NCBI RefSeq assembly: GCF_023015865.1
Contig: NZ_JALKBC010000008.1
Location: 124,001 to 188,000, forward strand
Direction of reading: 5' to 3'
Length of the DNA: 64,000 nucleotides
Source: Arenibacter sp. F26102
GTDB taxonomy: Bacteria; Bacteroidota; Bacteroidia; Flavobacteriales; Flavobacteriaceae
Position 1 is the first letter of the stretch; every line of letters begins with the position of its first letter. The notes under the pieces are model-generated. The model was not told the origin of the DNA and ran no database searches. It saw only the letters and a program-made list of their open reading frames with translations. The position numbers and the translations under genes are program-made. This document shows positions 1 through 64,000 of this stretch, in pieces.

Positions 1-1
1 T

Positions 2-256
2 TATTTTAAGGTCGGAGGCGAAACCTATAATCTCACAATTGGCGATAGCATATATCTACCTAGGAAAGTTCCGCACGCGTGGACCCAAGTATCTGAAAAA
101 GGTAAAATGCTAGTAATTTTTCAGCCCGCAGGCAAAATGGAGAATATTTTTGTTACCATGGCAGCATTGGATCATGAACCAAATACCAAAGAGATCTCGC
201 AACTATTTGCAGACAATGAAATGCAGGTTGTAGGACCTCCCTTGAAAATTGATTGA
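2..256 (+). CDS. C-terminal fragment of a cupin-domain protein
   Basis: The frame is open from the window edge to a TGA at 254-256 and gives 84 residues without a start, so the gene begins upstream. The visible part reads as the second half of a small beta-barrel cupin: a glycine-containing strand (VGGETYNLTIGDSIYLPRKV), then PHAW, where the His is at the usual place of the second cupin metal motif, then a short helical tail. Small cupins of this sort occur as stand-alone binding or enzymatic domains, and no substrate can be named from this fragment. The next gene in the same direction starts more than 400 bases later behind its own promoter, so they are probably not co-transcribed. Confidence 0.7.
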   Translation, partial: YFKVGGETYNLTIGDSIYLPRKVPHAWTQVSEKGKMLVIFQPAGKMENIFVTMAALDHEPNTKEISQLFADNEMQVVGPPLKID

Positions 257-690
257 TCTGTCTCCCAAGACAGTGCGATAAATTGAAACATACCTCATTC
301 AATGACTATTTATTATTAAACAAACACATGCCTTGAACCTTACAATCCATGCAGCAATAGAATGGATATTACTATAAGGTAATGACCAATATCATATTAG
401 ATCACCTTCATAATTACTTCCTTTGTTATTACAATTGCAACACCTTATCGTGTGCCGTAATCCAATCTTGTTCAAACAACGATTAAGAATCCGGATTATA
501 TTGAAAAAGGACTTTCCAATAATAAAAACGTCCATTTGAGTCCAATGAAAAAAAGGAAAACATATCATTTAGAATGGTATTTCATGTACCCACTGATTTG
601 GAACCAAGGATACCCCCCAAAATTAGTGAAGGTCATTTATTGCAAAATCCAAATTAATTGAATCATGAACAATTATTAACTCCGACTAAC
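257..690. other. 434-base intergenic region and long pfkB leader
   Basis: This gap holds the operator at 382-395 and its -7 element at 418-425. That leaves a leader of roughly 260 nt before the likely pfkB start. An open frame at 461-661, with an ATG at 545, would encode 38 residues (starting MKKRKTYHLEW). I do not recognise it and see no ribosome binding site, so it is not called as a gene. It could be a decayed gene or chance. Confidence 0.5.
382..395. promoter_or_regulatory. Crp/Fnr-type operator upstream of pfkB-glk
   Basis: ATGACCAATATCAT is identical to the copies at 32324 and 36555. The centre is 388.5. Rightward, TTCCTTTG at 418-425 ends exactly 36.5 bp from the centre and differs from TAnnTTTG only at its second base. 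Leftward, the equivalent octamer is poor. Confidence 0.7.
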
Positions 691-1632
691 ATGCGTAAAA
701 AAATAGTAACTCTTACATTAAATCCCGTATTGGACAAAAGCGTTACAGTAGCTGGCATTAGCCCTAACACGAAACTTCGTTGTACTGCGCCAACTTACGA
801 TGCGGGAGGAGGTGGCATTGATGTATCCCGTGCCGTTAAAAAATTGGGAATGGATTCACTCTGTATATATCTCGCAGGCGGTCCTACCGGAGAACATTTA
901 AAACAACTTTTGGACAAGGCAGGTATTGACCAATTAGCGATTCCCATTAGGGGATGGACACGCGATAATCTTGCTGTTACCGATACCATTACCAATTTAC
1001 AATACCGCTTTGGGGTTCCTGGACCAAATGTAGAAAAAGAAGAATGGGAAACCCTACTTGATCAATTGGAAAAAAATTTGGAAGAAGGTGACTATTTGGT
1101 GGCCAGCGGTAAATTGCCGCCTGGAATTCCCGATGATTTTTACGTTCAGGTAGCCGAAGTGGCCAAAAATAAAAAGTCAAGGTTTGTATTGGACACTTCC
1201 GGTGAGGCTTTGGTAAAGGCCACTAAATCCAAAGTTTTTATGCTTAAACCCAATTTGGGCGAGCTAAGTTCCTTATGCGGGGTAGAATCCATATCCGCTA
1301 TGGAACTGGAACCATTGGCCAAAAAGTTTTTGAATGAGCATGATTGTGAGATACTAGTAGTCTCTTTGGGTGCAAAAGGAGCCCTATTGGCTACTAAAAA
1401 CCTAATGGAGCATATTCCCGCACCCACTGTTCTACAAAAAAGTACCATTGGAGCGGGTGATAGTATGGTGGCAGGTATGATCGTGAGTCTGCTTCAGGGC
1501 AAAACCTATAGTGAGATGGTAAAATATGGTGTAGCCTGTGGTACTGCAGCTACCATGCATGAAGGTACTCAACTATGCAATAAGAACGATGCGGATAATT
1601 TGTACCAATGGGTCCTAAAGACACAAAAGTAA
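691..1632 (+). CDS. pfkB: 6-phosphofructokinase, PfkB type
   Basis: The product is a 313-residue ribokinase-fold sugar kinase that phosphorylates fructose 6-phosphate with ATP in glycolysis. It follows the E. coli PfkB pattern closely from the N-terminus (TLTLNPVLD, then KLRCTAP and a GGGGIDVSRA substrate loop). It has SGKLPPG in the middle and the family's anion-hole/catalytic motif STIGAGDSMVAGM near residue 265, where the Asp of GAGD is the base. E. coli PfkB is 309 residues. A TTG in frame at 658 would add 11 residues, but the ATG at 691 places the start where PfkB proteins begin. glk follows 60 bases downstream, so the pair probably forms one transcript from the operator-promoter at 382-425. 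pfkB is also a member of the mycobacterial DosR regulon, which fits the stress context here. Confidence 0.9.
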   Translation: MRKKIVTLTLNPVLDKSVTVAGISPNTKLRCTAPTYDAGGGGIDVSRAVKKLGMDSLCIYLAGGPTGEHLKQLLDKAGIDQLAIPIRGWTRDNLAVTDTITNLQYRFGVPGPNVEKEEWETLLDQLEKNLEEGDYLVASGKLPPGIPDDFYVQVAEVAKNKKSRFVLDTSGEALVKATKSKVFMLKPNLGELSSLCGVESISAMELEPLAKKFLNEHDCEILVVSLGAKGALLATKNLMEHIPAPTVLQKSTIGAGDSMVAGMIVSLLQGKTYSEMVKYGVACGTAATMHEGTQLCNKNDADNLYQWVLKTQK

Positions 1633-1692
1633 ACCAGCAAAAAGTCGATAAATATGGACAAGAACAAAGCTATTGCATAAAAGATTCCTACC

Positions 1693-2769
1693 ATGGAAAA
1701 TATTCAAAAATTCGCCCTACCTGCCCTCCATGAAGGGGAGATTCCGTTGGCATTCATGAACACCAATGCACCCCATAACAAAGGGATAATTTTGGCAGCT
1801 GATGTTGGCGGTACAAAAACAAATTTGGCACTTTTTAAAGTGCAGGCCGGCAATCTGCTTCCATTAAAGGAAAAGTCGTATCCCACGAAAAAATATAAAT
1901 CCTTTATGGAGATAGTGGCTGCCTTTCATACCAAAGAATTGCCAAGGATAAATGGGGTTTGTTTAGGGCTTGCCGGTCCTGTAACCCAAGGCAAGGTATC
2001 TGGAACTAATTTTTCCTGGGACATAGAAAGCGAAGAAATTAGTAGAGAGCTGCATATTAGTTCCGTTTCCTTGATCAATGATATGGAGGCTAATGCCTAT
2101 GGACTTGCGGCACTCGAAGAAAAGGATTTTGAAACACTAAAATCTGGTCCCAAAATACCAGGTAATGCAGCTCTAATATCGCCAGGCACTGGACTTGGGG
2201 AGGCGGGAATGTTCTGGGATGGATTCCACTACCATCCGTTCGCTTGTGAGGGTGGTCATTGCGATTTTAGCCCACGGAATGAATTGGACATAAAGATTTT
2301 GCAATACTTCCAACAAAAATATGGGCATGTGAGTTGGGAGAGATTATTATCCGGTCCGGGAATATTAGATCTATATATGTTCTTACGGGCAATTAGTGGC
2401 ATAAAGGAGCCTCAATGGCTTAGTGATCAAATGTCGGAGGAAAATCCTTCCGCCACCATTACCAAGATAGCCTTGGAAGCAAAAGATTCTGTTTGTGTAG
2501 AAACTTTGGACCTTTTCATACGATTCTTGGCTATAGAAGCAGCACAACTCGCTCTAAAATTTAAGGCTACCGGTGGAATATATATAGGCGGGGGCATCTT
2601 ACCAAAGATTATTAAAGGGGTTAAACGGGAAGTTTTTTACAGCAATTTTATCCAATCCGGGCGTTTAAATTTTCTCTTGGAAATGGTGCCGGTAAAAGTA
2701 ATCCTCAACGAAAAAACACCACTCCTTGGTGCAGCTTATTACGGTGCTATGGCACTTCGCTGGGATTAG
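1693..2769 (+). CDS. glk: Glucokinase
   Basis: Transfers phosphate from ATP to glucose, feeding glycolysis in the cytoplasm. The N-terminal phosphate-binding motif of the actin-like ATPase fold is clear (LAADVGGTKTNLALF, residues about 34-48). The sugar-binding regions follow (INDMEANAYG; SPGTGLGEAGMFW; ACEGGHCDFSP, where the Glu and His lie in the expected glucose site), with a C-terminal GGIYIGGGILPKI. This is the bacterial Glk family rather than ROK, because the ROK zinc-finger cysteines are absent. The ATG at 1693 gives 358 residues, slightly long; the ATG at 1756 would give 337 and is an equally possible start. It lies 60 bases after pfkB in the same direction. Together the two enzymes take glucose to fructose 1,6-bisphosphate apart from the isomerase step. 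Confidence 0.88.
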   Translation: MENIQKFALPALHEGEIPLAFMNTNAPHNKGIILAADVGGTKTNLALFKVQAGNLLPLKEKSYPTKKYKSFMEIVAAFHTKELPRINGVCLGLAGPVTQGKVSGTNFSWDIESEEISRELHISSVSLINDMEANAYGLAALEEKDFETLKSGPKIPGNAALISPGTGLGEAGMFWDGFHYHPFACEGGHCDFSPRNELDIKILQYFQQKYGHVSWERLLSGPGILDLYMFLRAISGIKEPQWLSDQMSEENPSATITKIALEAKDSVCVETLDLFIRFLAIEAAQLALKFKATGGIYIGGGILPKIIKGVKREVFYSNFIQSGRLNFLLEMVPVKVILNEKTPLLGAAYYGAMALRWD

Positions 2770-2835
2770 GATTTATTACACTTTTGAATCTGCCAAATAT
2801 TGATTTGGGATTTAAGACGCAGAATTGGGAATAGT

Positions 2836-3699
2836 TTAAAAATGTAGGGTCTGATGGTTTTTCTCATTAAAACTCATTAAGCTTACCCTACCGTAGTCCT
2901 CCATTTTCTTAACTAGGTCCTTATGGAACCATTTTTTAAGAAACCCCTTCTTTTCCCTTTCCAACATTACCACAATATCCGCATTTACTACTCCTAAATA
3001 TACTCTCAGTGTATCAAAAACATCCGCTGAAAACAATAGCTCAAATTCAATCTCTGGATAATCTACCTTATTTTGGAGTAATTCTTTAAACCACTCCATC
3101 GACAAGTCGCCCCCATATTCGTCATTTGTGGAAATATGCACCACCTTTATCTTAGCCTTTAATGGTTTGGCAATTTCAGTTAGTTTTTGGATGGCATGTA
3201 TATCTTCCTCCTCAAAATCTGTGGCATAGACTATGGTACGGATATTAATACGATCTACATCCTTAGGTATAGCCAAAACAGGACATGGTGCCTTTTCAAT
3301 CAGCTTCTTGGTGGTACTGCCCAAAATTAATTCCTCCAAACCGCTTCCTCCCTTAGTACCAACCACAATCATTTGGGCATGCCATTCTTCTGCCTTGGAA
3401 ATTATCCCTTTTATGACAGAACTGTTTTCTGCTGCCTCCAATCTTATATTAGGCTTTTCCCAATTGTCGCCAAGATGTTCCTTACATAATTTCTCCAATT
3501 TGGAACGGTTGGTTTTAAAAGCTACTTCCTGTATATGAGGAAGGGGATTATCAAGTGCTTCGGCCCCTAAAATACTGGGAAATTCAAATATATGGGTAAT
3601 AACCAAACGTGCGCCGAGTTTTTGACTCAAGGCATGTGCAAATTTCAAAGCAGAGACTGAGTTTTCTGAATAATCCGTGGCATAAAGCAGTGTTTTCAT
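2836..3699 (-). CDS. Tandem-domain universal stress protein
   Basis: The product has 287 residues made of two UspA domains in one chain. The N-terminal domain starts TLLYATDYSENS and carries the ATP-binding signature G-x2-G-x9-G-S (VGTKGGSGLEELILGS). The second domain starts near residue 152 (TIVYATDFEEED) and has lost the signature, ending VVMLEREKKGFLKKW. Usp proteins bind ATP and support survival under starvation, hypoxia or oxidative stress; the exact action is unknown. It is transcribed leftward, away from pta. The shared operator at 3854-3867 has an exact-spaced -7 element (TAATTTTA, minus strand, 3831-3824), giving a leader of about 118 nt. It is separated by 28 kb from the other ten Usp genes of the window but has the same architecture. 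Confidence 0.92.
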   Translation of the reverse strand: MKTLLYATDYSENSVSALKFAHALSQKLGARLVITHIFEFPSILGAEALDNPLPHIQEVAFKTNRSKLEKLCKEHLGDNWEKPNIRLEAAENSSVIKGIISKAEEWHAQMIVVGTKGGSGLEELILGSTTKKLIEKAPCPVLAIPKDVDRINIRTIVYATDFEEEDIHAIQKLTEIAKPLKAKIKVVHISTNDEYGGDLSMEWFKELLQNKVDYPEIEFELLFSADVFDTLRVYLGVVNADIVVMLEREKKGFLKKWFHKDLVKKMEDYGRVSLMSFNEKNHQTLHF

Positions 3700-3853
3700 T
3701 TTTGAGTTGTATTGAAATATTATGGACTAAACTTGCTGGTCAATTATTATTGCTATTAAACCTATCCCTAATTATATGGTTTAATCCAACAGCAAATTTG
3801 AAAGAGGGATAATGTTTGAGCAATAAAATTAGAGCCTTAAGTTGAATCAATAA
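3700..3853. other. usp leader
   Basis: Non-coding stretch between the leftward usp and the operator at 3854. It contains the leftward -7 element at 3824-3831. I see no other structure. Confidence 0.4.
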
Positions 3854-3867
3854 ATGACATCTATCAT
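3854..3867. promoter_or_regulatory. Bidirectional operator between usp and pta-ackA
   Basis: ATGACATCTATCAT, centre 3860.5. Leftward: TAATTTTA read on the minus strand at 3831-3824, exact 36.5-bp spacing, toward the usp at 2836-3699. Rightward: GATCTTCG at 3890-3897, same spacing but only four of six consensus bases, toward pta. Confidence 0.75.
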
Positions 3868-3948
3868 ATAAGGTAATCTTTCTTAGGCCGATCTTCGCAT
3901 TTGTAATAATGCTTGTTTAAAATAAAGTTTAAGAAATCCAATTGATTT

Positions 3949-6042
3949 ATGAGTAAAGCCATATATATAGCCACCACGGAACCCAATAGTGGAAAATCGA
4001 TCGTATCCTTGGGCCTTATGCAACTTTTATTGGGAAAAACTGCCAAAGTGGGTTATTTCAGGCCAATTATAGATGACTTTGAAAAGAACAATATCGACGA
4101 CCATATCGATACCATACTTAAGCATTTTGAGGTGGACCAAAAATTTGAGGATTCCTTTGCCTACACCCGTAGTCAGGTGGTACAACTTAAAAATATGGAC
4201 AGGGATGATGAAATAATAGGTAAAATCATCAATAAATATAAGGCTATTGAAGATCGGTTCGATATTGTTTTGGTGGAAGGAACCGATTTTTCTGGGGAAG
4301 GCGCCATCATAGAATGGGACATTAACGTACTTATAGCTAAGAACTTGGGTATTCCCGCGGTCATCATAGCTAACGGAAAGGGCAAGCCCCTACAAGAATT
4401 AGTCGGAAATATATACATGGCCTATGATTCCTTTAAGGAAAAAGGTGTGGAAGTACTGTTAGCGGTAGCCAATAAAGTGCAGCCGGAGAACGTTGATCTT
4501 GTGGTTTCCGGACTCAAGAAAAAACTACCCGAAAAAGTGTTGGTAGGGGCTATTCCCCTGAACCCCATTTTGGGAAATCCTACTGTAAAGGAAATTTCAC
4601 AAAAGCTTTCGGGCAAAATATTGTTTGGTGCGGATTTCATAAACAACCAAGCCGGCAAATTTAGTGTGGGAGCCATGCAACTCCGTAATTATCTCACCCA
4701 TTTAAAAGAAGATAGCTTGGTAATTACACCGGGGGATCGTGCAGATATTATTTTAGGTGCATTACAGGCCAACATCTCTACAAATTATCCCAATCTTTCA
4801 GGGATAATACTAACGGGTGGTCTGTTGCCAGAGGATTCTATCATTAAACTTATTGAGGGTCTGTCCGATATCATACCCATAATTTCGGTTGCAGACGGTA
4901 CTTTTTCGGTAACCAACCATATAGGTACCATAAAACCCAGAATATATGCAGAAAACAAGGAGAAAATAACAACCTCTATACAAGAATTCGAAAAATATGT
5001 CCCAATCAATGAATTGGCGGAACGCCTTATTACCTTTAAGGCCGAGGGGATTACTCCTCGGATGTTCCAGTACAATCTTTTAAAACGGGCAAAATCAGCC
5101 AAAAAACATATTGTTCTCCCAGAGGGTGCGGACGAACGTATCCTATTGGCCACTAAAAAGCTAATAGATACCAATGCAGTTATAATTACCTTGTTGGGTG
5201 ACCCTGAGCAAATAAAGACAAAAATTACGGAGCTGGATATTAATTTGAAATCCAGCAGCATCAATATTATAGACCCTAAATCGTCCCCTAATTTTTTGGA
5301 TTACGCCAACACCCTGTACGAGCTGCGCAAGAATAAAAATGTTAATCTCGCAATGGCGAAAGACCTTATGGAGGATGTCTCCTATTTTGGAACCATGATG
5401 GTCTACAAAGGCCATGCCGATGGTATGGTCTCCGGAGCCATTCATACTACCCAGCATACCATAAGGCCGGCATTGCAATTTATAAAAACTAGACCAGAGG
5501 TCTCCATAGTTTCATCGGTGTTCTTTATGTGTCTCCCCAATCGAGTTACCATATTTGGGGATTGTGCCATAAATCCAAATCCCACAGCAGAACAATTGGC
5601 TGAAATTGCCATTTCCTCGGCAGCTACCAGTACCGCTTTTGGCATTGAACCCAAGATTGCCATGCTATCCTATTCCTCTGGAGCCTCCGGGGTAGGTGAA
5701 GACGTGGATAGAGTGCGCAAGGCTACGGAAATTATAAAAATGAAACGGCCCGATCTAAAAGTGGAAGGGCCCATTCAGTACGATGCTGCAGTGGATATAA
5801 ATGTGGGCAGAAGTAAACTTCCGGATTCTGAGGTGGCCGGTCAGGCCAGTGTTTTTATTTTTCCGGACCTCAATACAGGAAACAACACCTATAAGGCCGT
5901 GCAAAGGGAAACTGGTGCCTTGGCCATTGGTCCAATGTTGCAAGGCCTGAACAAGCCGGTAAACGATCTAAGCCGTGGCTGTACCGTAGACGACATATTT
6001 AATACTGTAGTAATTACTGCCATACAGGCACAAGGCCTTTAA
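3949..6042 (+). CDS. pta: Phosphate acetyltransferase, long form
   Basis: Converts acetyl-CoA and phosphate to acetyl phosphate, the first step of ATP-yielding acetate formation. At 697 residues it is the long type, like the E. coli enzyme (714). It has an N-terminal P-loop NTPase-like domain (YIATTEPNSGKSIVSLG, residues 5-21), a central DRTGG-type domain around 220-340 (TPGDRADIILGALQA), and a C-terminal catalytic PTA/PTB domain from about 380 (HIVLPEGADERILLA; GMVSGAIHTTQHTIRPALQ; SYSSGASGVGEDVDRVR). ackA starts 24 bases after the stop, so the two form an operon. The upstream operator at 3854 suggests stress or low-oxygen control. Confidence 0.95.
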   Translation: MSKAIYIATTEPNSGKSIVSLGLMQLLLGKTAKVGYFRPIIDDFEKNNIDDHIDTILKHFEVDQKFEDSFAYTRSQVVQLKNMDRDDEIIGKIINKYKAIEDRFDIVLVEGTDFSGEGAIIEWDINVLIAKNLGIPAVIIANGKGKPLQELVGNIYMAYDSFKEKGVEVLLAVANKVQPENVDLVVSGLKKKLPEKVLVGAIPLNPILGNPTVKEISQKLSGKILFGADFINNQAGKFSVGAMQLRNYLTHLKEDSLVITPGDRADIILGALQANISTNYPNLSGIILTGGLLPEDSIIKLIEGLSDIIPIISVADGTFSVTNHIGTIKPRIYAENKEKITTSIQEFEKYVPINELAERLITFKAEGITPRMFQYNLLKRAKSAKKHIVLPEGADERILLATKKLIDTNAVIITLLGDPEQIKTKITELDINLKSSSINIIDPKSSPNFLDYANTLYELRKNKNVNLAMAKDLMEDVSYFGTMMVYKGHADGMVSGAIHTTQHTIRPALQFIKTRPEVSIVSSVFFMCLPNRVTIFGDCAINPNPTAEQLAEIAISSAATSTAFGIEPKIAMLSYSSGASGVGEDVDRVRKATEIIKMKRPDLKVEGPIQYDAAVDINVGRSKLPDSEVAGQASVFIFPDLNTGNNTYKAVQRETGALAIGPMLQGLNKPVNDLSRGCTVDDIFNTVVITAIQAQGL

Positions 6043-6065
6043 CTTAAATAGATAAATTTAATACT

Positions 6066-7256
6066 ATGAACATACTGATCATCAACGCTGGCAGTTCTTC
6101 CATAAAATATCAATTGATTCAAATGCCTTCGGAGCTATTGATCTGTAAGGGGGTGATAGAACGTATTGGCTCAAAAAACTCCACAGTGAACTATAAAACC
6201 GATACTGTGGATTCTGAGGAAATAGAGGAAATATCCAATCACAATGTAGGGTTCCTAAAAATGGCCAAGCTATTGATGGACCCCAGGAATGGGGTTATTA
6301 AAAATGTCAACGATATTGGAATTGTAGGCCACCGGGTGGTACATGGTGGAAATACCTTTTCAAAAACAACCTTGATTACACAGGAAGTAAAAGATAAAAT
6401 CCAAGAACTGTCCGTCCTTGCCCCATTGCACAATCCACATAACCTGGAAGGAATAGTATTGGCCGAAGAGGTTTTTCCCTCTGCCAAACAAATTGCTGTT
6501 TTTGATACCGCTTTTCACCATACAATGCCTGTTATGGCAAAAAAATATGCCGTGCCCAATGAACTTTATACCGATCGCCGTATCCAGGCCTATGGTTTTC
6601 ATGGCACCAGTCATAAATATGTGTCCGAAAGGGCCATTTCCTATCTACAATTGAATACATCCAAAATAATTACCATACACTTGGGCCATGGTTGCAGTAT
6701 GACCGCGGTGAGGGATGGAAAAAGTGTTGATCATTCAATGGGTTTCACCCCTTCCAACGGACTTATCATGGGCTCTAGAAGTGGAGATATAGACCATGCA
6801 CTGATTTTCTATTTGGTAAATAGTTTGGGATATAGTTTGGAAAAGGTAAAAACACTACTCACCAAAAAAAGTGGCATGCTCGGACTTACAGGTCATAGCG
6901 ATTTAAGGGATATTGAAGCCAAAGCAGCATCAGGAAATCAGGAATGTATTCTAGCTTTGGAAATGAACGCTTACCGCATAAAGAAATATATCGGCGCCTA
7001 TGCTGCCGCTATGAACGGTTTGGATGCCCTGGTCTTTACCGCGGGTATCGGGGAGAATTCCAGTACACTTAGGAAACTTGTATGTTCAGAAATGGACTAT
7101 TATGGCATAGTCCTGGATGCCAGTAAAAATGATATAAAGTCATCCGACATCCGGGAAATTAGTAACGCCAAGGCAGAGGTAAAAATATTGGTCATACCTA
7201 CCAACGAAGAGCTGGAGATAGCCAAACAGGCCTACAATCTATCTCAAAATCAATAA
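6066..7256 (+). CDS. ackA: Acetate kinase
   Basis: Makes ATP and acetate from acetyl phosphate and ADP. The 396-residue length is normal. Family motifs are in order: ILIINAGSSSIKYQL at the N-terminus, GHRVVHGG (88-95), FDTAFHHTMP (146-155, with the catalytic His), YGFHGTSHKYV (176-186), SMGFTPSNGLIMGSRSGDID (about 224-243), TAGIGENSS near 325. One oddity: the usual HLGNG nucleotide-binding segment reads HLGHG (205-209), so the conserved Asn is His208. Everything else looks functional. It is the second gene of the pta-ackA operon and ends in a convergent arrangement with the small gene at 7363-7572. Confidence 0.94.
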   Translation: MNILIINAGSSSIKYQLIQMPSELLICKGVIERIGSKNSTVNYKTDTVDSEEIEEISNHNVGFLKMAKLLMDPRNGVIKNVNDIGIVGHRVVHGGNTFSKTTLITQEVKDKIQELSVLAPLHNPHNLEGIVLAEEVFPSAKQIAVFDTAFHHTMPVMAKKYAVPNELYTDRRIQAYGFHGTSHKYVSERAISYLQLNTSKIITIHLGHGCSMTAVRDGKSVDHSMGFTPSNGLIMGSRSGDIDHALIFYLVNSLGYSLEKVKTLLTKKSGMLGLTGHSDLRDIEAKAASGNQECILALEMNAYRIKKYIGAYAAAMNGLDALVFTAGIGENSSTLRKLVCSEMDYYGIVLDASKNDIKSSDIREISNAKAEVKILVIPTNEELEIAKQAYNLSQNQ

Positions 7257-7284
7257 AATGGATACCATAGGTTTTTCGTTGATT

Positions 7285-7300
7285 ATTGGATAAATCCAAT
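7285..7300. terminator. Weak hairpin after ackA
   Basis: ATTGGA and TCCAAT flank a four-base loop and are followed by TTT. The stem is short and AT-rich, and it lies between convergent genes. It is only a possible terminator for pta-ackA. Confidence 0.3.
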
Positions 7301-7362
7301 TTTCCACCATTATTGATCATTAGTATAAAATACGTGAAATACGCCAGTGAAAAGGCTAACCT

Positions 7363-7572
7363 TTATTCCTTTTTTGCTTTACATGTCTTAATTCCAAACG
7401 GAAGGTACAAAGGACAAAAGCCCATAAAACTGGTAAGAAAAAAGACAATCGCCAATATCACTAGGACAATGCCGAGGGCTCCTGAGATAGTACCGTTATA
7501 ATAAAGCGCAATCAAAGCCGCAGCGACAACAAACCGGAAGATTCGGTCTACATTACCCATATTTTTCTTCAT
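7363..7572 (-). CDS. DUF2892-type small inner-membrane protein
   Basis: The product has 69 residues. The sequence MGNVDRIFRFVVAAALIALYY is the typical opening of DUF2892 proteins. It is followed by two transmembrane helices (about 10-28 and 30-50) and a short tail with GFCPLYLPFGIKTC, in which the CPLY segment is also family-typical. Function is unknown; members often sit near rhodanese or redox genes. It is read leftward from the shared operator at 7709-7722, whose left -7 element is TTACTTTG (minus strand 7686-7679) at the exact regulon spacing. Confidence 0.8.
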   Translation of the reverse strand: MKKNMGNVDRIFRFVVAAALIALYYNGTISGALGIVLVILAIVFFLTSFMGFCPLYLPFGIKTCKAKKE

Positions 7573-7708
7573 AATTATAAATTTAAGTTAGACATTAAAT
7601 AAGGAGCCAACAGCCAAGTTTGTATGGATTCGGAAGCTCTTTTTATGGTTGATTTTACAAATATTCAATTTAACACTTCAAAGTAAAGGGATATGTATAC
7701 GTCCTCAA

Positions 7709-7722
7709 ATGACATATATCAT
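7709..7722. promoter_or_regulatory. Bidirectional operator, DUF2892 gene and 7786 operon
   Basis: ATGACATATATCAT, centre 7715.5. Rightward: perfect -7 element TAAATTTG at 7745-7752, 36.5 bp from the centre, 33 bases before the ATG at 7786. Leftward: TTACTTTG on the minus strand at 7686-7679, also 36.5 bp, one mismatch. Confidence 0.85.
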
Positions 7723-7785
7723 TTCAGGGGTCATTAGGTTTAAATAAATTTGGAACCGACCTCATTATTTAACATATAAATTATC

Positions 7786-8172
7786 ATGGAAAAAGAAATC
7801 ATTTATAATTCCAACTTACATTTTGAACACGAAACTTGGAGACGCGAGCTCTTTTTTTGGAAGGATGAATTGATATTTTTCAATATTAGGCTTAGTGAAT
7901 TGGTCACTAGATGGACCAAAAAAGAGGTGCTGAAGCAACTGGAACACTTTCAAAATGAATTTATCCTACACGGAGGAGTAATAGAGGATATGTTGGAAGC
8001 TATTGAAATACATGAAACCCGGATAGCCGGACAAAATCTAACGGGACAGGATGCCATAGACACCACAATGGTAAAAAAACACATGGAGTTTAGGAAAAAA
8101 ATGGAGATACAAGAACAGATCTATGCCGATCTAAAAAAAGACTTCTTCCGATTTTTGACCAAATATCTATAA
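7786..8172 (+). CDS. Small helical protein of unknown function, paralog 1 of 3
   Basis: The product has 128 residues and is predicted to be almost entirely helical and soluble. I do not recognise a named family. It shares a pattern with the products at 11300-11698 and 48873-49280: a His-containing start, then W-x3-4-F-x2-[KD]-[DE]-E-x2-F-F/I-x2-[RL]-L, a central helix with an HE pair, and a C-terminal F-x-x-[LF]-x-[KS] segment. Here these read FEHETWRRELFFWKDELIFFNIRLSEL. The gene is driven by one of the best operator-promoters in the window (7709/7745) and is followed five bases later by the UbiB-like kinase gene. Confidence 0.8.
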   Translation: MEKEIIYNSNLHFEHETWRRELFFWKDELIFFNIRLSELVTRWTKKEVLKQLEHFQNEFILHGGVIEDMLEAIEIHETRIAGQNLTGQDAIDTTMVKKHMEFRKKMEIQEQIYADLKKDFFRFLTKYL

Positions 8173-8177
8173 TTTAT

Positions 8178-9860
8178 ATGTTCGGAATAAAACTTCCCAA
8201 GAAACAAAACCTCAAAAGATACAACACGCTATTTGGGGTACTTACGAAATATGGTTTTGAGGACGTTATGGCCAGTAGCAAAGCCAAAAAGTTCATCCCT
8301 AAAAATTACCTCGCCAAACATCCGGAGACAGAAAAGCTATTATCAATATCTACGTTTGAGCGAATCCGAATGGTGCTGGAAGAACTAGGTCCCTCCTATG
8401 TAAAATTGGGGCAGATTTTGAGCAACCGTGACGATATGTTACCACCAGGTTTAATTAAGGAGCTTGAAAAGTTGCAAGATCAAGCGCCATCCATGCCGAA
8501 CTTTGAAGTGGAAAAAATTATATCTGCAGAACTGGATATTGATTGTTCCCAATATTTCCTATCCATTGAACCCACCGCACTTGCAGCCGCCTCTTTGGCT
8601 CAGGTTCATAAGGCGCAGCTGCTTAATGGCAATTGGGTTGTGTTAAAAATACAGCGACCAAACATATCGGAAGTAATTGCCTCCGATATTTCCATTATGA
8701 AAGAAGTGGCCATGGCCTTGGAAAAATATAGTGCCCATATAAAGGCCATTCAGCCCCTGAAGTTGGTGGAATCCTTTGAAAAAAGCATCACCGAAGAGCT
8801 TAGCTTTTTAAGGGAAATGGATAATTTGGAACATTTTGCCAAAAATTTTGAGGGTAACGATGCCATATATGTTCCCAAGGGATATCGCGAACTGAGCACC
8901 GACCAGATTTTATGTATGGACTGGGTTGACGCAATTAAGGTTTCAGAACTTGAAAAGTTAAGAGAACAAAATATTGATTCCAGGGCAGTGGCAAAAGTTG
9001 GGGTGGACCTGTATTTGGAACAGGTTTTGGAACATGGCTTTTTTCATGCCGATCCGCATCCGGGAAATATATTTGTTCTCCCGGAGGTCCAAAAAATCTG
9101 TTTCATAGATTTTGGGATGATGGGAACCATAATGCCCAATGACAAGGAATCCTTAATGGAACTTCTCCTTTGTTTTTTAAAAAAAGATGTAAAGAAAATA
9201 ATTCCAATTCTTAAGAAAATTGCCTTAAAGACCGATATCCCGGATGAAAAAAAACTGGAATATGATTTATATGAATTAGTGGAAGGCATTAGTAATACAT
9301 CTATTCGAAACATTAAGTTGGGAATCACATTGGAACAATTTAAAAATGTTCTTTACGAGAACAAGATTACCATACCCCACTACTTGTATATTCTTATTAG
9401 GGCTTTGGTCATTATTGAAGGTGTAGGACTAAAATTAGATCCTGAATTCAACATTACGGATAATCTAAAACCATATATGGCCAAAATTACCCGCAAACGC
9501 TTTGGCCTAAAACGACTTTTTCAAAAGAATGTAAATCGATTTCAGGATTACAATGCTTTGTTGGACAAATTACCGGCAGACATTAATGAAATTGTGGATA
9601 AGATCAAGGACGGAAAATTGGTCATAGTGCATGAGCACAAAGGTCTCAACGACTTTAGAAAAACATTAAAGACTGCTTTTAACCGTTTGGTCTATGCTGT
9701 TATTATTGCTGCCCTATCTATTGGTTCTGCTCTTTTGGTAATGGCAGATATGCCTCCGAAGATTAGCGGAATACCGTTATTGGGTGCCATAGGTTTTTTA
9801 CTTTCCGCAGTTATTGGATTAGTTATATTGATATCCATTTACAGGAATAAAGAATACTAA
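8178..9860 (+). CDS. ABC1/UbiB-family atypical kinase (AarF-like)
   Basis: The product has 560 residues of the UbiB/ADCK family, membrane-associated atypical kinases or ATPases best known for supporting quinone biosynthesis. Visible motifs are the N-terminal GPSYVKLGQILSNRDDMLP (about 71-90), the unusual Ala-rich loop AAASLAQVHKA, the VVLKIQRP lysine, ELSFLREMDN, HGFFHADPHPGNIFV (catalytic loop) and FIDFGMMG (metal Asp). Two hydrophobic helices at the C-terminus (about 500-555) anchor it. No ubi or men genes lie nearby. It sits in a stress operon with the small protein at 7786, so the substrate cannot be inferred from context. Confidence 0.9.
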   Translation: MFGIKLPKKQNLKRYNTLFGVLTKYGFEDVMASSKAKKFIPKNYLAKHPETEKLLSISTFERIRMVLEELGPSYVKLGQILSNRDDMLPPGLIKELEKLQDQAPSMPNFEVEKIISAELDIDCSQYFLSIEPTALAAASLAQVHKAQLLNGNWVVLKIQRPNISEVIASDISIMKEVAMALEKYSAHIKAIQPLKLVESFEKSITEELSFLREMDNLEHFAKNFEGNDAIYVPKGYRELSTDQILCMDWVDAIKVSELEKLREQNIDSRAVAKVGVDLYLEQVLEHGFFHADPHPGNIFVLPEVQKICFIDFGMMGTIMPNDKESLMELLLCFLKKDVKKIIPILKKIALKTDIPDEKKLEYDLYELVEGISNTSIRNIKLGITLEQFKNVLYENKITIPHYLYILIRALVIIEGVGLKLDPEFNITDNLKPYMAKITRKRFGLKRLFQKNVNRFQDYNALLDKLPADINEIVDKIKDGKLVIVHEHKGLNDFRKTLKTAFNRLVYAVIIAALSIGSALLVMADMPPKISGIPLLGAIGFLLSAVIGLVILISIYRNKEY

Positions 9861-10038
9861 GTCTTCCAATTTTATTTTACACCTGCCCCCCTGCAGCAAT
9901 GAACATTTTGTATTCCATTGTAGGGTTGATAACGGATTGCACCAAACTTTCACTCGTCATTTTTTTTAAACAGGACCTAATTGTTATCTTTATTCCTATC
10001 ACGGTTTAACAGCCTATTTTCAAATTAAAATTGAAGCG

Positions 10039-10803
10039 ATGAAAATAATTTCATGGAACGTCAACGGCATTAGGGCCATTGCAAAAAAAGACTTTTTTGA
10101 AACTCTGGAAAAAATGGCCCCTGATATTCTTTGCCTTCAAGAAACCAAGGCTCAGGACAACGAGGTTGAGAAGACACTTTCAACATTGGAGCATTATAAC
10201 AAAAACTATAATTCGGCCGATAAAAAGGGTTATTCCGGCACCGCACTTTTGAGCAAAATAGCACCACTTGGCATTACCATGGACATGAATGTTTCCGAGC
10301 ATGATGAAGAAGGCCGAATACAATGTGCAGAGTACGAAAATTTCTTTTTGGTGAATGTATATGTGCCCAATTCAGGCCAACAATTGGAACGTCTGGACTA
10401 CCGTAAGCAGTGGGATGCCGATTTTCTAAAATACCTCAAAAATCTTGAAAAGACAAAACCCGTAATTGCCTGTGGAGATTTTAATGTGGCTCATAGACCA
10501 ATTGACCTTAAGAACGATAAGAGCAACTATAACAAAACGGCAGGATACACCCAAATTGAAATAGATGGAATGGATAATTTTGTCAAAGCCGGTTTTGTAG
10601 ATTCATTTAGACTTTTTCATCCGGATGTAGTTGCCTATACCTATTGGAGTTATCGATTTAAATCGAGGGAAAGAAACACCGGTTGGCGTATAGATTATTT
10701 TTTGGTGAGCAAGTCCCTGGTAGAACGTATAAAATCTGTTGAAATTCTATCGGAATATTTTGGATCGGACCACTGCCCTATAGCCTTGGAAATAGAATTT
10801 TAA
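10039..10803 (+). CDS. xth: Exodeoxyribonuclease III / AP endonuclease
   Basis: A 254-residue exonuclease-endonuclease-phosphatase fold enzyme acting in base-excision repair. Motifs in order: ISWNVNGIRA at the start, LCLQETKAQ (metal-binding Glu near 38), VNVYVPNSG, IACGDFNVAH (Asp/Asn, near 148), and SDHCPIALEIEF at the C-terminus (catalytic Asp-His). No regulon operator is seen in its upstream region. Its last four bases overlap the 3' end of the convergent gene at 10800-11165. Confidence 0.94.
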   Translation: MKIISWNVNGIRAIAKKDFFETLEKMAPDILCLQETKAQDNEVEKTLSTLEHYNKNYNSADKKGYSGTALLSKIAPLGITMDMNVSEHDEEGRIQCAEYENFFLVNVYVPNSGQQLERLDYRKQWDADFLKYLKNLEKTKPVIACGDFNVAHRPIDLKNDKSNYNKTAGYTQIEIDGMDNFVKAGFVDSFRLFHPDVVAYTYWSYRFKSRERNTGWRIDYFLVSKSLVERIKSVEILSEYFGSDHCPIALEIEF

Positions 10804-11165
10804 AAGGCGCCATGTTCTCCTAAATATTGTTGCAGTACACTCAACTGAAAATTCCCTACAACCTGGAGACCGGCATCCGCGTTCATTAGTACCAAACCAT
10901 ATGCCAGATGTGACAACTTACAGTCACTAACCACCTGCTTTTTTATCCCTGTGAAAACAGGCCTAAAGTGTTGATCAATTTCCAAACCCGAAGATCTCCC
11001 AACGGTCATGGCCTTGACTACCGCTTCCGTGATTTGTTCTGGAGATAAACCTTGTTCCAGTAGATCGCTTGCCAAGTGCTTTAAACGAAGACTATAATAG
11101 AAATCCAAAAAATTGGCAATACTATCCATAGTCTTGTCTTCTGAAGTAAAAATAGAAATTTCCAT
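10800..11165 (-). CDS. Conserved-looking hypothetical protein, 121 residues
   Basis: I do not recognise it. The chain is soluble, with an N-terminal acidic start, a helical middle (SIANFLDFYYSLRLKHLASDLLEQGLSPEQITEAV) and a C-terminal half with LSHLAYGLVLMNADAGLQVVGNF. It is convergent with xth and overlaps it by four bases. A TGA-N6-TCA match at 11181-11192 lies just upstream but has no correctly placed -7 element, so regulon membership is not supported. The start could also be the internal ATG 12 codons downstream. Confidence 0.65.
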   Translation of the reverse strand: MEISIFTSEDKTMDSIANFLDFYYSLRLKHLASDLLEQGLSPEQITEAVVKAMTVGRSSGLEIDQHFRPVFTGIKKQVVSDCKLSHLAYGLVLMNADAGLQVVGNFQLSVLQQYLGEHGAF

Positions 11166-11299
11166 AATTAAATTCGTATTTGATCCGTGTCACCACAGCA
11201 GTTGATAAAAACTGTTATACCTTTTAAAGTTGGTCCAACGCAGTTGAGACATTGTTTTTTGTCCAGTACTTAACTGAGCTACACCTGCAAAAGATATAA

Positions 11300-11698
11300 T
11301 CACAATTTCTTGGCGTACCCAAATACCATTTTTTTAAATTCCCTAAAGTCGTTGGCAAACAAACCCATTTGTTCCCTTAGGATAGCATGTTTTTCTCGGT
11401 AGTCCTGATCGGATACCCCTTTCTCTGCACTAAGTAAATGGGCCAACTGCTTTTCATGCGCTACAATATCTTCGGCCAAATAATCAAATAGGGTTTCATG
11501 GATCTTGTCCAGATATTGGAGCATCTGTCCGTATTCAGAAGCATTTATTTGTTCCCTATCCAGCAAATCAGTGAAAAATTTGGACTCATCCTTCCAAAAT
11601 GCAACGATATTCATCCATTCCCTACTTTCGTGGTGTAGTGCACCCAATGCTTCACCCAACATTTTTGACTTTTTTGAACCTGATGATTCGGCCTTCAT
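11300..11698 (-). CDS. Small helical protein of unknown function, paralog 2 of 3
   Basis: The product has 132 residues, all-helical, with no signal peptide. It belongs with the products at 7786 and 48873: ALHHESREWMNIVAFWKDESKFFTDLLDRE carries the same W...FWKDE..FF..LL pattern, and IVAHEKQLAHLL matches the later HE segment. It lies 27 bases downstream of the sigma-factor gene in the same direction, so it is probably the second gene of that operon, expressed from the operator at 12555. Confidence 0.78.
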   Translation of the reverse strand: MKAESSGSKKSKMLGEALGALHHESREWMNIVAFWKDESKFFTDLLDREQINASEYGQMLQYLDKIHETLFDYLAEDIVAHEKQLAHLLSAEKGVSDQDYREKHAILREQMGLFANDFREFKKMVFGYAKKL

Positions 11699-11725
11699 TA
11701 GCTTACATTTTAAATTATACCCTAT

Positions 11726-12493
11726 TTAACCTATATATCTTTTTAAAAAACTAGTACGCAAACCCTTTCTGGCAGCCTCCAATAGAGTTTCCACCTCTTT
11801 AATGGTACTATTTTGTATTTTGGCAATTTCCGCCACCTCAAACTGATGTTCTGTAAATAGTTCATATACCCGTCGCATGTGCATGGGCATATGACATAGC
11901 ACCATTTCAGCATGTTTTCTAATGTTCTCCGCTCCCAATTCTTTATCCAATTGGAGTATCACTTTTTCATCGTCATCCCCAATAAAAATTTGGTTTAGAA
12001 CATAGTCGTTCTTCGCATAGGAAATATCGTCCAGTTCTTCGGTCATAACAAGATCACCATCGCCATCTGTAGAATATTCTTCCTGCATCGCATCCCATTC
12101 GGGTTTGGAGTAGGTCTCTATATTATCAAAGAAAATTGAATCGAATTCTTCTTCTACCAGTATATCATCCAACAATTTGTCTATTCTTTTGAACATCCAG
12201 GGATGCAACTCATTTTCATTCTTAATCTCGTCCAAATGGTCATATACCTCTATAAAAAGTTGGTCAATTAAATCGTCCGCCTTATACTTGTTCCTATCGA
12301 TCTTACGCATTACCAAGGCTCGGTTCAAATTTTTTTGGACATATCGCCTGACCTCTGGCATCGTTTTTAATAAAACCTGATTGAATGCCTTGAGGTTTCC
12401 TTCTTTCTTTAGCCGTTTTAAATCAAAAAAGGAATTGGCCACAAACAGATGAAACTCCCTTTGACTTTGATAAATATTTACAGAATCTTCCAT
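11726..12493 (-). CDS. ECF-like RNA polymerase sigma factor
   Basis: The product has 255 residues. Residues about 15-110 have sigma region 2 character: YKADDLIDQLFIEVYDHLDEI..ELHPWMFKRIDKLLDDIL, equivalent to the DLxQEvF...ixpWLfrIarN core helices. Residues about 200-250 resemble region 4 with a helix-turn-helix: CHMPMHMRRVYELFTEHQFEVAEIAKIQNSTIKEVETLLEAARKGLR. An unusual acidic linker of about 90 residues separates the two, making it longer than typical ECF factors (about 180-200). No anti-sigma factor is adjacent. The operator at 12555-12568 lies 62 bases upstream with a near-perfect, exactly spaced -7 element, so this factor could pass the primary signal to a second tier of genes. Confidence 0.75.
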   Translation of the reverse strand: MEDSVNIYQSQREFHLFVANSFFDLKRLKKEGNLKAFNQVLLKTMPEVRRYVQKNLNRALVMRKIDRNKYKADDLIDQLFIEVYDHLDEIKNENELHPWMFKRIDKLLDDILVEEEFDSIFFDNIETYSKPEWDAMQEEYSTDGDGDLVMTEELDDISYAKNDYVLNQIFIGDDDEKVILQLDKELGAENIRKHAEMVLCHMPMHMRRVYELFTEHQFEVAEIAKIQNSTIKEVETLLEAARKGLRTSFLKRYIG

Positions 12494-12554
12494 AGCTTAT
12501 AAATTATCCAATATTACTGTACTTCAAAAATGCCAACCTCCTACTTCAAAACAA

Positions 12555-12568
12555 ATGATTAATATCAT
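12555..12568 (-). promoter_or_regulatory. Operator upstream of the sigma-factor operon
   Basis: ATGATTAATATCAT, centre 12561.5. Leftward -7 element CATTTTTG on the minus strand (12532-12525), five of six consensus bases, exact 36.5-bp spacing, 32 bases before the ATG at 12493. Confidence 0.78.
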
Positions 12569-12629
12569 TTCTCCCTAGCGGATCTGGACTAAAAAACTAG
12601 ATAAAAATCCTCGGAGTTCAGCTGATTAC

Positions 12630-13076
12630 TTAGCTTAATTTCTCCAATTCTTCTTCTATTAGCTCCAACTTCATGGAACTGTCGCGCACCAAAAGAAGAA
12701 AATGCCCTTCTTTTAGCAATTTTAGATGAAAGTTCACCTTATACTCCGATAATCCCAATCCCCTTAAAATTCCATATGGGCCAGCGGACATAGAACCCAG
12801 CGGTATACCCGATATATCCAATAAGAATTGTGAGGCCAAGTTGCCCGCAATAAAGAGAGTTCCTAATTGTGCATTGGGGAATATCCCAAAAGGTACCTTG
12901 GATTTCAAAACCCCATTCCAAAATTCTTTTAACTCTTGTTCCAAATTGGTCTTTATTTCATCCAGGGAAATATTGTTGTTATCAAGTTTACCCAATATAG
13001 ACATCTGGGGTTTATCCACGTTGGCCTGAATTACCTCGATAGCCTTTTTCAACATTCGTAAATTCTGAAATTCCAT
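12630..13076 (-). CDS. Hypothetical protein with a general-stress-like hydrophobic segment
   Basis: The product has 148 residues from the ATG at 13076, which has GAGGAGG 12 bases upstream; an ATG at 13121 would add 15 residues. A helical N-terminal half is followed by a small-residue hydrophobic stretch (LDISGIPLGSMSAGPYGILRGLGLSEYKVNFHLKLLKEGHFLLLVR). This resembles the pattern of DUF1269 / YflT-like general stress proteins: a Gly-rich GIP...helix, then a strand predicted after K-x-G-H. The similarity is to the pattern only, so no function is assigned. It is transcribed divergently from the YtxH operon out of a two-sided operator at 13196. Confidence 0.62.
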   Translation of the reverse strand: MEFQNLRMLKKAIEVIQANVDKPQMSILGKLDNNNISLDEIKTNLEQELKEFWNGVLKSKVPFGIFPNAQLGTLFIAGNLASQFLLDISGIPLGSMSAGPYGILRGLGLSEYKVNFHLKLLKEGHFLLLVRDSSMKLELIEEELEKLS

Positions 13077-13195
13077 TATTGCAAAAAACCTCCTCACCGA
13101 TATGTTAACCTTAGATTTCATTTATTCAATAATTATGAAATGGTCGGGTTGGTATTAGTCCAATTCCAAGTTAAGAATCTAATAGAATTTAGGAT

Positions 13196-13209
13196 ATGAT
13201 TTAAATCAT
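13196..13209. promoter_or_regulatory. Perfectly palindromic bidirectional operator
   Basis: ATGATTTAAATCAT is a perfect 14-bp palindrome, centre 13202.5. Rightward: perfect -7 element TAACTTTG at 13232-13239, toward the YtxH operon. Leftward: TAACTTGG on the minus strand, 13173-13166, one mismatch, toward the 12630 gene. Both have 36.5-bp spacing. Confidence 0.9.
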
Positions 13210-13288
13210 TTCAAAAGGAATTTGATAGCGTTAACTTTGGGATGTATAAAAATACATTCACAGAAATCTAAAACTAAAAATAAAAATC

Positions 13289-13618
13289 ATGACAAACAAC
13301 GACGGAAATATTCTTTTGGCTTTATTGACAGGGGCTGCTATAGGGGCAGGAATTGGGATTTTATATGCTCCAGACAAAGGCATAGAAACTAGGCACAAAA
13401 TAAAGCGTAAGGTTGGGGAAACTACCCAAGACTTAACCGATAGAATCTCCCATGCCAAAGAGGAACTTACCAAAACCGCAAACGAGAAAAAGGATGCTTT
13501 TGACCGTAAATTGGATGAAGCCATATCCACAATGAGCTATAAGGCAGATGACATTATTGCTACCTTGGAGCGCAAATTGGAGGACCTTAAAAAGAAAAAC
13601 GCACAATTTCAAAAATAA
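13289..13618 (+). CDS. YtxH-domain protein
   Basis: The product has 109 residues. The N-terminal Gly/Ala-rich membrane segment ILLALLTGAAIGAGIGILYAPDKG followed by a basic, long amphipathic helix is the YtxH/gas-vesicle-like family pattern. Proteins of this type are general stress proteins anchored in the inner membrane; no molecular function is known. The rest of the chain is highly charged and predicted to be coiled coil. It is the first gene of a three-gene operon (13289, 13625, 13974) from the operator at 13196. Confidence 0.85.
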   Translation: MTNNDGNILLALLTGAAIGAGIGILYAPDKGIETRHKIKRKVGETTQDLTDRISHAKEELTKTANEKKDAFDRKLDEAISTMSYKADDIIATLERKLEDLKKKNAQFQK

Positions 13619-13624
13619 GGTAGC

Positions 13625-13969
13625 ATGGCCTTGACTGAACTTAAGAAAGACCTTACAGAGGCAGAAGCCGATGTAAGGTCTTATCTAGAAAATAGCGAGG
13701 AGTATGCCAAGCTAAAGATTTTTAAAGTTCTTATGGAGCTTGTAACCACTTTTGCAATAACTCTATTAGTAGGCGCCTTGGCCCTATTGGCCTTGTTTTT
13801 ATTATCGTGGGCGGCATCCAATGCCCTGAACGTAGTTTTGGAAAGCGCATACCTTGGATTTTTGTTTACAGGTATAGGTTATATCCTTATTGCTATCATC
13901 TGTTATTTTCTCAGGGATAAGATCAATGCTCCTTTACTTCGCAAATTTTCCAAACATTATTTTGATTGA
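13625..13969 (+). CDS. Phage-holin-III-like (DUF1469-type) membrane protein
   Basis: The product has 114 residues: an acidic N-terminal helix, a first hydrophobic pair around residues 38-65 (LVTTFAITLLVGALALLALFLLSWAAS), and a second around 76-96 (FLFTGIGYILIAIICYFLRD). This arrangement is typical of the putative actinobacterial holin-X / DUF1469 family, which is often found next to YtxH-type genes in non-phage contexts. There is no sign of prophage here. It lies six bases after the YtxH gene. Confidence 0.75.
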   Translation: MALTELKKDLTEAEADVRSYLENSEEYAKLKIFKVLMELVTTFAITLLVGALALLALFLLSWAASNALNVVLESAYLGFLFTGIGYILIAIICYFLRDKINAPLLRKFSKHYFD

Positions 13970-13973
13970 AACT

Positions 13974-14195
13974 ATGGGCAAGCACTACAACTCTTTTAAG
14001 GAGATTGATGAAAGACTAATGGCCTTAAAATTACAACGTAAAATTGAAATAGAAAGCCTAAAATTGAACCTCAATCAGGCCAAGGCAAATCTCCGACCTC
14101 TGCAATTGGCGGGAAGCCTTAAGGGTAGCATACAACAAATCTTATTGGCTTTTGCCATAAAGAAGCTCAAGGGAATTTTTAACAGGAGACAATAG
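13974..14195 (+). CDS. Small basic helical protein, third gene of the YtxH operon
   Basis: The product has 73 residues from the ATG at 13974, four bases after the preceding stop. The frame is open upstream to an ATG at 13890, but that would overlap the holin-like gene by 80 bases. The chain is basic and helical (LMALKLQRKIEIESLKLNLNQAKANL) and ends in a conserved-looking LLAFAIKKLKGIFNRRQ tail. No family is recognised beyond its regular place after YtxH and holin-like genes. It probably associates with the membrane through the amphipathic tail. Confidence 0.65.
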   Translation: MGKHYNSFKEIDERLMALKLQRKIEIESLKLNLNQAKANLRPLQLAGSLKGSIQQILLAFAIKKLKGIFNRRQ

Positions 14196-14230
14196 CCTTA
14201 ATCTTATCTTGATCTACATTAAAACCAATA

Positions 14231-15298
14231 TTAAAAATCTGCCACAGTTCTCAGTCCCTCTACGTCTAAAATAATAATCCTTCTTCCATGATCCGTGGTA
14301 ATTAAACCTTCATCCTTAAAATCTGACAAAGTGCGGATGGCCGTTTCCGTGGCCGTACCGATCATTCCGGCAAAATCCTCTCTGGGGATTCCTAATCCAC
14401 CATTTGGTTTATCCAATATAACATTCTTATCATAAAGCTCCAAAAGGGCCTTCGCAGCCCTCTGCCTTACCGAAGCAAAAGCCATATCCACTAATTGTTC
14501 CTGCATGTGCATGAGATTATTGGAAATCATTCCAATGAATTTTTGAGAAACCACCGAGTTGCCATAAAGCAATTTCGTAAAATCATCCCTAGGTATGGTG
14601 CACAATTCGGAGTCCTCCAAAACCATAGCACTTTCAACATATGCTATTTTGGAATTTAACAGGGAAAGTTGCCCGATAAAATCTCCCGGTCCAAAAATTC
14701 CCGTCACAAATTCCTTTCCAGTTTCAGTGCCTTTATAGGTCTTGACACTGCCCTGTTCTATAAAAAATAAGGAATGGGCATTGTCACCTTCCCAAAAGAT
14801 GATATCCCTTTTATTATACTTTTTAAGGGAATAGTTCTTGGAAAGACTTTTAAGATCGCTGTATTGTGACGCCTCGTCCATAAATTTATTGAGCCCTTCC
14901 ATATTTTTGACTATCTCCTTTTTAAGAAAGTCGCTCTTTCGTAGACGTGAGGCAATGGCTTCCAACAGTTCTTTTTCCTCAAAGGGTTTTGTCAAATAAT
15001 CGTCTGCCCCCAAATTCATTCCCAATCTCACCTCTGCCCTATCGGTTTTTGCAGTCAAAAATATAAAGGGTATACTAGAAGTTGCACTGTTTTTACCCAC
15101 TAGTTCCAATACCCCATAACCGTCCAGTTCCGGCATCATAATATCACATATAATTATGTCTGGCCTAAACTTTTCGGCAAGTTCGACCCCTATTTTCCCA
15201 TTCTCGGCCGTAACCACCTCATAGTTGGACAATTCCAATATATCGGCCGTATTTTCCCTTACATCCTTGTTGTCCTCAATTAACAGAATTTTTTTCAT
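14231..15298 (-). CDS. Receiver-Crp/Fnr fusion response regulator 1
   Basis: The product has 355 residues. The receiver domain (about 1-120) has phospho-acceptor Asp52 (CDIMMPELDG), acidic ED at 8-9, Thr82 and Lys104 (YLTKPF). A cyclic-nucleotide-binding-type beta-roll follows (about 150-265, FFIEQGSVKTYKG..GPGDFIGQLSLL), then a Crp-type helix-turn-helix (IPREDFAGMIGTATETAIRTLSDFKDEGLI). The recognition helix keeps the Glu and Arg (T-E-T-A-I-R) that in Crp/Fnr read the TGA half-site. No cysteine cluster for an Fe-S centre is seen. It overlaps the upstream LOV kinase gene by 23 bases, so the two are translationally coupled and form a cognate pair. It is a candidate activator for the TGA-N6-TCA operators in this window, including its own at 18188. 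Confidence 0.9.
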   Translation of the reverse strand: MKKILLIEDNKDVRENTADILELSNYEVVTAENGKIGVELAEKFRPDIIICDIMMPELDGYGVLELVGKNSATSSIPFIFLTAKTDRAEVRLGMNLGADDYLTKPFEEKELLEAIASRLRKSDFLKKEIVKNMEGLNKFMDEASQYSDLKSLSKNYSLKKYNKRDIIFWEGDNAHSLFFIEQGSVKTYKGTETGKEFVTGIFGPGDFIGQLSLLNSKIAYVESAMVLEDSELCTIPRDDFTKLLYGNSVVSQKFIGMISNNLMHMQEQLVDMAFASVRQRAAKALLELYDKNVILDKPNGGLGIPREDFAGMIGTATETAIRTLSDFKDEGLITTDHGRRIIILDVEGLRTVADF

Positions 15299-18029
15299 AC
15301 TCGTTTATATTTACAGGGAGTTTTATGCTAAACGTGCTTCCTTCTCCCATTTTACTTTTAAAACTAATGCTGCCACCCAATAGTTCCGTATACTGTTTTA
15401 CAATATGAAGCCCAAGCCCTGTTCCTTGTATGTTGGTGGCATTTTCAGCCCTAAAGAAACGGTTAAATAGATTTTTGTGCTCCTCCTTGGGTATGCCCAT
15501 GCCTTTATCCTTAATATCAATGAATAAGCTTTTGTCCTTTATTGAAATTTTAATGTTGATCATTTGTTGCTGTTCAGAATACTTTATTGCATTAGTGAGC
15601 AGGTTGATTAAGATATGGCTCAATAATTTAGGATCCAGAAAAACGGTTATTGCAGGCTTGGAATGCTCTAAAAAGATGTTCTGACCCTCTTTTTTGTTTG
15701 GTTCCATCTCATCAATCAATATTTTTACAAATTGTATTAAATCAAAAATCTGTGGTTTTACCTGTACCATACCCTCCTCCAGCTTACTAAGGGATAGAAA
15801 ATCGTTTAGAATAACAACAAGGTCCCTTACATTTGTCGTTATCCTGGTTACATGTTTCATCCTCCTATCCTCCTTTCCCGGTTCATTCTGTTTTCCAATT
15901 AGGATGGCAGATGAAAGTATGGCGCTCAGCGGAGTTCGAAACTCATGGGAGGCAATTGAGATAAAACGTGATTTCAACTCATTTAGCTCCTTTTCCACTA
16001 ACAGCGTCTTTTCCAATTTATACTGAACTTCTTTTTGTTCGGTAACATTGTTATAGACAAACAAGGCCCACTTAATTTCTTTTTCATCGGAATAGAGGGG
16101 TGTGGAATTAACTGCATAGTATTGATCTTTAAATTCTATTTCGAAGGAAATATTTGCCCCCTCCAATGTCTTTTCTATATCCGACTTTATCTTTTTTAGC
16201 TGCTGTTTTGAAAAAATAGGGATGTCATATATTGGAATCCCTTCAAAATGGGACTTCATAATATCAATACGGTCCATTTCCTCTCCTTCCACATATACTA
16301 GTTCATAATCTGTATTAAAGATCATTATTACTCCATTGGGGAAATTATGAGCTATAGCCGTAAACAATGCCTGACTAAGTTTGGCCTTTCTTTCCGCCCT
16401 ATTAGTTTCCACTACCTGATCTTCCAGGTTCAAACTAGTAGTTACCAGCTGCTGAACGGCTGATTGTACTTCCTTGGTCTGTTCTTCCACTTTATGTTCT
16501 AATTGTAGGGCATATTCCTCCAATTTCCTCTTGTTCTGCTGTATTTCGGTCACGTCGTTCAGGACCCCAATAATATGTGTCAGTTTTCGATCTTCATCAT
16601 ATAGCGGGGTAATGGACAGGTCATTCCAAAAAAGGGTGCCATCTTTACGATAATTTCGCAGCACCACCCTACAGGGCCTTCCCTGTTGAATGGCTTTTGC
16701 CAAGTCCCTAATTTCAGGTTGATCGCGATCATTATTCTGTAAAAACCTACAGTTTTTCCCTATAACCTCACTCCCTTCGTAACCAGTTATATGGGTAAAG
16801 GACTGATTACAATAAATAATAGGTAGTTCTGGGTCTTGGGCATCCACAATAACGATTCCGTTGCCTGCAGCTTCCAAGGCCCTATTTCTAATATTCAAGG
16901 TATTCTGTATCAACTTGGTATCGGTTATATCCAATCCAGAACTTACGACCCCAACAATTTCATTATTACCATTCCTCAAGGCAGCATTGTTCCATTGAAT
17001 TAAGCGCTCTTGCCCACCTTTGGCAACAACATGGTTTTCGTAAAAATTGGGCAGATTTAATTTATCCTCAAAAATAGACTCAAACAGTTCGATCAATTGC
17101 TTTTTGTTCCTTTTAGGTATAAATTCCGTAAACCAGTCTTTGTGCAAAATAGCATCTTGTTCAATTCCCAATATTTCACAGGTCCTTTTATTAACAAGTT
17201 CAACGGTATGGTCCTTATTGATGACCAGAAACATAGAAGGAGAAGTATCCATATATTGGCGAAGCAATTTTTTTTCCTTTACCAGGGCATTTTCCACTGT
17301 CTTTAAGTCCGTTACATCATGCATAAATCCTTCCCTTCTAAAAGGAACATTTTGGTCATCAGTTACAAAGGAACCCTGCTCCCATATCCATTTTATTGCC
17401 TTTAGGGAGGTAATTATCCTATAGGAAAGCTGATATGCTCTTTTTTCCTTAACTGCCCTGCCAAGCTCCTCCAGAACTTTTGGCAGATCTTCATTGTGAA
17501 TTAAATTTTCCCAACTAAGTGCAGGGTCTTCATAAAATTGTTGGGGTGAATAACCACTTATAGCCTTACATGTCTCGCTGATAAACTCCATATAATAGGG
17601 GCTGTGAGCCTTACAACTATACACTATTCCCGCTACATTGGACACCAAATTCCGAAACCTTCTATCACTTTCAAAAACAGGGGTGTCCGCTGGTTTACAA
17701 TAGAGTGCAAATAAATTTTGACCTTTTAAGACTGTTGGGGCACACCTAATATCCAATGGAAAGCTAATTCCATTTTTTTTGAGGCCAAAAAACTGAATTG
17801 GTTCTGCTCTATTTTTCTTTGATTGGGCAGCCTCTGCATTTTTCTTCCAATCGGGAACGATCATATGAATATTCATGTTCGCCAATTCCCCAGCACTATA
17901 ATCGAAAAGATTTTCAGCGGTTTGGTTTGCTATTAAAATAAAACCGAGCTCATTAACCACGAACAATCCTGCTAACGAAGCATCAAAAATGACTTGAAAA
18001 AGATCGGTATTTGTTATTTTTTCGTTCAT
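15276..18029 (-). CDS. Multi-PAS hybrid-sensor histidine kinase with a LOV domain
   Basis: A 917-residue soluble kinase without a transmembrane segment. It has a series of PAS domains at about 8-112, 120-242, 250-370 and 378-495, a coiled coil (497-550), a further PAS-like domain (553-664), then HisKA with His695 (SHEFRTP), an N box at Asn813 and G boxes at Asp841 (DKGMGIP) and 869-874. The 378-495 domain is a LOV photosensor by sequence: GKNCRFLQ with the adduct-forming Cys427, Asn459 in NYRKDG, and FWNDLS at 467-472. The glutamine that normally ends the flavin-facing GVQ strand is Leu490. It is the first gene of the operon with response regulator 1, and an operator with a perfect -7 element lies upstream, which suggests autoregulation. 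Confidence 0.9.
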   Translation of the reverse strand: MNEKITNTDLFQVIFDASLAGLFVVNELGFILIANQTAENLFDYSAGELANMNIHMIVPDWKKNAEAAQSKKNRAEPIQFFGLKKNGISFPLDIRCAPTVLKGQNLFALYCKPADTPVFESDRRFRNLVSNVAGIVYSCKAHSPYYMEFISETCKAISGYSPQQFYEDPALSWENLIHNEDLPKVLEELGRAVKEKRAYQLSYRIITSLKAIKWIWEQGSFVTDDQNVPFRREGFMHDVTDLKTVENALVKEKKLLRQYMDTSPSMFLVINKDHTVELVNKRTCEILGIEQDAILHKDWFTEFIPKRNKKQLIELFESIFEDKLNLPNFYENHVVAKGGQERLIQWNNAALRNGNNEIVGVVSSGLDITDTKLIQNTLNIRNRALEAAGNGIVIVDAQDPELPIIYCNQSFTHITGYEGSEVIGKNCRFLQNNDRDQPEIRDLAKAIQQGRPCRVVLRNYRKDGTLFWNDLSITPLYDEDRKLTHIIGVLNDVTEIQQNKRKLEEYALQLEHKVEEQTKEVQSAVQQLVTTSLNLEDQVVETNRAERKAKLSQALFTAIAHNFPNGVIMIFNTDYELVYVEGEEMDRIDIMKSHFEGIPIYDIPIFSKQQLKKIKSDIEKTLEGANISFEIEFKDQYYAVNSTPLYSDEKEIKWALFVYNNVTEQKEVQYKLEKTLLVEKELNELKSRFISIASHEFRTPLSAILSSAILIGKQNEPGKEDRRMKHVTRITTNVRDLVVILNDFLSLSKLEEGMVQVKPQIFDLIQFVKILIDEMEPNKKEGQNIFLEHSKPAITVFLDPKLLSHILINLLTNAIKYSEQQQMINIKISIKDKSLFIDIKDKGMGIPKEEHKNLFNRFFRAENATNIQGTGLGLHIVKQYTELLGGSISFKSKMGEGSTFSIKLPVNINEYEKNSVN

Positions 18030-18303
18030 TGTCGATTTGTGGAATTTTACTAAAAAATGTCTTCACCAAACAGAAAAGGAAAGACCAGTTGAGCGTTATT
18101 GGTTCTAGTAAACCAACACTATTGTAAACTTTTTTAGTCTGTTCCTACCAAGTTCCACAAATGTATTGGTATCCTAAGCTGTAAGAAATGACATCCGTCA
18201 TAATACAACATATGAATTCAATAGATTCTTTAAACCTGATAATGGTCATGTGCGTATTTGTTTATATGGAATAATTTTGAATAAAATTTAAAATTAAAGA
18301 CTT
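18030..18303. other. Divergent promoter region between kinase and patatin
   Basis: 274 bases containing the operator at 18188-18201 and the leftward -7 element at 18158-18165. The kinase leader would be about 120 nt. I see nothing else. Confidence 0.5.
18188..18201. promoter_or_regulatory. Operator upstream of the LOV kinase/regulator operon
   Basis: ATGACATCCGTCAT, centre 18194.5. Leftward: perfect -7 element TACATTTG on the minus strand (18165-18158), 36.5-bp spacing. Rightward, toward patatin, no good octamer occurs at that spacing. Confidence 0.82.
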
Positions 18304-19113
18304 ATGACAACGGGCTTGGTCCTATCTGGAGGCGGTATTCGCGGTGTTGCCCATATTGGGGCCATAAAGGCTATGGAGGAATATGGTATTTTCCCGTCCC
18401 ATATTGCTGGGACAAGTGCAGGGGCCATAGTAGGAGCCTTGTATGCCGCTGGCTGCACCTGGGAGGAAATGTTGGATTTCTTTAAGACAACACAGATTTT
18501 CAGTATAAACAATTATGCCAAGGGTAAACCAGGATTTTTGGATACAGAAAAATTCTACGATCAATTTAAAGCCTACTTGCCATATGACACCTTTGAATCA
18601 TTGGAAAAACCACTTTATATTACCGCTACCAACCTTCTTGATGGTACTTTAAAGGTATTTAGTCGCGGTGAGCTTATAAGACCAGTATTGGCATCCGCAG
18701 CGGTTCCCGGTCTTTTTGCCCCAGTACAGATTAAAAATGGCTATTATGTAGATGGTGGTACATTAAACAATTTTCCTGTGGACCTTATAAGACCTTACTG
18801 TGATAGCCTTGTAGGAGTTTATGTAAATCCGTTCAACAAGGTAAGCATCCAAGAACTTAATCGTGTGGACAAGGTCTTGGAAAGAGCTTATCATGTGATG
18901 GTGGCCAATGAAACGACCCGTAAATTTAACGATTGTGATTTACTGATACGCCCAATGAATATGGATCGATATAGTATGTTTACCCTAAAAAATTTGGACA
19001 TCATTTTTGAATTGGGCTATACCGCAACCCTAAAAGTACTGAGCAAAAGTCCCTTGGCCTCAGAATTGTTATCTGCTGCAGAATTGGAAGCTATGAATGG
19101 TTTTTCAATGTAA
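18304..19113 (+). CDS. Patatin-like phospholipase
   Basis: A 269-residue cytosolic serine lipid hydrolase of the RssA/NTE type. The oxyanion loop is GGGIRGVAHIG (residues 10-20), the nucleophile elbow is GTSAG (about 39-43), and the catalytic Asp lies in DGGTLNNFPVD (about 157). There is no signal peptide. The start at 18304 puts the oxyanion loop ten residues in, as usual. It probably releases fatty acids from phospholipid during membrane remodelling. It may respond weakly to the operator at 18188, but its own -7 element is unclear. Confidence 0.92.
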   Translation: MTTGLVLSGGGIRGVAHIGAIKAMEEYGIFPSHIAGTSAGAIVGALYAAGCTWEEMLDFFKTTQIFSINNYAKGKPGFLDTEKFYDQFKAYLPYDTFESLEKPLYITATNLLDGTLKVFSRGELIRPVLASAAVPGLFAPVQIKNGYYVDGGTLNNFPVDLIRPYCDSLVGVYVNPFNKVSIQELNRVDKVLERAYHVMVANETTRKFNDCDLLIRPMNMDRYSMFTLKNLDIIFELGYTATLKVLSKSPLASELLSAAELEAMNGFSM

Positions 19114-19365
19114 ACTTTGAACCTATAGTATTGGAACGCAAAGCTTACCTTTTATTTTTTATGTCCTATTATGTAAAACAGAAAAGATTACTATTAATTA
19201 TATACGCAGACTGAAAAGCCCCCCTATAATCCGCCTTATAAGCTTATGGAAATAATGACATACCCTTATATCCTTTCTGAATTTTCAATTCCCCCTGCCG
19301 GGACATGGCGAACCCTTTTCCCGATCCAACTATAAACCAAAAATTTTCGGAATTCCAATATTGGG
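19114..19365. other. Convergent gap, patatin and P-type ATPase
   Basis: 252 bases between the ends of two convergent genes. No coding potential and no clear terminator stem seen. Confidence 0.4.
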
Positions 19366-22020
19366 TCAAGAACGAAAATATAAAATCCTTGCCCGCTTAA
19401 AGAATTGTGCCAGTAACAGCGCCCCAAAAGCAAATAGAATGGAATATCCCAGTTGTTCCAATGAAAGCATGCGTAACGAAAATGCCGCTGCCAAATGAGT
19501 GCTAAGGTTGGCACCCAAAGTTAAGGCCAAAGACAATGCAATTGCCCCCCAAACCCATAAATTTGTTGTTATCTCATTTACAAAAAAGGATTCCTTTTGC
19601 TTGGGTATATTAAATACGTTTAGCAATTGGGCAAATACCAAGGTATAGAAAGCCATATTATTAATGGTTTCAGGGGACAATTTTAGAATCCTGTCGGCAT
19701 AGGCTACAATACCCACAACAGCTATGCTTATGCTTAGTCCGTACACTACTACAAAATTCCAATCATTACGGTCCAATATAGGGCCCTTTGGTCTTTTGGG
19801 AGGCTGTTCCATAATATCCTTCTCTCCCTTTCCAAATCCCAAGGCCAAAGCAGGAAAAATATCGGTTATCAAATTCAGGAACAAAATCTGTAGGGGCAAT
19901 AAGGGAGCCGGCAAATTTAACAAGGCGGCAAAACCTACCGTAAGTATTTCTGCTAAATTACAGCTCAACAAGTAAACTACAAATTGGCGAATATTCTGAA
20001 ATATTACCCTGCCCTGCCTGATTCCCAATTCCATGGCCGTAAACTTATCATTTTTTAAAATAACGTCGGCCACTTCACGGGCAGCCTCCGCGCCCCTAAT
20101 GCCCATGGCCACGCCGATGTCCGCTTTTTTTAATGCAGGGACATCGTTGATGCCGTCGCCGATCATTCCAACTATATGGCCATGTCTCTGATAATAGCCT
20201 ATTAAATTCAACTTCTGCTCCGGACCAACCCTGGCAAAGACCGAGGCTTTTAACAAGGACAAATCATTTCCATCCGCCCCATCCAAACTTTTATTGAGGT
20301 CCTTGCCATGCCATATTTTATCAGGAATATCATTAACCTCCAAAATCCCAACATCCTGAGCTATTTTCTTTGAGGTACCGGGATGATCACCGGTAACCAT
20401 AATCACCTTTATACCCGCCTTCTTGTAAATATCGATCACTGCTTTCACATCCTTCCTGGCAGGATCAAGAAATCCTATAGTTCCCAGAAAAGTAAGTCCG
20501 TTTAAAATATTGTCTTTTGATGGTGCTTTTTCTTCTTCCTTATATGCAAAAGCTAGGGTGCGTAAACCCTGGGCAGCAAGAGTATCTACCTTTTGTTTCC
20601 ACAATAGTTTATGCTCATCAAGTCCTATTCCTTCCCCATACAAATCAAAATTACATAGGTCTACCAAACTTTCAAATGCCCCCTTTGCATATACCGTATA
20701 GCCTCCTTGCTTTTTATGGGCCGTTGCCATTAACTTTATTTCAGAATCAAATGGCAACTCCAGATTTTCCGGATTATCTTGTTTTAAAGCTTTTGGATCA
20801 TAGCCCAAATGTATAGCAAAGTGTATCAATGCCAATTCAATGGAATCGGCCTGTTCATTAATGGCTGTGGGATCCACATTGTTGCAAAGTATCCCAGCCA
20901 TCATCATTTTATCAAAAACAGGCTTATTCTTTAAGGAGGTATAATGGGATTTTTCCTTTTGATAGGGATTATCCAAATATGTTTCACCAAATATCACTGC
21001 AGATACCATCATCCGATCTTCGGTCAGGGTACCCGTTTTATCCGTAAAAATGATATCTGTTGCACCCAATGTTTGTACGGCTTCCATTTTTTTTATGATG
21101 ACCTGTTTTTTGGTCAACCTTATCATGCCCCTTGCCAAGGCAATGGTAGCTACTATTGGAAGACCCTCGGGAATAGCGGCAACTGCCAAAGCCACTCCCG
21201 TTTCGATCATAAAAAAAAGATCGTTGCCCCTGAAATAGCCTATGACTATAATTAATCCCGCAATACCGAGCGTTAACCCAATAAGCCAATTGCTTAATTG
21301 GTTTAATTTCTTCTCCAAAGGGGTGCGCTCCTTTTCGGCATCCACACCCATTTGCTGAATGGTCCCCAATTGGGTATGCTTTCCGGATGCTGTAACTATG
21401 GCCTTCCCAAATCCAGAACTAATCACCGTACCCCTAAAGACCATATTGATCTGATCGGTAATCGGTGTATTCATTGGTAGTGGTTCCGTTACCTTTGCTA
21501 CCGCTAGACTCTCCCCCGTTAATACGGATTCTTTCACCAGAAGGTTATCAACATGGGTCAGGCGTGCATCGGCCGGCACAACATCTCCAGGGCTTAAAAC
21601 AATAAGGTCACCAGGTACAATATCGGCCGCCTTGATATGTGTTCTTTGTCCAGATCTTATTACATGGGTACTTGCCTGCCCCATTTTTACCAGGGCCTCC
21701 AAAGATTTAACGGCCTGCAGTTCCATAAAATATCCAATGGCAACGGAAATAAGTATTACGAATAAAATAGCGGCACTCTCCAGTTTATCGCTGAAAATAA
21801 AGGCAAGAATTGCTGCTACAAAAAGAATGTAGATTATGGGATCCATGAGCTGTTGCAAGAAAATGGTCCATCTTTTCTTTGTGCCTTGCTCTGGAATTTG
21901 ATTAGGGCCATATTTCTGCAAACGTTCTGGAATACACTCCTTATCCAAACCCCGTTCCAAATCACTGCCCAAATGGGCACTAATATCCTGCACAGGAGTA
22001 AAAAATGCATTTTGCAGCAT
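19366..22020 (-). CDS. P-type cation ATPase, Ca2+-transporting (type II) like
   Basis: The product has 884 residues from the ATG at 22020; the frame continues upstream to 22080, but that extension would run through a hairpin. Layout: N-terminal cation-ATPase domain (AHLGSDLERGL..RLQKYGPN), actuator with LTGES, M4 with PEGLP, phosphorylation site DKTGTLTE, hinge MIGDGINDVPALKKADIGVAMG, and M6 with NLITDIFPALALG followed by a C-terminal membrane domain. PEGLP together with N-x2-T-D in M6 is the pattern of calcium or broad cation pumps. It lies downstream of hsp20 in the same direction, separated by a hairpin that may reduce read-through. In mycobacteria a related pump (CtpF) is in the DosR regulon. 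Confidence 0.92.
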   Translation of the reverse strand: MLQNAFFTPVQDISAHLGSDLERGLDKECIPERLQKYGPNQIPEQGTKKRWTIFLQQLMDPIIYILFVAAILAFIFSDKLESAAILFVILISVAIGYFMELQAVKSLEALVKMGQASTHVIRSGQRTHIKAADIVPGDLIVLSPGDVVPADARLTHVDNLLVKESVLTGESLAVAKVTEPLPMNTPITDQINMVFRGTVISSGFGKAIVTASGKHTQLGTIQQMGVDAEKERTPLEKKLNQLSNWLIGLTLGIAGLIIVIGYFRGNDLFFMIETGVALAVAAIPEGLPIVATIALARGMIRLTKKQVIIKKMEAVQTLGATDIIFTDKTGTLTEDRMMVSAVIFGETYLDNPYQKEKSHYTSLKNKPVFDKMMMAGILCNNVDPTAINEQADSIELALIHFAIHLGYDPKALKQDNPENLELPFDSEIKLMATAHKKQGGYTVYAKGAFESLVDLCNFDLYGEGIGLDEHKLLWKQKVDTLAAQGLRTLAFAYKEEEKAPSKDNILNGLTFLGTIGFLDPARKDVKAVIDIYKKAGIKVIMVTGDHPGTSKKIAQDVGILEVNDIPDKIWHGKDLNKSLDGADGNDLSLLKASVFARVGPEQKLNLIGYYQRHGHIVGMIGDGINDVPALKKADIGVAMGIRGAEAAREVADVILKNDKFTAMELGIRQGRVIFQNIRQFVVYLLSCNLAEILTVGFAALLNLPAPLLPLQILFLNLITDIFPALALGFGKGEKDIMEQPPKRPKGPILDRNDWNFVVVYGLSISIAVVGIVAYADRILKLSPETINNMAFYTLVFAQLLNVFNIPKQKESFFVNEITTNLWVWGAIALSLALTLGANLSTHLAAAFSLRMLSLEQLGYSILFAFGALLLAQFFKRARILYFRS

Positions 22021-22047
22021 AAGGATAATAATTAAATAACAAAAAAT

Positions 22048-22105
22048 ATGCCTTCCCGTCGCAACCACCCACATGGACATATTTTGGGTTTTAACGGGAA
22101 GGCAT
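22048..22105 (-). terminator. Hairpin between hsp20 and the P-type ATPase
   Basis: ATGCCTTCCCGT (22048-22059) and ACGGGAAGGCAT (22094-22105) form a perfect 12-bp stem around a 34-base loop. Read leftward, as hsp20 is transcribed, the stem is followed by TTTTTTG. It could terminate or attenuate the hsp20 transcript before the ATPase. The long loop is unusual for a simple terminator. Confidence 0.6.
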
Positions 22106-22129
22106 TGCTAACAAATAACCAACAAATTG

Positions 22130-22594
22130 CTATCCTATAAGTATTTTCTTGGGAGGTGTTTTTTTAGCCTCTTCTTTTTTGGTTAAATTAAAGCTCAAAA
22201 TACCATCCTTGTATGCCGCCTTAATGGCTTCCTGCTTAACAGTATCCGGCAACTGTAGGGAACGTTCAAAGGAATTATAACTAAATTCCCTACGGGTATA
22301 GTTCTCGTCCTTATCTTCTTTGGACTCGGACTTCTCTGCAGCAATATTTAAACATCCATCATCAATGGTAACCTCAAAATCCTTCTTTTGAAATCCGGGA
22401 GCGGCAAGCTCTATCTCAAAATGGTCATCGGTTTCTTTAATGTTCAATGCTGGCTCTATTCTCTTACCATTCCAGAAACGATCTGGCAACATATCTCTGA
22501 CCCATCTGCGATTATCAAAAAAATCGTCCATGTCAAAAAAATCCTGGGTCATTAAATTGCCAAATGGCCTTCTCTTAAATTTTACTAGTGTCAT
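22130..22594 (-). CDS. Small heat-shock protein, Hsp20/alpha-crystallin family
   Basis: A 154-residue ATP-independent chaperone that holds unfolding proteins. The N-terminal arm is rich in Phe/Asp (DFFDMDDFFDN). The alpha-crystallin domain spans about 45-140 (ALNIKETDDHFEIELAAPGFQKKDFEVTIDDGCLNIAAE), with the closing SLQLPDTVKQEAIKAAYKDGILSFNL segment, and the C-terminal I-x-I tail is KKILIG. It is controlled leftward from the two-sided operator at 22661 with -7 element TACTTTAG. HspX of the mycobacterial dormancy regulon belongs to the same family. Confidence 0.95.
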   Translation of the reverse strand: MTLVKFKRRPFGNLMTQDFFDMDDFFDNRRWVRDMLPDRFWNGKRIEPALNIKETDDHFEIELAAPGFQKKDFEVTIDDGCLNIAAEKSESKEDKDENYTRREFSYNSFERSLQLPDTVKQEAIKAAYKDGILSFNLTKKEEAKKTPPKKILIG

Positions 22595-22660
22595 AATATT
22601 TTATTTTTAAGGGTTATATTTATTATGCTTCTAAAGTACATCCAACTAGCCTAGTACAAA

Positions 22661-22674
22661 ATGATTTAGGTCAG
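22661..22674. promoter_or_regulatory. Bidirectional operator, hsp20 and P-type ATPase 2
   Basis: ATGATTTAGGTCAG, centre 22667.5. Leftward: TACTTTAG on the minus strand (22638-22631). Rightward: TAATTTTA at 22697-22704. Both have exact 36.5-bp spacing and one mismatch each to TAnnTTTG. Confidence 0.85.
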
Positions 22675-22812
22675 TCCCATTAAATTTCTTTACATTTAAT
22701 TTTACTATATCCAATAATCGCATTAAAATAATTTTTTCCCTGTCTATTTTCGGGATAGCAAGTGCGGTTCAATTTTAAGACAGGGCTCGGTACATTTTTT
22801 ATTCAAGATCCT

Positions 22813-25317
22813 ATGATCAATCCAACCGATTTTGGCATTCACGGTCTTTCCGATGAAGCCGTAAAACAATCCAGAAAAAAGCACGGCAAAAATAGCCTGA
22901 GCTACAAAAAGGACAATAGCTTTTTGGATGCTTTAAAAAGTATTGCCCAGGAGCCTATGGTTATCTTATTAATTGTAGCCTCCTCTATATACTTTATTAC
23001 AGGTAATAACGGGGACGGAATATTTATGGCCTCCGCGATTATATTGGTAGCCTCTATCTCCCTTTATCAGGATTCCAAAAGTAGAATGGCCCTGGAAAAA
23101 TTAAAAAATCTTACCCAACCCAATAGTCAGGTCATACGGAATGGTGTAGTCATGGAAATCCCCAGTGAGGAATTGGTTGTCGGCGACAGTCTAATGGTCG
23201 AGGAAGGCAATACTATTCCGGCAGATGGTACCATTGTACATTCAAACGATTTTTCGGTAAATGAATCCATTCTCACCGGAGAATCGCTTTCCGTTTTTAA
23301 GGATGCTACAAAATTGGACAATAACATACTTGGTGGCACCACGGTAGCAAGCGGATTGGCCATTGCAACCGTCACCGAGATCGGCAACGAAACCCGACTG
23401 GGTAAAATTGGAAAAAGCCTTGAAGGCATACAGGACGAAAAGACACCCCTGGAAAGACAGATTTCCAGTTTCGTAAAAAACATGTCCATTTGGGGTGGCA
23501 TTATTTTTCTATTGGTTTGGGGTATAAATTATTTTCAGTCCAAGGAAGTTTTAGACAGTCTGCTTAAAGCCCTTACCTTGGCCATGAGCATATTACCTGA
23601 AGAGATTCCAGTGGCCTTTACCACTTTTATGGCCCTAGGTGCCTACAGATTGATGAAAATGGGCATTGTGGTAAAACATATGAAAACGGTAGAATCTCTG
23701 GGAAGTGCTACCGTAATTTGTGCCGATAAAACCGGTACCATTACCCAAAACAGAATGGAACTGGCTAAACTTTATAGCCTTGAAACAGGAGAGACTGTTG
23801 CGGCCGAAGGCCCACTTAATACCTCCCTTGAACATCTACTAACAATGGCAATGTGGGCGAGTGAACCTATACCTTTCGACCCCATGGAAAAGTCACTACA
23901 CGAGGCTTATGGCAACATGGTTTCAGTGGACCTGAGACCCCAGCACAAAATGGTTCACGAGTATCCCCTAGGAGGAAAACCCCCAATGATGACACATCTT
24001 TTCGAAAACAGTGTTGGCGAGCGCATTATTGCCTCCAAAGGAGCCCCAGAGGCCATTATGGCGGTTTCCCAATTAACGGATACCCAAAAAAATAAGATCA
24101 AGGAAATCCTGACCAATTTAGGTCGGGAAGGTTACCGTATGCTAGGTGTGGGACAAGCCAATTTTAAAGGATACGATTATCCCAAAAGACAACAGGATTT
24201 TGAATTTTCGTTCCTGGGTATAGTAGCCTTTTATGATCCTCCTAAGGAAAACATATCCCAGGTCCTAAAAGATTTTGATCTGGCAGGAATCAAGGTGAAA
24301 TTGGTTACAGGGGATAATCCCACAACTTCCATGGCTATTTGCAAACAAATAAATTTTCCTGGATATGAAAAGAACATGACGGGGGACGAACTAATGCAAT
24401 TGAACGATGAAGAATTGCAACAAAAAGTGATGGCAACGCAAGTCTTTACGCGTATGTACCCTGAAGCCAAATTAAGAATAGTTAACGCCATTAAGGCGAA
24501 CAACGAAGTAGTAGCCATGACGGGCGACGGGGTAAATGACGGTCCGGCACTTAAGGCCTCGCATATTGGTATAGCCATGGGCAAGAAAGGGACTGAAATT
24601 GCCAAGCAAGCCGCCTCCTTGATCCTGGTAGACGACGACCTGTCCAAAATGGTCGATGCCATTGCCATGGGCAGAAAGATTTATGGCAATTTAAAGAAGG
24701 CCATCCAATATATCATATCCATTCATATCCCTATTATATTAACCGTATTTATTCCCTTGGCGTTGGGCTGGGCCTATCCTTCTATTTTTTCACCTTCGCA
24801 TGTTATTCTACTGGAATTGATCATGGGGCCCACCTGCTCCATAATTTATGAAAACGAGCCCATGGAGAAAAATACGATGATCAAAAAGCCTAGGCCATTC
24901 ACCACTACATTTTTTAAATTTAGAGAATTGTTTACCAGCATCTTACAAGGATTGGCCATTACCGTGGGATCGTTATCGGTATATCAATACGCTGTTTTTC
25001 TAGATCATAACGAAGCTATCACCAGGACTATGGTATTTATGGTTTTGATATCCGCCAATATTTTTCTGACCTTGGTTAACCGCTCCTTTTATTATTCCAT
25101 TTGGACCACCTTAAAATACAAGAATAACCTGGTACCAATAATTATAGGTATTACTTTGGTTTTGGCTGCACTATTGCTCTTTGTACCGCCTTTTACCCAA
25201 TTTTTTCAATTTGAAACTTTAAATGGGAATCAACTTGGAATTTCCGTGCTGGCCGGAATGTTGTCCGTACTCTGGTATGAATTTGTGAAAGGAATAAAAC
25301 GTGCTGGAAAAAAATAG
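22813..25317 (+). CDS. P-type cation ATPase, second copy of a different subtype
   Basis: The product has 834 residues from the ATG at 22813; a GTG at 22762 would add 17 residues without family support. It has the N-terminal DFGIHGLSDEAVKQSRKKHG motif, ILTGESL in the actuator, PEEIPVAF in M4, DKTGTITQNRM (phosphorylated Asp), TGDGVNDGPALKASHIGIAMG, and a C-terminal membrane part. M4 is PEEIP and M6 is LLELIMGPTCSIIYENEP, clearly different from the other pump (PEGLP / NLITD), so the transported ion probably differs. I cannot name the ion. It is divergent from hsp20 and shares its operator. Confidence 0.9.
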   Translation: MINPTDFGIHGLSDEAVKQSRKKHGKNSLSYKKDNSFLDALKSIAQEPMVILLIVASSIYFITGNNGDGIFMASAIILVASISLYQDSKSRMALEKLKNLTQPNSQVIRNGVVMEIPSEELVVGDSLMVEEGNTIPADGTIVHSNDFSVNESILTGESLSVFKDATKLDNNILGGTTVASGLAIATVTEIGNETRLGKIGKSLEGIQDEKTPLERQISSFVKNMSIWGGIIFLLVWGINYFQSKEVLDSLLKALTLAMSILPEEIPVAFTTFMALGAYRLMKMGIVVKHMKTVESLGSATVICADKTGTITQNRMELAKLYSLETGETVAAEGPLNTSLEHLLTMAMWASEPIPFDPMEKSLHEAYGNMVSVDLRPQHKMVHEYPLGGKPPMMTHLFENSVGERIIASKGAPEAIMAVSQLTDTQKNKIKEILTNLGREGYRMLGVGQANFKGYDYPKRQQDFEFSFLGIVAFYDPPKENISQVLKDFDLAGIKVKLVTGDNPTTSMAICKQINFPGYEKNMTGDELMQLNDEELQQKVMATQVFTRMYPEAKLRIVNAIKANNEVVAMTGDGVNDGPALKASHIGIAMGKKGTEIAKQAASLILVDDDLSKMVDAIAMGRKIYGNLKKAIQYIISIHIPIILTVFIPLALGWAYPSIFSPSHVILLELIMGPTCSIIYENEPMEKNTMIKKPRPFTTTFFKFRELFTSILQGLAITVGSLSVYQYAVFLDHNEAITRTMVFMVLISANIFLTLVNRSFYYSIWTTLKYKNNLVPIIIGITLVLAALLLFVPPFTQFFQFETLNGNQLGISVLAGMLSVLWYEFVKGIKRAGKK

Positions 25318-25350
25318 GGAAAATCGGGAAAATCATAGCAACAAAAATGG

Positions 25351-26004
25351 CTACAGTTTCTCCCCAAATGCCAAATCCCCTGCATCGCCAATACCGGGTA
25401 TTATATAGCCTTTATTGTTTAATTCTAAATCGATCGCAGCAATCCACAATTGCGTATTTTCGGGAAAGACTTCCCGTATGTGATCTATGCCGGATTGGGA
25501 TCCAATAACAGAAACAATATGGATTTGTTTGGGTTTACCGTGGTCCTTTAAGGCCTTTAAAACATTTTCCAAAGTTTTTCCAGTGGCCAGCATTGGATCT
25601 GTTAGCACCAAGGTTTTATTTTCCAGAGATGGGGCAGCAAAGTATTTCACTATAACTTCAAAAGCATCCTCATCTCCACGATGATGTCTAAAGGCAGAAA
25701 TAAATGCATTTTCAGCATTGTCGAAATAATTTAAAAGGCCCTGATGCAAGGGGAGTCCGGCTCGTAAAACCGAACACAACACCAAATCATCACTGGGCAA
25801 TGACATTTCTTTGGTTCCCAAAGGGGTATGCACTTTTTGACTCCTATAGTTTAGGGCCTTACTTAACTCGTATCCCAGAATTTCCCCAATACGTTCTATA
25901 TTCCGCCTAAAACGCATGCTATCTTTCTGAATTTTAGCATCCCTGATTTCCGCGACAAATTTATTGAGTAGTGAATTTCCTTCACCTAAGCTGTGTATGA
26001 TCAT
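25351..26004 (-). CDS. upp: Uracil phosphoribosyltransferase
   Basis: A 217-residue enzyme that salvages uracil to UMP using PRPP. The PRPP-binding motif is LVLTDPMLATGKTLENVL (about 132-149). VLCSVLRAGLPLHQGLLNYF and the C-terminal GYIIPGIGDAGDLAFG, which recognises uracil, are all typical. There is no operator upstream, so it is likely a housekeeping gene left within the stress cluster. It is convergent with the P-type ATPase gene ending at 25317. Confidence 0.94.
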   Translation of the reverse strand: MIIHSLGEGNSLLNKFVAEIRDAKIQKDSMRFRRNIERIGEILGYELSKALNYRSQKVHTPLGTKEMSLPSDDLVLCSVLRAGLPLHQGLLNYFDNAENAFISAFRHHRGDEDAFEVIVKYFAAPSLENKTLVLTDPMLATGKTLENVLKALKDHGKPKQIHIVSVIGSQSGIDHIREVFPENTQLWIAAIDLELNNKGYIIPGIGDAGDLAFGEKL

Positions 26005-26103
26005 CTATTGGTCATTTAGTTTCAAGATACAGAATTTGCTTTACAAACTCCATTAAATTTTCAGTACCCGCTGCCCTATATTGTCTTTTTGTTCTTCAAT
26101 ACA

Positions 26104-28668
26104 TTATCGCTGCCATAGAATTAAGTTGTTTTCCAAGGGTACGGATATATTGGCATAACAGGGAACTATTCGGGCTGTGTAATGAATGGCAGGTCTAGTG
26201 GTACTTATACATGCAGAGCATTCATGATCTTGCCCATTCTCTGCAAGGCCACCAATCTCCATTTTTATAATTTCATTTGGGCTGCCATTAAGGCCCTCGG
26301 CGAAAAGCTCAACAGAAATGGTGTCATGGCTTATGTGGTTTAACCAGACCATTATTTTAAATTGATACCCTCCTTCTATATTTTCAATTTGAATTTGCCC
26401 AAAGCGCATTTGCCACCATTTTTTCCTAAGATCGTGAAATGTATTTATCATCTGCCTGCCGGCAATTCCTTTTTGACTTGCTCTTTTTTGGTAATTGTCC
26501 GCAGCAGGGAGGTAGTACTTTTCAGTATATTCCCTTACGGCACGATTAGCTGAAAACTTTGGAGTTAAGATAGACATACTATTTCGCATTTTTGCTACCC
26601 ATTGTTCTGGTATCCCATCTTTATTGCGATTATAAAATTCCGGTACAACTTTTTGTTCCAACAATTCGTAAAGTTCAATGGCCTGGTCAGCATCCCAGAA
26701 AGGATCCCCGCCATGTTCGCGACCATCACCCAATGCCCAACCAACTTCCGGAGTAAAGGCCTCCGCCCACCAACCGTCCAACTCCGATAAATTGATTCCA
26801 CCATTTACCAAAACTTTCATACCACTGGTACCACAGGCCTCCCAAGGACGCCTAGGTGTATTTATCCAAACATCTACCCCTTGAACAAGATGTTCCGTTA
26901 ACAACATATCATAATCGCTTAAGAAAACTACATGCTTATGTAAGTTATGCTGTTTAATAAATTGTACCCATTGTCTTATCAATGCCTTTCCGGACTCATC
27001 ATATGGAGGAGATTTGCCGGCAATCACCAATTGTACCGGTCGCTGAGGATTTGTAAGGATACGAATAAATCTTTCCTCATCGTATAATAGCAGGTTTGGT
27101 CTTTTATAGGGAACAAATCTCCTTGCAAAACCCAGCGTCAAGGTTTCCTTGTTAAAAATATGCTTGGCCATTTCCACTATTTCTGGGGACTGACCGGCAT
27201 CCTCGGTCTGCCCTTGGAATCTTTCGCGGATAAAATTTATCATATGATATCTGGAATCGTTCCTAAATTGCCATAAATCATGGTCGGATACTGTAAAAAT
27301 ATCTTGCTCAACCGATTCCAAATGACCTCTCCACCGCTCCTTTCCACAGGCTTGTGTCCAGATTTTATCGGCGTATACCGAATCCCAACTTGGCATATGA
27401 ACTCCATTGGTAACATGGCCTACCGGCACTTCATCTGAAGGCCATCTTTGAAACAAATTTCCAAATAGATTTCGGCTTACATCCCCATGAAGTCTGCTTA
27501 CCCCATTTACCGCACTACTGCCATGAATGGCCAAATAGGCCATATTGAAATACTGGTCTGAATTATGGGGATCATCCCTTCCCAATGCCAACAGATCGCT
27601 AAAATCTATTTGCAATTCCTCTTTGGCATAGTTTCCAAAAAACTGCCACATTAATGACGGACTGAAATTATCAAATCCTGCCGCCACCGCTGTATGGGTG
27701 GTGAACAAATTTCCTGCACGGGTAACCGCCAGGGCTTCCTCAAAGGAAACGCCATTCTCCCTCATAAAATCGGCCGCCCGCTCCAGTACAAGAAATGCGG
27801 AGTGACCTTCGTTCATGTGGCACACATCGGGTGCAATATTCATTGCGCGGAGCAATTTCCATCCCCCTATGCCCAGAATAATTTCCTGCTGAATTCGAAG
27901 ATCCGTACCGCCACCGTAAACCGCACTGGTAATTCCCCTGTGCAGTGGCATATTAACCGGATCATTACTATCCAACAGGTAAAGTTTTACACGGCCAACT
28001 TGTACCTGCCATGTGCGCAACCAAACCGTATAACCGGACAAGGATATATTGATCCGCAACCATTCCCCATTTGGTAACCGCAGGGGTGAAATGGGTAATT
28101 GCCCTGGATCATTATAGGGAAAAAGTGCCTGTTGGGTACCAAATTGATCGATCAACTGTCTAAAATATCCCTGTTGATAAAGTAGCCCTACCGCAATAAC
28201 GGGCACCCCTAGATCACTGGCCGATTTTAATTGGTCCCCCGCAACATTGCCAAGACCTCCTACATAAATGGGCAATGCTTCGCTTAGCATGAATTCCATA
28301 CTAAAATAAGCTACACATTTTAGGTCTGAGATGGGATATTTTCTTTGGAACCAAGCTGGGTCATTGCGGGATTTCTCCTTAAGCTTCATCATTTCGTCCA
28401 GCTTGCTCAGGAAAGCCGCATTTCCCATTTGAAATATGAGTTGGTCCCGGGACACGTTCTGCAAAACCACCCATGGATTATGGGTTTCCATCCAAAGATC
28501 CGGATCTAATTGGTACCACAATTCATCTACCGCATGGTTCCATGACCAACGCAGATCAAGAGCGAGTTCCGCTAAATCGTCCACCCCATCAATATCCGTA
28601 GGTATAAAGCCATATACCTGATTGTTTATTAGAGGTTGTCGAGTACTAATTTTTTCTTTGCCAGCCAT
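26104..28668 (-). CDS. glgP: Alpha-glucan (glycogen) phosphorylase
   Basis: An 854-residue enzyme that releases glucose 1-phosphate from glycogen or maltodextrin. The DUF3417 N-terminal segment (VDDLAELALDLRWSWNHAVDELW) marks the bacterial/archaeal short type of GT35 phosphorylases, also called alpha-glucan phosphorylase. Downstream are CHMNEGHSAFL, the phosphate-site region TLGFARRFVPYKRPNLL, and the PLP-lysine segment EACGTSGMKVLVNGGINLSELDGWWAEAF. A beta-sandwich-like extension of about 130 residues ends the chain. It gives a route from stored glucan into the glycolytic and fermentative enzymes of this window. No regulon operator precedes it. Confidence 0.93.
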   Translation of the reverse strand: MAGKEKISTRQPLINNQVYGFIPTDIDGVDDLAELALDLRWSWNHAVDELWYQLDPDLWMETHNPWVVLQNVSRDQLIFQMGNAAFLSKLDEMMKLKEKSRNDPAWFQRKYPISDLKCVAYFSMEFMLSEALPIYVGGLGNVAGDQLKSASDLGVPVIAVGLLYQQGYFRQLIDQFGTQQALFPYNDPGQLPISPLRLPNGEWLRINISLSGYTVWLRTWQVQVGRVKLYLLDSNDPVNMPLHRGITSAVYGGGTDLRIQQEIILGIGGWKLLRAMNIAPDVCHMNEGHSAFLVLERAADFMRENGVSFEEALAVTRAGNLFTTHTAVAAGFDNFSPSLMWQFFGNYAKEELQIDFSDLLALGRDDPHNSDQYFNMAYLAIHGSSAVNGVSRLHGDVSRNLFGNLFQRWPSDEVPVGHVTNGVHMPSWDSVYADKIWTQACGKERWRGHLESVEQDIFTVSDHDLWQFRNDSRYHMINFIRERFQGQTEDAGQSPEIVEMAKHIFNKETLTLGFARRFVPYKRPNLLLYDEERFIRILTNPQRPVQLVIAGKSPPYDESGKALIRQWVQFIKQHNLHKHVVFLSDYDMLLTEHLVQGVDVWINTPRRPWEACGTSGMKVLVNGGINLSELDGWWAEAFTPEVGWALGDGREHGGDPFWDADQAIELYELLEQKVVPEFYNRNKDGIPEQWVAKMRNSMSILTPKFSANRAVREYTEKYYLPAADNYQKRASQKGIAGRQMINTFHDLRKKWWQMRFGQIQIENIEGGYQFKIMVWLNHISHDTISVELFAEGLNGSPNEIIKMEIGGLAENGQDHECSACISTTRPAIHYTARIVPCYANISVPLENNLILWQR

Positions 28669-28849
28669 GTGTTAGTTTTTCGAAACCAGTAAATAGTAGA
28701 AGCCTGTATTCCTTTGGAACATAGTTTTTAAGTTGGCATTTGGAACATATTCTTCTTTAGGTAGTTACTTCTTCCTTCGGATTATAATAAAGTTGCTTCG
28801 GTGGTAAAACACCCTTTAAATCATAAATATTTCTTGAAAAGAAGAATCC

Positions 28850-29938
28850 CTAATTTGAAGATTCGGTTTTCAACAAAATAAATTCACTAATATTCACCAT
28901 GTCAATTGCGCCGATCAATTTTTCATTACTTGTCACCGGAAAAAAACTCTTCTTTTCCTTGCCAACAAGTTCCAATACCTTGGTTATTTCTGCAGATTCA
29001 TCAATTACGGTGAAGTTCTTATCCATAATATCCTTAACTAAAATGGAAGGGGTCTTGGCGTGTTTAATGACATCCTTTTGGGTAACTATTCCCTTTATTT
29101 CCTTGTCCAGCGCCACTACAAAATCCTTTTCCGTACTTGACAATAGGATTTCTATAACCTCTTGTACATTATTATCCGGACGCAACACTGTAATATTGGT
29201 TAAGGTAGCCTCCTTTACCACATGCCCCTTTAGCAACGAATTCTGTTTTACCATTCTGTTTTCGCCATACGCGCCAAAAAAGATAAAAAAGGCAATCAAT
29301 ATCAAAAAAGGATTTACAAAAAAGCCCAAAATAAAAAATACTACAGCTAAGGATTGGCCAATAGCAGCGGCTATATTGGTGGCTTCTACCCTACTTAGCC
29401 TAAAAGCCAATAAAGCCCTAAGAACACGACCTCCATCCATAGGAAACGCTGGAATAAGGTTGAAAAGCACGAGCATAACATTCGCTATAAACAAATAGAA
29501 AAGGAAATTCTGCAAGTTGGGTGCATAAAGCATCTCCTCTACCACCACATTATCAAAATTAAAATAGCTCTTTAGCGGTATCACTAAAGACAATAGTAGG
29601 GCAATTACAACATTTACGGCAGGTCCGGCAAGGGCCACAAGAAGTTCCTGCCCAGGTTTTTCAGGCATTTTGTCCAAGGTTGCTACGCCCCCTATAGGTA
29701 AAAGAATAATCCTTTGTGTCTTAATATTAAATTTTCTGGCTGTAAGGGCATGGCCCAGTTCATGTAGCACCACACAAGCCATCAACACCAAAATAAAACC
29801 CTGATTTACCGCTACCCTTGTAAAATCAGCGCTATTCTGAAATTCAACGAACCCGGCCCAAATCAACAATAAAGCAAAGGTCCAATGTACCTCCAATTGG
29901 ATTCCTGCAATTTTTCCCAACCTTAAAAAACCCTTCAT
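28850..29938 (-). CDS. Site-2 protease (M50B) with C-terminal CBS pair
   Basis: A 362-residue intramembrane metalloprotease. The zinc motif is HELGH (VVLHELGHALTARKF, about residues 59-73). The second conserved motif is NLIPAFPMDGGRVLRA (about 145-160), between hydrophobic helices. Two CBS domains follow (about 235-360: VKEATLTNITVLRPDNNVQEVIEIL and VKDIMDKNFTVIDESAEI), which in other proteins bind adenine nucleotides. The start was set at 29938 because the promoter element at 29953-29960 lies inside the longer frame. Regulated intramembrane proteolysis could tie energy state to envelope signalling; the substrate is unknown. The operator at 29983 is a perfect palindrome. Confidence 0.92.
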   Translation of the reverse strand: MKGFLRLGKIAGIQLEVHWTFALLLIWAGFVEFQNSADFTRVAVNQGFILVLMACVVLHELGHALTARKFNIKTQRIILLPIGGVATLDKMPEKPGQELLVALAGPAVNVVIALLLSLVIPLKSYFNFDNVVVEEMLYAPNLQNFLFYLFIANVMLVLFNLIPAFPMDGGRVLRALLAFRLSRVEATNIAAAIGQSLAVVFFILGFFVNPFLILIAFFIFFGAYGENRMVKQNSLLKGHVVKEATLTNITVLRPDNNVQEVIEILLSSTEKDFVVALDKEIKGIVTQKDVIKHAKTPSILVKDIMDKNFTVIDESAEITKVLELVGKEKKSFFPVTSNEKLIGAIDMVNISEFILLKTESSN

Positions 29939-29962
29939 AAGCAATATTTTGTCGAAGATATT

Positions 29963-29973
29963 CGCACAGTGCG
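29963..29973. repeat. Short GC-rich palindrome in the protease promoter
   Basis: CGCACAGTGCG is symmetrical around one base and lies between the operator (29983-29996) and the -7 element (29953-29960). It may be a second binding site or chance. Confidence 0.35.
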
Positions 29974-29982
29974 ACTTTGACA

Positions 29983-29996
29983 ATGACAATTGTCAT
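29983..29996 (-). promoter_or_regulatory. Perfectly palindromic operator upstream of the site-2 protease
   Basis: ATGACAATTGTCAT, centre 29989.5. Leftward -7 element TATCTTCG on the minus strand (29960-29953), one mismatch, exact 36.5-bp spacing. The leader before the ATG at 29938 would be only about 10 nt. Confidence 0.8.
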
Positions 29997-30185
29997 AAGT
30001 GGTTATATTGCCCTTTTAAATATAAAGTGGCACAAGTTTAAATCATTATATGTCCGGCAAGGTTAGGGCTGTTGATTAATTGGTCATTAGAGAGATCTAC
30101 ATGAATAGCCTTACAATTTTATAACTGTAATCCAACGAGATGGTCTATCATGAAGAGAAGTAGGAGATTCTCTGCCTTTTCCATA

Positions 30186-30737
30186 TCACTTAATACTTAA
30201 TTTTCGTATTCGGGCATTGATCGAGGCTATTTCCTCCTTTTGTAATTTCCCAATAAGGTCTTTAAAATCCTTTTCCAATTCAGGGTTTTCCTCTACAATT
30301 TCAGAAATGGCCTGTAATGCGTTCACTCTTACAATTCTACTTTCGGTAGGGTTGCCCGCCCATTGATTTAGTTTGGACAACACAATTTCCAACTCTTGCT
30401 CTGTAAGTGAAAGCCTTGGCACCATTTGGGACAAATGCCATTTAAATTCCTTGTCCTCAGCGCTTTGGAAAAAATCCAATATCTCACTTTTATGACTTTG
30501 AAGATATTGGGGCCTCCCAATGGTAATTTTTTCCACGGCATCTGCCGCCCTCATAAGTATTATCCGATCCTTGGAATGAAGAAAACGAAATAGAAGATCG
30601 AAGTCTTGCTGATTCCGAATTAAAGGTATCAGAAACTTTACCCTTCCTATTGATCTAAGATCTCCACCTTCCAAATATTTCTTTATGTTAGCTGTAGTTT
30701 CCAATTTTCCAAACTTATGAACATAACATTCCACCAT
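30186..30737 (-). CDS. HEAT-repeat-like protein
   Basis: A 183-residue, soluble, all-helical protein. Repeating helix pairs such as SIGRVKFLIPLIRNQQDFDLLFRFLHSKDRIILMRAADAVEKI and SRIVRVNALQAISEIVEENPEL are typical of HEAT/ARM-type solenoids. No enzyme motif is seen; it is probably a protein-binding scaffold. Its start overlaps the end of the SDR gene by 23 bases in the same direction, so it is translationally coupled as the third gene of the 31479-30715-30186 operon. Confidence 0.75.
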   Translation of the reverse strand: MVECYVHKFGKLETTANIKKYLEGGDLRSIGRVKFLIPLIRNQQDFDLLFRFLHSKDRIILMRAADAVEKITIGRPQYLQSHKSEILDFFQSAEDKEFKWHLSQMVPRLSLTEQELEIVLSKLNQWAGNPTESRIVRVNALQAISEIVEENPELEKDFKDLIGKLQKEEIASINARIRKLSIK

Positions 30738-31476
30738 CTACCACATGGATAGTTCCGGTAATATATTTGCTCTGGTCCGAGGCCAGAAAAAGAGCCATCT
30801 CAGCAATTTCGCTGGATTCCGCATAACGCCCCAAAGGTACGGCCGCCTCAAATCCTTTCATAACCTCATCGGGACTGCTGGGCGACATATCCACTTCTAT
30901 ACGCCGCATCATATTATTGTTAACCGGGCCAGGATGAATAGTATTTACGCGAATTTTACGCTTTGCATTTTCTTGGGCTGCTACCCTCATTAAACCAACC
31001 ACGGCATGTTTGCTGGCCACATAGGCTCCTAGTCCGGCAAAACCCTTTAAACCCGCAACCGACGAGGTGATTATTACACTACCTCCATCCTTCATTTTTG
31101 GGATCACATATTTACATCCCAACCAAACCCCTTTTAGGTTTACACCTATAACCTTATCGAAAATCTCGTCCGGATAATCCGTTATTGGCTTTGAAGTACC
31201 TTCGATCCCAGCATTTGCAAAGAATATGTCGATCTTTCCATGAACCTCTAGGCAATTTTCCACAAACTTCTCCGTGTCCTTAACTTTTGAAACATCGGCC
31301 ACACAATATGACAGGTTCTTATGATCTAACCCGTAGCTTGCCTTTTCCAGAACCTCCTTACTTATGTCCACGATGACCACCTTGGCACCCTCTTGCAAAA
31401 AGAGCTTGGCTGTGGCCAGTCCTATTCCACCTGCACCTCCAGTAATTACGGCTACTTTATCTTTTAATCCTGACAT
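30715..31476 (-). CDS. Short-chain dehydrogenase/reductase
   Basis: A 253-residue Rossmann-fold NAD(P)-dependent oxidoreductase. Cofactor loop TGGAGGIGLA (about 11-20), VDIS acidic end of beta-2 (favouring NAD), NAGIEG, catalytic Ser in ITSSVAG, and YVASK (Tyr-x3-Lys). The substrate is not predictable; the family includes sugar and alcohol dehydrogenases. The ATG at 31476 follows directly after the WG-repeat gene stop (31479). An upstream in-frame start at 31512 would overlap that gene and lacks family support. Confidence 0.9.
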   Translation of the reverse strand: MSGLKDKVAVITGGAGGIGLATAKLFLQEGAKVVIVDISKEVLEKASYGLDHKNLSYCVADVSKVKDTEKFVENCLEVHGKIDIFFANAGIEGTSKPITDYPDEIFDKVIGVNLKGVWLGCKYVIPKMKDGGSVIITSSVAGLKGFAGLGAYVASKHAVVGLMRVAAQENAKRKIRVNTIHPGPVNNNMMRRIEVDMSPSSPDEVMKGFEAAVPLGRYAESSEIAEMALFLASDQSKYITGTIHVVDGGMLCS

Positions 31477-31478
31477 TA

Positions 31479-32117
31479 TCACTTGTTTAAAGTTATATTT
31501 CTTATTTCCCAACCTTGATCCTGAGTATGTACCGCAACAAGACCGTCGGACAATCTCTTTACCCCTATTGTAGGCCTCTGATATCTTTTTTTGGTCATTT
31601 GGATATTGTACCTTCTATTGAAAAATTCAATGATTTCCCCAGAAGTGTCCAGCATAACATCGTGAAATTTAAATTCGTAAATATTCAGATTGAATTCGTT
31701 TTTGCCTTTCATGGCCTTCTCAAATAGAACAGCTGTGGTATAGCCATCCTTAAAGGGATACACATTTAATAGTTCAGGTTCAATGACTACATTTCCTTTT
31801 GTATCGATAAATCCAAAAACGGGAACATCCTCCTCTACATTTTTGGTAATCAAACACCTGCCCTCTTTGAACATTGGCCATCGGACCCCAGAAATATCAT
31901 CTTTTGAAGTATCGGCATCCTTGTTCCAATAGATATCGTTCCGAAAATTGATGACCATAGTCCCCTCTTCATTAATAAATCCCCATTGATCTCCTTGTCG
32001 AACAGCCGCCAAGCCTTCACTAAAGGGAGCAATTTCATCAATATTTTTGACTGATTGGGAAGACATAATATTGAAAAGCATTAGCATTGCACATGCCGTA
32101 ATAAAATATATTTTCAT
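31479..32117 (-). CDS. Secreted WG-repeat protein
   Basis: The product has 212 residues with an N-terminal signal peptide (MKIYFITACAMLMLFNIMSSQS). WG-type beta repeats follow: APFSEGLAAVRQGDQWGFINEEGTMVI, then WPMFKEGRCLITK...VFGFIDTKGNVVIEPELLNVYPFKDGY. Such proteins are common in Bacteroidota envelopes; their function is unknown. It is the first gene of an operon with the SDR and HEAT-like genes, behind the operator at 32169. Confidence 0.85.
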   Translation of the reverse strand: MKIYFITACAMLMLFNIMSSQSVKNIDEIAPFSEGLAAVRQGDQWGFINEEGTMVINFRNDIYWNKDADTSKDDISGVRWPMFKEGRCLITKNVEEDVPVFGFIDTKGNVVIEPELLNVYPFKDGYTTAVLFEKAMKGKNEFNLNIYEFKFHDVMLDTSGEIIEFFNRRYNIQMTKKRYQRPTIGVKRLSDGLVAVHTQDQGWEIRNITLNK

Positions 32118-32168
32118 GACTTCGAATTTTAGTTTCCACTAAAGTAGTTTACAGAATACCAGTACAAA

Positions 32169-32182
32169 ATGACCAATGTCAG
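32169..32182 (-). promoter_or_regulatory. Operator upstream of the WG/SDR/HEAT operon
   Basis: ATGACCAATGTCAG, centre 32175.5. Leftward -7 element TACTTTAG on the minus strand (32146-32139), exact 36.5-bp spacing, the same octamer as in front of hsp20. Confidence 0.8.
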
Positions 32183-32323
32183 TAGCCCACAAATAAATAA
32201 TCCTAATCCTTATGTTTTTACGGTGTTCCAGTTTGAAGAAGGTTGTAAAGTATTAGTTAGACGAGAGAAGGCTTCCCAACAATTATAAGTTATTTAGATC
32301 GCCCTGTATTAAAAACATAGCTA

Positions 32324-32337
32324 ATGACCAATATCAT
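32324..32337 (+). promoter_or_regulatory. Operator upstream of the microsatellite-led usp
   Basis: ATGACCAATATCAT, centre 32330.5, with perfect -7 element TAATTTTG at 32360-32367, 36.5-bp spacing. Transcription would begin near 32372, so the GTA tract falls inside the leader RNA. Confidence 0.88.
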
Positions 32338-32424
32338 GTCAGTTGATACTGAAACTCTTTAATTTTGATACTACTACTCCGTAGTGCAAGAGCAAGGAAG
32401 TGTCAGGAACCCAAGGCCTATAAA

Positions 32425-32530
<106 letters not shown>

Positions 32531-32587
32531 ACAGCAATAGCCTTGGTAAGCCGCCTTAAACTACAGCAATCTTTAAAGTACACTAAG

Positions 32588-33412
32588 ATGAAGCACATAT
32601 TGGTCCCTGTAGATTTTTCCAAACATTCCGCCTATGCGTTGGAGGTTGCTGCAGGCATTGCAAGGCAGCAGAAGGCCGATATTACAGTTATTCATATGAT
32701 TGGAATTTCGGAGGCGGTTATTGCCGAGGAGGAATTTTTAGAGTATGAGGAGGCCAAATACTTTATGGGACTAGCCAAGCAAAGATTTAAAAGTTTCTTG
32801 GACAAGCCTTATTTAAAGGGTATTGTGATACATAAAATAGTGCAGAACTATAAGGTATTTAGTGAACTTAATCATGTAGCCAAGGAACAAAATATAGATT
32901 TAATTGTAATGGGCTCCCACGGTAGCACAGGTTTCAACGAGATTTTTATAGGTTCCAATGCAGAAAAGGTAGTGCGTACTTCCGAAGTCCCCGTTTTGAT
33001 TATTAAGCAGCAAAATTCAGATTTTAGAATTAAGAACATCCTTTTTGGATGCAGTTTTACGGAGGATATGGTTTTGCCCTATAGAAAGGTTAAGTCCATG
33101 GCTCAAAAATTTTCCGCCAAACTTAAATTGGTATACATCAACACCCCTTTTGAGGATTTCTTAAGTACCCCGGAAGCCGAGAAACGTATAGCAGATTTTA
33201 TGTCGAAGGCCCAGGAGACCAACTATAAAGTGGAAATTTACAACGATTATACTGTGGAAAACGGTTTGCTAAATTTCACCAAGACGGAAAAATTTGATTT
33301 ATTGGCCCTACCTACACATGGCAGAAAAGGTCTTGCACATTTCCTACTCGGAAGTATCGGCGAGGATATTGCCAACCATGCCAAGTTACCTGTGATGACG
33401 CTTAAGATCTGA
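32588..33412 (+). CDS. Tandem-domain universal stress protein with near-complete second site
   Basis: The product has 274 residues from the ATG at 32588; a TTG in frame at 32543 is not used in my reading. The first domain has the full ATP motif (GSHGSTGFNEIFIGS, about 110-125). The second domain ends LPTHGRKGLAHFLLGSIGEDI, which keeps G-x9-G-S but has Pro in place of the first Gly, making it the best preserved C-terminal site among the eleven Usps here. It lies apart from the main array and faces toward it. The operator-promoter at 32324-32367 drives it through a leader of about 215 nt containing the GTA tract. Confidence 0.93.
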   Translation: MKHILVPVDFSKHSAYALEVAAGIARQQKADITVIHMIGISEAVIAEEEFLEYEEAKYFMGLAKQRFKSFLDKPYLKGIVIHKIVQNYKVFSELNHVAKEQNIDLIVMGSHGSTGFNEIFIGSNAEKVVRTSEVPVLIIKQQNSDFRIKNILFGCSFTEDMVLPYRKVKSMAQKFSAKLKLVYINTPFEDFLSTPEAEKRIADFMSKAQETNYKVEIYNDYTVENGLLNFTKTEKFDLLALPTHGRKGLAHFLLGSIGEDIANHAKLPVMTLKI

Positions 33413-33449
33413 TTATATATGGGAATTGCCTTCCAGTAACCCAGTATTG

Positions 33450-33851
33450 TTACTTTAGTAATATTTCCAATTTTCCCAACAGTACCAATTCCGCTTTATT
33501 TTTTCCAGCAAAACTATTGGAAATGGCGTTAGCCGTATCCATAATCAACACCTTAATGAATGGGCTAAATATGCTGGCATTGTCCTTATAAAACTCCCTA
33601 AATTCCTCGAAGCATTCATCCCCATCCCTTTCATTGTCCACTAACCAATCGAACACCGATTCTATCTGAAAGGCGGCATCGGTACCGTATTCATCCTCCA
33701 ATTCATCAACCTCCAACCAATATTTTCGAATAAAGGCCCTTAACTTGTCAATTTCCTGCCTATGTATACGTGTGTCTGCCATTGCTACAGCGTAGAACAA
33801 CTTTCCTAAATTCTCATAGAACTTCTTACCAACTTTCTTTATATTTTCCAT
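33450..33851 (-). CDS. TerB-like helical protein
   Basis: A 133-residue, acidic, helical protein. The segment LGKLFYAVAMADTRIHRQEIDKLRAFI resembles the TerB (tellurite/stress) domain pattern, A-x2-AD-x-x-I-x3-E. No other motif is seen. TerB domains occur in membrane-stress and defence systems, usually with other Ter proteins, which are absent here. It is transcribed leftward from the operator at 33907 with a regulon-spaced -7 element. Confidence 0.7.
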   Translation of the reverse strand: MENIKKVGKKFYENLGKLFYAVAMADTRIHRQEIDKLRAFIRKYWLEVDELEDEYGTDAAFQIESVFDWLVDNERDGDECFEEFREFYKDNASIFSPFIKVLIMDTANAISNSFAGKNKAELVLLGKLEILLK

Positions 33852-33906
33852 TTTTAAATGATTGAAGTGAATAATTTAAAAATAGAGAATGACGTAGTTA
33901 TTTTCT

Positions 33907-33920
33907 ATGACAATAATCAG
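33907..33920. promoter_or_regulatory. Operator between TerB-like gene and PAS kinase 2
   Basis: ATGACAATAATCAG, centre 33913.5. Leftward: TATTTTTA on the minus strand (33884-33877), exact 36.5-bp spacing. Rightward, a perfect TATCTTTG sits at 33932-33939, only 25.5 bp from the centre, one helical turn closer and directly before the kinase ATG at 33944. Confidence 0.75.
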
Positions 33921-33943
33921 TTTTAAAATTTTATCTTTGGATA

Positions 33944-35455
33944 ATGCAGTCCTTTCAAAAAAACAGTGAAATATTCAATCTTCTTTCTGAAGGTGTATCC
34001 GAAGGGATTATAGTTGTTAATACTGAACAGCTAATAGTCGCTACCAATTCCTCGGCGGGCCGAATGTTTGGTTACAAAAAGGGTGAACTTCTGGGAAAAC
34101 CCTTGGAGACCCTGATACCGCGAAGGTACCATCATAACCACGGTCAAAACGTGGAACACTTTATTGAAAAAAGCGAACGACGGCAAATGGGCCAGGGAAG
34201 GGACCTACATGGAGTTCGTAAAAATGGAGATGAATTTCCGGTCGAAGCAGGGCTTAATCCATTTAAACTATATGACGAGACCTATGTTATGGCCCTTGTT
34301 ATTGATATTACGGAACGTAAGATCAAGGAAAAGGAACTTAGCCATTGGGCCAGGATATTTGATGAATCACTGAATGAAATCTACGTGTTCCATGCTATCT
34401 CATTACATTTTTTAAATGTCAACAAGGAAGCTCAGCGGAATATGGGCTATGACCTAGAGGAATTTAAGGCCCTGACTCCATTGGACATTAAACCCCATAT
34501 GGATGCACCGCAATTTAAGCTACTTATAGACCCCTTGTTGAGGGGAGAAAGGGATAAGGTTAAGTTTGAAACCGACCACAAAAGAAAGGACGGATCTATT
34601 TATCCCGTAGAGGTGCATATTCAACTATCAATTCTTGGAGAAGAGCAGGTTTTTGTTGCCATAATACTCGATATAACAGAACGAAAAAATTACACGGAAA
34701 AACTAGAGAAAAAGGTTCAGGAACGTACCAAACAACTCACGGAAGCCCTCGCCAAGGAGAAAGAACTGAACGAATTAAAAACACGTTTTCTGTCCTTGGT
34801 TTCCCATGAATTTAAGACCCCTTTGAGCAGTATTCTGACCTCTATAACTTTATTGGCCAAATACACTGAGGGCCACCAACAGGAAAAACGGGACAAACAT
34901 GTAGATACTATAAAGAACAAAGTGCGGTACTTGGATACCATTCTAACCGATTTTCTTTCGGTAGAGCGTTTGGATTCCGGTAAGGTAAATTATAACATCG
35001 AGGACTTCCCTCTAAGCAAAGTTATAAACGAAGTGGTTTACGGGGCCAATATGCTGCTTAAATCGGGACAGCAAATCACATACCCCGAGAATATAGATGA
35101 TATTTTCATCAGATTTGATGAAAGAACCTTGGAACTCGCCTTGTCCAACCTAATTCACAACGCCATTAAATATTCCCCAGAGGACACGACCATTGATCTG
35201 GTGGTGAGCAATGGAGCCGGTAATATACTAATACAGGTCGTTGATCGTGGTATTGGGATTCCTATCAAAGAACAAAAATATATTTTCAATCGTTATTTTA
35301 GGGCAGAAAATGCCTTGTTGAACCAAGGTACTGGCATTGGCCTTAACATTGCCAAACAACATTTGGAGAATCTTGGCTCCACTATTGAATTTAGCAGTGA
35401 AGAAAACAAAGGATCTATTTTTACAATAGTTATCCCCCTGGAAAACATAAATTAA
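33944..35455 (+). CDS. PAS-PAS histidine kinase 2
   Basis: A 503-residue soluble kinase. PAS 1 (about 8-125) and PAS 2 (about 133-247) are followed by a coiled coil, HisKA with His288 (SHEFKTP), N box at Asn406 and G boxes at Asp434 (DRGIGIP) and 452-457. PAS 1 (LIPRRYHHNHGQNVEHF...MGQGRDLHGVRKNGDEFP) aligns with the FixL oxygen-sensor region, with His66 at the haem-ligand position and Arg86 at the distal Arg position. These residues are also common in PAS domains without haem, so oxygen sensing is possible but not shown. The regulator gene follows seven bases later. The promoter lies so close that the mRNA may be almost leaderless. Confidence 0.9.
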   Translation: MQSFQKNSEIFNLLSEGVSEGIIVVNTEQLIVATNSSAGRMFGYKKGELLGKPLETLIPRRYHHNHGQNVEHFIEKSERRQMGQGRDLHGVRKNGDEFPVEAGLNPFKLYDETYVMALVIDITERKIKEKELSHWARIFDESLNEIYVFHAISLHFLNVNKEAQRNMGYDLEEFKALTPLDIKPHMDAPQFKLLIDPLLRGERDKVKFETDHKRKDGSIYPVEVHIQLSILGEEQVFVAIILDITERKNYTEKLEKKVQERTKQLTEALAKEKELNELKTRFLSLVSHEFKTPLSSILTSITLLAKYTEGHQQEKRDKHVDTIKNKVRYLDTILTDFLSVERLDSGKVNYNIEDFPLSKVINEVVYGANMLLKSGQQITYPENIDDIFIRFDERTLELALSNLIHNAIKYSPEDTTIDLVVSNGAGNILIQVVDRGIGIPIKEQKYIFNRYFRAENALLNQGTGIGLNIAKQHLENLGSTIEFSSEENKGSIFTIVIPLENIN

Positions 35456-35462
35456 GAGAACA

Positions 35463-36515
35463 ATGAAGACTATTTTATTGATCGAGGACGATAGGGCCTT
35501 ACGCGAGAACACCGAAGAGCTATTGGAACTTTCAGGTTATTCCGTGACAACGGCACCTAACGGAAAAGTTGGCATTAAAATGGCCAAGGAAATAATACCG
35601 GATATCATTGTCTGTGATATTATGATGCCAGAGTTGGATGGTTATGGGGTCTTAAAAGATCTGTCCTCCGATGAAAAGACTAGGCTAATTCCCTTTATAT
35701 TTCTGTCTGCCAAAACGGAACACAAAGAAATACGAAAAGGAATGGATCTGGGTGCGGACGACTACCTTACCAAACCTTTTGAAGAAGAGGATTTAATAAG
35801 CGCCATTGAAAGCCGTTTGGCGAAAGTGGAGCTTCTGGGGAGGATGTCGCAAGAGGGCGCATTAAATCCACTGGCCTCTGACAACCAAATACGCACTTTA
35901 AACGAGTTGAAGAACTTTTTTGACGATAACGGTGAACCTGTAAATATTGCGCAGGGTGGCACCATATATCAAGAAGGTTCATATAGCCATAAAATATACC
36001 TTATTTTAAAAGGAGTGGTAAAATGCCATACCATGGACGAGGATGGGAAGGAATTGATCACCTCGCTTTACAGGGCGGACGACTTTTTGGGATTTACTTC
36101 TTTTCTAGATAATGTTCCGTATCAGGAATCGGCAACGGCCATTGAAAATGTGGAACTGGCTGGTATTTCCAAAGAAAATTTAAAGCAGGTGTTGGAAAAG
36201 AATCACAACATATCCATGGAACTAATGGAACTTCTTACTGGAAATATAAAGGATATTAAACAGCAATTGCTACAAATGGCCTATAGTTCGGTTCGTAAGA
36301 AAACGGCTCAAACCTTATTGCAATTTGCGGAAATCATGAACAATAAAACTGAGGATCCCATCAAAATTTCCCGAAATGATCTTGCCAGTGTAGCCGGTAT
36401 TGCTACGGAAAGCCTAATACGTACACTCTCCGGGTTTAAAAAGGAAGGTTTGATCGACATTGAGGGCAGAAATATACGAATCAAGGAATTAAAGGCCTTG
36501 CAGTTTATCAATTAG
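35463..36515 (+). CDS. Receiver-Crp/Fnr fusion response regulator 2
   Basis: A 350-residue paralog of the product of 14231-15298 with the same three domains: receiver with Asp52 (CDIMMPELDG), Ser82 and Lys104; cyclic-nucleotide-binding-like beta-roll (IYLILKGVVKCHTMDEDGKELITSLYRADDFLGF); and Crp helix-turn-helix (ISRNDLASVAGIATESLIRTLSGFKKEGLI). The recognition core A-T-E-x-x-I-R-T-L-S is shared with regulator 1, so both probably read the same half-site. It directly follows kinase 2 and precedes the first usp of the array. No cysteine cluster is seen. The ligand of the beta-roll, if any, is unknown. Confidence 0.92.
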   Translation: MKTILLIEDDRALRENTEELLELSGYSVTTAPNGKVGIKMAKEIIPDIIVCDIMMPELDGYGVLKDLSSDEKTRLIPFIFLSAKTEHKEIRKGMDLGADDYLTKPFEEEDLISAIESRLAKVELLGRMSQEGALNPLASDNQIRTLNELKNFFDDNGEPVNIAQGGTIYQEGSYSHKIYLILKGVVKCHTMDEDGKELITSLYRADDFLGFTSFLDNVPYQESATAIENVELAGISKENLKQVLEKNHNISMELMELLTGNIKDIKQQLLQMAYSSVRKKTAQTLLQFAEIMNNKTEDPIKISRNDLASVAGIATESLIRTLSGFKKEGLIDIEGRNIRIKELKALQFIN

Positions 36516-36554
36516 AATAATTTTTGAATCCTTGAAGTATCTTTTTTACTCAAG

Positions 36555-36568
36555 ATGACCAATATCAT
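36555..36568 (+). promoter_or_regulatory. Operator upstream of the first array usp
   Basis: ATGACCAATATCAT, centre 36561.5. Perfect -7 element TAATTTTG at 36591-36598, 36.5-bp spacing, 23 bases before the ATG at 36622. Confidence 0.92.
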
Positions 36569-36621
36569 ATTACAACTTTGGCCATAACCGTAATTTTGTG
36601 GCATCGTTGATAATCGAATGA

Positions 36622-37476
36622 ATGAAAAATATACTGTTCCCCACGGACTTTTCCAATAATTCTTGGACCGCAATTGAATATGCCATTGAGCTGTTCAAGA
36701 GCGTTCCCTGTAATTTTTATGTACTCCATGTAGGCCGTTTAAGCCAATCCGGTGTGCAGAGCAATTCGTTCATAATGCCTTCCAAAACTGACAATGAATC
36801 CCTCAAGGATAATCTAACTGACATCTTTGCCCGTATCCAAAACATTACCGACAGCAAAAATCATCATTTTATTGCACTTCAAGATTATGGAAACCTTGTA
36901 GATATTATTCGCAAGACCGTATTGGATAAAAAGGTAGATCTTATTGTCATGGGAACCAAAGGGTCTTCAGGTTTAAAAGAAACCATTTTAGGTAGCAATA
37001 CCGGAAATGTCATGACCAAAGTACACTGCAATCTATTGGTTATACCTGAAAAGGCAGAACCATCCTTACCAAAGAAAATTGCCTTTCCTACAGATTATAA
37101 TATTTTCTATTCGCACTCCATATTGGAAGCCATTTCAAAAATGCTCCGTACCTCCAAGGCCAACTTAAAGGTGGTAAATGTCACCAAACCCAATGTGAAA
37201 TTTAATCTGGCCCAAAATGAGAACATGGTTTATTTACAGGACTATTTACTGGAACTTCATGACAAATCGTATAGTATTCACAACTTAGAGGACAATAGGG
37301 CAAAAAATGCCATCGAGAGATTCGTAATCCATAAAAAAATAGATATGGTAATCATGGTAGCCAAGAACCTCAATTTTCTACAACAACTGTTTCTTGACAA
37401 TACCATTAAAAAAATTAGTTTCCAAACCAGAGTACCGTTGCTGGTATTGCACGAGCAAGCTACGTATACATCTTGA
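36622..37476 (+). CDS. Array Usp 1 (tandem UspA domains)
   Basis: The product has 284 residues. The first UspA domain opens ILFPTDFSNNSW and has the ATP motif GTKGSSGLKETILGS (about 112-126). The second opens IAFPTDYNIFYS and ends VIMVAKNLNFLQQLFLDNTIKKI without the motif. Usps of this form probably bind ATP only in the N-terminal half. It is a monocistronic unit with its own operator. The product is most like the one at 41139 (both have GSNTGNV after the motif and MVAKNLNFL in the second domain), suggesting a duplicated pair. Confidence 0.92.
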   Translation: MKNILFPTDFSNNSWTAIEYAIELFKSVPCNFYVLHVGRLSQSGVQSNSFIMPSKTDNESLKDNLTDIFARIQNITDSKNHHFIALQDYGNLVDIIRKTVLDKKVDLIVMGTKGSSGLKETILGSNTGNVMTKVHCNLLVIPEKAEPSLPKKIAFPTDYNIFYSHSILEAISKMLRTSKANLKVVNVTKPNVKFNLAQNENMVYLQDYLLELHDKSYSIHNLEDNRAKNAIERFVIHKKIDMVIMVAKNLNFLQQLFLDNTIKKISFQTRVPLLVLHEQATYTS

Positions 37477-37486
37477 CCAATAGCTA

Positions 37487-37500
37487 CTGATAAATATCAT
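37487..37500 (+). promoter_or_regulatory. Operator upstream of the four-gene usp operon
   Basis: CTGATAAATATCAT, centre 37493.5. Perfect -7 element TAAATTTG at 37523-37530, 36.5-bp spacing, 22 bases before the ATG at 37553. Confidence 0.9.
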
Positions 37501-37552
37501 AGGTTTTATATGCCGCAACCAATAAATTTGGTAGGTATACAAAAGAAAACCT

Positions 37553-38398
37553 ATGAAAACCGTTTTGATTCCTACCGATTTTTCCAGCAGTGCAATGCAT
37601 GCTATTGATTATGCCTTGAATCTGTATAAATGCGAACGAACCAATTTTTACTTCCTACATGCCTATGCCGACGATGTCTATGGCCCGTTTAAGACCAATG
37701 GCGAAACCTCTTTTGAACAGCAAAAGGAAGCCATTAAAAATAATACGGATAAATCCTTAGAAGATCTAACCCAAAAACTCATCCTTAGAGAGCATAATCC
37801 GAAACACACCTACAAAACACTTTCGGCATTCGAAACCCTGGTAGATGCAGTTAACGATTGTGTTAACGAACTAAATGTGGACATTGTGATTATGGGAACA
37901 AAGGGACAAACGGCCGACAAAAAAATTACTTTCGGCAGCCATACGGTACAGGTTTTCAAATATGTGCAATGTCCTGTACTGGCTATTCCCCTTGATTACA
38001 AGTACCAACAACCAAAGAAAATACTGTTTCCCACAGACTACATGCTGCCCTACAAGCGTCGGGAATTGAAGCTTTTGGACACCTTGGCGTCCGAATATAA
38101 ATCAGAGATACATTGCCTTTACATTTCAGACTTTGAGGATTTAAGCCATAGACAGGTAGATAACCAGCGCTTTCTTAAGGAGGCTCTGTCCAGCGCATTC
38201 CTGTTTTTCGAAATACGACCCACTAAGAAAAAAGCGGAGGTGATTATGGAATACATCAAAAAAAATAACATCAACCTATTGGTCATGGTAAACTCACGTC
38301 ATTCATTCCTAGAAGACATGCTTTACAGATCTACAGTAGACGAAATTGGGCTACGGCTGAAACTTCCTTTTTTGGTAATGCAAAATTTACCCCGATAA
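37553..38398 (+). CDS. Array Usp 2
   Basis: The product has 281 residues. The first domain starts VLIPTDFSSSAMHAIDYALNLY and its ATP motif is GTKGQTADKKITFGS, with the loop residues changed from the common ATG/SSG to QTAD. The second domain starts ILFPTDYMLPYKRRELK and ends LLVMVNSRHSFLEDMLYRSTVDEIG, without the motif. It is the first gene of an operon with 38416, 39282 and 40168, from the promoter at 37487-37530. Confidence 0.92.
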   Translation: MKTVLIPTDFSSSAMHAIDYALNLYKCERTNFYFLHAYADDVYGPFKTNGETSFEQQKEAIKNNTDKSLEDLTQKLILREHNPKHTYKTLSAFETLVDAVNDCVNELNVDIVIMGTKGQTADKKITFGSHTVQVFKYVQCPVLAIPLDYKYQQPKKILFPTDYMLPYKRRELKLLDTLASEYKSEIHCLYISDFEDLSHRQVDNQRFLKEALSSAFLFFEIRPTKKKAEVIMEYIKKNNINLLVMVNSRHSFLEDMLYRSTVDEIGLRLKLPFLVMQNLPR

Positions 38399-38415
38399 AC
38401 TTAAAAGATGAAAGG

Positions 38416-39285
38416 ATGAAAAAAATATTATTGCCCACCGATTTTTCCGAAAATGCATGGAACGCTATAGACTATACCCTCAACTATTTCAAAAATGAAA
38501 AGTGTCTGTTCTATATATTGCATACCTATACCCCAACTTTTTATAGGGTAGATTATATGATGGGTGGTCCCGTAAATAGTGCCATTCCCGATAAGGACGT
38601 TGAGCTGGCACAAGCGGGTTTGGAAAAAACACTAGCGGATATCAAAAATAATTATGCCAATAAAAATCACCGGTATAAGACCCTGTCCTCCTTTAATATT
38701 CTGACCGATGAGATTCAAGAAGTTACCGAACGAGAGCATATAGACATGATTGCCATGGGAACCCAAGGAGCTACAGGTGCCAAAGAAATATTTATAGGAA
38801 CCCGTACCGTCCATGTCATCAAAAAAGCAAAAATACCAGTATTGGCCATCCCAAGCGGTTATACCTATAAGGAAATCAAAACCATTGTTTTCCCCACGGA
38901 TTATATCAGGCCTTATGACAAAGAAGCATTAGGCTTTCTCACAAATATGTCCAAGATGTTAAAAGCCAAATTGATCGTCCTAAATGTCAAGGAAGAGTAT
39001 GTATTGAGTGAAGAACAAATTGCTCATAAAAAAACATTGGATGTGTTCCTTAAAACCGCGGACCATTCCTTTGAGCAGGTCAAGGGTGAATTAATGCCAA
39101 ATGCCATACATGAATATGTGGAGAAACATAGAATAGGACTTTTGGCTATAATGAATCGGAAGCATTCATTTTTGGAAAGATTGATCACCAAATCTACGGT
39201 GGACTCCATAGGATACCATTCCAGGATTCCCTTTTTGGTAATACCAGAGACCTGGAAAGACCTCCCTAAAAAGTCCAAAACATGA
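38416..39285 (+). CDS. Array Usp 3
   Basis: The product has 289 residues. Start ILLPTDFSENAWNAIDYTLNYF; ATP motif GTQGATGAKEIFIGT, ending in Thr rather than Ser, both of which are allowed. The second domain (TIVFPTDYIRPYDKEALGFL) ends LLAIMNRKHSFLERLITKSTVDSIGYHSRIPFLVI. It lies 17 bases after Usp 2, and its last four bases overlap the start of Usp 4, so translation is coupled. Its C-terminal half is close to those of Usp 2 and Usp 4. Confidence 0.92.
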   Translation: MKKILLPTDFSENAWNAIDYTLNYFKNEKCLFYILHTYTPTFYRVDYMMGGPVNSAIPDKDVELAQAGLEKTLADIKNNYANKNHRYKTLSSFNILTDEIQEVTEREHIDMIAMGTQGATGAKEIFIGTRTVHVIKKAKIPVLAIPSGYTYKEIKTIVFPTDYIRPYDKEALGFLTNMSKMLKAKLIVLNVKEEYVLSEEQIAHKKTLDVFLKTADHSFEQVKGELMPNAIHEYVEKHRIGLLAIMNRKHSFLERLITKSTVDSIGYHSRIPFLVIPETWKDLPKKSKT

Positions 39286-40139
39286 AAAAGATCCTGTTGC
39301 CCACCGATTTTTCCGATAATGCATGGAATGCCATATTTACAGCTGTAAAACTCTATGCCTCCGTAAAGTGTAAATTTCTCATTTTACATGCCTACGAACC
39401 AAAAGCCATGAATATATTAGGAAAAAAAAGTCAACAACGATTAGGAGTCATTTATGATTCTTTGGAAAAGTATTCGACCCAGGAACTGGACAAGATATTG
39501 GAGTACCTCAATAAAAACCACAACAACGCCAACCATAGCTTTGAAACCATTTCCAAGTCGGACACTTTGGAAAAATCCATTAAGGAATTGACAACCGCCG
39601 AGGAGGTAGACCTTATCGTCATGGGTACCCAAGGCGCTACTGGAGCCAAGGAAATCTTTTTGGGAAGTAATACGGTAAAAGTCCTAAAGCAACTAAAAAA
39701 TAATTCTGTTTTGGTGGTTCCCAAAGACTATAACTTCCAAAAATTAAAGACAGTGGTTTTTCCAACGGATTATACCAGAATGTATAAAAAGTTGGAGCTA
39801 TTGCCTATGACAGAAATGGCCAAACTTTGGAAAGCTACTATAAAGGTAATACACGTAGGAGTTGAATTTAAACTAAGCAATGTCCAAAAAACTAATATGG
39901 GAATTTTGGAAGAGCGGCTAGAGGGTTCGGATTATTCCTTACACGAGATAGCTTTTGAAGCCAACGTAGAGCAAAGTGTGGAACAGTATATATCGGAAAT
40001 CCGTGCGGACTTGCTAACCGTGTTAAGGTACCAGCACAGCTTTTGGGAAAGAATTATCGGAGAGCCTGTTATTAAAAAATTAGCATTCCATTCCAAGGTA
40101 CCGGTATTGTTTCTTCCCGAGCAATCCCTACGAAAATAG
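39282..40139 (+). CDS. Array Usp 4
   Basis: The product has 285 residues with start overlapping Usp 3 (ATGA). N-terminal domain ILLPTDFSDNAWNAIFTAVKLY; ATP motif GTQGATGAKEIFLGS, nearly identical to Usp 3. The second domain (TVVFPTDYTRMYKKLELLPM) ends TVLRYQHSFWERIIGEPVIKKLAFHSKVPVLFLPEQ. Usp 3 and Usp 4 look like a recent tandem duplication that has diverged mainly in the middle. Confidence 0.92.
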   Translation: MKKILLPTDFSDNAWNAIFTAVKLYASVKCKFLILHAYEPKAMNILGKKSQQRLGVIYDSLEKYSTQELDKILEYLNKNHNNANHSFETISKSDTLEKSIKELTTAEEVDLIVMGTQGATGAKEIFLGSNTVKVLKQLKNNSVLVVPKDYNFQKLKTVVFPTDYTRMYKKLELLPMTEMAKLWKATIKVIHVGVEFKLSNVQKTNMGILEERLEGSDYSLHEIAFEANVEQSVEQYISEIRADLLTVLRYQHSFWERIIGEPVIKKLAFHSKVPVLFLPEQSLRK

Positions 40140-40167
40140 ACCATATGTTATTTTAAAAGATTTAAAG

Positions 40168-41028
40168 ATGAAAGCAAAACATATACTGTTACCCACAGAC
40201 TTTTTGGCCAATGCCCGTAACGCCATAGATTATGCCATTTACCTCTTTGAAAAAGTGGAATGTGTTTTCCATATTCTGCATGCGTTCGAGGTAGGCCCAT
40301 CCAACTTGAGCAGCAACATGGGAAAAGCTAAAGATACACGCCTGTTCAGGGCAATAAAGGACGAATCGGAAAGAGACGTAAAAACATTGGTTAGCGAATT
40401 GGAGTCGGTCAACAAAAATAAATTACACACTTTCGAGGAATTAAGTGTAGCCGATTCTTTGGTAAATGCCATTGGAAGAACCTCAATAGATAAGGGAATT
40501 GACTACATTTTTATGGGAACCAAAGGGTCATCAGCACTGAAAGAAGTTTTTATGGGTAGTAACACAGTAAAGGTTATACAAAAAATCGACTTCTGCCCTA
40601 TTATTGCCGTACCTGAAAATTATGACTTTGACATTCCGGATGAAATAGCCTTTGCCACAAATTTTGAACATATTTACAGTGAGGTAGAACTGGTACCACT
40701 TATAAATTTGGCCAAATTATGGCACTCCAAGATTGTCATTGTCCATATAGATACGGGCAAAAAATTACTGGCCCATCAAAAAACAGCCAGAGATCTTTTA
40801 ACGGAAATGTTTCATGGAATTAAATACAGTTTTGAAGAGGTTAATGGACATGCAAATATTTCCGGTGCCATTAATAGCTATGCTCGTGACAATAAAAACA
40901 TAGGTATGATCGCCATGGTTAATTATTGGCATAGTTTTTTTGAAAAACTCACAAAAGAAAACGTGATCAAGAGGGTCGCCTTTAGCACAGAAGTACCTTT
41001 TTTGATATTTCCCCTGATTGAACCCTAG
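40168..41028 (+). CDS. Array Usp 5
   Basis: The product has 286 residues. Start ILLPTDFLANARNAIDYAIYLF; ATP motif GTKGSSALKEVFMGS. The second domain opens IAFATNFEHIYSEVELVPL, where the usual PTD is ATN, and ends IAMVNYWHSFFEKLTKENVIKRVAFSTEVPFLIF. It is probably the last gene of the operon from 37553, 28 bases after Usp 4, with no operator in between. Confidence 0.92.
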   Translation: MKAKHILLPTDFLANARNAIDYAIYLFEKVECVFHILHAFEVGPSNLSSNMGKAKDTRLFRAIKDESERDVKTLVSELESVNKNKLHTFEELSVADSLVNAIGRTSIDKGIDYIFMGTKGSSALKEVFMGSNTVKVIQKIDFCPIIAVPENYDFDIPDEIAFATNFEHIYSEVELVPLINLAKLWHSKIVIVHIDTGKKLLAHQKTARDLLTEMFHGIKYSFEEVNGHANISGAINSYARDNKNIGMIAMVNYWHSFFEKLTKENVIKRVAFSTEVPFLIFPLIEP

Positions 41029-41063
41029 ACCCGGAATAGCATTATACCCTAATTGAGGACGAT

Positions 41064-41077
41064 ATGATATTTGTCAT
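41064..41077 (+). promoter_or_regulatory. Operator upstream of array Usp 6
   Basis: ATGATATTTGTCAT, centre 41070.5. -7 element TACTTTTA at 41100-41107, one mismatch, 36.5-bp spacing, 31 bases before the ATG. Confidence 0.85.
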
Positions 41078-41138
41078 TTGGGAACAGTCCCAGAGAGATT
41101 ACTTTTAACTAATTGAACTGAACCAACAATAAACTGTC

Positions 41139-41978
41139 ATGAAGAATATATTGATACCCACGGACTTTTCTGACAATGCTTGGAACGCCATTAAATATGG
41201 AACTGCATTGTACCATAAAACCAGATGCACTTTTCATATAATTCATATCAATCCCATTTCCTACAATTCCGGCGGAGAAGCTGCCATGTATGTTTCACCA
41301 GAATTACTTGAGGAAACCATTTTAAAGGAAAGCAATGAAAAATTGGAACATTTACTTAAAGATGTTGAACGCTTGCCGCTTAACACCAAACATACCTTTA
41401 AAACAACAGCTCTCTACGGATTTTTTACCGATCACATAAAGCAGGAGGTCAAGGATAAAAATATCGACCTGATCATTATGGGGACTAAAGGAGCTACCGG
41501 CCTAAAAGCTGTTTCCTTGGGAAGCAACACAGGTAACGTGCTCACCAAAGTAAGATGTGCCGTTCTGGCTGTTCCCGAGGATGCCGAGTACACTTCCCCA
41601 AGGGAAATAGGATTTCCTACAGATTACCAATTAAGCTATGAAATAAAGGTTCTTGACCAAATTAAGGAACTTGCCTTAATGCACAATTCCGCATTACGGT
41701 TCCTTTATGTAGCCAAAAAAGGAGAAAACCTTAACGAAATGCAGCTGAATAACAAGGAATTTTTAAAAAACTATTTCAGGGAAAACGAACACTCCTTTTA
41801 TGTTCTAACAGAAAAAAAACTGGATGATGCTGTTCAAGCCTTTGTAGAAAGTAGGGACCTGGACATGTTGGTGATGGTGGCCAAGAACTTAAACTTTCTA
41901 GAGCGCATCCTCTTTAAACCAATGGTAGAAAAGATAAGTTACCATACCAAGATTCCATTTCTAATAGTACACGAATAA
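41139..41978 (+). CDS. Array Usp 6
   Basis: The product has 279 residues. Start ILIPTDFSDNAWNAIKYGTALY; ATP motif GTKGATGLKAVSLGS followed by NTGNVLTKVRC. The second domain (IGFPTDYQLSYEIKVLDQI) ends LVMVAKNLNFLERILFKPMVEKISYHTKIPFLIVHE. It is a single-gene unit with its own operator, followed by the convergent trxA, and closest in detail to array Usp 1. Confidence 0.92.
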   Translation: MKNILIPTDFSDNAWNAIKYGTALYHKTRCTFHIIHINPISYNSGGEAAMYVSPELLEETILKESNEKLEHLLKDVERLPLNTKHTFKTTALYGFFTDHIKQEVKDKNIDLIIMGTKGATGLKAVSLGSNTGNVLTKVRCAVLAVPEDAEYTSPREIGFPTDYQLSYEIKVLDQIKELALMHNSALRFLYVAKKGENLNEMQLNNKEFLKNYFRENEHSFYVLTEKKLDDAVQAFVESRDLDMLVMVAKNLNFLERILFKPMVEKISYHTKIPFLIVHE

Positions 41979-42001
41979 AAATAATACAGGGATACTTAAA
42001 A

Positions 42002-42301
42002 TTAAATATGCTGGCGAACAACACTTATTATATCGTTCTTTTGTAGCACTCCAGACTGCCTCCAAACCTGTTTTCCATTTTTAAACAGCAACATGGTAGG
42101 CACTCCCTTAACTTGATAAGTACTTGCCAAGGATTGATTCTTATCTACATCTATCTTAACAATTTTCAGTGCGTTGCCCATTTCGTCCTTAACCTCCTTC
42201 AAAATAGGTGCCAGCATTTTACAAGGTCCGCACCAATCGGCATGAAAATCAACTAAAACTGGGGTATCTGAATTAATGATATTACTAAAACTACTCTTCA
42301 T
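42002..42301 (-). CDS. trxA: Thioredoxin
   Basis: A 99-residue cytoplasmic disulfide reductase. The active site is ADWCGPCKM (Cys pair near residues 25-28), with the cis-proline loop VKGVPTMLLF and GKQVWRQSGVLQKNDI following. The start at 42301 is preferred over 42319 because the leftward -7 element lies at 42321-42328, so the longer frame would begin at about the transcription start. It sits inside the Usp array on the opposite strand and shares the operator at 42351 with Usp 7. This suggests thioredoxin is co-induced with the Usps. Confidence 0.94.
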   Translation of the reverse strand: MKSSFSNIINSDTPVLVDFHADWCGPCKMLAPILKEVKDEMGNALKIVKIDVDKNQSLASTYQVKGVPTMLLFKNGKQVWRQSGVLQKNDIISVVRQHI

Positions 42302-42350
42302 AATTATTTTTTTTGCCAAGTAAAATTACCAAAACAATGAAGATACTGAA

Positions 42351-42364
42351 CTGACCGATATCAT
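42351..42364. promoter_or_regulatory. Bidirectional operator, trxA and array Usp 7
   Basis: CTGACCGATATCAT, centre 42357.5. Leftward: TAATTTTA on the minus strand (42328-42321). Rightward: TAGTTTTA at 42387-42394. Both have one mismatch and exact 36.5-bp spacing. The leaders are about 15 and 19 nt. Confidence 0.88.
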
Positions 42365-42417
42365 GGTTTTCAAAATTATTCTGATCTAGTTTTACGGCAC
42401 TAAAGTTATAAAATATC

Positions 42418-43257
42418 ATGAAACGAATTTTGCTTCCTACCGATTTTTCAGACTATTCCTTTCAGGCCATAGGTTACGCTTTGAGCCTTTTCAAAAATAT
42501 AAATTGCAGGTTTTTCCTGATTCATACCTATATGCCTCCAGTGTATAATGCGGAATATTTAGTTGGTAGTCCGGGACTTATAGGTCTGGGCGATGTAATG
42601 CAGGAAACATCCATGACACAACTGGAAAAACTAAAAAATCGACTTCAAAAGGAACACAATAATTCCAAGCACAGTTTTACTGTACAAACCTCATTTAACA
42701 CCCTCTTGAACGAGGTTATGGAAACAGTTGAATCCGAAGGTATAGATTTGGTGGTTATGGGGACCAAAGGTGCCACAGGAGCTAAGGAAATCCTTTTTGG
42801 GACGAATACTGTACACATTATAAAAAAAGCCAATTGCCCTGTTCTAGTTATACCCCCAAATTTTGAGTACGAAAATCCCTTGGAAATATTATTTCCAACA
42901 GATTTTGAAATAGGGTACAATAAAGAATTACTAGCACCTCTTTTAGATATCGCTGAGGAGCATGGATCCCAAATTAATGTACTGCATGTATCCACAGGAT
43001 ATAAGCTTACTAAAGATCAAGAAAAACAAAAAAAGGGACTGGAAAAGATTTTAGAAAAAAGGGCGCTGTTTCACGATGTGCCCAGCAATGACATTATAAA
43101 TGCCATCAATGCCTTCCAAGCCAAGGAAAAAATTAACCTCTTGGTCATGATTCAGAACAAACATACCTTTTTTGAGCGTCTATTTATTGAGCCTGTAATT
43201 AAAAAAATAGGTTTTCATGTCAATATCCCTTTTATGGTTATTCCACAATTAAAATAA
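42418..43257 (+). CDS. Array Usp 7
   Basis: The product has 279 residues. Start ILLPTDFSDYSFQAIGYALSLF; ATP motif GTKGATGAKEILFGT. The second domain (ILFPTDFEIGYNKELLAPL) ends LLVMIQNKHTFFERLFIEPVIKKIGFHVNIPFMVI. It is the first gene of a pair with Usp 8, six bases downstream. Confidence 0.92.
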   Translation: MKRILLPTDFSDYSFQAIGYALSLFKNINCRFFLIHTYMPPVYNAEYLVGSPGLIGLGDVMQETSMTQLEKLKNRLQKEHNNSKHSFTVQTSFNTLLNEVMETVESEGIDLVVMGTKGATGAKEILFGTNTVHIIKKANCPVLVIPPNFEYENPLEILFPTDFEIGYNKELLAPLLDIAEEHGSQINVLHVSTGYKLTKDQEKQKKGLEKILEKRALFHDVPSNDIINAINAFQAKEKINLLVMIQNKHTFFERLFIEPVIKKIGFHVNIPFMVIPQLK

Positions 43258-43263
43258 CGGAGA

Positions 43264-44112
43264 ATGAAAAATATACTTGTAGCGACAGATTTTTCCAATA
43301 ATGCGTATTGCGCCCTTTTCTATGCAACAAAACTTTTGGCCTCCCAGTCCTGTACATTTCACATTCTGAACACCTATTCCGAGCTCACCATTTCTTCAGG
43401 CAAAACACTTCCGGTCTTGGGGATTAAAAAATATTTGAAACAATTGGAAACTGAATCCCAGGAAAAAATCACCCATATTAAGCACAAAATAGTCTTGGAT
43501 AACGAGAATCCGCTTCACACCTTCAATACTATTTCCCTAAAAGGTGATTTGGTCGATATTATAGAGCAAAAGGTCAAAGAACTTAGTATTGATTTAATAA
43601 CCATGGGGAATAAAGGGCTGACAGAGACTGCCGACATATTCTTTGGGAGCAATTCCATAAAGGTAGCCAATAACATAAAAGAATGCCCATTGTTGGCCAT
43701 ACCGGGTGAAATGGATTTTCACCCACCAAAGGAAATAGCCTTTGTTACCGACCTGAGAAAGAATTGTGATCAAAAAACACTTGCCCCTCTTTTGTACATT
43801 TCCTCTTTATCCAAGGCCTCCATTAGGGTTGTGCACGTACATGAACAACATATTTTGAACACGACCCAAGAAGCGAACAGAAAGCAATTGGAAGAAGCTC
43901 TAAGCTCCCTAGGACATTCTTTTCAATGGATAAGGAACTTTGACGACAAGGCTAAGGTTATAGACGTTTTTTTGGAAAAACTGAAAGTGGATATGTACGC
44001 CATGGTGCACGAAAAAAGGAGCCTTTTTGAAAAACTTACCCGAGAGCCTATAGTGAAAGATCTAAGTATGTATTCCGATATTCCATTTTTAATCCTTCCA
44101 CCGTTGGCATGA
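43264..44112 (+). CDS. Array Usp 8, divergent ATP loop
   Basis: The product has 282 residues. Start ILVATDFSNNAYCALFYATKLL. The ATP motif is GNKGLTETADIFFGS: the spacing is kept, but the Thr after the first Gly is Asn and the loop is acidic. The second domain opens IAFVTDLRKNCDQKTLAPL and ends MYAMVHEKRSLFEKLTREPIVKDLSMYSDIPFLIL. It is the most divergent member of the array. Its stop codon (44110-44112) lies inside the operator of the next gene. Confidence 0.9.
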   Translation: MKNILVATDFSNNAYCALFYATKLLASQSCTFHILNTYSELTISSGKTLPVLGIKKYLKQLETESQEKITHIKHKIVLDNENPLHTFNTISLKGDLVDIIEQKVKELSIDLITMGNKGLTETADIFFGSNSIKVANNIKECPLLAIPGEMDFHPPKEIAFVTDLRKNCDQKTLAPLLYISSLSKASIRVVHVHEQHILNTTQEANRKQLEEALSSLGHSFQWIRNFDDKAKVIDVFLEKLKVDMYAMVHEKRSLFEKLTREPIVKDLSMYSDIPFLILPPLA

Positions 44113-44122
44113 CGATTGTCAT
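44109..44122 (+). promoter_or_regulatory. Operator overlapping the stop codon of Usp 8
   Basis: ATGACGATTGTCAT, centre 44115.5. -7 element TATATTTA at 44145-44152, one mismatch, 36.5-bp spacing. The TGA half-site is also the stop codon of the preceding gene. Confidence 0.85.
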
Positions 44123-44178
44123 AGTAACTGTGACTATAGCCCATTATATTTAGTACATCAATCTAAAGAAGAATTGTT

Positions 44179-45024
44179 ATGGACAAAAGAATATTAATTC
44201 CTACCGATTTCTCCAAGAACGCACTGAATGCCGCGCGCTATGCCTTGGATCTATATGCAAAGCTCAACTGCGAATTCTACTTTTTAAACGTTTTCCGGTT
44301 GGATCATTACACTACCAATACCTTGATAATGCCAGAGCCTGGCAGCCCGGAATTTGAAGCAGCAAAAGCTAAATCGGAAGAAGGTTTTGCCAAACTATTG
44401 GACATGCTGGAGCTTCACCACGATAATCCCAAACATAGCTATCACACCATTTCTTCTTTCAATTTTCTTTCGGAGGCCATTAAACAGACCATAGCAAGTA
44501 AAGATATAGAACTTGTGGTCATGGGCACCCAAGGAGCTACTGGTGCCAAAGGGATTATTTTTGGAAGTAATACTGTGAATGCCATGGAGAAAATAAGGGA
44601 ATGCCCAGTAATGGCCATTCCTGAGGATCTACGGTTTTCGGTTCCCAAGGAAATTGTCTTCCCCACCAATTATAAATCCACCTTTAGGCGTAAGGAATTA
44701 AATTATTTGATAGAGATTGCTTTGATGCACCAAACATCTATAAGCGTTTTGCATTTTAAAAAGGAAACTTCCTTGGACGAGAGCCAAGAGGCCAACAAAC
44801 AGCTCTTGGACGACATTCTGGAAAATGTAGACCATAGCTTCCACACCCTTACTGATAAAAACGTAGCCCGAGGAATAACTTCTTTTGTAGAAAGTAGAAA
44901 GAGTGACATGATTGCGTTTATCAACAAAAAGCATTTCCTCTTTAATAGCATATTTTCAAGGCCATTGGTCAAGGAGATTGGCTATGATGCCAAAGTTCCT
45001 ATTTTGGCTTTAAACGAATCCTAG
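44179..45024 (+). CDS. Array Usp 9
   Basis: The product has 281 residues. Start ILIPTDFSKNALNAARYALDLY; ATP motif GTQGATGAKGIIFGS. The second domain opens IVFPTNYKSTFRRKELNYL (PTN instead of PTD) and ends MIAFINKKHFLFNSIFSRPLVKEIGYDAKVPILAL. It is the last Usp of the array and is expressed from its own operator at 44109. The next gene starts 152 bases later with no clear operator. Confidence 0.92.
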   Translation: MDKRILIPTDFSKNALNAARYALDLYAKLNCEFYFLNVFRLDHYTTNTLIMPEPGSPEFEAAKAKSEEGFAKLLDMLELHHDNPKHSYHTISSFNFLSEAIKQTIASKDIELVVMGTQGATGAKGIIFGSNTVNAMEKIRECPVMAIPEDLRFSVPKEIVFPTNYKSTFRRKELNYLIEIALMHQTSISVLHFKKETSLDESQEANKQLLDDILENVDHSFHTLTDKNVARGITSFVESRKSDMIAFINKKHFLFNSIFSRPLVKEIGYDAKVPILALNES

Positions 45025-45176
45025 AGCATTGAATTATGAAATGAGCCACATTAGTTCTCAATATTAACCCAGAAGTATAATGGCGAATTCCAAGATTCAT
45101 GAACAAAGTATAAAACCAAAAGAGAAGGTTGTGAATAATTGCATCTGACCTCTTAATAACAAATAAATATAAACAG

Positions 45177-45590
45177 ATGAAAAATATTGGAATATGGATG
45201 GATAAGGAAAAAGCCCATATCATCCGTTTGGATAACAAAGACGAAAACATGGAAACCATTTTTTCGGAAGTAGAATTTTTTAATCGTAAAGGAACATCGG
45301 GACCTAGGGTCAAAACTGGTGCGACCCAGGATGTTAAGCATGAACGCACCTATTTGGAAAGGGAAAAAGCTCAACTAAAAACGTATTTCAAAAAACTCGT
45401 AGATGCTGTAGGTGATGCAGATGCCATTGCACTATTTGGACCGGCGGATACCAATGAAAAGTTTAGAAAAGAACTGTTGGAAAACCATAAAGGCTTAGCA
45501 AATAAATTAAAAGCGGTCACCAAAGCCGACAGCATGACCGAGAACCAGACCAAAGCCTTGGTTAGGGACTTTTTCGGACAGAAAAAATAG
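45177..45590 (+). CDS. Release-factor-like / host-attachment-family protein
   Basis: The product has 137 residues. The opening IGIWMDKEKAHIIRL and the later DADAIALFGPADTNEKFRKELL resemble the small bacterial eRF1-domain (baeRF-like, host-attachment) proteins, in which a beta-strand start is followed by a nucleotide- or ribosome-facing domain. Family recognition is by pattern only. The role is unknown; some relatives are thought to act on stalled ribosomes. A terminator hairpin follows at 45612. An imperfect operator-like sequence (TGA-N6-TTA at 45042) has no matching -7 element. Confidence 0.6.
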   Translation: MKNIGIWMDKEKAHIIRLDNKDENMETIFSEVEFFNRKGTSGPRVKTGATQDVKHERTYLEREKAQLKTYFKKLVDAVGDADAIALFGPADTNEKFRKELLENHKGLANKLKAVTKADSMTENQTKALVRDFFGQKK

Positions 45591-45611
45591 TTCGATAATT
45601 TTTAATTGGAA

Positions 45612-45642
45612 GACCGGTAAAACAATATTTGGTTTACCGGTC
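45612..45642 (+). terminator. Intrinsic terminator-like hairpin
   Basis: GACCGGTAAA (45612-45621) pairs perfectly with TTTACCGGTC (45633-45642) around an 11-base loop. The tail is CTATTAAAAT, without a clean T run. It separates the 45177 gene from the MscS operon. Confidence 0.6.
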
Positions 45643-45661
45643 CTATTAAAATCAATTGCCC

Positions 45662-46561
45662 ATGAACAGTCCCTTGGACTTTATTAACGACCCCGTAGTA
45701 TTACGGATTGCAAAACTTTTATTGTGGATACTGGCCATTGTGCTGTCAATTGGTTTTTTACGGAAGATCCTAAAGAAAAGAATAGAGAACGTCTCCGTTA
45801 GATATAAGGCGCAAAAAGGAGTAGAAGTCATTGGTTATATACTAATAGCGCTATTGATCCTAATGGCCTTTACTGTAGAAAACATTAAGGATTACACCAT
45901 TATCATTGGCCTATTCACAGCAGGAATAACATTTACCTTGCAGGAGTTGATATTGAGTATAGCCGGATCTTTTTATATCTTTTTTGTAAGGGTCTATAAA
46001 CCAGGAGACCGTATAGAGATCAATGGTATAAAAGGAGATGTAATTGACATTGATAGTATATATACTACTTTAATGGAAATTGGTGAATGGGTCAGCAGTG
46101 ACAATTACTCGGGTAGGATAGTCAAGATCAGTAATGCCTTTGTATTCAAAGGTCCTATTAAGAACTACTCCATGGACTTCCCCTTTGTTTGGGATGAACT
46201 CAATATACTCGTAACCTATGATTCAGATGTTGCTCTGGCAAAAAAAATAGTACTGGAAAAGGCCACGGAATTCCTTTCTGACTATACCGAGAAATCCTTG
46301 GCAAAATGGGAGGAAATGGTGGAACACTATTATATAGAAAATGCCAAAATAGCCCCTACCTTGGCCATTAGTCCTACAGACAACTGGATAGCTATAAATT
46401 TAAGATATATAACCGATTACAAATTACGGCGGATTACAAAACATGAGTTGTTCGAGCAAATAGTGCTAGCCCTTATGGCCACAGATGGGAAGGTGAATCT
46501 AGCCTCCACCACCTTGCAACTTCTTAAAATACCGGAATTGGATATACATCTAAAGCAATGA
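45662..46561 (+). CDS. MscS-family mechanosensitive channel
   Basis: A 299-residue inner-membrane protein with hydrophobic helices at about 13-35, 55-75 and 82-115, the last being the pore-lining region (GLFTAGITFTLQELILSIAGSFYIFF). The MscS beta domain follows (YKPGDRIEINGIKGDVIDIDSIYTTLMEI...GRIVKISNAFVFKGPIKNYS), with a soluble C-terminus. It opens under membrane tension to release solutes. The ATG at 45662 is preferred to an upstream TTG at 45656. The next gene begins one base after the stop. Confidence 0.9.
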   Translation: MNSPLDFINDPVVLRIAKLLLWILAIVLSIGFLRKILKKRIENVSVRYKAQKGVEVIGYILIALLILMAFTVENIKDYTIIIGLFTAGITFTLQELILSIAGSFYIFFVRVYKPGDRIEINGIKGDVIDIDSIYTTLMEIGEWVSSDNYSGRIVKISNAFVFKGPIKNYSMDFPFVWDELNILVTYDSDVALAKKIVLEKATEFLSDYTEKSLAKWEEMVEHYYIENAKIAPTLAISPTDNWIAINLRYITDYKLRRITKHELFEQIVLALMATDGKVNLASTTLQLLKIPELDIHLKQ

Positions 46562-46562
46562 T

Positions 46563-47408
46563 ATGGAAAAAGAATTGGACATTGAAATCCTAAAGACCTC
46601 TGGAGAACGAGCAAAATTTTCTTTGGATAAACTTCGCAATTCCCTTAAAAAAAGTGGTGCCGACCACAATTTGGTAGAACACATTGTTGGCCAAGTCAAG
46701 AATGAACTTTATGAGGGTATCTCTACCAACGAAATTTATAATAGAGCCTTTGCCCTTTTGAAAAAAAATAAATCGGTATTTGCCTCAAAATACAAATTAA
46801 AAAAAGCCCTATACGAATTGGGTCCCACTGGATTTCCATTCGAACGTTTTGTGGCTGCCATCCTGGAATATTCAGGTTACCTTACCCGAGTGGATGAAAT
46901 TATGAACGGCATCTGTGTTACGCATGAAATTGATGTAGTAGCCGAAAAAAATGGAACCGTCACCGTTATTGAATGTAAATTCCATTCCGAAGAGGGGCGT
47001 AACTGCAACGTTAAAATCCCCTTATATATACACTCCAGATATAACGATGTAAAAGCGTATTGGGCCACCAAGAAAAAAGACAATAGGCAACTGGATAAAG
47101 GTTGGGTAGTAACCAATACACGTTTTACCAAAGATGCAATTGCCTATGGCAAATGCGCGGGGTTGTATCTTTTAAGTTGGGACTTTCCTTTTAATGATGG
47201 ATTAAAGGACCGCATAGATCGTTTGGGGCTTTACCCGATAACTGTGTCCACCCTCCTAAGCAATAGAGAAAAACAGTTTTTACTGAGTAGGGATATTGTG
47301 CTTTGCAGGCAACTTTTGACGGATAAATTCTTTTTGGATCACTTGGGAATTTCCAATACTAGAAAAGTGAAAATCTTGGAAGAAATAAAACAACTCTGTA
47401 ATAATTAG
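46563..47408 (+). CDS. ATP-cone / PD-(D/E)XK nuclease fusion
   Basis: The product has 281 residues. Residues about 5-85 look like an ATP-cone, the nucleotide-binding regulatory module of ribonucleotide reductases and NrdR (IEILKTSGERAKFSLDKLRNSLKKSG...YEGISTNEIYNRAFALLKK). Residues about 90-200 form a Mrr-type restriction-endonuclease-like domain with the catalytic signature HEIDVVAEKNGTVTVIECKFH (D-x-E-x-K, about 121-140). A C-terminal helix-hairpin-like tail ends DHLGISNTRKVKILEEIKQL. This suggests a nuclease gated by ATP/dATP. It lies between MscS and a beta-CASP hydrolase in a tight operon. It could be a DNA repair, RNA processing or defence enzyme. Confidence 0.78.
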   Translation: MEKELDIEILKTSGERAKFSLDKLRNSLKKSGADHNLVEHIVGQVKNELYEGISTNEIYNRAFALLKKNKSVFASKYKLKKALYELGPTGFPFERFVAAILEYSGYLTRVDEIMNGICVTHEIDVVAEKNGTVTVIECKFHSEEGRNCNVKIPLYIHSRYNDVKAYWATKKKDNRQLDKGWVVTNTRFTKDAIAYGKCAGLYLLSWDFPFNDGLKDRIDRLGLYPITVSTLLSNREKQFLLSRDIVLCRQLLTDKFFLDHLGISNTRKVKILEEIKQLCNN

Positions 47409-47411
47409 AAC

Positions 47412-48782
47412 TTGAACAGTATCAAAATACATTTCCTCGGTGCTTCCGGAACCGTAACTGGCTCCAAATTTTATCTGGAAACCCCTGAATTGAATCTTAT
47501 GATCGACTGCGGAATGTTCCAGGGTCTAAAAGAACTTAGACAACTTAATTGGTCTACCCTGCCCATAGATGCCTCTAAAATAGATATGGTCCTATTGACC
47601 CACGGACATCTGGACCATACAGGATACTTACCAAGATTATTAAAGGAAGGGTTTAAAGGAAAAATTATAGGAACTGCACCTACATTGGCCGTAACCAGGA
47701 TTATACTTTTGGACAGTGCCAAGATACATGAAGAAGAAGCCGAGCAAGCCAATAAGGAAGGATATAGCAAGCATAACCCAGCATTGCCTTTTTATACGAT
47801 AAAAGAAGCCGAGCGCACTTTGGATTTGTTTCAATCCAAGGAGAAGGATGAATGGATAACCCTATCGGAACACATTCGCTTCAAATACAGATATAATGGC
47901 CACATCATTGGCGCTACCTTTATTGAATTGGAAATTTATGGGAAGTTATTTGTTTTTTCAGGCGACATTGGCAGACTGCATGATGATCTACTAGACGCTC
48001 CAATGCGTCCAAAGTACGCCGATTATCTATTTGTAGAAAGCACCTATGGCAATAAATTACATCCCAAGGAAGATGTGGAAAGCATACTTAGTGGTCTTAT
48101 TAAAACAACCATTCATGAAAGGGGTAATCTAATAATCCCATCCTTCGCTGTGGAGCGTTTGCAATCTTTAATGTATCTCCTTTGGCAGATGTACAAAAAA
48201 AACAAAATACCCAATATTCCCGTTTTTATAGATAGTCCTATGGGCAATAATGTGCTATCTATTTTTGAACAATTTCCACATTGGCATAAGCTACCCATGA
48301 ACGAGTACCATGCCATGTGCAATCATTTTAATATTATAACATCCTATGCCGACACCTGGAAGACAATTGACGACCCCAGACCTAAAATTGTAATTGCCAG
48401 TAGCGGCATGGTTACCGGTGGCAGGGTACTCACCTATCTAAAACAGCTGATCGATGTGGCATCAACATCGGTTTTGTTGGTTGGCTTCCAGGCTGAAGGT
48501 ACCCGTGGGCGACAACTATTGGAAGGTGCCCATGAGCTTAAATTATTCGGAAAATACCATCCGGTTAAGGCTAAAATACATCATTTGGAAAGCCTTTCGG
48601 CCCATGCCGACCAGAGCGAGTTACTGGATTGGATGAAGGATGTGGATAACATTCCGGAAACTGTATTCCTTATCCATGGCGAACCTACTTCCCTGGATGC
48701 GTTTAGTGTTAAAATAAAGGATGTTTATGGTTGGAAGGTACACATCCCCAAACTGAACGAAGTACGGGGAATTTTAATCTAA
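47412..48782 (+). CDS. Metallo-beta-lactamase / beta-CASP hydrolase (CPSF73-like)
   Basis: A 456-residue protein of the RNA-processing MBL family. The zinc-binding motif is LLTHGHLDHTGYL (about 63-75), with FSGDIGR (Asp, about 180-186), the beta-CASP segment (LIIPSFAVERLQSLMYLL; SSGMVTGGRVLTYL) and the late His motifs SLSAHADQSEL and IHGEP. The likely activity is endo- or 5'-3' exonuclease action on RNA. The start codon is TTG, three bases after the preceding stop; the first ATG would delete the conserved N-terminal strand. It is the last gene of the mscS operon. Confidence 0.9.
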   Translation: MNSIKIHFLGASGTVTGSKFYLETPELNLMIDCGMFQGLKELRQLNWSTLPIDASKIDMVLLTHGHLDHTGYLPRLLKEGFKGKIIGTAPTLAVTRIILLDSAKIHEEEAEQANKEGYSKHNPALPFYTIKEAERTLDLFQSKEKDEWITLSEHIRFKYRYNGHIIGATFIELEIYGKLFVFSGDIGRLHDDLLDAPMRPKYADYLFVESTYGNKLHPKEDVESILSGLIKTTIHERGNLIIPSFAVERLQSLMYLLWQMYKKNKIPNIPVFIDSPMGNNVLSIFEQFPHWHKLPMNEYHAMCNHFNIITSYADTWKTIDDPRPKIVIASSGMVTGGRVLTYLKQLIDVASTSVLLVGFQAEGTRGRQLLEGAHELKLFGKYHPVKAKIHHLESLSAHADQSELLDWMKDVDNIPETVFLIHGEPTSLDAFSVKIKDVYGWKVHIPKLNEVRGILI

Positions 48783-48789
48783 AACAGAG

Positions 48790-48803
48790 ATGACAAATCT
48801 CAT
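48790..48803 (+). promoter_or_regulatory. Operator upstream of the 48873 gene
   Basis: ATGACAAATCTCAT, centre 48796.5. -7 element TAACTTTA at 48826-48833, one mismatch, exact 36.5-bp spacing, 39 bases before the ATG. It is the only copy with C rather than R before the right TCA. Confidence 0.8.
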
Positions 48804-48872
48804 TGTGAGGGAATTAAGAAGTTACTAACTTTATTCAACATCCAGTTATATGTAAATTAAGTAACCAAAATT

Positions 48873-49280
48873 ATGGACAAAGAGAATCAAGTAGCCCAAT
48901 TACATTGGAAAGTTCAACAGTGGAAATTACATTTTCAATTAATGGATGATGAAATTGTTTTTATAAATCAGTTGTTAAATTCAAATGCATTTAAGCCCAA
49001 TATCCCCAATCTCTTTGAACACCTAATGGATTACAAAACCCGTTTGGAAAAAATAAATAGTAGAAGTGAAACAATAAGAACTCAAATTTCAACACATGAA
49101 AACAATTTGGGCGGCATATCGGATAAGTCGGAGAGTTCAAGTGGTTTAAACATTAATAAAAAAAATGATCAAATTCAGGTAGAAGTTGATGCATGCTTGG
49201 GTGATTTTCAAAACTTGAAATCCGAAATTTTTAATTATACTGGTGGCATTCTTTTAAATAATAACCCAGAAAGGAAATAA
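48873..49280 (+). CDS. Small helical protein of unknown function, paralog 3 of 3
   Basis: The product has 135 residues. It is related by pattern to the products at 7786 and 11300: LHWKVQQWKLHFQLMDDEIVFINQLL matches their W...F...DE..F...LL start, and a QISTHENNLGG segment matches the HE region. A Ser-rich linker interrupts the middle. The protein is soluble, with no known family. It is a single gene with its own operator, so all three paralogs in the window are predicted regulon members. Confidence 0.75.
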   Translation: MDKENQVAQLHWKVQQWKLHFQLMDDEIVFINQLLNSNAFKPNIPNLFEHLMDYKTRLEKINSRSETIRTQISTHENNLGGISDKSESSSGLNINKKNDQIQVEVDACLGDFQNLKSEIFNYTGGILLNNNPERK

Positions 49281-49520
49281 TTGTTTAACTGACCATCGTC
49301 ATATTATTTCTTCAGAGCATGGGGTAACTTGACCACCGTTCCAAACAATAATGATTAATTGAAAAAACTGTTGACATAAATTAATTTCATGATTTAATTG
49401 GGGAGAATGGCCAAAGGCTTTTGAACTTGTTCCCCATAGCAGAGCGCCTGCCACAACAAAATCTTAATGATGTTTTATGATGTACAGTCATTAGTCAATT
49501 ATTTCAATAAAAATTATAAC
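49281..49520. other. Leader region of the lipoprotein-ldhA operon
   Basis: 240 bases with the operator at 49289-49302 directly after the preceding stop, a weak -7 element at 49325-49332, and then about 180 bases without evident features. Confidence 0.4.
49289..49302 (+). promoter_or_regulatory. Operator upstream of lipoprotein-ldhA
   Basis: CTGACCATCGTCAT, centre 49295.5. TAACTTGA at 49325-49332 is at exact 36.5-bp spacing but matches only four of six consensus bases, so the promoter call is weaker than the others. Confidence 0.6.
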
Positions 49521-50177
49521 ATGAAAAAAGTATTTATTTTATTCGCAGTACTACTAACGGGATGCTCTTCTATAAGTTTGGTAGAAAACTGGAAAAATCC
49601 TGATATTGTATTGTTCCATGCCAATAAAGTATTAATTGTAGGCATGGCACAAAACGAGGAAGCCAGAACCGAATTCGAAACAAGCCTACAGAAGGAGTTC
49701 AGCAAAAGAAATGTGGAAGCTATGCGAAGCCTAGATGTTTTTGACGTCTCCTTTACCGATACCAGAAAAACGGAAAAAGAACTGGACGATGTGGAACAAA
49801 GTCTATTGGATAAAGATTTTGATGCCATTCTGTTCACTAAAGTTACCGGTTCGGAGGATAGGGAGAGCTTTTTAAAATCCATTTCCAAGTGGAACAATTA
49901 CCAGGGAAGATTCAATGATGATTATCTAAACAACCAGGACATTTATTATGACCAAGGATATTATGATAAGTTTACCGTCTACCACGCGGAGACCACTCTT
50001 TACTGTATTTGCGAGGGCAAGGAAAGGGCCATGATCTGGAGGGGAAGTATAGACATCGCCGATCCCAAAAACATTCAAAAAACCATAAAAGATTATATAA
50101 AATTGGTTGTATTGGCCATGGAAGATCAAGATCTAATCTTTATCAAAGAAGGAAAAAATGAAATTACTGGTCTATAG
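49521..50177 (+). CDS. Predicted lipoprotein, unknown function
   Basis: The product has 218 residues from the ATG at 49521, which gives a proper lipoprotein signal (MKKVFILFAVLLTGCSS, lipobox LTGC with Cys15). The frame extends upstream to 49467 without a signal peptide. The mature part alternates predicted strands and helices (KVLIVGMAQNEEARTEFETSLQKEFSKRNVEAMRSLDVF, DAILFTKVTGSEDR), as in small envelope proteins of Bacteroidota. No family is named with confidence. Its end overlaps the start of the D-lactate dehydrogenase gene by 20 bases, so the two are coupled. Confidence 0.78.
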   Translation: MKKVFILFAVLLTGCSSISLVENWKNPDIVLFHANKVLIVGMAQNEEARTEFETSLQKEFSKRNVEAMRSLDVFDVSFTDTRKTEKELDDVEQSLLDKDFDAILFTKVTGSEDRESFLKSISKWNNYQGRFNDDYLNNQDIYYDQGYYDKFTVYHAETTLYCICEGKERAMIWRGSIDIADPKNIQKTIKDYIKLVVLAMEDQDLIFIKEGKNEITGL

Positions 50178-51165
50178 TGCAAAAGAGTTCGAAGTCCCTT
50201 TTTTAAGCAACGCCAACAAAAACGCACACAAGGTAACCTATACCAAAGATGCCCTGGATACAGAAACTGCAATCCAAGCGGTAGGATATAAGGCGATTTC
50301 CATATTTTCAGGGGATGATGCTTCTTCCGTTGTTCTGGAAAAATTATGGGATTTGGGGGTACGCTTCATTACACTGCGTTCGGCCGGACATAACAACGTG
50401 CATCTAAAAATGGCAAATAAATTCGGTTTTAAGGTGGCAAATGTTCCCGATTATTCCCCCCACTCCATTGCTGAGCATGCCGTTGCCCAATTACAGGCGC
50501 TTAACAGAAAAATTATACTGGCAGATAAGCAGGTACGCACCTATAATTTTTTGCAAAATAATCTTATGGGCTTCAATTTAAATGGTAAGACCGTAGGCAT
50601 CATTGGAACAGGCAGGATCGGCAGTGTTATGGCCAAAATTATGGCCGGATTTGGTTGTAAAATATTGGCCAACGATTTAAAACCGGATTACAAATTGGTC
50701 CAAATGTATGATCTTACCTATACTTCATTGGACAACTTATGTCAAAAATCGGATGTTATAAGCCTTCATATTCCACTTACCCAGGAAAACCACTATATGA
50801 TCAATAGGCAGAAACTGAACTTAATGAAACCAGAAGCCATTTTAATCAACACGGCAAGGGGAGCCTTGGTAGAAACCAAAGAATTGATAATTGCCTTGGA
50901 GAACAAGAAGATCGGGGGCTACTGTACAGATGTATATGAAAAGGAAAAAGGGACCTTCTTTAAGGATAATTCCGCCAAAGGCATTAAAGACGGGCAACTA
51001 AAGAAATTATTGTCGTTTCCAAATGTATTGCTTACACCCCATCAGGGGTTTATAACCAAAGAAGCATTGACCAATATAGCCGAAGTTACTTTTGAGAATC
51101 TAAATAGCTGGGAAGAAGGTAAACCATGTAAAAATGAATTAGGTCTTGCTACGAACCGTTCATAA
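50158..51165 (+). CDS. ldhA: D-lactate dehydrogenase (2-hydroxyacid dehydrogenase family)
   Basis: A 335-residue NAD-dependent enzyme reducing pyruvate to D-lactate, which regenerates NAD in fermentation. Nucleotide loop GIIGTGRIGSVMAKIM (about 149-164); catalytic Arg in INTARGALVETKEL, Glu/Asp region YCTDVYEKEKG, and catalytic His in LTPHQGFITKEAL. Length and motifs fit the fermentative LdhA subgroup (E. coli LdhA has 329 residues) better than D-3-phosphoglycerate dehydrogenase. It overlaps the lipoprotein gene at its 5' end and the convergent cls gene by six bases at its 3' end. Confidence 0.88.
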   Translation: MKLLVYSAKEFEVPFLSNANKNAHKVTYTKDALDTETAIQAVGYKAISIFSGDDASSVVLEKLWDLGVRFITLRSAGHNNVHLKMANKFGFKVANVPDYSPHSIAEHAVAQLQALNRKIILADKQVRTYNFLQNNLMGFNLNGKTVGIIGTGRIGSVMAKIMAGFGCKILANDLKPDYKLVQMYDLTYTSLDNLCQKSDVISLHIPLTQENHYMINRQKLNLMKPEAILINTARGALVETKELIIALENKKIGGYCTDVYEKEKGTFFKDNSAKGIKDGQLKKLLSFPNVLLTPHQGFITKEALTNIAEVTFENLNSWEEGKPCKNELGLATNRS

Positions 51166-52572
51166 CAACGGACTAAAAACTTTACCAAAACCTTCCTTTA
51201 GTTTTTCGGCCCATGGTCTTTTAAGGTATTCTTCATAGGAGAGCATCCTACTAAGATTGGCATCCTTTAGAAAATCTTCCTTCAACAATTTAGCAAATGG
51301 CTCATCGTAAACAATGGCATTCACTTCATAGTTCTGTTCAAAACTTCTATCGTCCAAATTGGCCGTACCTATTGTTGCAATGGCATCATCACTAACAATA
51401 ATTTTACTGTGCAAAAATCCATCAGGAAATAGATAGATTTTTATACCCGATTTAAGCATAGGCTCAAAATAGGATCTCACACTCCAGCTTACTATTTTGT
51501 TGTCCGCATTTTCGGACACCATTAATCGTATATCCACACCACCAAGTGCTGCAGTCTGTAAGGCTTGCATAATGGCCTGCCCTGGGATAATATAAGGGTT
51601 GGTTATGTACAGATAATCTTTCGCCTTATTAATAATGGTGAAATAAGTCTGTTCCAAAGAAGGAAAATCATCATCCGGGCCCCCAGAGACGATTTGTACA
51701 AGTTTACCTTCACTATTCTCAATGACGCCTTTATCACTATCCAAGGGTAGTAAAGGAATTGTCTTTTGACAAACCAAATACCAATCCATTGCAAAAACAA
51801 AGTCCAAATGACTCGCTGCCGTACCCTCCAATCTTAAGTGCATATCGTGCCAGTTGCCTAATTCAACATCGCCTTTCAAGTATTTATCCGATACGTTTAT
51901 TCCTCCGGTAAATGCCACCTTGCCATCGACCACAATTATTTTTCTGTGATTTCGATAATTCAAGGATGAAAAAAAACGACCAAATTTGAAAGGGAGAAAA
52001 GGATATACCTCTACTCCAATTGCCATTAATTTCTTTAAATAGGCCTTGCTTAATGAAAAGCTGCCAATACCATCGTAAATCATTCTTATCTGGACTCCCT
52101 GCGCAATTTTACGTTCAAAAAGAAGTATTAACCTATTGGTGAGTTCCCCTTCTTCAAAAATATAATATTGAAGGTTTATTCGGTTCTGGGCATTTTCCAA
52201 AGCCTCGAAGATGGATTCGAAGGTTGTTTTTCCGTCTTTTAACAATCGTAATTCGTTGTACTGTGTGGGAGGGAAATGTGCATTTCGATAAACCAAGGTC
52301 ATAAGCTTGCGGTACTTCCCGCTCATGGATGTCATATGTTGCATTAAGGGCTCCGGCAAGTTTAGAAACGCCTTCTTCTTTAATTTCAACAGTTTATTCT
52401 TTCTGCGATTTCTTCCCAAAAGAAGATAAAGGAACATCCCACCTACCGGAATGGTAAAAATAGCTAATAGCCAAGCTAAACTTTTTGAAGGTTTGGCACC
52501 GTGTAAAAGAATACTTATGATAATGGCTAAGGCAATAAGTAAATAAAAACTAAGAAAAACTGCAGTCCACAT
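51160..52572 (-). CDS. cls: Cardiolipin synthase
   Basis: A 470-residue phospholipase-D-family enzyme joining two phosphatidylglycerols into cardiolipin. Two N-terminal transmembrane helices (about 3-21 and 30-50) and a basic linker are followed by two HKD motifs: HRKIIVVDGKVAFTGG (about 206-221) and HSKIIVSDDAIATIGTANLDDRSF (about 387-410). Cardiolipin content commonly rises in stationary and stressed cells. The operator at 52642 lies upstream, with a near-consensus -7 element one base off the usual spacing. It overlaps ldhA at its 3' end. Confidence 0.93.
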   Translation of the reverse strand: MWTAVFLSFYLLIALAIIISILLHGAKPSKSLAWLLAIFTIPVGGMFLYLLLGRNRRKNKLLKLKKKAFLNLPEPLMQHMTSMSGKYRKLMTLVYRNAHFPPTQYNELRLLKDGKTTFESIFEALENAQNRINLQYYIFEEGELTNRLILLFERKIAQGVQIRMIYDGIGSFSLSKAYLKKLMAIGVEVYPFLPFKFGRFFSSLNYRNHRKIIVVDGKVAFTGGINVSDKYLKGDVELGNWHDMHLRLEGTAASHLDFVFAMDWYLVCQKTIPLLPLDSDKGVIENSEGKLVQIVSGGPDDDFPSLEQTYFTIINKAKDYLYITNPYIIPGQAIMQALQTAALGGVDIRLMVSENADNKIVSWSVRSYFEPMLKSGIKIYLFPDGFLHSKIIVSDDAIATIGTANLDDRSFEQNYEVNAIVYDEPFAKLLKEDFLKDANLSRMLSYEEYLKRPWAEKLKEGFGKVFSPLL

Positions 52573-52641
52573 GCTTCCTTTTTAGTTGACATTGGAGGAT
52601 AAGTCCAATTATCAAAGTTCGGAAATCGTGAGGGTATAACT

Positions 52642-52655
52642 ATGATATTTATCAG
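52642..52655 (-). promoter_or_regulatory. Operator upstream of cls
   Basis: ATGATATTTATCAG, centre 52648.5. The best leftward -7 element is GAACTTTG on the minus strand (52620-52613), one mismatch, 35.5 bp from the centre instead of 36.5. This is the one clear spacing exception. Confidence 0.65.
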
Positions 52656-52717
52656 TTTATTGCAAAGAATTGGGGCTTTTGTGTCCTATATTTCCCAAGG
52701 TTCGTGGTGTAGTGGGA

Positions 52718-54112
52718 CTAGGAGGTTTCGTCCAATGCCGCTTTAATAAGTACCATGACACTTTCTGATGGTTCGGCATTATTCGTAATGGCCAATCGCT
52801 CCCTTTCCTTATTGATAAGGTTCTTAAACCGGTTGCCGCTGATATTGCCCTCTTTAAAATCAATCAGTGCCATAAACCACTTGAAGTATGGAAAGGATTC
52901 ATAGGTTTTAAGGATGGTGTTTTCCTTTTCCAACAGATTAAAACGGTTTAATGTCTTTTTTGCCTGCTTATATTCACCCAAGTGGAGAAGCGTTTCTAGA
53001 TAAGTCCTAAAAAAACGGTTCCAATTATGTTCCAAAATATCTTTTTCGTTTAGTGCAATTTGATTTTCGGCATACTGCTTGGCATTCTTATATTCCCCGT
53101 TATCGTTATAGCATTTCATCAGAGAGGAAATAAAAAGAGATTTGTTATATTTATTGGACATCTGCCTAGCAAAGGGATGGGCCTCTTTCAGTAATTGTAA
53201 GGCTAGTTGGGGTCTCCCCAATTTTAAAAGATTAAAGCAATAATTGTTCAGGTACATAATATAATCATGCCCCTGTTCACTTATGGAAAGTCGACCGTAA
53301 TACAAGGCCAGGTCATATTTATGTAGCTTCATAAGTATCAGTTGACGATTACCGTAAAAGTTGAGCAGCAACTTACGGGAATAATAAGAACCATCCTTCA
53401 ATTGTTCTTCCAGATCATCGTAACAGGCTATGGTCTCCTCTAAAAGTTCGTTCTTTAACAGTGCCAAATAGGACAGTAATATCAAAGCCTGGTAACGATT
53501 ATATCCATCCAGGTCATCGGCACGGTACAATCGCTTTAACCAAGGCACCCACTTTTCTGCGTTCTGCGTCAATTTTGTACTGTGGTAATCGGTAACAATA
53601 TCGGAAGTGGCCTGTGTCATCCGGTTATTGATATCCTTACAACGAATATAATCGTCATGGTAGTTATGGACGAACTTGTTGATTAATTCGTAATCGTTGA
53701 GCCTAACCCGGACCAATAAAAAATGAAGATAATTTTTCACCACTTCATAAAATCGAATAAAATGAAAGTGATGTGGAGCGTAGTTTTTTATATGCTTTAA
53801 AAGTTCTCTTTCCTCCTCGGAGGAAACGGTATCTGTCTTTATCTTATTATCAAAATAGTTAAGCCTCTTATAGTAGTTATCTGTACAGTATTCATCTAAA
53901 CGCAACTGCATCCAGTTCATCAGGTGGGAATATTTTCGTTTATCTATATCAGCAATATAATCCTTTGGCTGTTCCTTACTTAGTACGTTGTACTTTACAA
54001 TTTTAAAGATACGGGTACGGTCAACATCCTGAAACCGACCAGAACGTTCCAACAGAAGCACTTCATGGGGTAACAGGGTACCTACGTAATCCGAAAATTT
54101 CTTTAGTTTCAT
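52718..54112 (-). CDS. Large helical (TPR-like) protein, unknown function
   Basis: A 464-residue soluble protein rich in helix pairs. Segments such as YDLALYYGRLSISEQGHDYIMYLNNYCFNLLKLGRPQLALQLLKEA and EYKQAKKTLNRFNLLEKENT look like TPR-type repeats (about 230-420). The N-terminal part (FSDYVGTLLPHEVLLLERSGRFQDVDRTRIFKIV) is not a known domain to me. No catalytic or membrane motif is seen. It is a single gene between cls and the SDR, without a regulon operator. Similar long helical proteins are frequent in Flavobacteriia without assigned roles. Confidence 0.75.
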   Translation of the reverse strand: MKLKKFSDYVGTLLPHEVLLLERSGRFQDVDRTRIFKIVKYNVLSKEQPKDYIADIDKRKYSHLMNWMQLRLDEYCTDNYYKRLNYFDNKIKTDTVSSEEERELLKHIKNYAPHHFHFIRFYEVVKNYLHFLLVRVRLNDYELINKFVHNYHDDYIRCKDINNRMTQATSDIVTDYHSTKLTQNAEKWVPWLKRLYRADDLDGYNRYQALILLSYLALLKNELLEETIACYDDLEEQLKDGSYYSRKLLLNFYGNRQLILMKLHKYDLALYYGRLSISEQGHDYIMYLNNYCFNLLKLGRPQLALQLLKEAHPFARQMSNKYNKSLFISSLMKCYNDNGEYKNAKQYAENQIALNEKDILEHNWNRFFRTYLETLLHLGEYKQAKKTLNRFNLLEKENTILKTYESFPYFKWFMALIDFKEGNISGNRFKNLINKERERLAITNNAEPSESVMVLIKAALDETS

Positions 54113-54301
54113 TTACGTTTGGACATTATAATGTTTCAATTATCAACTAAAAAAACCTAATGCGGGATAAAATTGGATTTGCCAATTCCCGGCAGTTTGG
54201 TGTAAACTTAATTGCCATTTTATTACACTGCCAAATATCCCATGGCCAACAACCAACATAGCTCACAAGGCCCTTAAAAAAACTCTGCTGCCTCCTAGAG
54301 C

Positions 54302-55039
54302 CTACATCACCAATCCCCCATCCACGCTTAGGGTGGTGCCATTTATAAAACTGGCCTCTTCCGATGATAGAAACACATAGGCATTGGCTATGTCCTCAGG
54401 TTTCCCTAAACGTCCCAGCGGGGTTTTGGCCTCTAGATCGGCAATTACCTTTTCGGGAATGGTTTCTACCATTTCGGTAGCAATAAATCCGGGTGCTACG
54501 GCATTTACATTGATGCCCTTTCTACCCAATTCCCTAGCCCATACCTTGGTAAGCCCAATTACACCTGCCTTTGTTGCCACATAATTGCTCTGCCCAAAAT
54601 TTCCGTATAACCCTACAACGGACGATGCGTTAACAATCTTCCCACTTCCTTTTTCTATCATATGTCCAGAAATTACCTGGGTACAATTGAAAACCCCCGT
54701 GAGGTTAACATCCAACACAGACTGCCATTGTTCCTGGGTCATCTTTTTTAAGGTGGCATCCCTTGTAATCCCAGCGTTATTGATAAGTACATCTATACTG
54801 CCAAACTCCTCAATAATTTTGGCAACAGCTTTTTCCACTTCCGCTATTTTTACGGTGTTGACTTTATTAAATTGTAAGTTTTTACCTTTATTTTCTTCCA
54901 ATAACCTATTGCCAGCCTCCATGTTGATATCCCAACATATAACTGTCGCCCCTTCCTTTAAAAATTTGTTCACGGTTACTTTACCGATACCATTTGCACC
55001 TCCCGTAATCACGGCTATTTTACCCTTTAATCTGTTCAT
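54302..55039 (-). CDS. fabG: 3-oxoacyl-ACP reductase type SDR
   Basis: A 245-residue NADP-dependent reductase close to FabG in pattern: TGGANGIG cofactor loop (about 12-19), LINNAGITRDATLKKMTQEQWQSVLDVNL, Ser in NASSVVG, catalytic Tyr-x3-Lys in YVATK, VNAVAPGFIATEM, and the C-terminal NGTTLSVDGG. The substrate is a 3-oxoacyl-ACP or -CoA. It is divergent from the symporter / hydrolase / TonB receptor / KAS III / acyl-CoA ligase run, and may supply the reduction step for that locus instead of, or besides, general fatty-acid synthesis. No other fab genes are adjacent. Confidence 0.85.
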   Translation of the reverse strand: MNRLKGKIAVITGGANGIGKVTVNKFLKEGATVICWDINMEAGNRLLEENKGKNLQFNKVNTVKIAEVEKAVAKIIEEFGSIDVLINNAGITRDATLKKMTQEQWQSVLDVNLTGVFNCTQVISGHMIEKGSGKIVNASSVVGLYGNFGQSNYVATKAGVIGLTKVWARELGRKGINVNAVAPGFIATEMVETIPEKVIADLEAKTPLGRLGKPEDIANAYVFLSSEEASFINGTTLSVDGGLVM

Positions 55040-55552
55040 CTTTGAAGTTTTACCTCAAATCTATTGTTTATTTGGTCAGAGAAAATAAGTAAAATCAAAT
55101 ATTAACTATAGACTAATATATATAATACATATTATGCATATTATAACTAATTGATTATAAGTATATTAAATAAATTTAAATTACCATGGACTATTGTCCA
55201 TTTTAGTATACCATATTATAAATTATATTGCTTACCCCACACAAATACGCTTTAGTGAGTAATAGAATGTTATAATAATAAAAAAGACAATACACTTCCA
55301 AACTACTGTCTTTATTGTTGTAATATAGAAAAAAATAGATAAAAATACAGAATATTCATTTGGCCATCCTTCAATATTCGCTAGTAAAATCAACATTTAA
55401 TCCAAAAAAAGTCCATGCCATAATTTTTGCGAATGGATGTAGTTTCTGATTTCTTTGTTTCTATATTGGAGGGTGCAATAATTAAAACCATTTATAATAA
55501 TTAATACGGATATCAGATTTATTATACTATAATTTTAGCCATTCCATAAAAT
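55040..55552. other. 513-base AT-rich divergent intergenic region
   Basis: Very AT-rich, with stops in all frames. It contains imperfect inverted sequences around 55118-55145 (ATAATACATATTATGCATATTAT) and a likely -7 element TAATTTTA at 55530-55537, 16 bases before the symporter ATG. No TGA-N6-TCA operator occurs. I see nothing coding. Confidence 0.5.
55530..55537 (+). promoter_or_regulatory. Likely -7 element for the symporter operon
   Basis: TAATTTTA, five of six bases of TAnnTTTG, with no operator at the regulon spacing. The upstream sequence is too AT-rich to place a -33 element. Confidence 0.4.
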
Positions 55553-57055
55553 ATGAATGAACACTACCCCTTACTGACACTTATCTCCCTCATGCTATTT
55601 ATGGGTATATTGTTCTATTTGGTTCTAAAGTCAAGAATAAAAAACGAAAGTATAGAAACCTACGCTTTAGGAAGCAAGAGCTTTTCCTCTTTTTCCGTAG
55701 CACTATCCTTAGCCGCCTCTCTCACCAGTGCGGCGACCTTTATTATTAATCCCGGCTTTATTGCTTTATACGGTCTAAGTGCCTATTTGGCCTTTGGTGT
55801 AGTAATGCCTTTGTCCATATTTGTAGCACTGGTAGTGTTAATGAAACGCTTCCGTCAATACGGCATTAATGTAAAGTCGCTCACCATTGCGGATTGGGTA
55901 GGAAAAAGATACGGTTCTACTTTCTTAAAAATATTTTTCGGGTTGCTGAGTACTCTCTTGATTACTTTTATTGTACTCATCTGTGTAGGGATTACCAAGG
56001 TTTTGTCCAAAGCGCTGAACGCCGATGAACTCACTATTCTCATTGTACTGGTAGTAGTGGTATTCTCCTATATGCTAGCTGGAGGGACCAACTCCATGGT
56101 GTATACCAATTCCCTACAAGCAGTGATGATGATCGTGGTGGCTATTATATTATTAGGTTCTGGGGTAGAGTATTTAATTAGTAGCGGCGGTGAAGGAATT
56201 TTTGAAAGACTTGCTGCCATAGACCCCAACTTGACAACGACCTTCAATTCCAAAAGTCCACTTTTCCGGGACTTTTTTGAGGTAGTGGTCTGTAATGCCA
56301 TTGTTGGTATCGCTATTGTTTGTCAACCACATATCCTTACAAAGTCGCTCCTCATTAAGAAAAATGAGCAGGTCAATAAATTTTTGACCTATTCCATTCT
56401 AATTTTAATTGTTTTCTTTTCCGTTGTTATCACCGGGTTCTATGCTCGTTTAAATTTCCCCGACCTTATATACAGCGGTGAACTGCTTAAAATGGACGGC
56501 ATTATCCCTGCTTATGTAGTGGATAGGTTTCCTATCTATATAGGCATATTGGTAATCTTGGGCTTAATTGCAGCCGGACTATCAACCTTGGAAGGACTTA
56601 TTCAGGCTATACCAACTACTTTGACCAATGATCTTATTATACCAATTTTAGGAAAATATAAAAAAGGCATAACTGCAATACAGATCAATTGGGCAATCAC
56701 CTTTTTTGTTGCCGTTGCCTCTATCCTCCTATCGTACCAACAATTGGTAAGTCCAAGCCTTAGTGTGGGTATTTTTGCGCAAAATGGAGTCTACGCCTTT
56801 TTCTCAGCTGCCTTTGTACCCGTATTTTTCGGCATTTTCACCAAAACAACCAATGTATATGTGCCCATTGTAGCCTCTTTAGTCGCCGTACTGACACATT
56901 TTGGAATCTATTATTTGGAACTCACCCCTTACATGGACGGTGCCACGGTAAAGAATCCGGCAATTGCATCGGCTTTTGCCATATTGGCATCCACTGCAGC
57001 GGGTACCCTAATATATTATACTAAACCAATGAAATCAGAAGCCTATGCAACTTAA
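55553..57055 (+). CDS. Sodium:solute symporter (SSS family)
   Basis: A 500-residue inner-membrane carrier with about 13 transmembrane helices. The early segment ALGSKSFSSFSVALSLAASLTSAATFIINPGFIALYGLSAY contains the unwound helix-1 and sodium-site Ser/Thr positions of the family. SYMLAGGTNSMVYTNSLQAVMMIV is the diagnostic central signature. It imports a small organic molecule with sodium; the substrate cannot be read. It overlaps the alpha/beta hydrolase gene by 11 bases, so the hydrolase product may be what is imported. Confidence 0.92.
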   Translation: MNEHYPLLTLISLMLFMGILFYLVLKSRIKNESIETYALGSKSFSSFSVALSLAASLTSAATFIINPGFIALYGLSAYLAFGVVMPLSIFVALVVLMKRFRQYGINVKSLTIADWVGKRYGSTFLKIFFGLLSTLLITFIVLICVGITKVLSKALNADELTILIVLVVVVFSYMLAGGTNSMVYTNSLQAVMMIVVAIILLGSGVEYLISSGGEGIFERLAAIDPNLTTTFNSKSPLFRDFFEVVVCNAIVGIAIVCQPHILTKSLLIKKNEQVNKFLTYSILILIVFFSVVITGFYARLNFPDLIYSGELLKMDGIIPAYVVDRFPIYIGILVILGLIAAGLSTLEGLIQAIPTTLTNDLIIPILGKYKKGITAIQINWAITFFVAVASILLSYQQLVSPSLSVGIFAQNGVYAFFSAAFVPVFFGIFTKTTNVYVPIVASLVAVLTHFGIYYLELTPYMDGATVKNPAIASAFAILASTAAGTLIYYTKPMKSEAYAT

Positions 57056-57968
57056 ATTAATTCCCTTCTGGACATTTATTCTAACCCTAACGACGCTAAT
57101 GAGTCAGGATGTTGAAAAATCGGAATTATTCCTACCCCAAAGCCAAGTGTCTCTTAGCTATACCCAGGCAGGAATGGGAGACCGGACCATTGTATTGATA
57201 CATGGCTTGGGTAGTAATTCCAAAGCTTTTGATAAAAACTTTAAAGAGCTGTCCAAAAAAGCATTGGTCATTGCCGTGGACCTTCCTGGTTTTGGAGATA
57301 CGGAACTTGGCGAATTTGTACCTGGAATAGAGAATTATGCAGAAGCCATAGCAGAATTTATCACCCTTAAAAAATATACTAGGGTTACTTTGATAGGCCA
57401 TAGCATGGGCGGACAGTTAGCCATGCAATTGGCGGCCAAAAATAATCCCGAATGGCTTTATCAATTGATATTGCTGGCCCCTGCCGGAGTGGAGAAATTT
57501 ACTGATACCGAAAAGAATTGGTTTTATGCAGTAGTGAACGAACAACTCTATCTCAACTTAACCGATGCTCAGATAAAGCAGAATTTCGACCTTAACTTTT
57601 ATGGGGGGCAACTTCCACAAGATGCCCAGTTTATGTTGGAGGATCGCCTGGTCATAAAAGAAGACCTGGAAATATATAAGACCTATATCGCTACAGTGGT
57701 CAAAAGCATTTATGCCATGTTGAACGAACCGGTATACGATAAAATCAGCAAAATCAAAGTACCTATAACGGTCATATACGGGAAAGATGACAAGTTGATT
57801 CCCAATAAAATATTACACCCGCAGCTAAGTATTGACAACCTCTTAGAAGTCCTCAACACAGATTATCCGCAAGTTAGTATCATTCAATTGGACCAGGCCG
57901 GACATTTTGTGCATTGGGACCAAAGCGATTCAGTAAATAATATCATCCTAAAAAAGATTACCGAATAA
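57045..57968 (+). CDS. Secreted alpha/beta hydrolase
   Basis: A 307-residue alpha/beta hydrolase. The first 20 residues (LKLIPFWTFILTLTTLMSQ) look like a signal peptide, pointing to a periplasmic location. HGLGSNSKAF (oxyanion), nucleophile elbow GHSMGG (Ser near 119), an acidic residue in VIYGKDDKLIP, and the C-terminal catalytic His in AGHFVHWDQ complete the triad. It probably cleaves an ester or lactone. It is coupled to the symporter upstream and lies 69 bases before the TonB receptor, which suggests a chain of outer-membrane uptake, periplasmic hydrolysis and inner-membrane import. Confidence 0.88.
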   Translation: MQLKLIPFWTFILTLTTLMSQDVEKSELFLPQSQVSLSYTQAGMGDRTIVLIHGLGSNSKAFDKNFKELSKKALVIAVDLPGFGDTELGEFVPGIENYAEAIAEFITLKKYTRVTLIGHSMGGQLAMQLAAKNNPEWLYQLILLAPAGVEKFTDTEKNWFYAVVNEQLYLNLTDAQIKQNFDLNFYGGQLPQDAQFMLEDRLVIKEDLEIYKTYIATVVKSIYAMLNEPVYDKISKIKVPITVIYGKDDKLIPNKILHPQLSIDNLLEVLNTDYPQVSIIQLDQAGHFVHWDQSDSVNNIILKKITE

Positions 57969-58037
57969 AAACGAGTGCCCATTGGCAGTAAATAAATGGA
58001 AATCACAAAATTAAATTAACCACTAAATTCAACTAAA

Positions 58038-60494
58038 ATGAAACAATTAGCAGTAGCAGTGTTATTCTTTGCAGGCTTGTTAGCAATGAACGCACAACAA
58101 GTAACGATTACCGGAAAGGTGACCGATGAGGAAGGTGCCGGCCTATCCGGAGCAAATGTCTACGCAGTGGAAGTAGGGGCCGGGGCCACAGCTGATATGG
58201 ATGGTAATTACCAATTCACAGTTCCTGCTGGCCGACATATAATTGAGGCCTCCTATGTAGGTTATTCCACTTCCTCGCAGAAAGTTGATGTCACCGAAGG
58301 AACTATCCTAAATTTCACCCTAACAGAAGGTAGTGCCCTAGACGAGGTAGTTATATATTCAGGCTCCAAAAAAGCCGAAAAACTCACAAGTTCTACTGCT
58401 ACCATCATTACCATTAGCGCTCGCGAAATTAGTGAGTACGCCGGTAATCCTGCAGAACTGCTGGCAAGAGAAAAAGGAATCGACTATTTTAGGGCAGGTA
58501 TCGCGGCACCTGCATTTAATATTAGAGGTTTTAATTCCAACTTCAACTCTAAAAACCTGCAGGTAGTGGATAATAGATTTTCTTCCCTTATTGCCACCGG
58601 ACTTCCCATGGGGCCTTTAACGACCACCATCAAGGAAGACATAGAGCAGGTAGAATTGATATTGGGCCCGAATGCCACCCTTTACGGTCCCAATGCCCAT
58701 AACGGACTGATCAATACCATTACCAAAGACCCCCGTAAATATGAGGGAACTACCATAGCTGGTAATCTTGGAGTTACCGGGGATGGGGACGCCTATTATT
58801 CGGGAAGACTTCGCTTCGCCAAAAAATTCAATGAAAAATGGGCATTTAAAGCAACTGGGGAATATACCAAGGCTACTGAATTTCACTATGCAGATACAGT
58901 TTATATAGATCGTAAGGCAGCGGACGGAAGTCCAGGAGCCGATGGTGTTAAGGAAGGTTATCCGGAATTTGAACTGGATCCCAAGGTAGAATTCTTTAAA
59001 ACGGAAGCCAGTGCGTATTTCACGCCAACAGCGGGTACAGATATAATAGCCACTTATGGCCATAGCAATAGCACCTACCTCTCCCCTACCAATGTGGGAC
59101 GGAATCAGATCATAGATTGGAGAATAAGTTTCTACCAGTTAAGGTTTAATACAAAAAACTTTTTTGCACAAACCTATTTTACTACCAGTAAGACCGATGA
59201 TACATACTCTATAGATGATCGTACCAAGCAATATTACCGAGGAATCGATGCCGGAATGACTCCCGAGGAAGCTGCAGGAGATTTTTCTTATGCCAGTGGG
59301 GCGTTATTTAAGGACGATTCCAAAAGATGGAATGCTGAAATACAATATAACAATACCCTATTTGAAGACATGGAGCTGATTACCGGTCTGCAATACCAAA
59401 AGGATATGGCCAATAGTAAGAGCACCTATTTGTTGGACCAGACTGATGATGATACCATAGACGTAACACAATTGGGTGGGTACCTTCAATTGGACTATAA
59501 TTTTGGAAGTGGAATTAAAGCTCTTGCAGCTGCTAGGGTAGACCATCACGAAATCTACGGGACCAACTTCATCCCTAAATTGGGAGTGGTCAAGGAACTG
59601 GAAAAAGGCAGTTTTAGGCTGACCTACGGACAAGGTATTGCCTCCCCAACCATCCTAAATATGTACGGTGATCTGTTTTCCGGTCTAATTCTTGGAAATG
59701 CGGAAGGCTTTACATTGGCCGATGGCTCAAAAATAGCACCTCAGGATGTCGAAAAAGTAAGTACCTACGAAGTTGGTTACCGAGGTGCCTTAGCCAAAAA
59801 ATTATATACGGATGTCAATGCCTATTACAACATTAACAAGGACTTTCTAAGCCCTGTAACCGTCATTGGCGTAACCACCCATCGCGGCGATACGCCTATC
59901 CAGGAGGTACAGTCCGGCTACGCCATCTACAACGGATTGGTGGCTACTTACGTCAATTTTGGCGAGGTAAACACCTATGGTGCAGACCTTAGCCTTACCT
60001 ATGTACTTTCCCCACAATGGAACATGACGGCCAATTATTCCTATTTTGATTATTCCTTTGATGAAAACAATATGGAAAATGACTTTGATAAGAACGGCGA
60101 AGTAAATTTCTTGGATTTCTTGGTAAATGCTCCAAAAAACAAAGGAGGTCTTGGAATCAATTACCACGGATCACGCTTTTTTGGTTCCGTTTTTGGAAGA
60201 ACGGTACAAAAGTATAACTACTTCTCCAGTTTTCAGATCGCATCAGAAACCATTCCGGGGATGAACTATAGAGGGCGTCCAATTGTAGAAGACGCGCCTA
60301 GTGGTGATTCTTACAACTACGGCCCTTTGGGCGGATTTGTAACCATGGACCTGAATATTGGTTATAAGGTAAGCGATAAGGTCACCATTTCCTTAGCGGC
60401 TACCAACCTCTTCAACCAAGATTTACGTGAGTTTACCGCAGCCCCCCCAACAAGAGGATTGTATGTTTTGGAAACTAAAATTCACTTGGACTAA
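58038..60494 (+). CDS. TonB-dependent outer-membrane receptor
   Basis: The product has 818 residues. Signal peptide (MKQLAVAVLFFAGLLAMNAQ), a carboxypeptidase-regulatory-like domain (about 22-98: ITGKVTDEEGAGLSGANVYAV...NFTLTEG), a plug domain (about 115-235: ISAREISEYAGNPAELLAREKGIDYFRAG..FNIRGFNSNFNSKNLQVVDNR..PNATLYGPNAHNGLINTITKDPR), then a 22-strand-type barrel ending GLYVLETKIHLD. There is no SusD partner, so it is not a classic polysaccharide locus. The ligand is probably a small lipid- or ester-type molecule, judged only by the neighbours. No iron-regulation motif is seen. Confidence 0.93.
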   Translation: MKQLAVAVLFFAGLLAMNAQQVTITGKVTDEEGAGLSGANVYAVEVGAGATADMDGNYQFTVPAGRHIIEASYVGYSTSSQKVDVTEGTILNFTLTEGSALDEVVIYSGSKKAEKLTSSTATIITISAREISEYAGNPAELLAREKGIDYFRAGIAAPAFNIRGFNSNFNSKNLQVVDNRFSSLIATGLPMGPLTTTIKEDIEQVELILGPNATLYGPNAHNGLINTITKDPRKYEGTTIAGNLGVTGDGDAYYSGRLRFAKKFNEKWAFKATGEYTKATEFHYADTVYIDRKAADGSPGADGVKEGYPEFELDPKVEFFKTEASAYFTPTAGTDIIATYGHSNSTYLSPTNVGRNQIIDWRISFYQLRFNTKNFFAQTYFTTSKTDDTYSIDDRTKQYYRGIDAGMTPEEAAGDFSYASGALFKDDSKRWNAEIQYNNTLFEDMELITGLQYQKDMANSKSTYLLDQTDDDTIDVTQLGGYLQLDYNFGSGIKALAAARVDHHEIYGTNFIPKLGVVKELEKGSFRLTYGQGIASPTILNMYGDLFSGLILGNAEGFTLADGSKIAPQDVEKVSTYEVGYRGALAKKLYTDVNAYYNINKDFLSPVTVIGVTTHRGDTPIQEVQSGYAIYNGLVATYVNFGEVNTYGADLSLTYVLSPQWNMTANYSYFDYSFDENNMENDFDKNGEVNFLDFLVNAPKNKGGLGINYHGSRFFGSVFGRTVQKYNYFSSFQIASETIPGMNYRGRPIVEDAPSGDSYNYGPLGGFVTMDLNIGYKVSDKVTISLAATNLFNQDLREFTAAPPTRGLYVLETKIHLD

Positions 60495-60514
60495 AAGAAC
60501 GGAAAATATCATTT

Positions 60515-61501
60515 ATGAAGAATGCTAAAATAATTGCCTCAGGGATGTATGTCCCTGAGCTATCTTTGCCCAACTCCTATTTTAACGAATTGTTGGGTGA
60601 GGATGTAGATACATGGTTACGGGAAAATGTAAATATATACGAGCGCCATTGGTGCCGGGATAACGAATCTACTGCCGATCTGTGCATGGCCGCCTCCAAG
60701 GATGCCTTACAAAATGCCAGTTTGGGGCCAGAAGATATAGATCTGATCATTGTGGCTACGGATACTCCAGAATATATATCCCCCTCAACAGCAGCTGTCC
60801 TACAGCACCGTATCGGGGCGAAAAACGCGGGGACGTTCGACCTTAACTCAGCCTGCGCTGGATTTGTTACGGCCACGGAAACTGCCACACATTATATTCG
60901 CAGTGGATCAGTGAACAATGTTCTGGTAGTTGGTGCCTATGCCATGAGCAAATATCTGGATAAAACAGACAAAAAAACGGTAACCCTTTTTGCAGACGGT
61001 GCCGGAGCGGTAGTCCTTACTGCGACCGAAGAAAAAAACAAGGGCCACCAGACGGGAAAATTGATCTCTCAAGGGCAATATGCGGATTGGATGGGCATAT
61101 ATGCAGGAGCTACAAAAACACCTTTAAGTCAAAAAGTGCTTGATCAAAAAGACCATAAATTAAAGTTCGTAAAGAAATTTCCTCCGGAATTAAATCCGAA
61201 AATGTGGAGCGGTTTGGCCAAGGAATTGGCCAATAATATGAAAATTGATGCATCGGAAGTTGATCAATTCTTTATTACGCAAATCAATATCAATGCTATT
61301 TACGAAACCCTTCGTATCTTGGAAGTTGACAAAGACAAGGCCCATACCGTTATGAAACATTATGGTTATACAGGGTCGGCCTGTATTCCTATGGCCTTCC
61401 ATGAGGCTTGGGAACAACAAAAGATAAAGGAAGGGGATACTCTTTTTTTTATTGGATCAGGAGGCGGACTGGCGTTTGCGGCAAATGCTTTTATACTATG
61501 A
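60515..61501 (+). CDS. KAS III-like (FabH-family) condensing enzyme with altered active site
   Basis: A 328-residue thiolase-fold protein aligning with FabH end to end. The nucleophile Cys114 is in DLNSACAGF. The other two members of the FabH triad are missing: where E. coli has PHQAN (His244) this protein has ITQIN (Thr255), and where E. coli has GNTSAAS (Asn274) it has GYTGSAC (Tyr285). DGAGAVVL and the C-terminal GSGGGLAFAANA are conserved. It may transfer acyl groups by Cys without decarboxylative condensation. It is followed by the acyl-CoA ligase with an ATGA stop/start overlap, so the two probably act in sequence. Confidence 0.85.
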   Translation: MKNAKIIASGMYVPELSLPNSYFNELLGEDVDTWLRENVNIYERHWCRDNESTADLCMAASKDALQNASLGPEDIDLIIVATDTPEYISPSTAAVLQHRIGAKNAGTFDLNSACAGFVTATETATHYIRSGSVNNVLVVGAYAMSKYLDKTDKKTVTLFADGAGAVVLTATEEKNKGHQTGKLISQGQYADWMGIYAGATKTPLSQKVLDQKDHKLKFVKKFPPELNPKMWSGLAKELANNMKIDASEVDQFFITQININAIYETLRILEVDKDKAHTVMKHYGYTGSACIPMAFHEAWEQQKIKEGDTLFFIGSGGGLAFAANAFIL

Positions 61502-62985
61502 TAAATATCTTTGATTGGTTTAAAAAATGGGCAGGCTATACCCCGAATAAAATTGCTGTAAAAGACGCAGATTCTGGAAATAGCCTGTCCTATAATGTTA
61601 TTCATACTGCAGGGGACGCTTTGGCCAACCATTTTATTGAAAAGCACGGTTTAACTGTTGGGGACCGGGTGGCAATCATCGCCGAAAATCATTTGGCGCA
61701 GGTGATCCTATTTGCAGCGGCGCAAAAAAGTGGTATCATATTGGTCCCGATAAATTTTAGGTTGGCCCCGAAAGAAATAGATGCACTCTTAAGCGACTCC
61801 CAATGTAAATTAGCGTATACCGATGGTACCATAGCAGCAGATAACCTTGAATACAATACGAAATATGAGAATCTTTTTTCCGTATATGATTTTATCGGAA
61901 AGGAGACAAATGAAATACAACCACCAAAATTAACTGAAGACTCCCCTATATTCATCCTCTATACCAGTGGAACTACCGGATTGCCCAAGGGAACGGTATA
62001 CACGCATAAAATGCTTTTTTGGAACAGCGTCAATACCTCCCAAAGTCTTTTGATCACCAATAATACAATTACACTTAACTGCATGCCACTTTTTCACACC
62101 GGGGGATGGAATGTTTTGTTGACCCCTGTTCTACATCGCGGCGGGACGGTGATAATGTTCAGAAAATTTGATCCATTGGCTGTTCTCAATTGTATCATCG
62201 AAGAAAAATTAGATCTTTTTATGGCGGTTCCTACCATGCTGAAAATGATGGTGGAATTACCCCAATTTGCACAAGCCGATATTAGTTGTTTAAATTATAT
62301 TATTGTGGGAGGAGAGAGTATGCCCCTGACACTCATCGAAACCTTTCACCATAAGAAAGTTCCGATTCGACAAGGATATGGTCTTACCGAGGCAGGTCCC
62401 AATCTCACATCCTTGCACCAAAATGATGCACAACGTAAACAGGGATCTATTGGCAAGCCCAACTTTTATGTGGAAATACGGATATTAAACAAGGACAATA
62501 AGGATGTGCGACCAAATGAGCCAGGTGAGATTTTAATAGGAGGTCCTATGGTAATGCCCGAATACTGGCGGAATGAAGAGGCCACAAGGCAAGCCAAATT
62601 GGACCGATGGTTGCGCACAGGAGATATTGGGAGGATAGATGAAGATGGTTTTATCTATATACTAGATCGCAAAAAAAATATGTATATCAGTGGTGCCGAA
62701 AATGTATATCCCGCTGAAGTGGAACGGGCATTGTTACATCACCCCGCCATAAAAGAGGCGGTAGTAATTTCTGCACCACACCCTAAATGGGGAGAATGCG
62801 GCATAGCCTTTTTGGTAACCGAAAAAGAATTGACCCAACAGGAACTAATATCCCATTGCAAGTCCCATTTAGCTAAATTCAAAATCCCTTCCCAATTTAA
62901 TTTTGTGAACGAAATTCCCAAAAATGATACCGGAAAAATAGATCGCAAGGCAATTCGGCAGCGGTTTTTAAATCAGATGTCCTAA
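61498..62985 (+). CDS. Acyl-CoA synthetase (AMP-forming)
   Basis: A 495-residue adenylating ligase that activates a carboxylic acid to acyl-CoA. P-loop ILYTSGTTGLPKGTVYTH (about 165-182), GYGLTEAGPN (A5), LRTGDIGRIDEDGFIYILDRKKN (A7-A8), SGAENVYPAEVE, and the catalytic Lys in PKNDTGKIDRKA (near 485). The ATG at 61498 overlaps the KAS stop (ATGA); the frame extends upstream to 61408, but that part lies inside the KAS gene. It probably belongs to the medium/long-chain fatty acyl group. It is the last gene of the run starting at 55553. Confidence 0.93.
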   Translation: MINIFDWFKKWAGYTPNKIAVKDADSGNSLSYNVIHTAGDALANHFIEKHGLTVGDRVAIIAENHLAQVILFAAAQKSGIILVPINFRLAPKEIDALLSDSQCKLAYTDGTIAADNLEYNTKYENLFSVYDFIGKETNEIQPPKLTEDSPIFILYTSGTTGLPKGTVYTHKMLFWNSVNTSQSLLITNNTITLNCMPLFHTGGWNVLLTPVLHRGGTVIMFRKFDPLAVLNCIIEEKLDLFMAVPTMLKMMVELPQFAQADISCLNYIIVGGESMPLTLIETFHHKKVPIRQGYGLTEAGPNLTSLHQNDAQRKQGSIGKPNFYVEIRILNKDNKDVRPNEPGEILIGGPMVMPEYWRNEEATRQAKLDRWLRTGDIGRIDEDGFIYILDRKKNMYISGAENVYPAEVERALLHHPAIKEAVVISAPHPKWGECGIAFLVTEKELTQQELISHCKSHLAKFKIPSQFNFVNEIPKNDTGKIDRKAIRQRFLNQMS

Positions 62986-63037
62986 GGTGAAGGCCGGGAA
63001 CAATTGAACCATAATGGCTTTGACCTATTTATTTTTG

Positions 63038-63052
63038 AAACCTAGCAGGTTT
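63038..63052 (+). terminator. Small hairpin after the ligase gene
   Basis: AAACCT / AGGTTT around a three-base loop, followed by ATTTAAT. Possible weak terminator, 52 bases after the stop. Confidence 0.4.
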
Positions 63053-63225
63053 ATTTAATAAAAATAAAATCCCAACCTTAACATCTCCAATCCGATTATT
63101 TGGCACTGTAGTAACGATAGCTGAAGTAGAATAGTTTTACTTACCATAAAAGCAATTGATTTTTGTCAAGTGACTAATCTAGTAGATATGGAATTCTAAT
63201 CCATTCGTAATACCTAATATGAATA

Positions 63226-63260
63226 AACCCTCAAAACTTTATAACTTTGTTTTGAGGGTT
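63226..63260. terminator. Bidirectional intrinsic terminator
   Basis: AACCCTCAAAAC (63226-63237) and GTTTTGAGGGTT (63249-63260) form a perfect 12-bp stem with an 11-base loop. It is flanked by ATTTTAT on the right and, read from the other strand, by TTTATTC, and it lies between convergent genes. Confidence 0.72.
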
Positions 63261-63483
63261 ATTTTATGTAGTCCTTATTTTCTATATCCTGCAATTTATA
63301 GAACTAAGTCTTGCTCATGAAATATAAGGCTGAAAATGGATTACAGGAGGGAACTTTATAATGTTTTTTTCAATTTTGTTATCGTCTGCCTTCTCACTTC
63401 TGACAATCAAACCCCTTCATTCAACCAGATTTTGAAGATCCATGAACTACTCCGACCAAAAATCACAAAGCTGAACTTATTTT

Positions 63484-64000
63484 TTAATGACTTAAGGAGT
63501 TGACTAGCTTTCCTCCAAAAACAGTGGGCCCTTTAAATAATTGCCCGAACCATTTGAAAAGTCCACTTGTATTATAGGGTACAAAATCAAATCGGAGAAT
63601 AGCTTCCGGCGACTCCTCACCTTTTATGGTAAGTCCGTCCACAATCTCAAAATCCAAAAATTTGATTCCGTCCGCACGTTCTTCCAAGCGATCACTATAT
63701 ATAATACTGTTACCGGATTTGCCAAGATAAAATCTGAAAACACTATAATTACCAGGGGTCAAAGTAAGCACACTTTTAGATTTTAAAAATAGACCTGTGT
63801 GCATCCCTTTAATGGGTATTGAATTTTGACCAGGGAAGTCACTAATAAAATGCTCTTGCCCATTATTATCTATAGCCGAAAACTTATTTATGTTCAAATC
63901 CATTTCGGACACTTTCATATCCGTGGCGTAGATGTTACGTAATACCAGATCCTTTATGCATTTTCCATCTGAATCCAATTGATACCTATCGGATAAAAGA
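63484..64000 (-). CDS. Partial hypothetical protein, 5' end beyond the window
   Basis: The frame is open to the window edge on the minus strand, so at least 171 residues are present and the start lies outside. An ORF start at 63978 would be a TTG and is not necessary. The chain is predicted to be mostly beta-strand (LDFEIVDGLTIKGEESPEAILRFDF, FRFYLGKSGNSIIYSDRLEE). It ends in a basic WFGQLFKGPTVFGGKLVNSLSH tail. I recognise no family. Confidence 0.65.
   Translation of the reverse strand, partial: LLSDRYQLDSDGKCIKDLVLRNIYATDMKVSEMDLNINKFSAIDNNGQEHFISDFPGQNSIPIKGMHTGLFLKSKSVLTLTPGNYSVFRFYLGKSGNSIIYSDRLEERADGIKFLDFEIVDGLTIKGEESPEAILRFDFVPYNTSGLFKWFGQLFKGPTVFGGKLVNSLSH

What the first reader, a model, noticed from the sequence alone, without database searches (positions are those of the whole stretch)
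382..52655. A 19-operator Crp/Fnr-like regulon covering most of the window
Nineteen intergenic sites fit (A/C)TGAY-N4-RTCA(T/G), with one exception at a single position. They sit at 382, 3854, 7709, 12555, 13196, 18188, 22661, 29983, 32169, 32324, 33907, 36555, 37487, 41064, 42351, 44109, 48790, 49289 and 52642. TGA-N6-TCA is the geometry of Crp/Fnr-family operators, but the consensus is neither the E. coli Crp nor the Fnr site. The downstream genes are stress, redox, chaperone, fermentation, Usp and membrane genes. Housekeeping genes (xth, upp) and the 54-63 kb locus lack it. I know of no described regulon in this group with this motif and content.
Basis: partly seen in the sequence, partly recalled or inferred. 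Interest (0 to 1): 0.92.

Follow-up and report, generated by a model that had tools for sequence, protein, structure and literature searches.

The report
Shared low-oxygen switch of marine flavobacteria
Twenty short DNA sites in this stretch of a marine flavobacterium mark promoters that appear to be switched on together when oxygen runs low, probably by two different kinds of regulator (an FNR-type oxygen sensor and a two-component regulator fused to the same kind of DNA-binding domain) that read the same site; the same promoter layout recurs in many genomes of the class Bacteroidia.

Summary
A Bacteroidetes -7 box (TAnnTTTG) lies exactly 22 bp from the motif edge in 22 of 40 flanks (18 of 20 sites); no other offset from 0 to 49 has more than 2 flanks. 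The operator centre is then -41.5, the class II activator position. The full promoter recurs genome-wide, in 80 relatives' loci and in 191 of 296 Bacteroidia genomes. Outside the window it precedes fnr, ccoI, ccoS-ccoNO, hemN and nirK: a low-oxygen (FNR/FixK-type) regulon. Two regulator types share one recognition helix, and site number tracks both in 149 Flavobacteriaceae genera: both 22, FNR only 7, receiver-Crp only 12, neither 0 (medians; not corrected for phylogeny). The kinase beside RR-Crp2 has a FixL-like PAS with the aligned heme-ligand His in 79 of 79. Binding, signal and phosphorylation are inferred. New variant of a known kind.

The parts
382..395 (+). operator 1; faces pfkB (658, +); box TTCCTTTG at 418-425 (5/6)
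   Evidence: PfkB
3854..3867 (.). operator 2, between divergent genes; faces Usp (2836-3699, -; box TAATTTTA at 3824-3831, 5/6) and pta-ackA (3949-7256, +; weak box GATCTTCG, 4/6)
   Evidence: Pta/AckA/Usp
7709..7722 (+). operator 3; faces 7786 (128 aa, no Pfam match) and ABC1 kinase (8178); box TAAATTTG at 7745-7752 (6/6)
12555..12568 (-). operator 4; faces 11726-12493 (-), sigma-region-4-like protein (below Pfam cut-off); box CATTTTTG (5/6)
13196..13209 (.). operator 5, bidirectional; faces YtxH gene (13289, +; TAACTTTG, 6/6) and 12630-13121 (-; TAACTTGG, 5/6)
18188..18201 (-). operator 6; faces HK1-RR-Crp1 operon (18029-14231, -); box TACATTTG at 18158-18165 (6/6)
22661..22674 (.). operator 8, bidirectional; faces Hsp20 and P-type ATPase (22594-19366, -; TACTTTAG, 5/6) and P-type ATPase (22762, +; TAATTTTA, 5/6)
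29983..29996 (-). operator 9; faces M50 peptidase with CBS domains (28850, -); box TATCTTCG (5/6)
32169..32182 (-). operator 10; faces WG-repeat protein and SDR (32117-30715, -); box TACTTTAG (5/6)
32324..32337 (+). operator 11; faces Usp (32543, +); box TAATTTTG at 32360-32367 (6/6)
33907..33920 (-). operator 12; faces 33450-33851 (-), box TATTTTTA (5/6). On the HK2-RR-Crp2 side the nearest good box is TATCTTTG at offset 11, i.e. operator centre near -30.5, not an activating position
   Evidence: sequence printed
36555..36568 (+). operator 13; faces Usp 36622; box TAATTTTG at 36591-36598 (6/6)
37487..37500 (+). operator 14; faces the apparent Usp operon 37553-41028; box TAAATTTG at 37523-37530 (6/6)
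41064..41077 (+). operator 15; faces Usp 41139; box TACTTTTA (5/6)
42351..42364 (+). operator 16; faces Usp 42418 and 43264; box TAGTTTTA (5/6)
44109..44122 (+). operator 17; overlaps the last four bases of Usp gene 43264-44112; faces Usp 44179 and perhaps the genes after it; box TATATTTA (5/6)
48790..48803 (+). operator 18, the one-off site (ATGACAAATCTCAT); faces 48873; box TAACTTTA (5/6)
49289..49302 (+). operator 19; faces 49467 and D-2-hydroxyacid dehydrogenase (50158); box TAACTTGA (4/6)
52642..52655 (-). operator 20; faces cardiolipin synthase (51160-52572, -); best box at offset 21, not 22 (5/6)
14231..15298 (-). RR-Crp1: receiver + cNMP-binding fold + Crp HTH, recognition helix GTATETAIR
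15276..18029 (-). HK1: multi-PAS histidine kinase, partner of RR-Crp1 by operon
33944..35455 (+). HK2: PAS-PAS-HisKA-HATPase; first PAS most like FixL heme PAS among solved structures; His66 the same in 79 of 79 aligned kinases
35463..36515 (+). RR-Crp2: receiver + cNMP-binding fold + Crp HTH, recognition helix GIATESLIR
36622..45024 (+). tandem block of nine Usp genes (36622, 37553, 38416, 39282, 40168, 41139, 42418, 43264, 44179), five of them with their own operator

Best explanation
The sites are class II activator operators of a low-oxygen (FNR/FixK-type) regulon. A Crp/Fnr-family dimer binds MTGAY-N4-RTCAK at -48 to -35 (centre -41.5) in place of a -33 element and recruits RNA polymerase to a TAnnTTTG -7 box; a few sites can fire in both directions. 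In this organism (Arenibacter-like, Flavobacteriaceae) three regulators carry the same recognition helix and probably share the operator: a stand-alone FNR-like protein with four invariant cysteines (predicted oxygen-labile Fe-S cluster), encoded beside the cbb3 oxidase genes, and two response regulators whose receiver domain is fused to the same DNA-binding module, each next to a PAS histidine kinase gene. When oxygen falls, the FNR would regain its cluster and the kinases would phosphorylate the receiver-Crp proteins; both inputs would then switch on microaerobic respiration, anaerobic heme synthesis, acetate fermentation, chaperones, cation ATPases and most Usp proteins. Shown by computation: sites, geometry, gene content, shared helix, co-occurrence. 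Inferred: binding, oxygen as signal, cluster, phosphorylation, activation rather than repression.
For: Enrichment 19 against 0.86. Offset 22: 22 of 40 flanks, other offsets at most 2; 2000 shuffles of the flanks give at most 6 at any offset. The -7 box spans -12 to -5 in F. psychrophilum (PMC9723704, passage read), which puts the operator centre at -41.5. Genome-wide, operator and box with a gap of 14 to 32 bases give 74 hits (reversed control 14), 42 of them at offset 22, 29 of these outside the window. 80 relatives' loci: 443 sites against 16 reversed; offset 22 has 423 hits, every other offset at most 28. Class: 191 of 296 genomes have the full promoter; the reversed control is nonzero in 10 (my count of the table). 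Targets: fnr, ccoI, ccoNO, hemN, nirK, ccoS. hemN behind a site in 6 of 6 genomes examined. 18 of 20 Usp genes of the genome behind a site by my reading. Helix E..IR in 113 of 113 receiver-Crp and 59 of 59 close stand-alone proteins; four cysteines in 59 of 59, three of which align with FNR cysteines in the PDB. HK-RR-Crp-[site]-Usp-FNR cassette beside ccoI or ccoS (L275, L278) or without these in the stretch (L274).
Against: No expression or binding data. The co-occurrence test is not corrected for phylogeny, and a low-oxygen lifestyle could drive both regulators and sites. Of the 30 genomes scored FNR-minus, five have a divergent stand-alone relative as best match, and two more (G344, G397) have one scoring nearly as well as their receiver-Crp. 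G403 has 6 sites with neither regulator above threshold, and G315 has an FNR-like protein but 0 sites. In the class sample 105 of 296 genomes have no full promoter and many have only one or two. In the window the HK2-RR-Crp2 operon itself has no box at offset 22, and pta, 49467 and cls have weak or shifted boxes. Four of 59 oriented promoters (score 5 or more) in the G000 stretches face no ORF within 450 bp. In the six genomes examined only 30 of 81 oriented promoters face a gene matched to my reference list, so most of the regulon there is outside that list. In 80 relatives' loci 93 of 245 Usp-like ORFs have no core site within 250 bp. One FNR cluster ligand is in a different position from the known FNR, and the protein scores below NCBIfam's FNR cut-off.
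Confidence: 0.78

Rival explanations
1. Only the stand-alone FNR reads the operator; the receiver-Crp proteins have other targets and merely sit in the regulon.
For: The fnr gene carries a site and lies beside cbb3 genes; FNR-only genomes keep sites (51 genomes, median 7).
Against: In 25 FNR-minus genomes the best match to FNR is an open frame of receiver-Crp size (350-397 aa), yet they have 3 to 34 sites, median 12; two of the 25 (G344, G397) also have a stand-alone protein scoring nearly as well. hemN and ccoS in G406 and hemN in G316 are behind a site. G339, without a close FNR, keeps a window-like island with its sites. Site number rises by about 13 with receiver-Crp after genome size and FNR are included.
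Confidence: 0.1
2. Only the receiver-Crp proteins read it, and FNR has a different site.
For: Both receiver-Crp genes lie inside the island; the effect per genome is larger for receiver-Crp.
Against: 51 genomes with FNR but no receiver-Crp match at E 1e-70 have sites (median 7, one with zero), in three of the four examined in front of ccoI and ccoS and in all four in front of hemN; the fnr gene itself carries a site; the helix is shared.
Confidence: 0.07
3. The site is a repressor operator that keeps these genes off in oxygen.
For: CRP-family proteins can repress when they overlap a core promoter (recalled); site 33907 sits 11 bases from a box on the HK2 side.
Against: The dominant spacing is the class II activation position and the usual -33 element is replaced.
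Confidence: 0.06
4. The motif is a repeat or nucleoid-protein site unrelated to transcription.
For: Palindromic and dense in one island.
Against: Fixed spacing to a promoter element in 80 loci, sequence-diverse N4, reversed control near zero.
Confidence: 0.01

Closest known systems
FNR/ANR/FnrL anaerobic regulons of Proteobacteria (content recalled)
   Same: Crp/Fnr dimer, TGA-N6-TCA core, activator position -41.5, cbb3 oxidase, hemN, ccoI-type ATPase, fermentation and Usp targets; a site before the fnr gene itself
   Different: Half-site ATGAY or CTGAY instead of TTGAT (0 of 40 half-sites start with T); recognition residue Ile where FNR has Ser; Bacteroidetes -7 box; the third N-terminal cysteine position is Asn, Ser or Gly and a Cys at 53 is invariant instead; probably shared with response regulators
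FixL-FixJ-FixK cascade of rhizobia (recalled)
   Same: Heme-PAS-like kinase next to a response regulator; output through a FixK-type Crp/Fnr domain onto cbb3-related genes
   Different: Receiver and Crp/Fnr domain are one protein (RR-Crp), so the FixJ and FixK steps are fused; heme in the kinase is unproven
DosR dormancy regulon of mycobacteria (recalled)
   Same: Similar cargo: several Usp, Hsp20, PfkB, cation P-type ATPase, M50-CBS protein; heme-kinase input
   Different: Regulator is a LuxR-type response regulator with an unrelated site; no homology of the DNA-binding part
F. psychrophilum oxygen-limitation response (PMC9723704, passages read)
   Same: Same family; cbb3 oxidase strongly induced and heme synthesis enzymes induced by oxygen limitation
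   Different: A word search of the main text finds no Fnr or Crp; supplements were not seen

Membership tests
Crp/Fnr-type class II activator regulon | Operator centred at -41.5 from the transcription start | tested here: met
   Offset 22; -7 box position from PMC9723704. Start sites inferred, not mapped
FNR (oxygen-labile [4Fe-4S]) regulator | Crp/Fnr fold with cNMP-binding-like and HTH_Crp domains | tested here: met
FNR (oxygen-labile [4Fe-4S]) regulator | Four cysteine ligands, three N-terminal and one central | tested here: inconclusive
   Four invariant Cys in 59 of 59, but two N-terminal, one at 53 and one central; three of the four align with cysteines of FNR in the PDB
FNR (NCBIfam NF008365 subfamily) | Score above the curated cut-off | tested here: not met
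   104 bits against cut-off 228; best NCBIfam match, but not a member of that subfamily
FNR regulon of E. coli type | TTGAT-N4-ATCAA operator (recalled) | tested here: not met
   First base A 32, C 8, T 0 of 40 half-sites
FNR-type regulon content | cbb3 oxidase, hemN, site before fnr | tested here: met
FNR-type regulator | Oxygen-dependent activity | not testable with these tools
   needs biochemistry
Two-component response regulator | Phosphorylatable receiver with adjacent histidine kinase | tested here: met
   Receiver Pfam match for both window proteins. In the 113 relatives the Asp motif was part of my selection, so it is no test; the Lys-Pro motif is in 108 of 113 and the acidic pocket in 109 of 113. 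ORF homologous to HK2 directly upstream in 78 of 78 loci with room. Phosphorylation itself not tested
FixL-type oxygen sensor | Heme PAS with proximal His | tested here: inconclusive
   FixL 1d06 best PDB hit, E 1.8e-13; aligned His in 79 of 79, aligned Arg in 70 of 79; heme not shown, and PAS domains with this His need not bind heme
FixLJ-FixK cascade | Separate FixJ and FixK proteins | tested here: not met
   One fused protein

The most novel reading that the evidence does not exclude
Flavobacteria have collapsed the rhizobial FixL-FixJ-FixK relay into a heme-PAS kinase and a single receiver-FixK fusion, and that fusion shares one operator and one rigid -41.5 promoter with an Fe-S FNR carrying a relocated cluster ligand. 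Two chemically independent oxygen sensors thus act as a gate on the same promoters, and the same promoter code runs through Bacteroidia, with the regulators swapping over evolution while the core targets stay.
Probability: 0.35. Interest if true: 0.82.

Novelty: new variant of a known kind. Interest (0 to 1): 0.64.

Why it matters
Promoter control in Bacteroidota is poorly mapped (my judgement). This gives an operator, an exact position relative to the -7 box, a list of targets and named regulator candidates that can be looked for in any genome of the class with a one-line pattern. It offers a reason why Usp blocks, fermentation genes, chaperones and cbb3 oxidase could move together in flavobacteria, and a natural experiment in regulator replacement: the same operator apparently served by FNR, by a two-component protein, or by both. 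It would make the question of how marine Bacteroidetes sense oxygen directly testable.

Tried and rejected
Reading the L096 target as nitrous-oxide reductase and the L105 target as azurin: both were my first guesses by eye; NCBIfam and Pfam show copper nitrite reductase with a cytochrome-like end, and a cytochrome c. Treating Arg92 of HK2 as the FixL distal Arg: the alignment points to Arg86 instead. Other Crp paralogues as the reader of the site: the C33, C55 and C22 proteins have different helices (GTVVETLAR, GTTRAVLNR, HTSRVVVSR) and were not pursued. Site 33907 as an activating site for HK2-RR-Crp2: rejected on spacing. Repeat or nucleoid-protein reading: rejected on spacing. Structure prediction, fold search and covariance models were not used; I judged that they would not bear on the question.

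Dropped or limited: co-occurrence thresholds (E 1e-50 for FNR, 1e-70 for receiver-Crp) were my choice; the genomes not listed (31 and 52) were taken as without a match, as the tool states. In one search, nine of 68 stand-alone proteins (E above 1e-40) were set apart; eight of them have other helices. 80 of the loci behind the helix and kinase counts are the 80 best matches to RR-Crp2 itself, so these counts are of close relatives. The own-genome list of core sites was cut by the tool at about 50 of 127 places. Target genes were compared in six of the 149 genomes, in stretches around the promoters listed. The count of 10 of 47 genomes with both genes within about 3 kb, the count of 10 control genomes and the 18 of 20 Usp genes were read by eye.
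Full report
What is there. The pattern MTGAY-N4-RTCAK matches the window 19 times; dinucleotide shuffles give 0.86 on average and at most 5. All are centred outside the genes on my list, and no exact match lies between 52656 and 64000. Counting both halves of each site, the first base is A in 32 and C in 8 of 40 half-sites, never T, so this is not the E. coli FNR site (TTGAT, recalled).

The key new fact. Flavobacteria use a -7 box, TAnnTTTG, at -12 to -5 (shown for F. psychrophilum; PMC9723704, passage read). Scoring this box at every offset from both edges of the 20 sites, offset 22 has 22 of 40 flanks at 5 or 6 of 6 matches, from 18 of the 20 sites; every other offset from 0 to 49 has at most 2. 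In 2000 shuffles of the flanks the maximum at any offset was 6. Counting back from -12, the 14-base operator occupies -48 to -35 and its centre is at -41.5. That is the class II activator position known for CRP and FNR (recalled). Some sites have a box on both sides, two of them with a gene facing each box (13196, 22661); 3854 also has a gene on each side, but a weak box (4 of 6) before pta. The two sites without a good box at offset 22 are 49289 (4 of 6) and 52642 (5 of 6 at offset 21).

Genome. The window is G000:C83:124001-188000 of a 5.44 Mb genome; the nearest named relatives of its RR-Crp2 are from Arenibacter. The core motif occurs 127 times in the genome against 50 for the reversed pattern. 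With a gap of 14 to 32 bases allowed, 74 operator-box combinations are found against 14 for the reversed pattern; 42 of the 74 fall at offset 22, 29 of them outside the window. In 34 stretches fetched mostly around hits, all 36 sites with a good box are intergenic; of the other 27, 14 are coding.

Targets. Inside the window: pfkB, pta-ackA, an ABC1 kinase, YtxH, patatin, Hsp20, two P-type ATPases, M50-CBS peptidase, SDR, Usp genes, D-2-hydroxyacid dehydrogenase, cardiolipin synthase and the operon of one kinase-receiver-Crp pair. Outside: an FNR-like gene divergent from ccoI, ccoS-ccoNO, hemN, a copper nitrite reductase with a cytochrome-like end, cytochrome c, DnaJ, FtsH, DeoC, SulP and more Usp genes. 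The genome has 20 genes with a Usp domain (26 matches, merged by me). By my reading 18 lie behind a site directly or in an apparent operon, 11 of them in the window, a few with a box of 4 of 6 or at offset 21; the stretches around the other two, C10:53087 and C8:86811, hold no core site. This looks like a low-oxygen regulon with a large survival wing.

Relatives. In 80 loci around RR-Crp2 relatives, 443 core sites stand against 16 for the reversed pattern; 419 are intergenic, every locus has at least one, and offset 22 has 423 box hits where no other offset exceeds 28. Of 245 Usp-like ORFs there, 152 have a core site within 250 bp upstream. The full operator-plus-box pattern is found in 191 of 296 genomes drawn across the class, often only once or twice; the reversed control is nonzero in 10 of 296 by my count.

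Which protein reads it. The genome has eight HTH_Crp matches, six over the cut-off. Three of those six, the stand-alone FNR-like protein and the two receiver-Crp proteins of the window, have the helix G(T/I)ATE(S/T)xIR; the other three differ. Among loci in hand, E, I and R of this helix are kept in 113 of 113 receiver-Crp and 59 of 59 close stand-alone proteins; of nine weaker stand-alone relatives, eight have other helices. FNR in the PDB has Ser where these have Ile, a plausible reason for the changed first base (inference). In 149 genomes, one per genus of the family, the number of full promoters was 22 (median, 47 genomes) with both regulators, 7 with FNR only (51), 12 with receiver-Crp only (30) and 0 with neither (21; 14 with none); 1905 sites in all against 15 in the reversed control. 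A linear fit gives +7.3 (SE 1.4) for FNR and +12.9 (SE 1.3) for receiver-Crp with genome size included. Of the 30 receiver-Crp-only genomes, five have a divergent stand-alone relative as best match; without them the median of 25 stays 12, range 3 to 34. Two of these 25 (G344, G397) also have a stand-alone protein that scores nearly as well. Against this reading: no correction for phylogeny, and exceptions such as G315 (FNR, 0 sites) and G403 (neither, 6 sites).

Same targets, different regulator. In two genomes with receiver-Crp only and four with FNR only, hemN is behind the promoter in 6 of 6; ccoS in four, ccoI in three, Usp in four. Only 30 of 81 oriented promoters in these six face a gene matched to my reference list from G000, so the periphery varies or lies outside the list. 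The two regulator genes are also linked: in 10 of 47 genomes with both they lie within about 3 kb (read by eye). L275 and L278 show HK, RR-Crp, a site, Usp and FNR in a row beside ccoI-like or ccoS-like genes; L274 shows the same row without those neighbours in the stretch. G339, which has no FNR-like protein at E 1e-50 and only a receiver-Crp as best match, keeps an island with much of the gene order of this window and its sites.

Signals. The FNR-like protein has Cys at 4, 7, 53 and 106 in 59 of 59 orthologues; three align with FNR cysteines and the position of the usual third N-terminal one is Asn, Ser or Gly. I infer a Fe-S cluster with one moved ligand. The receiver-Crp proteins have intact-looking receivers (Pfam; Lys-Pro motif in 108 of 113; the Asp motif was a selection criterion and is no test). 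An HK2 homologue lies directly upstream of RR-Crp2 in 78 of 78 loci with room; its first PAS is most like FixL in the PDB (1d06, E 1.8e-13). His66 aligns with residue 73 of that chain (my count), which I take to be proximal His194 (numbering recalled), and is the same in 79 of 79 kinases, with Arg86 in 70 of 79. Heme is therefore possible, not shown.

Verdict. It is a new variant of a known kind: an FNR/FixK-type class II regulon with its own operator, probably shared by an FNR and receiver-Crp response regulators, and widespread in Bacteroidia. No description of it showed in ten searches of the open library, which misses most subscription journals. On the second check I mended the circular Asp-motif count, added the reversed control, the Usp count and the two near-tied genomes; none of these moved the odds.

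Noticed in passing
window 33907-33920: Only operator that lies between a target and the HK2-RR-Crp2 operon; on the HK2 side a perfect -7 box sits at offset 11, which would place the operator over the core promoter (possible negative feedback).
   Followed up: partly
L089 6425-7111: FNR-like protein with an invariant Cys at 53 and Asn, Ser or Gly where FNR has its third N-terminal cysteine: possible relocated cluster ligand.
   Followed up: partly
window 7786-8172, 11300-11698, 48873-49280: Three small proteins (128-135 aa) in the island; two have no Pfam match and one only a sub-threshold one. A relative of the first also lies behind a site in G406.
   Followed up: no
window 46563-47408: ATP-cone plus Mrr-type nuclease domain protein following the Usp block, in a similar gene order in G339 (L280).
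   Followed up: no
window 11726-12493: Protein with a sub-threshold sigma-70 region 4 match behind its own operator; a possible second-tier regulator.
   Followed up: no
L096 3460-4920: Copper nitrite reductase with a C-terminal stretch weakly resembling CcoP cytochrome, behind a full promoter; suggests nitrite use under low oxygen.
   Followed up: no
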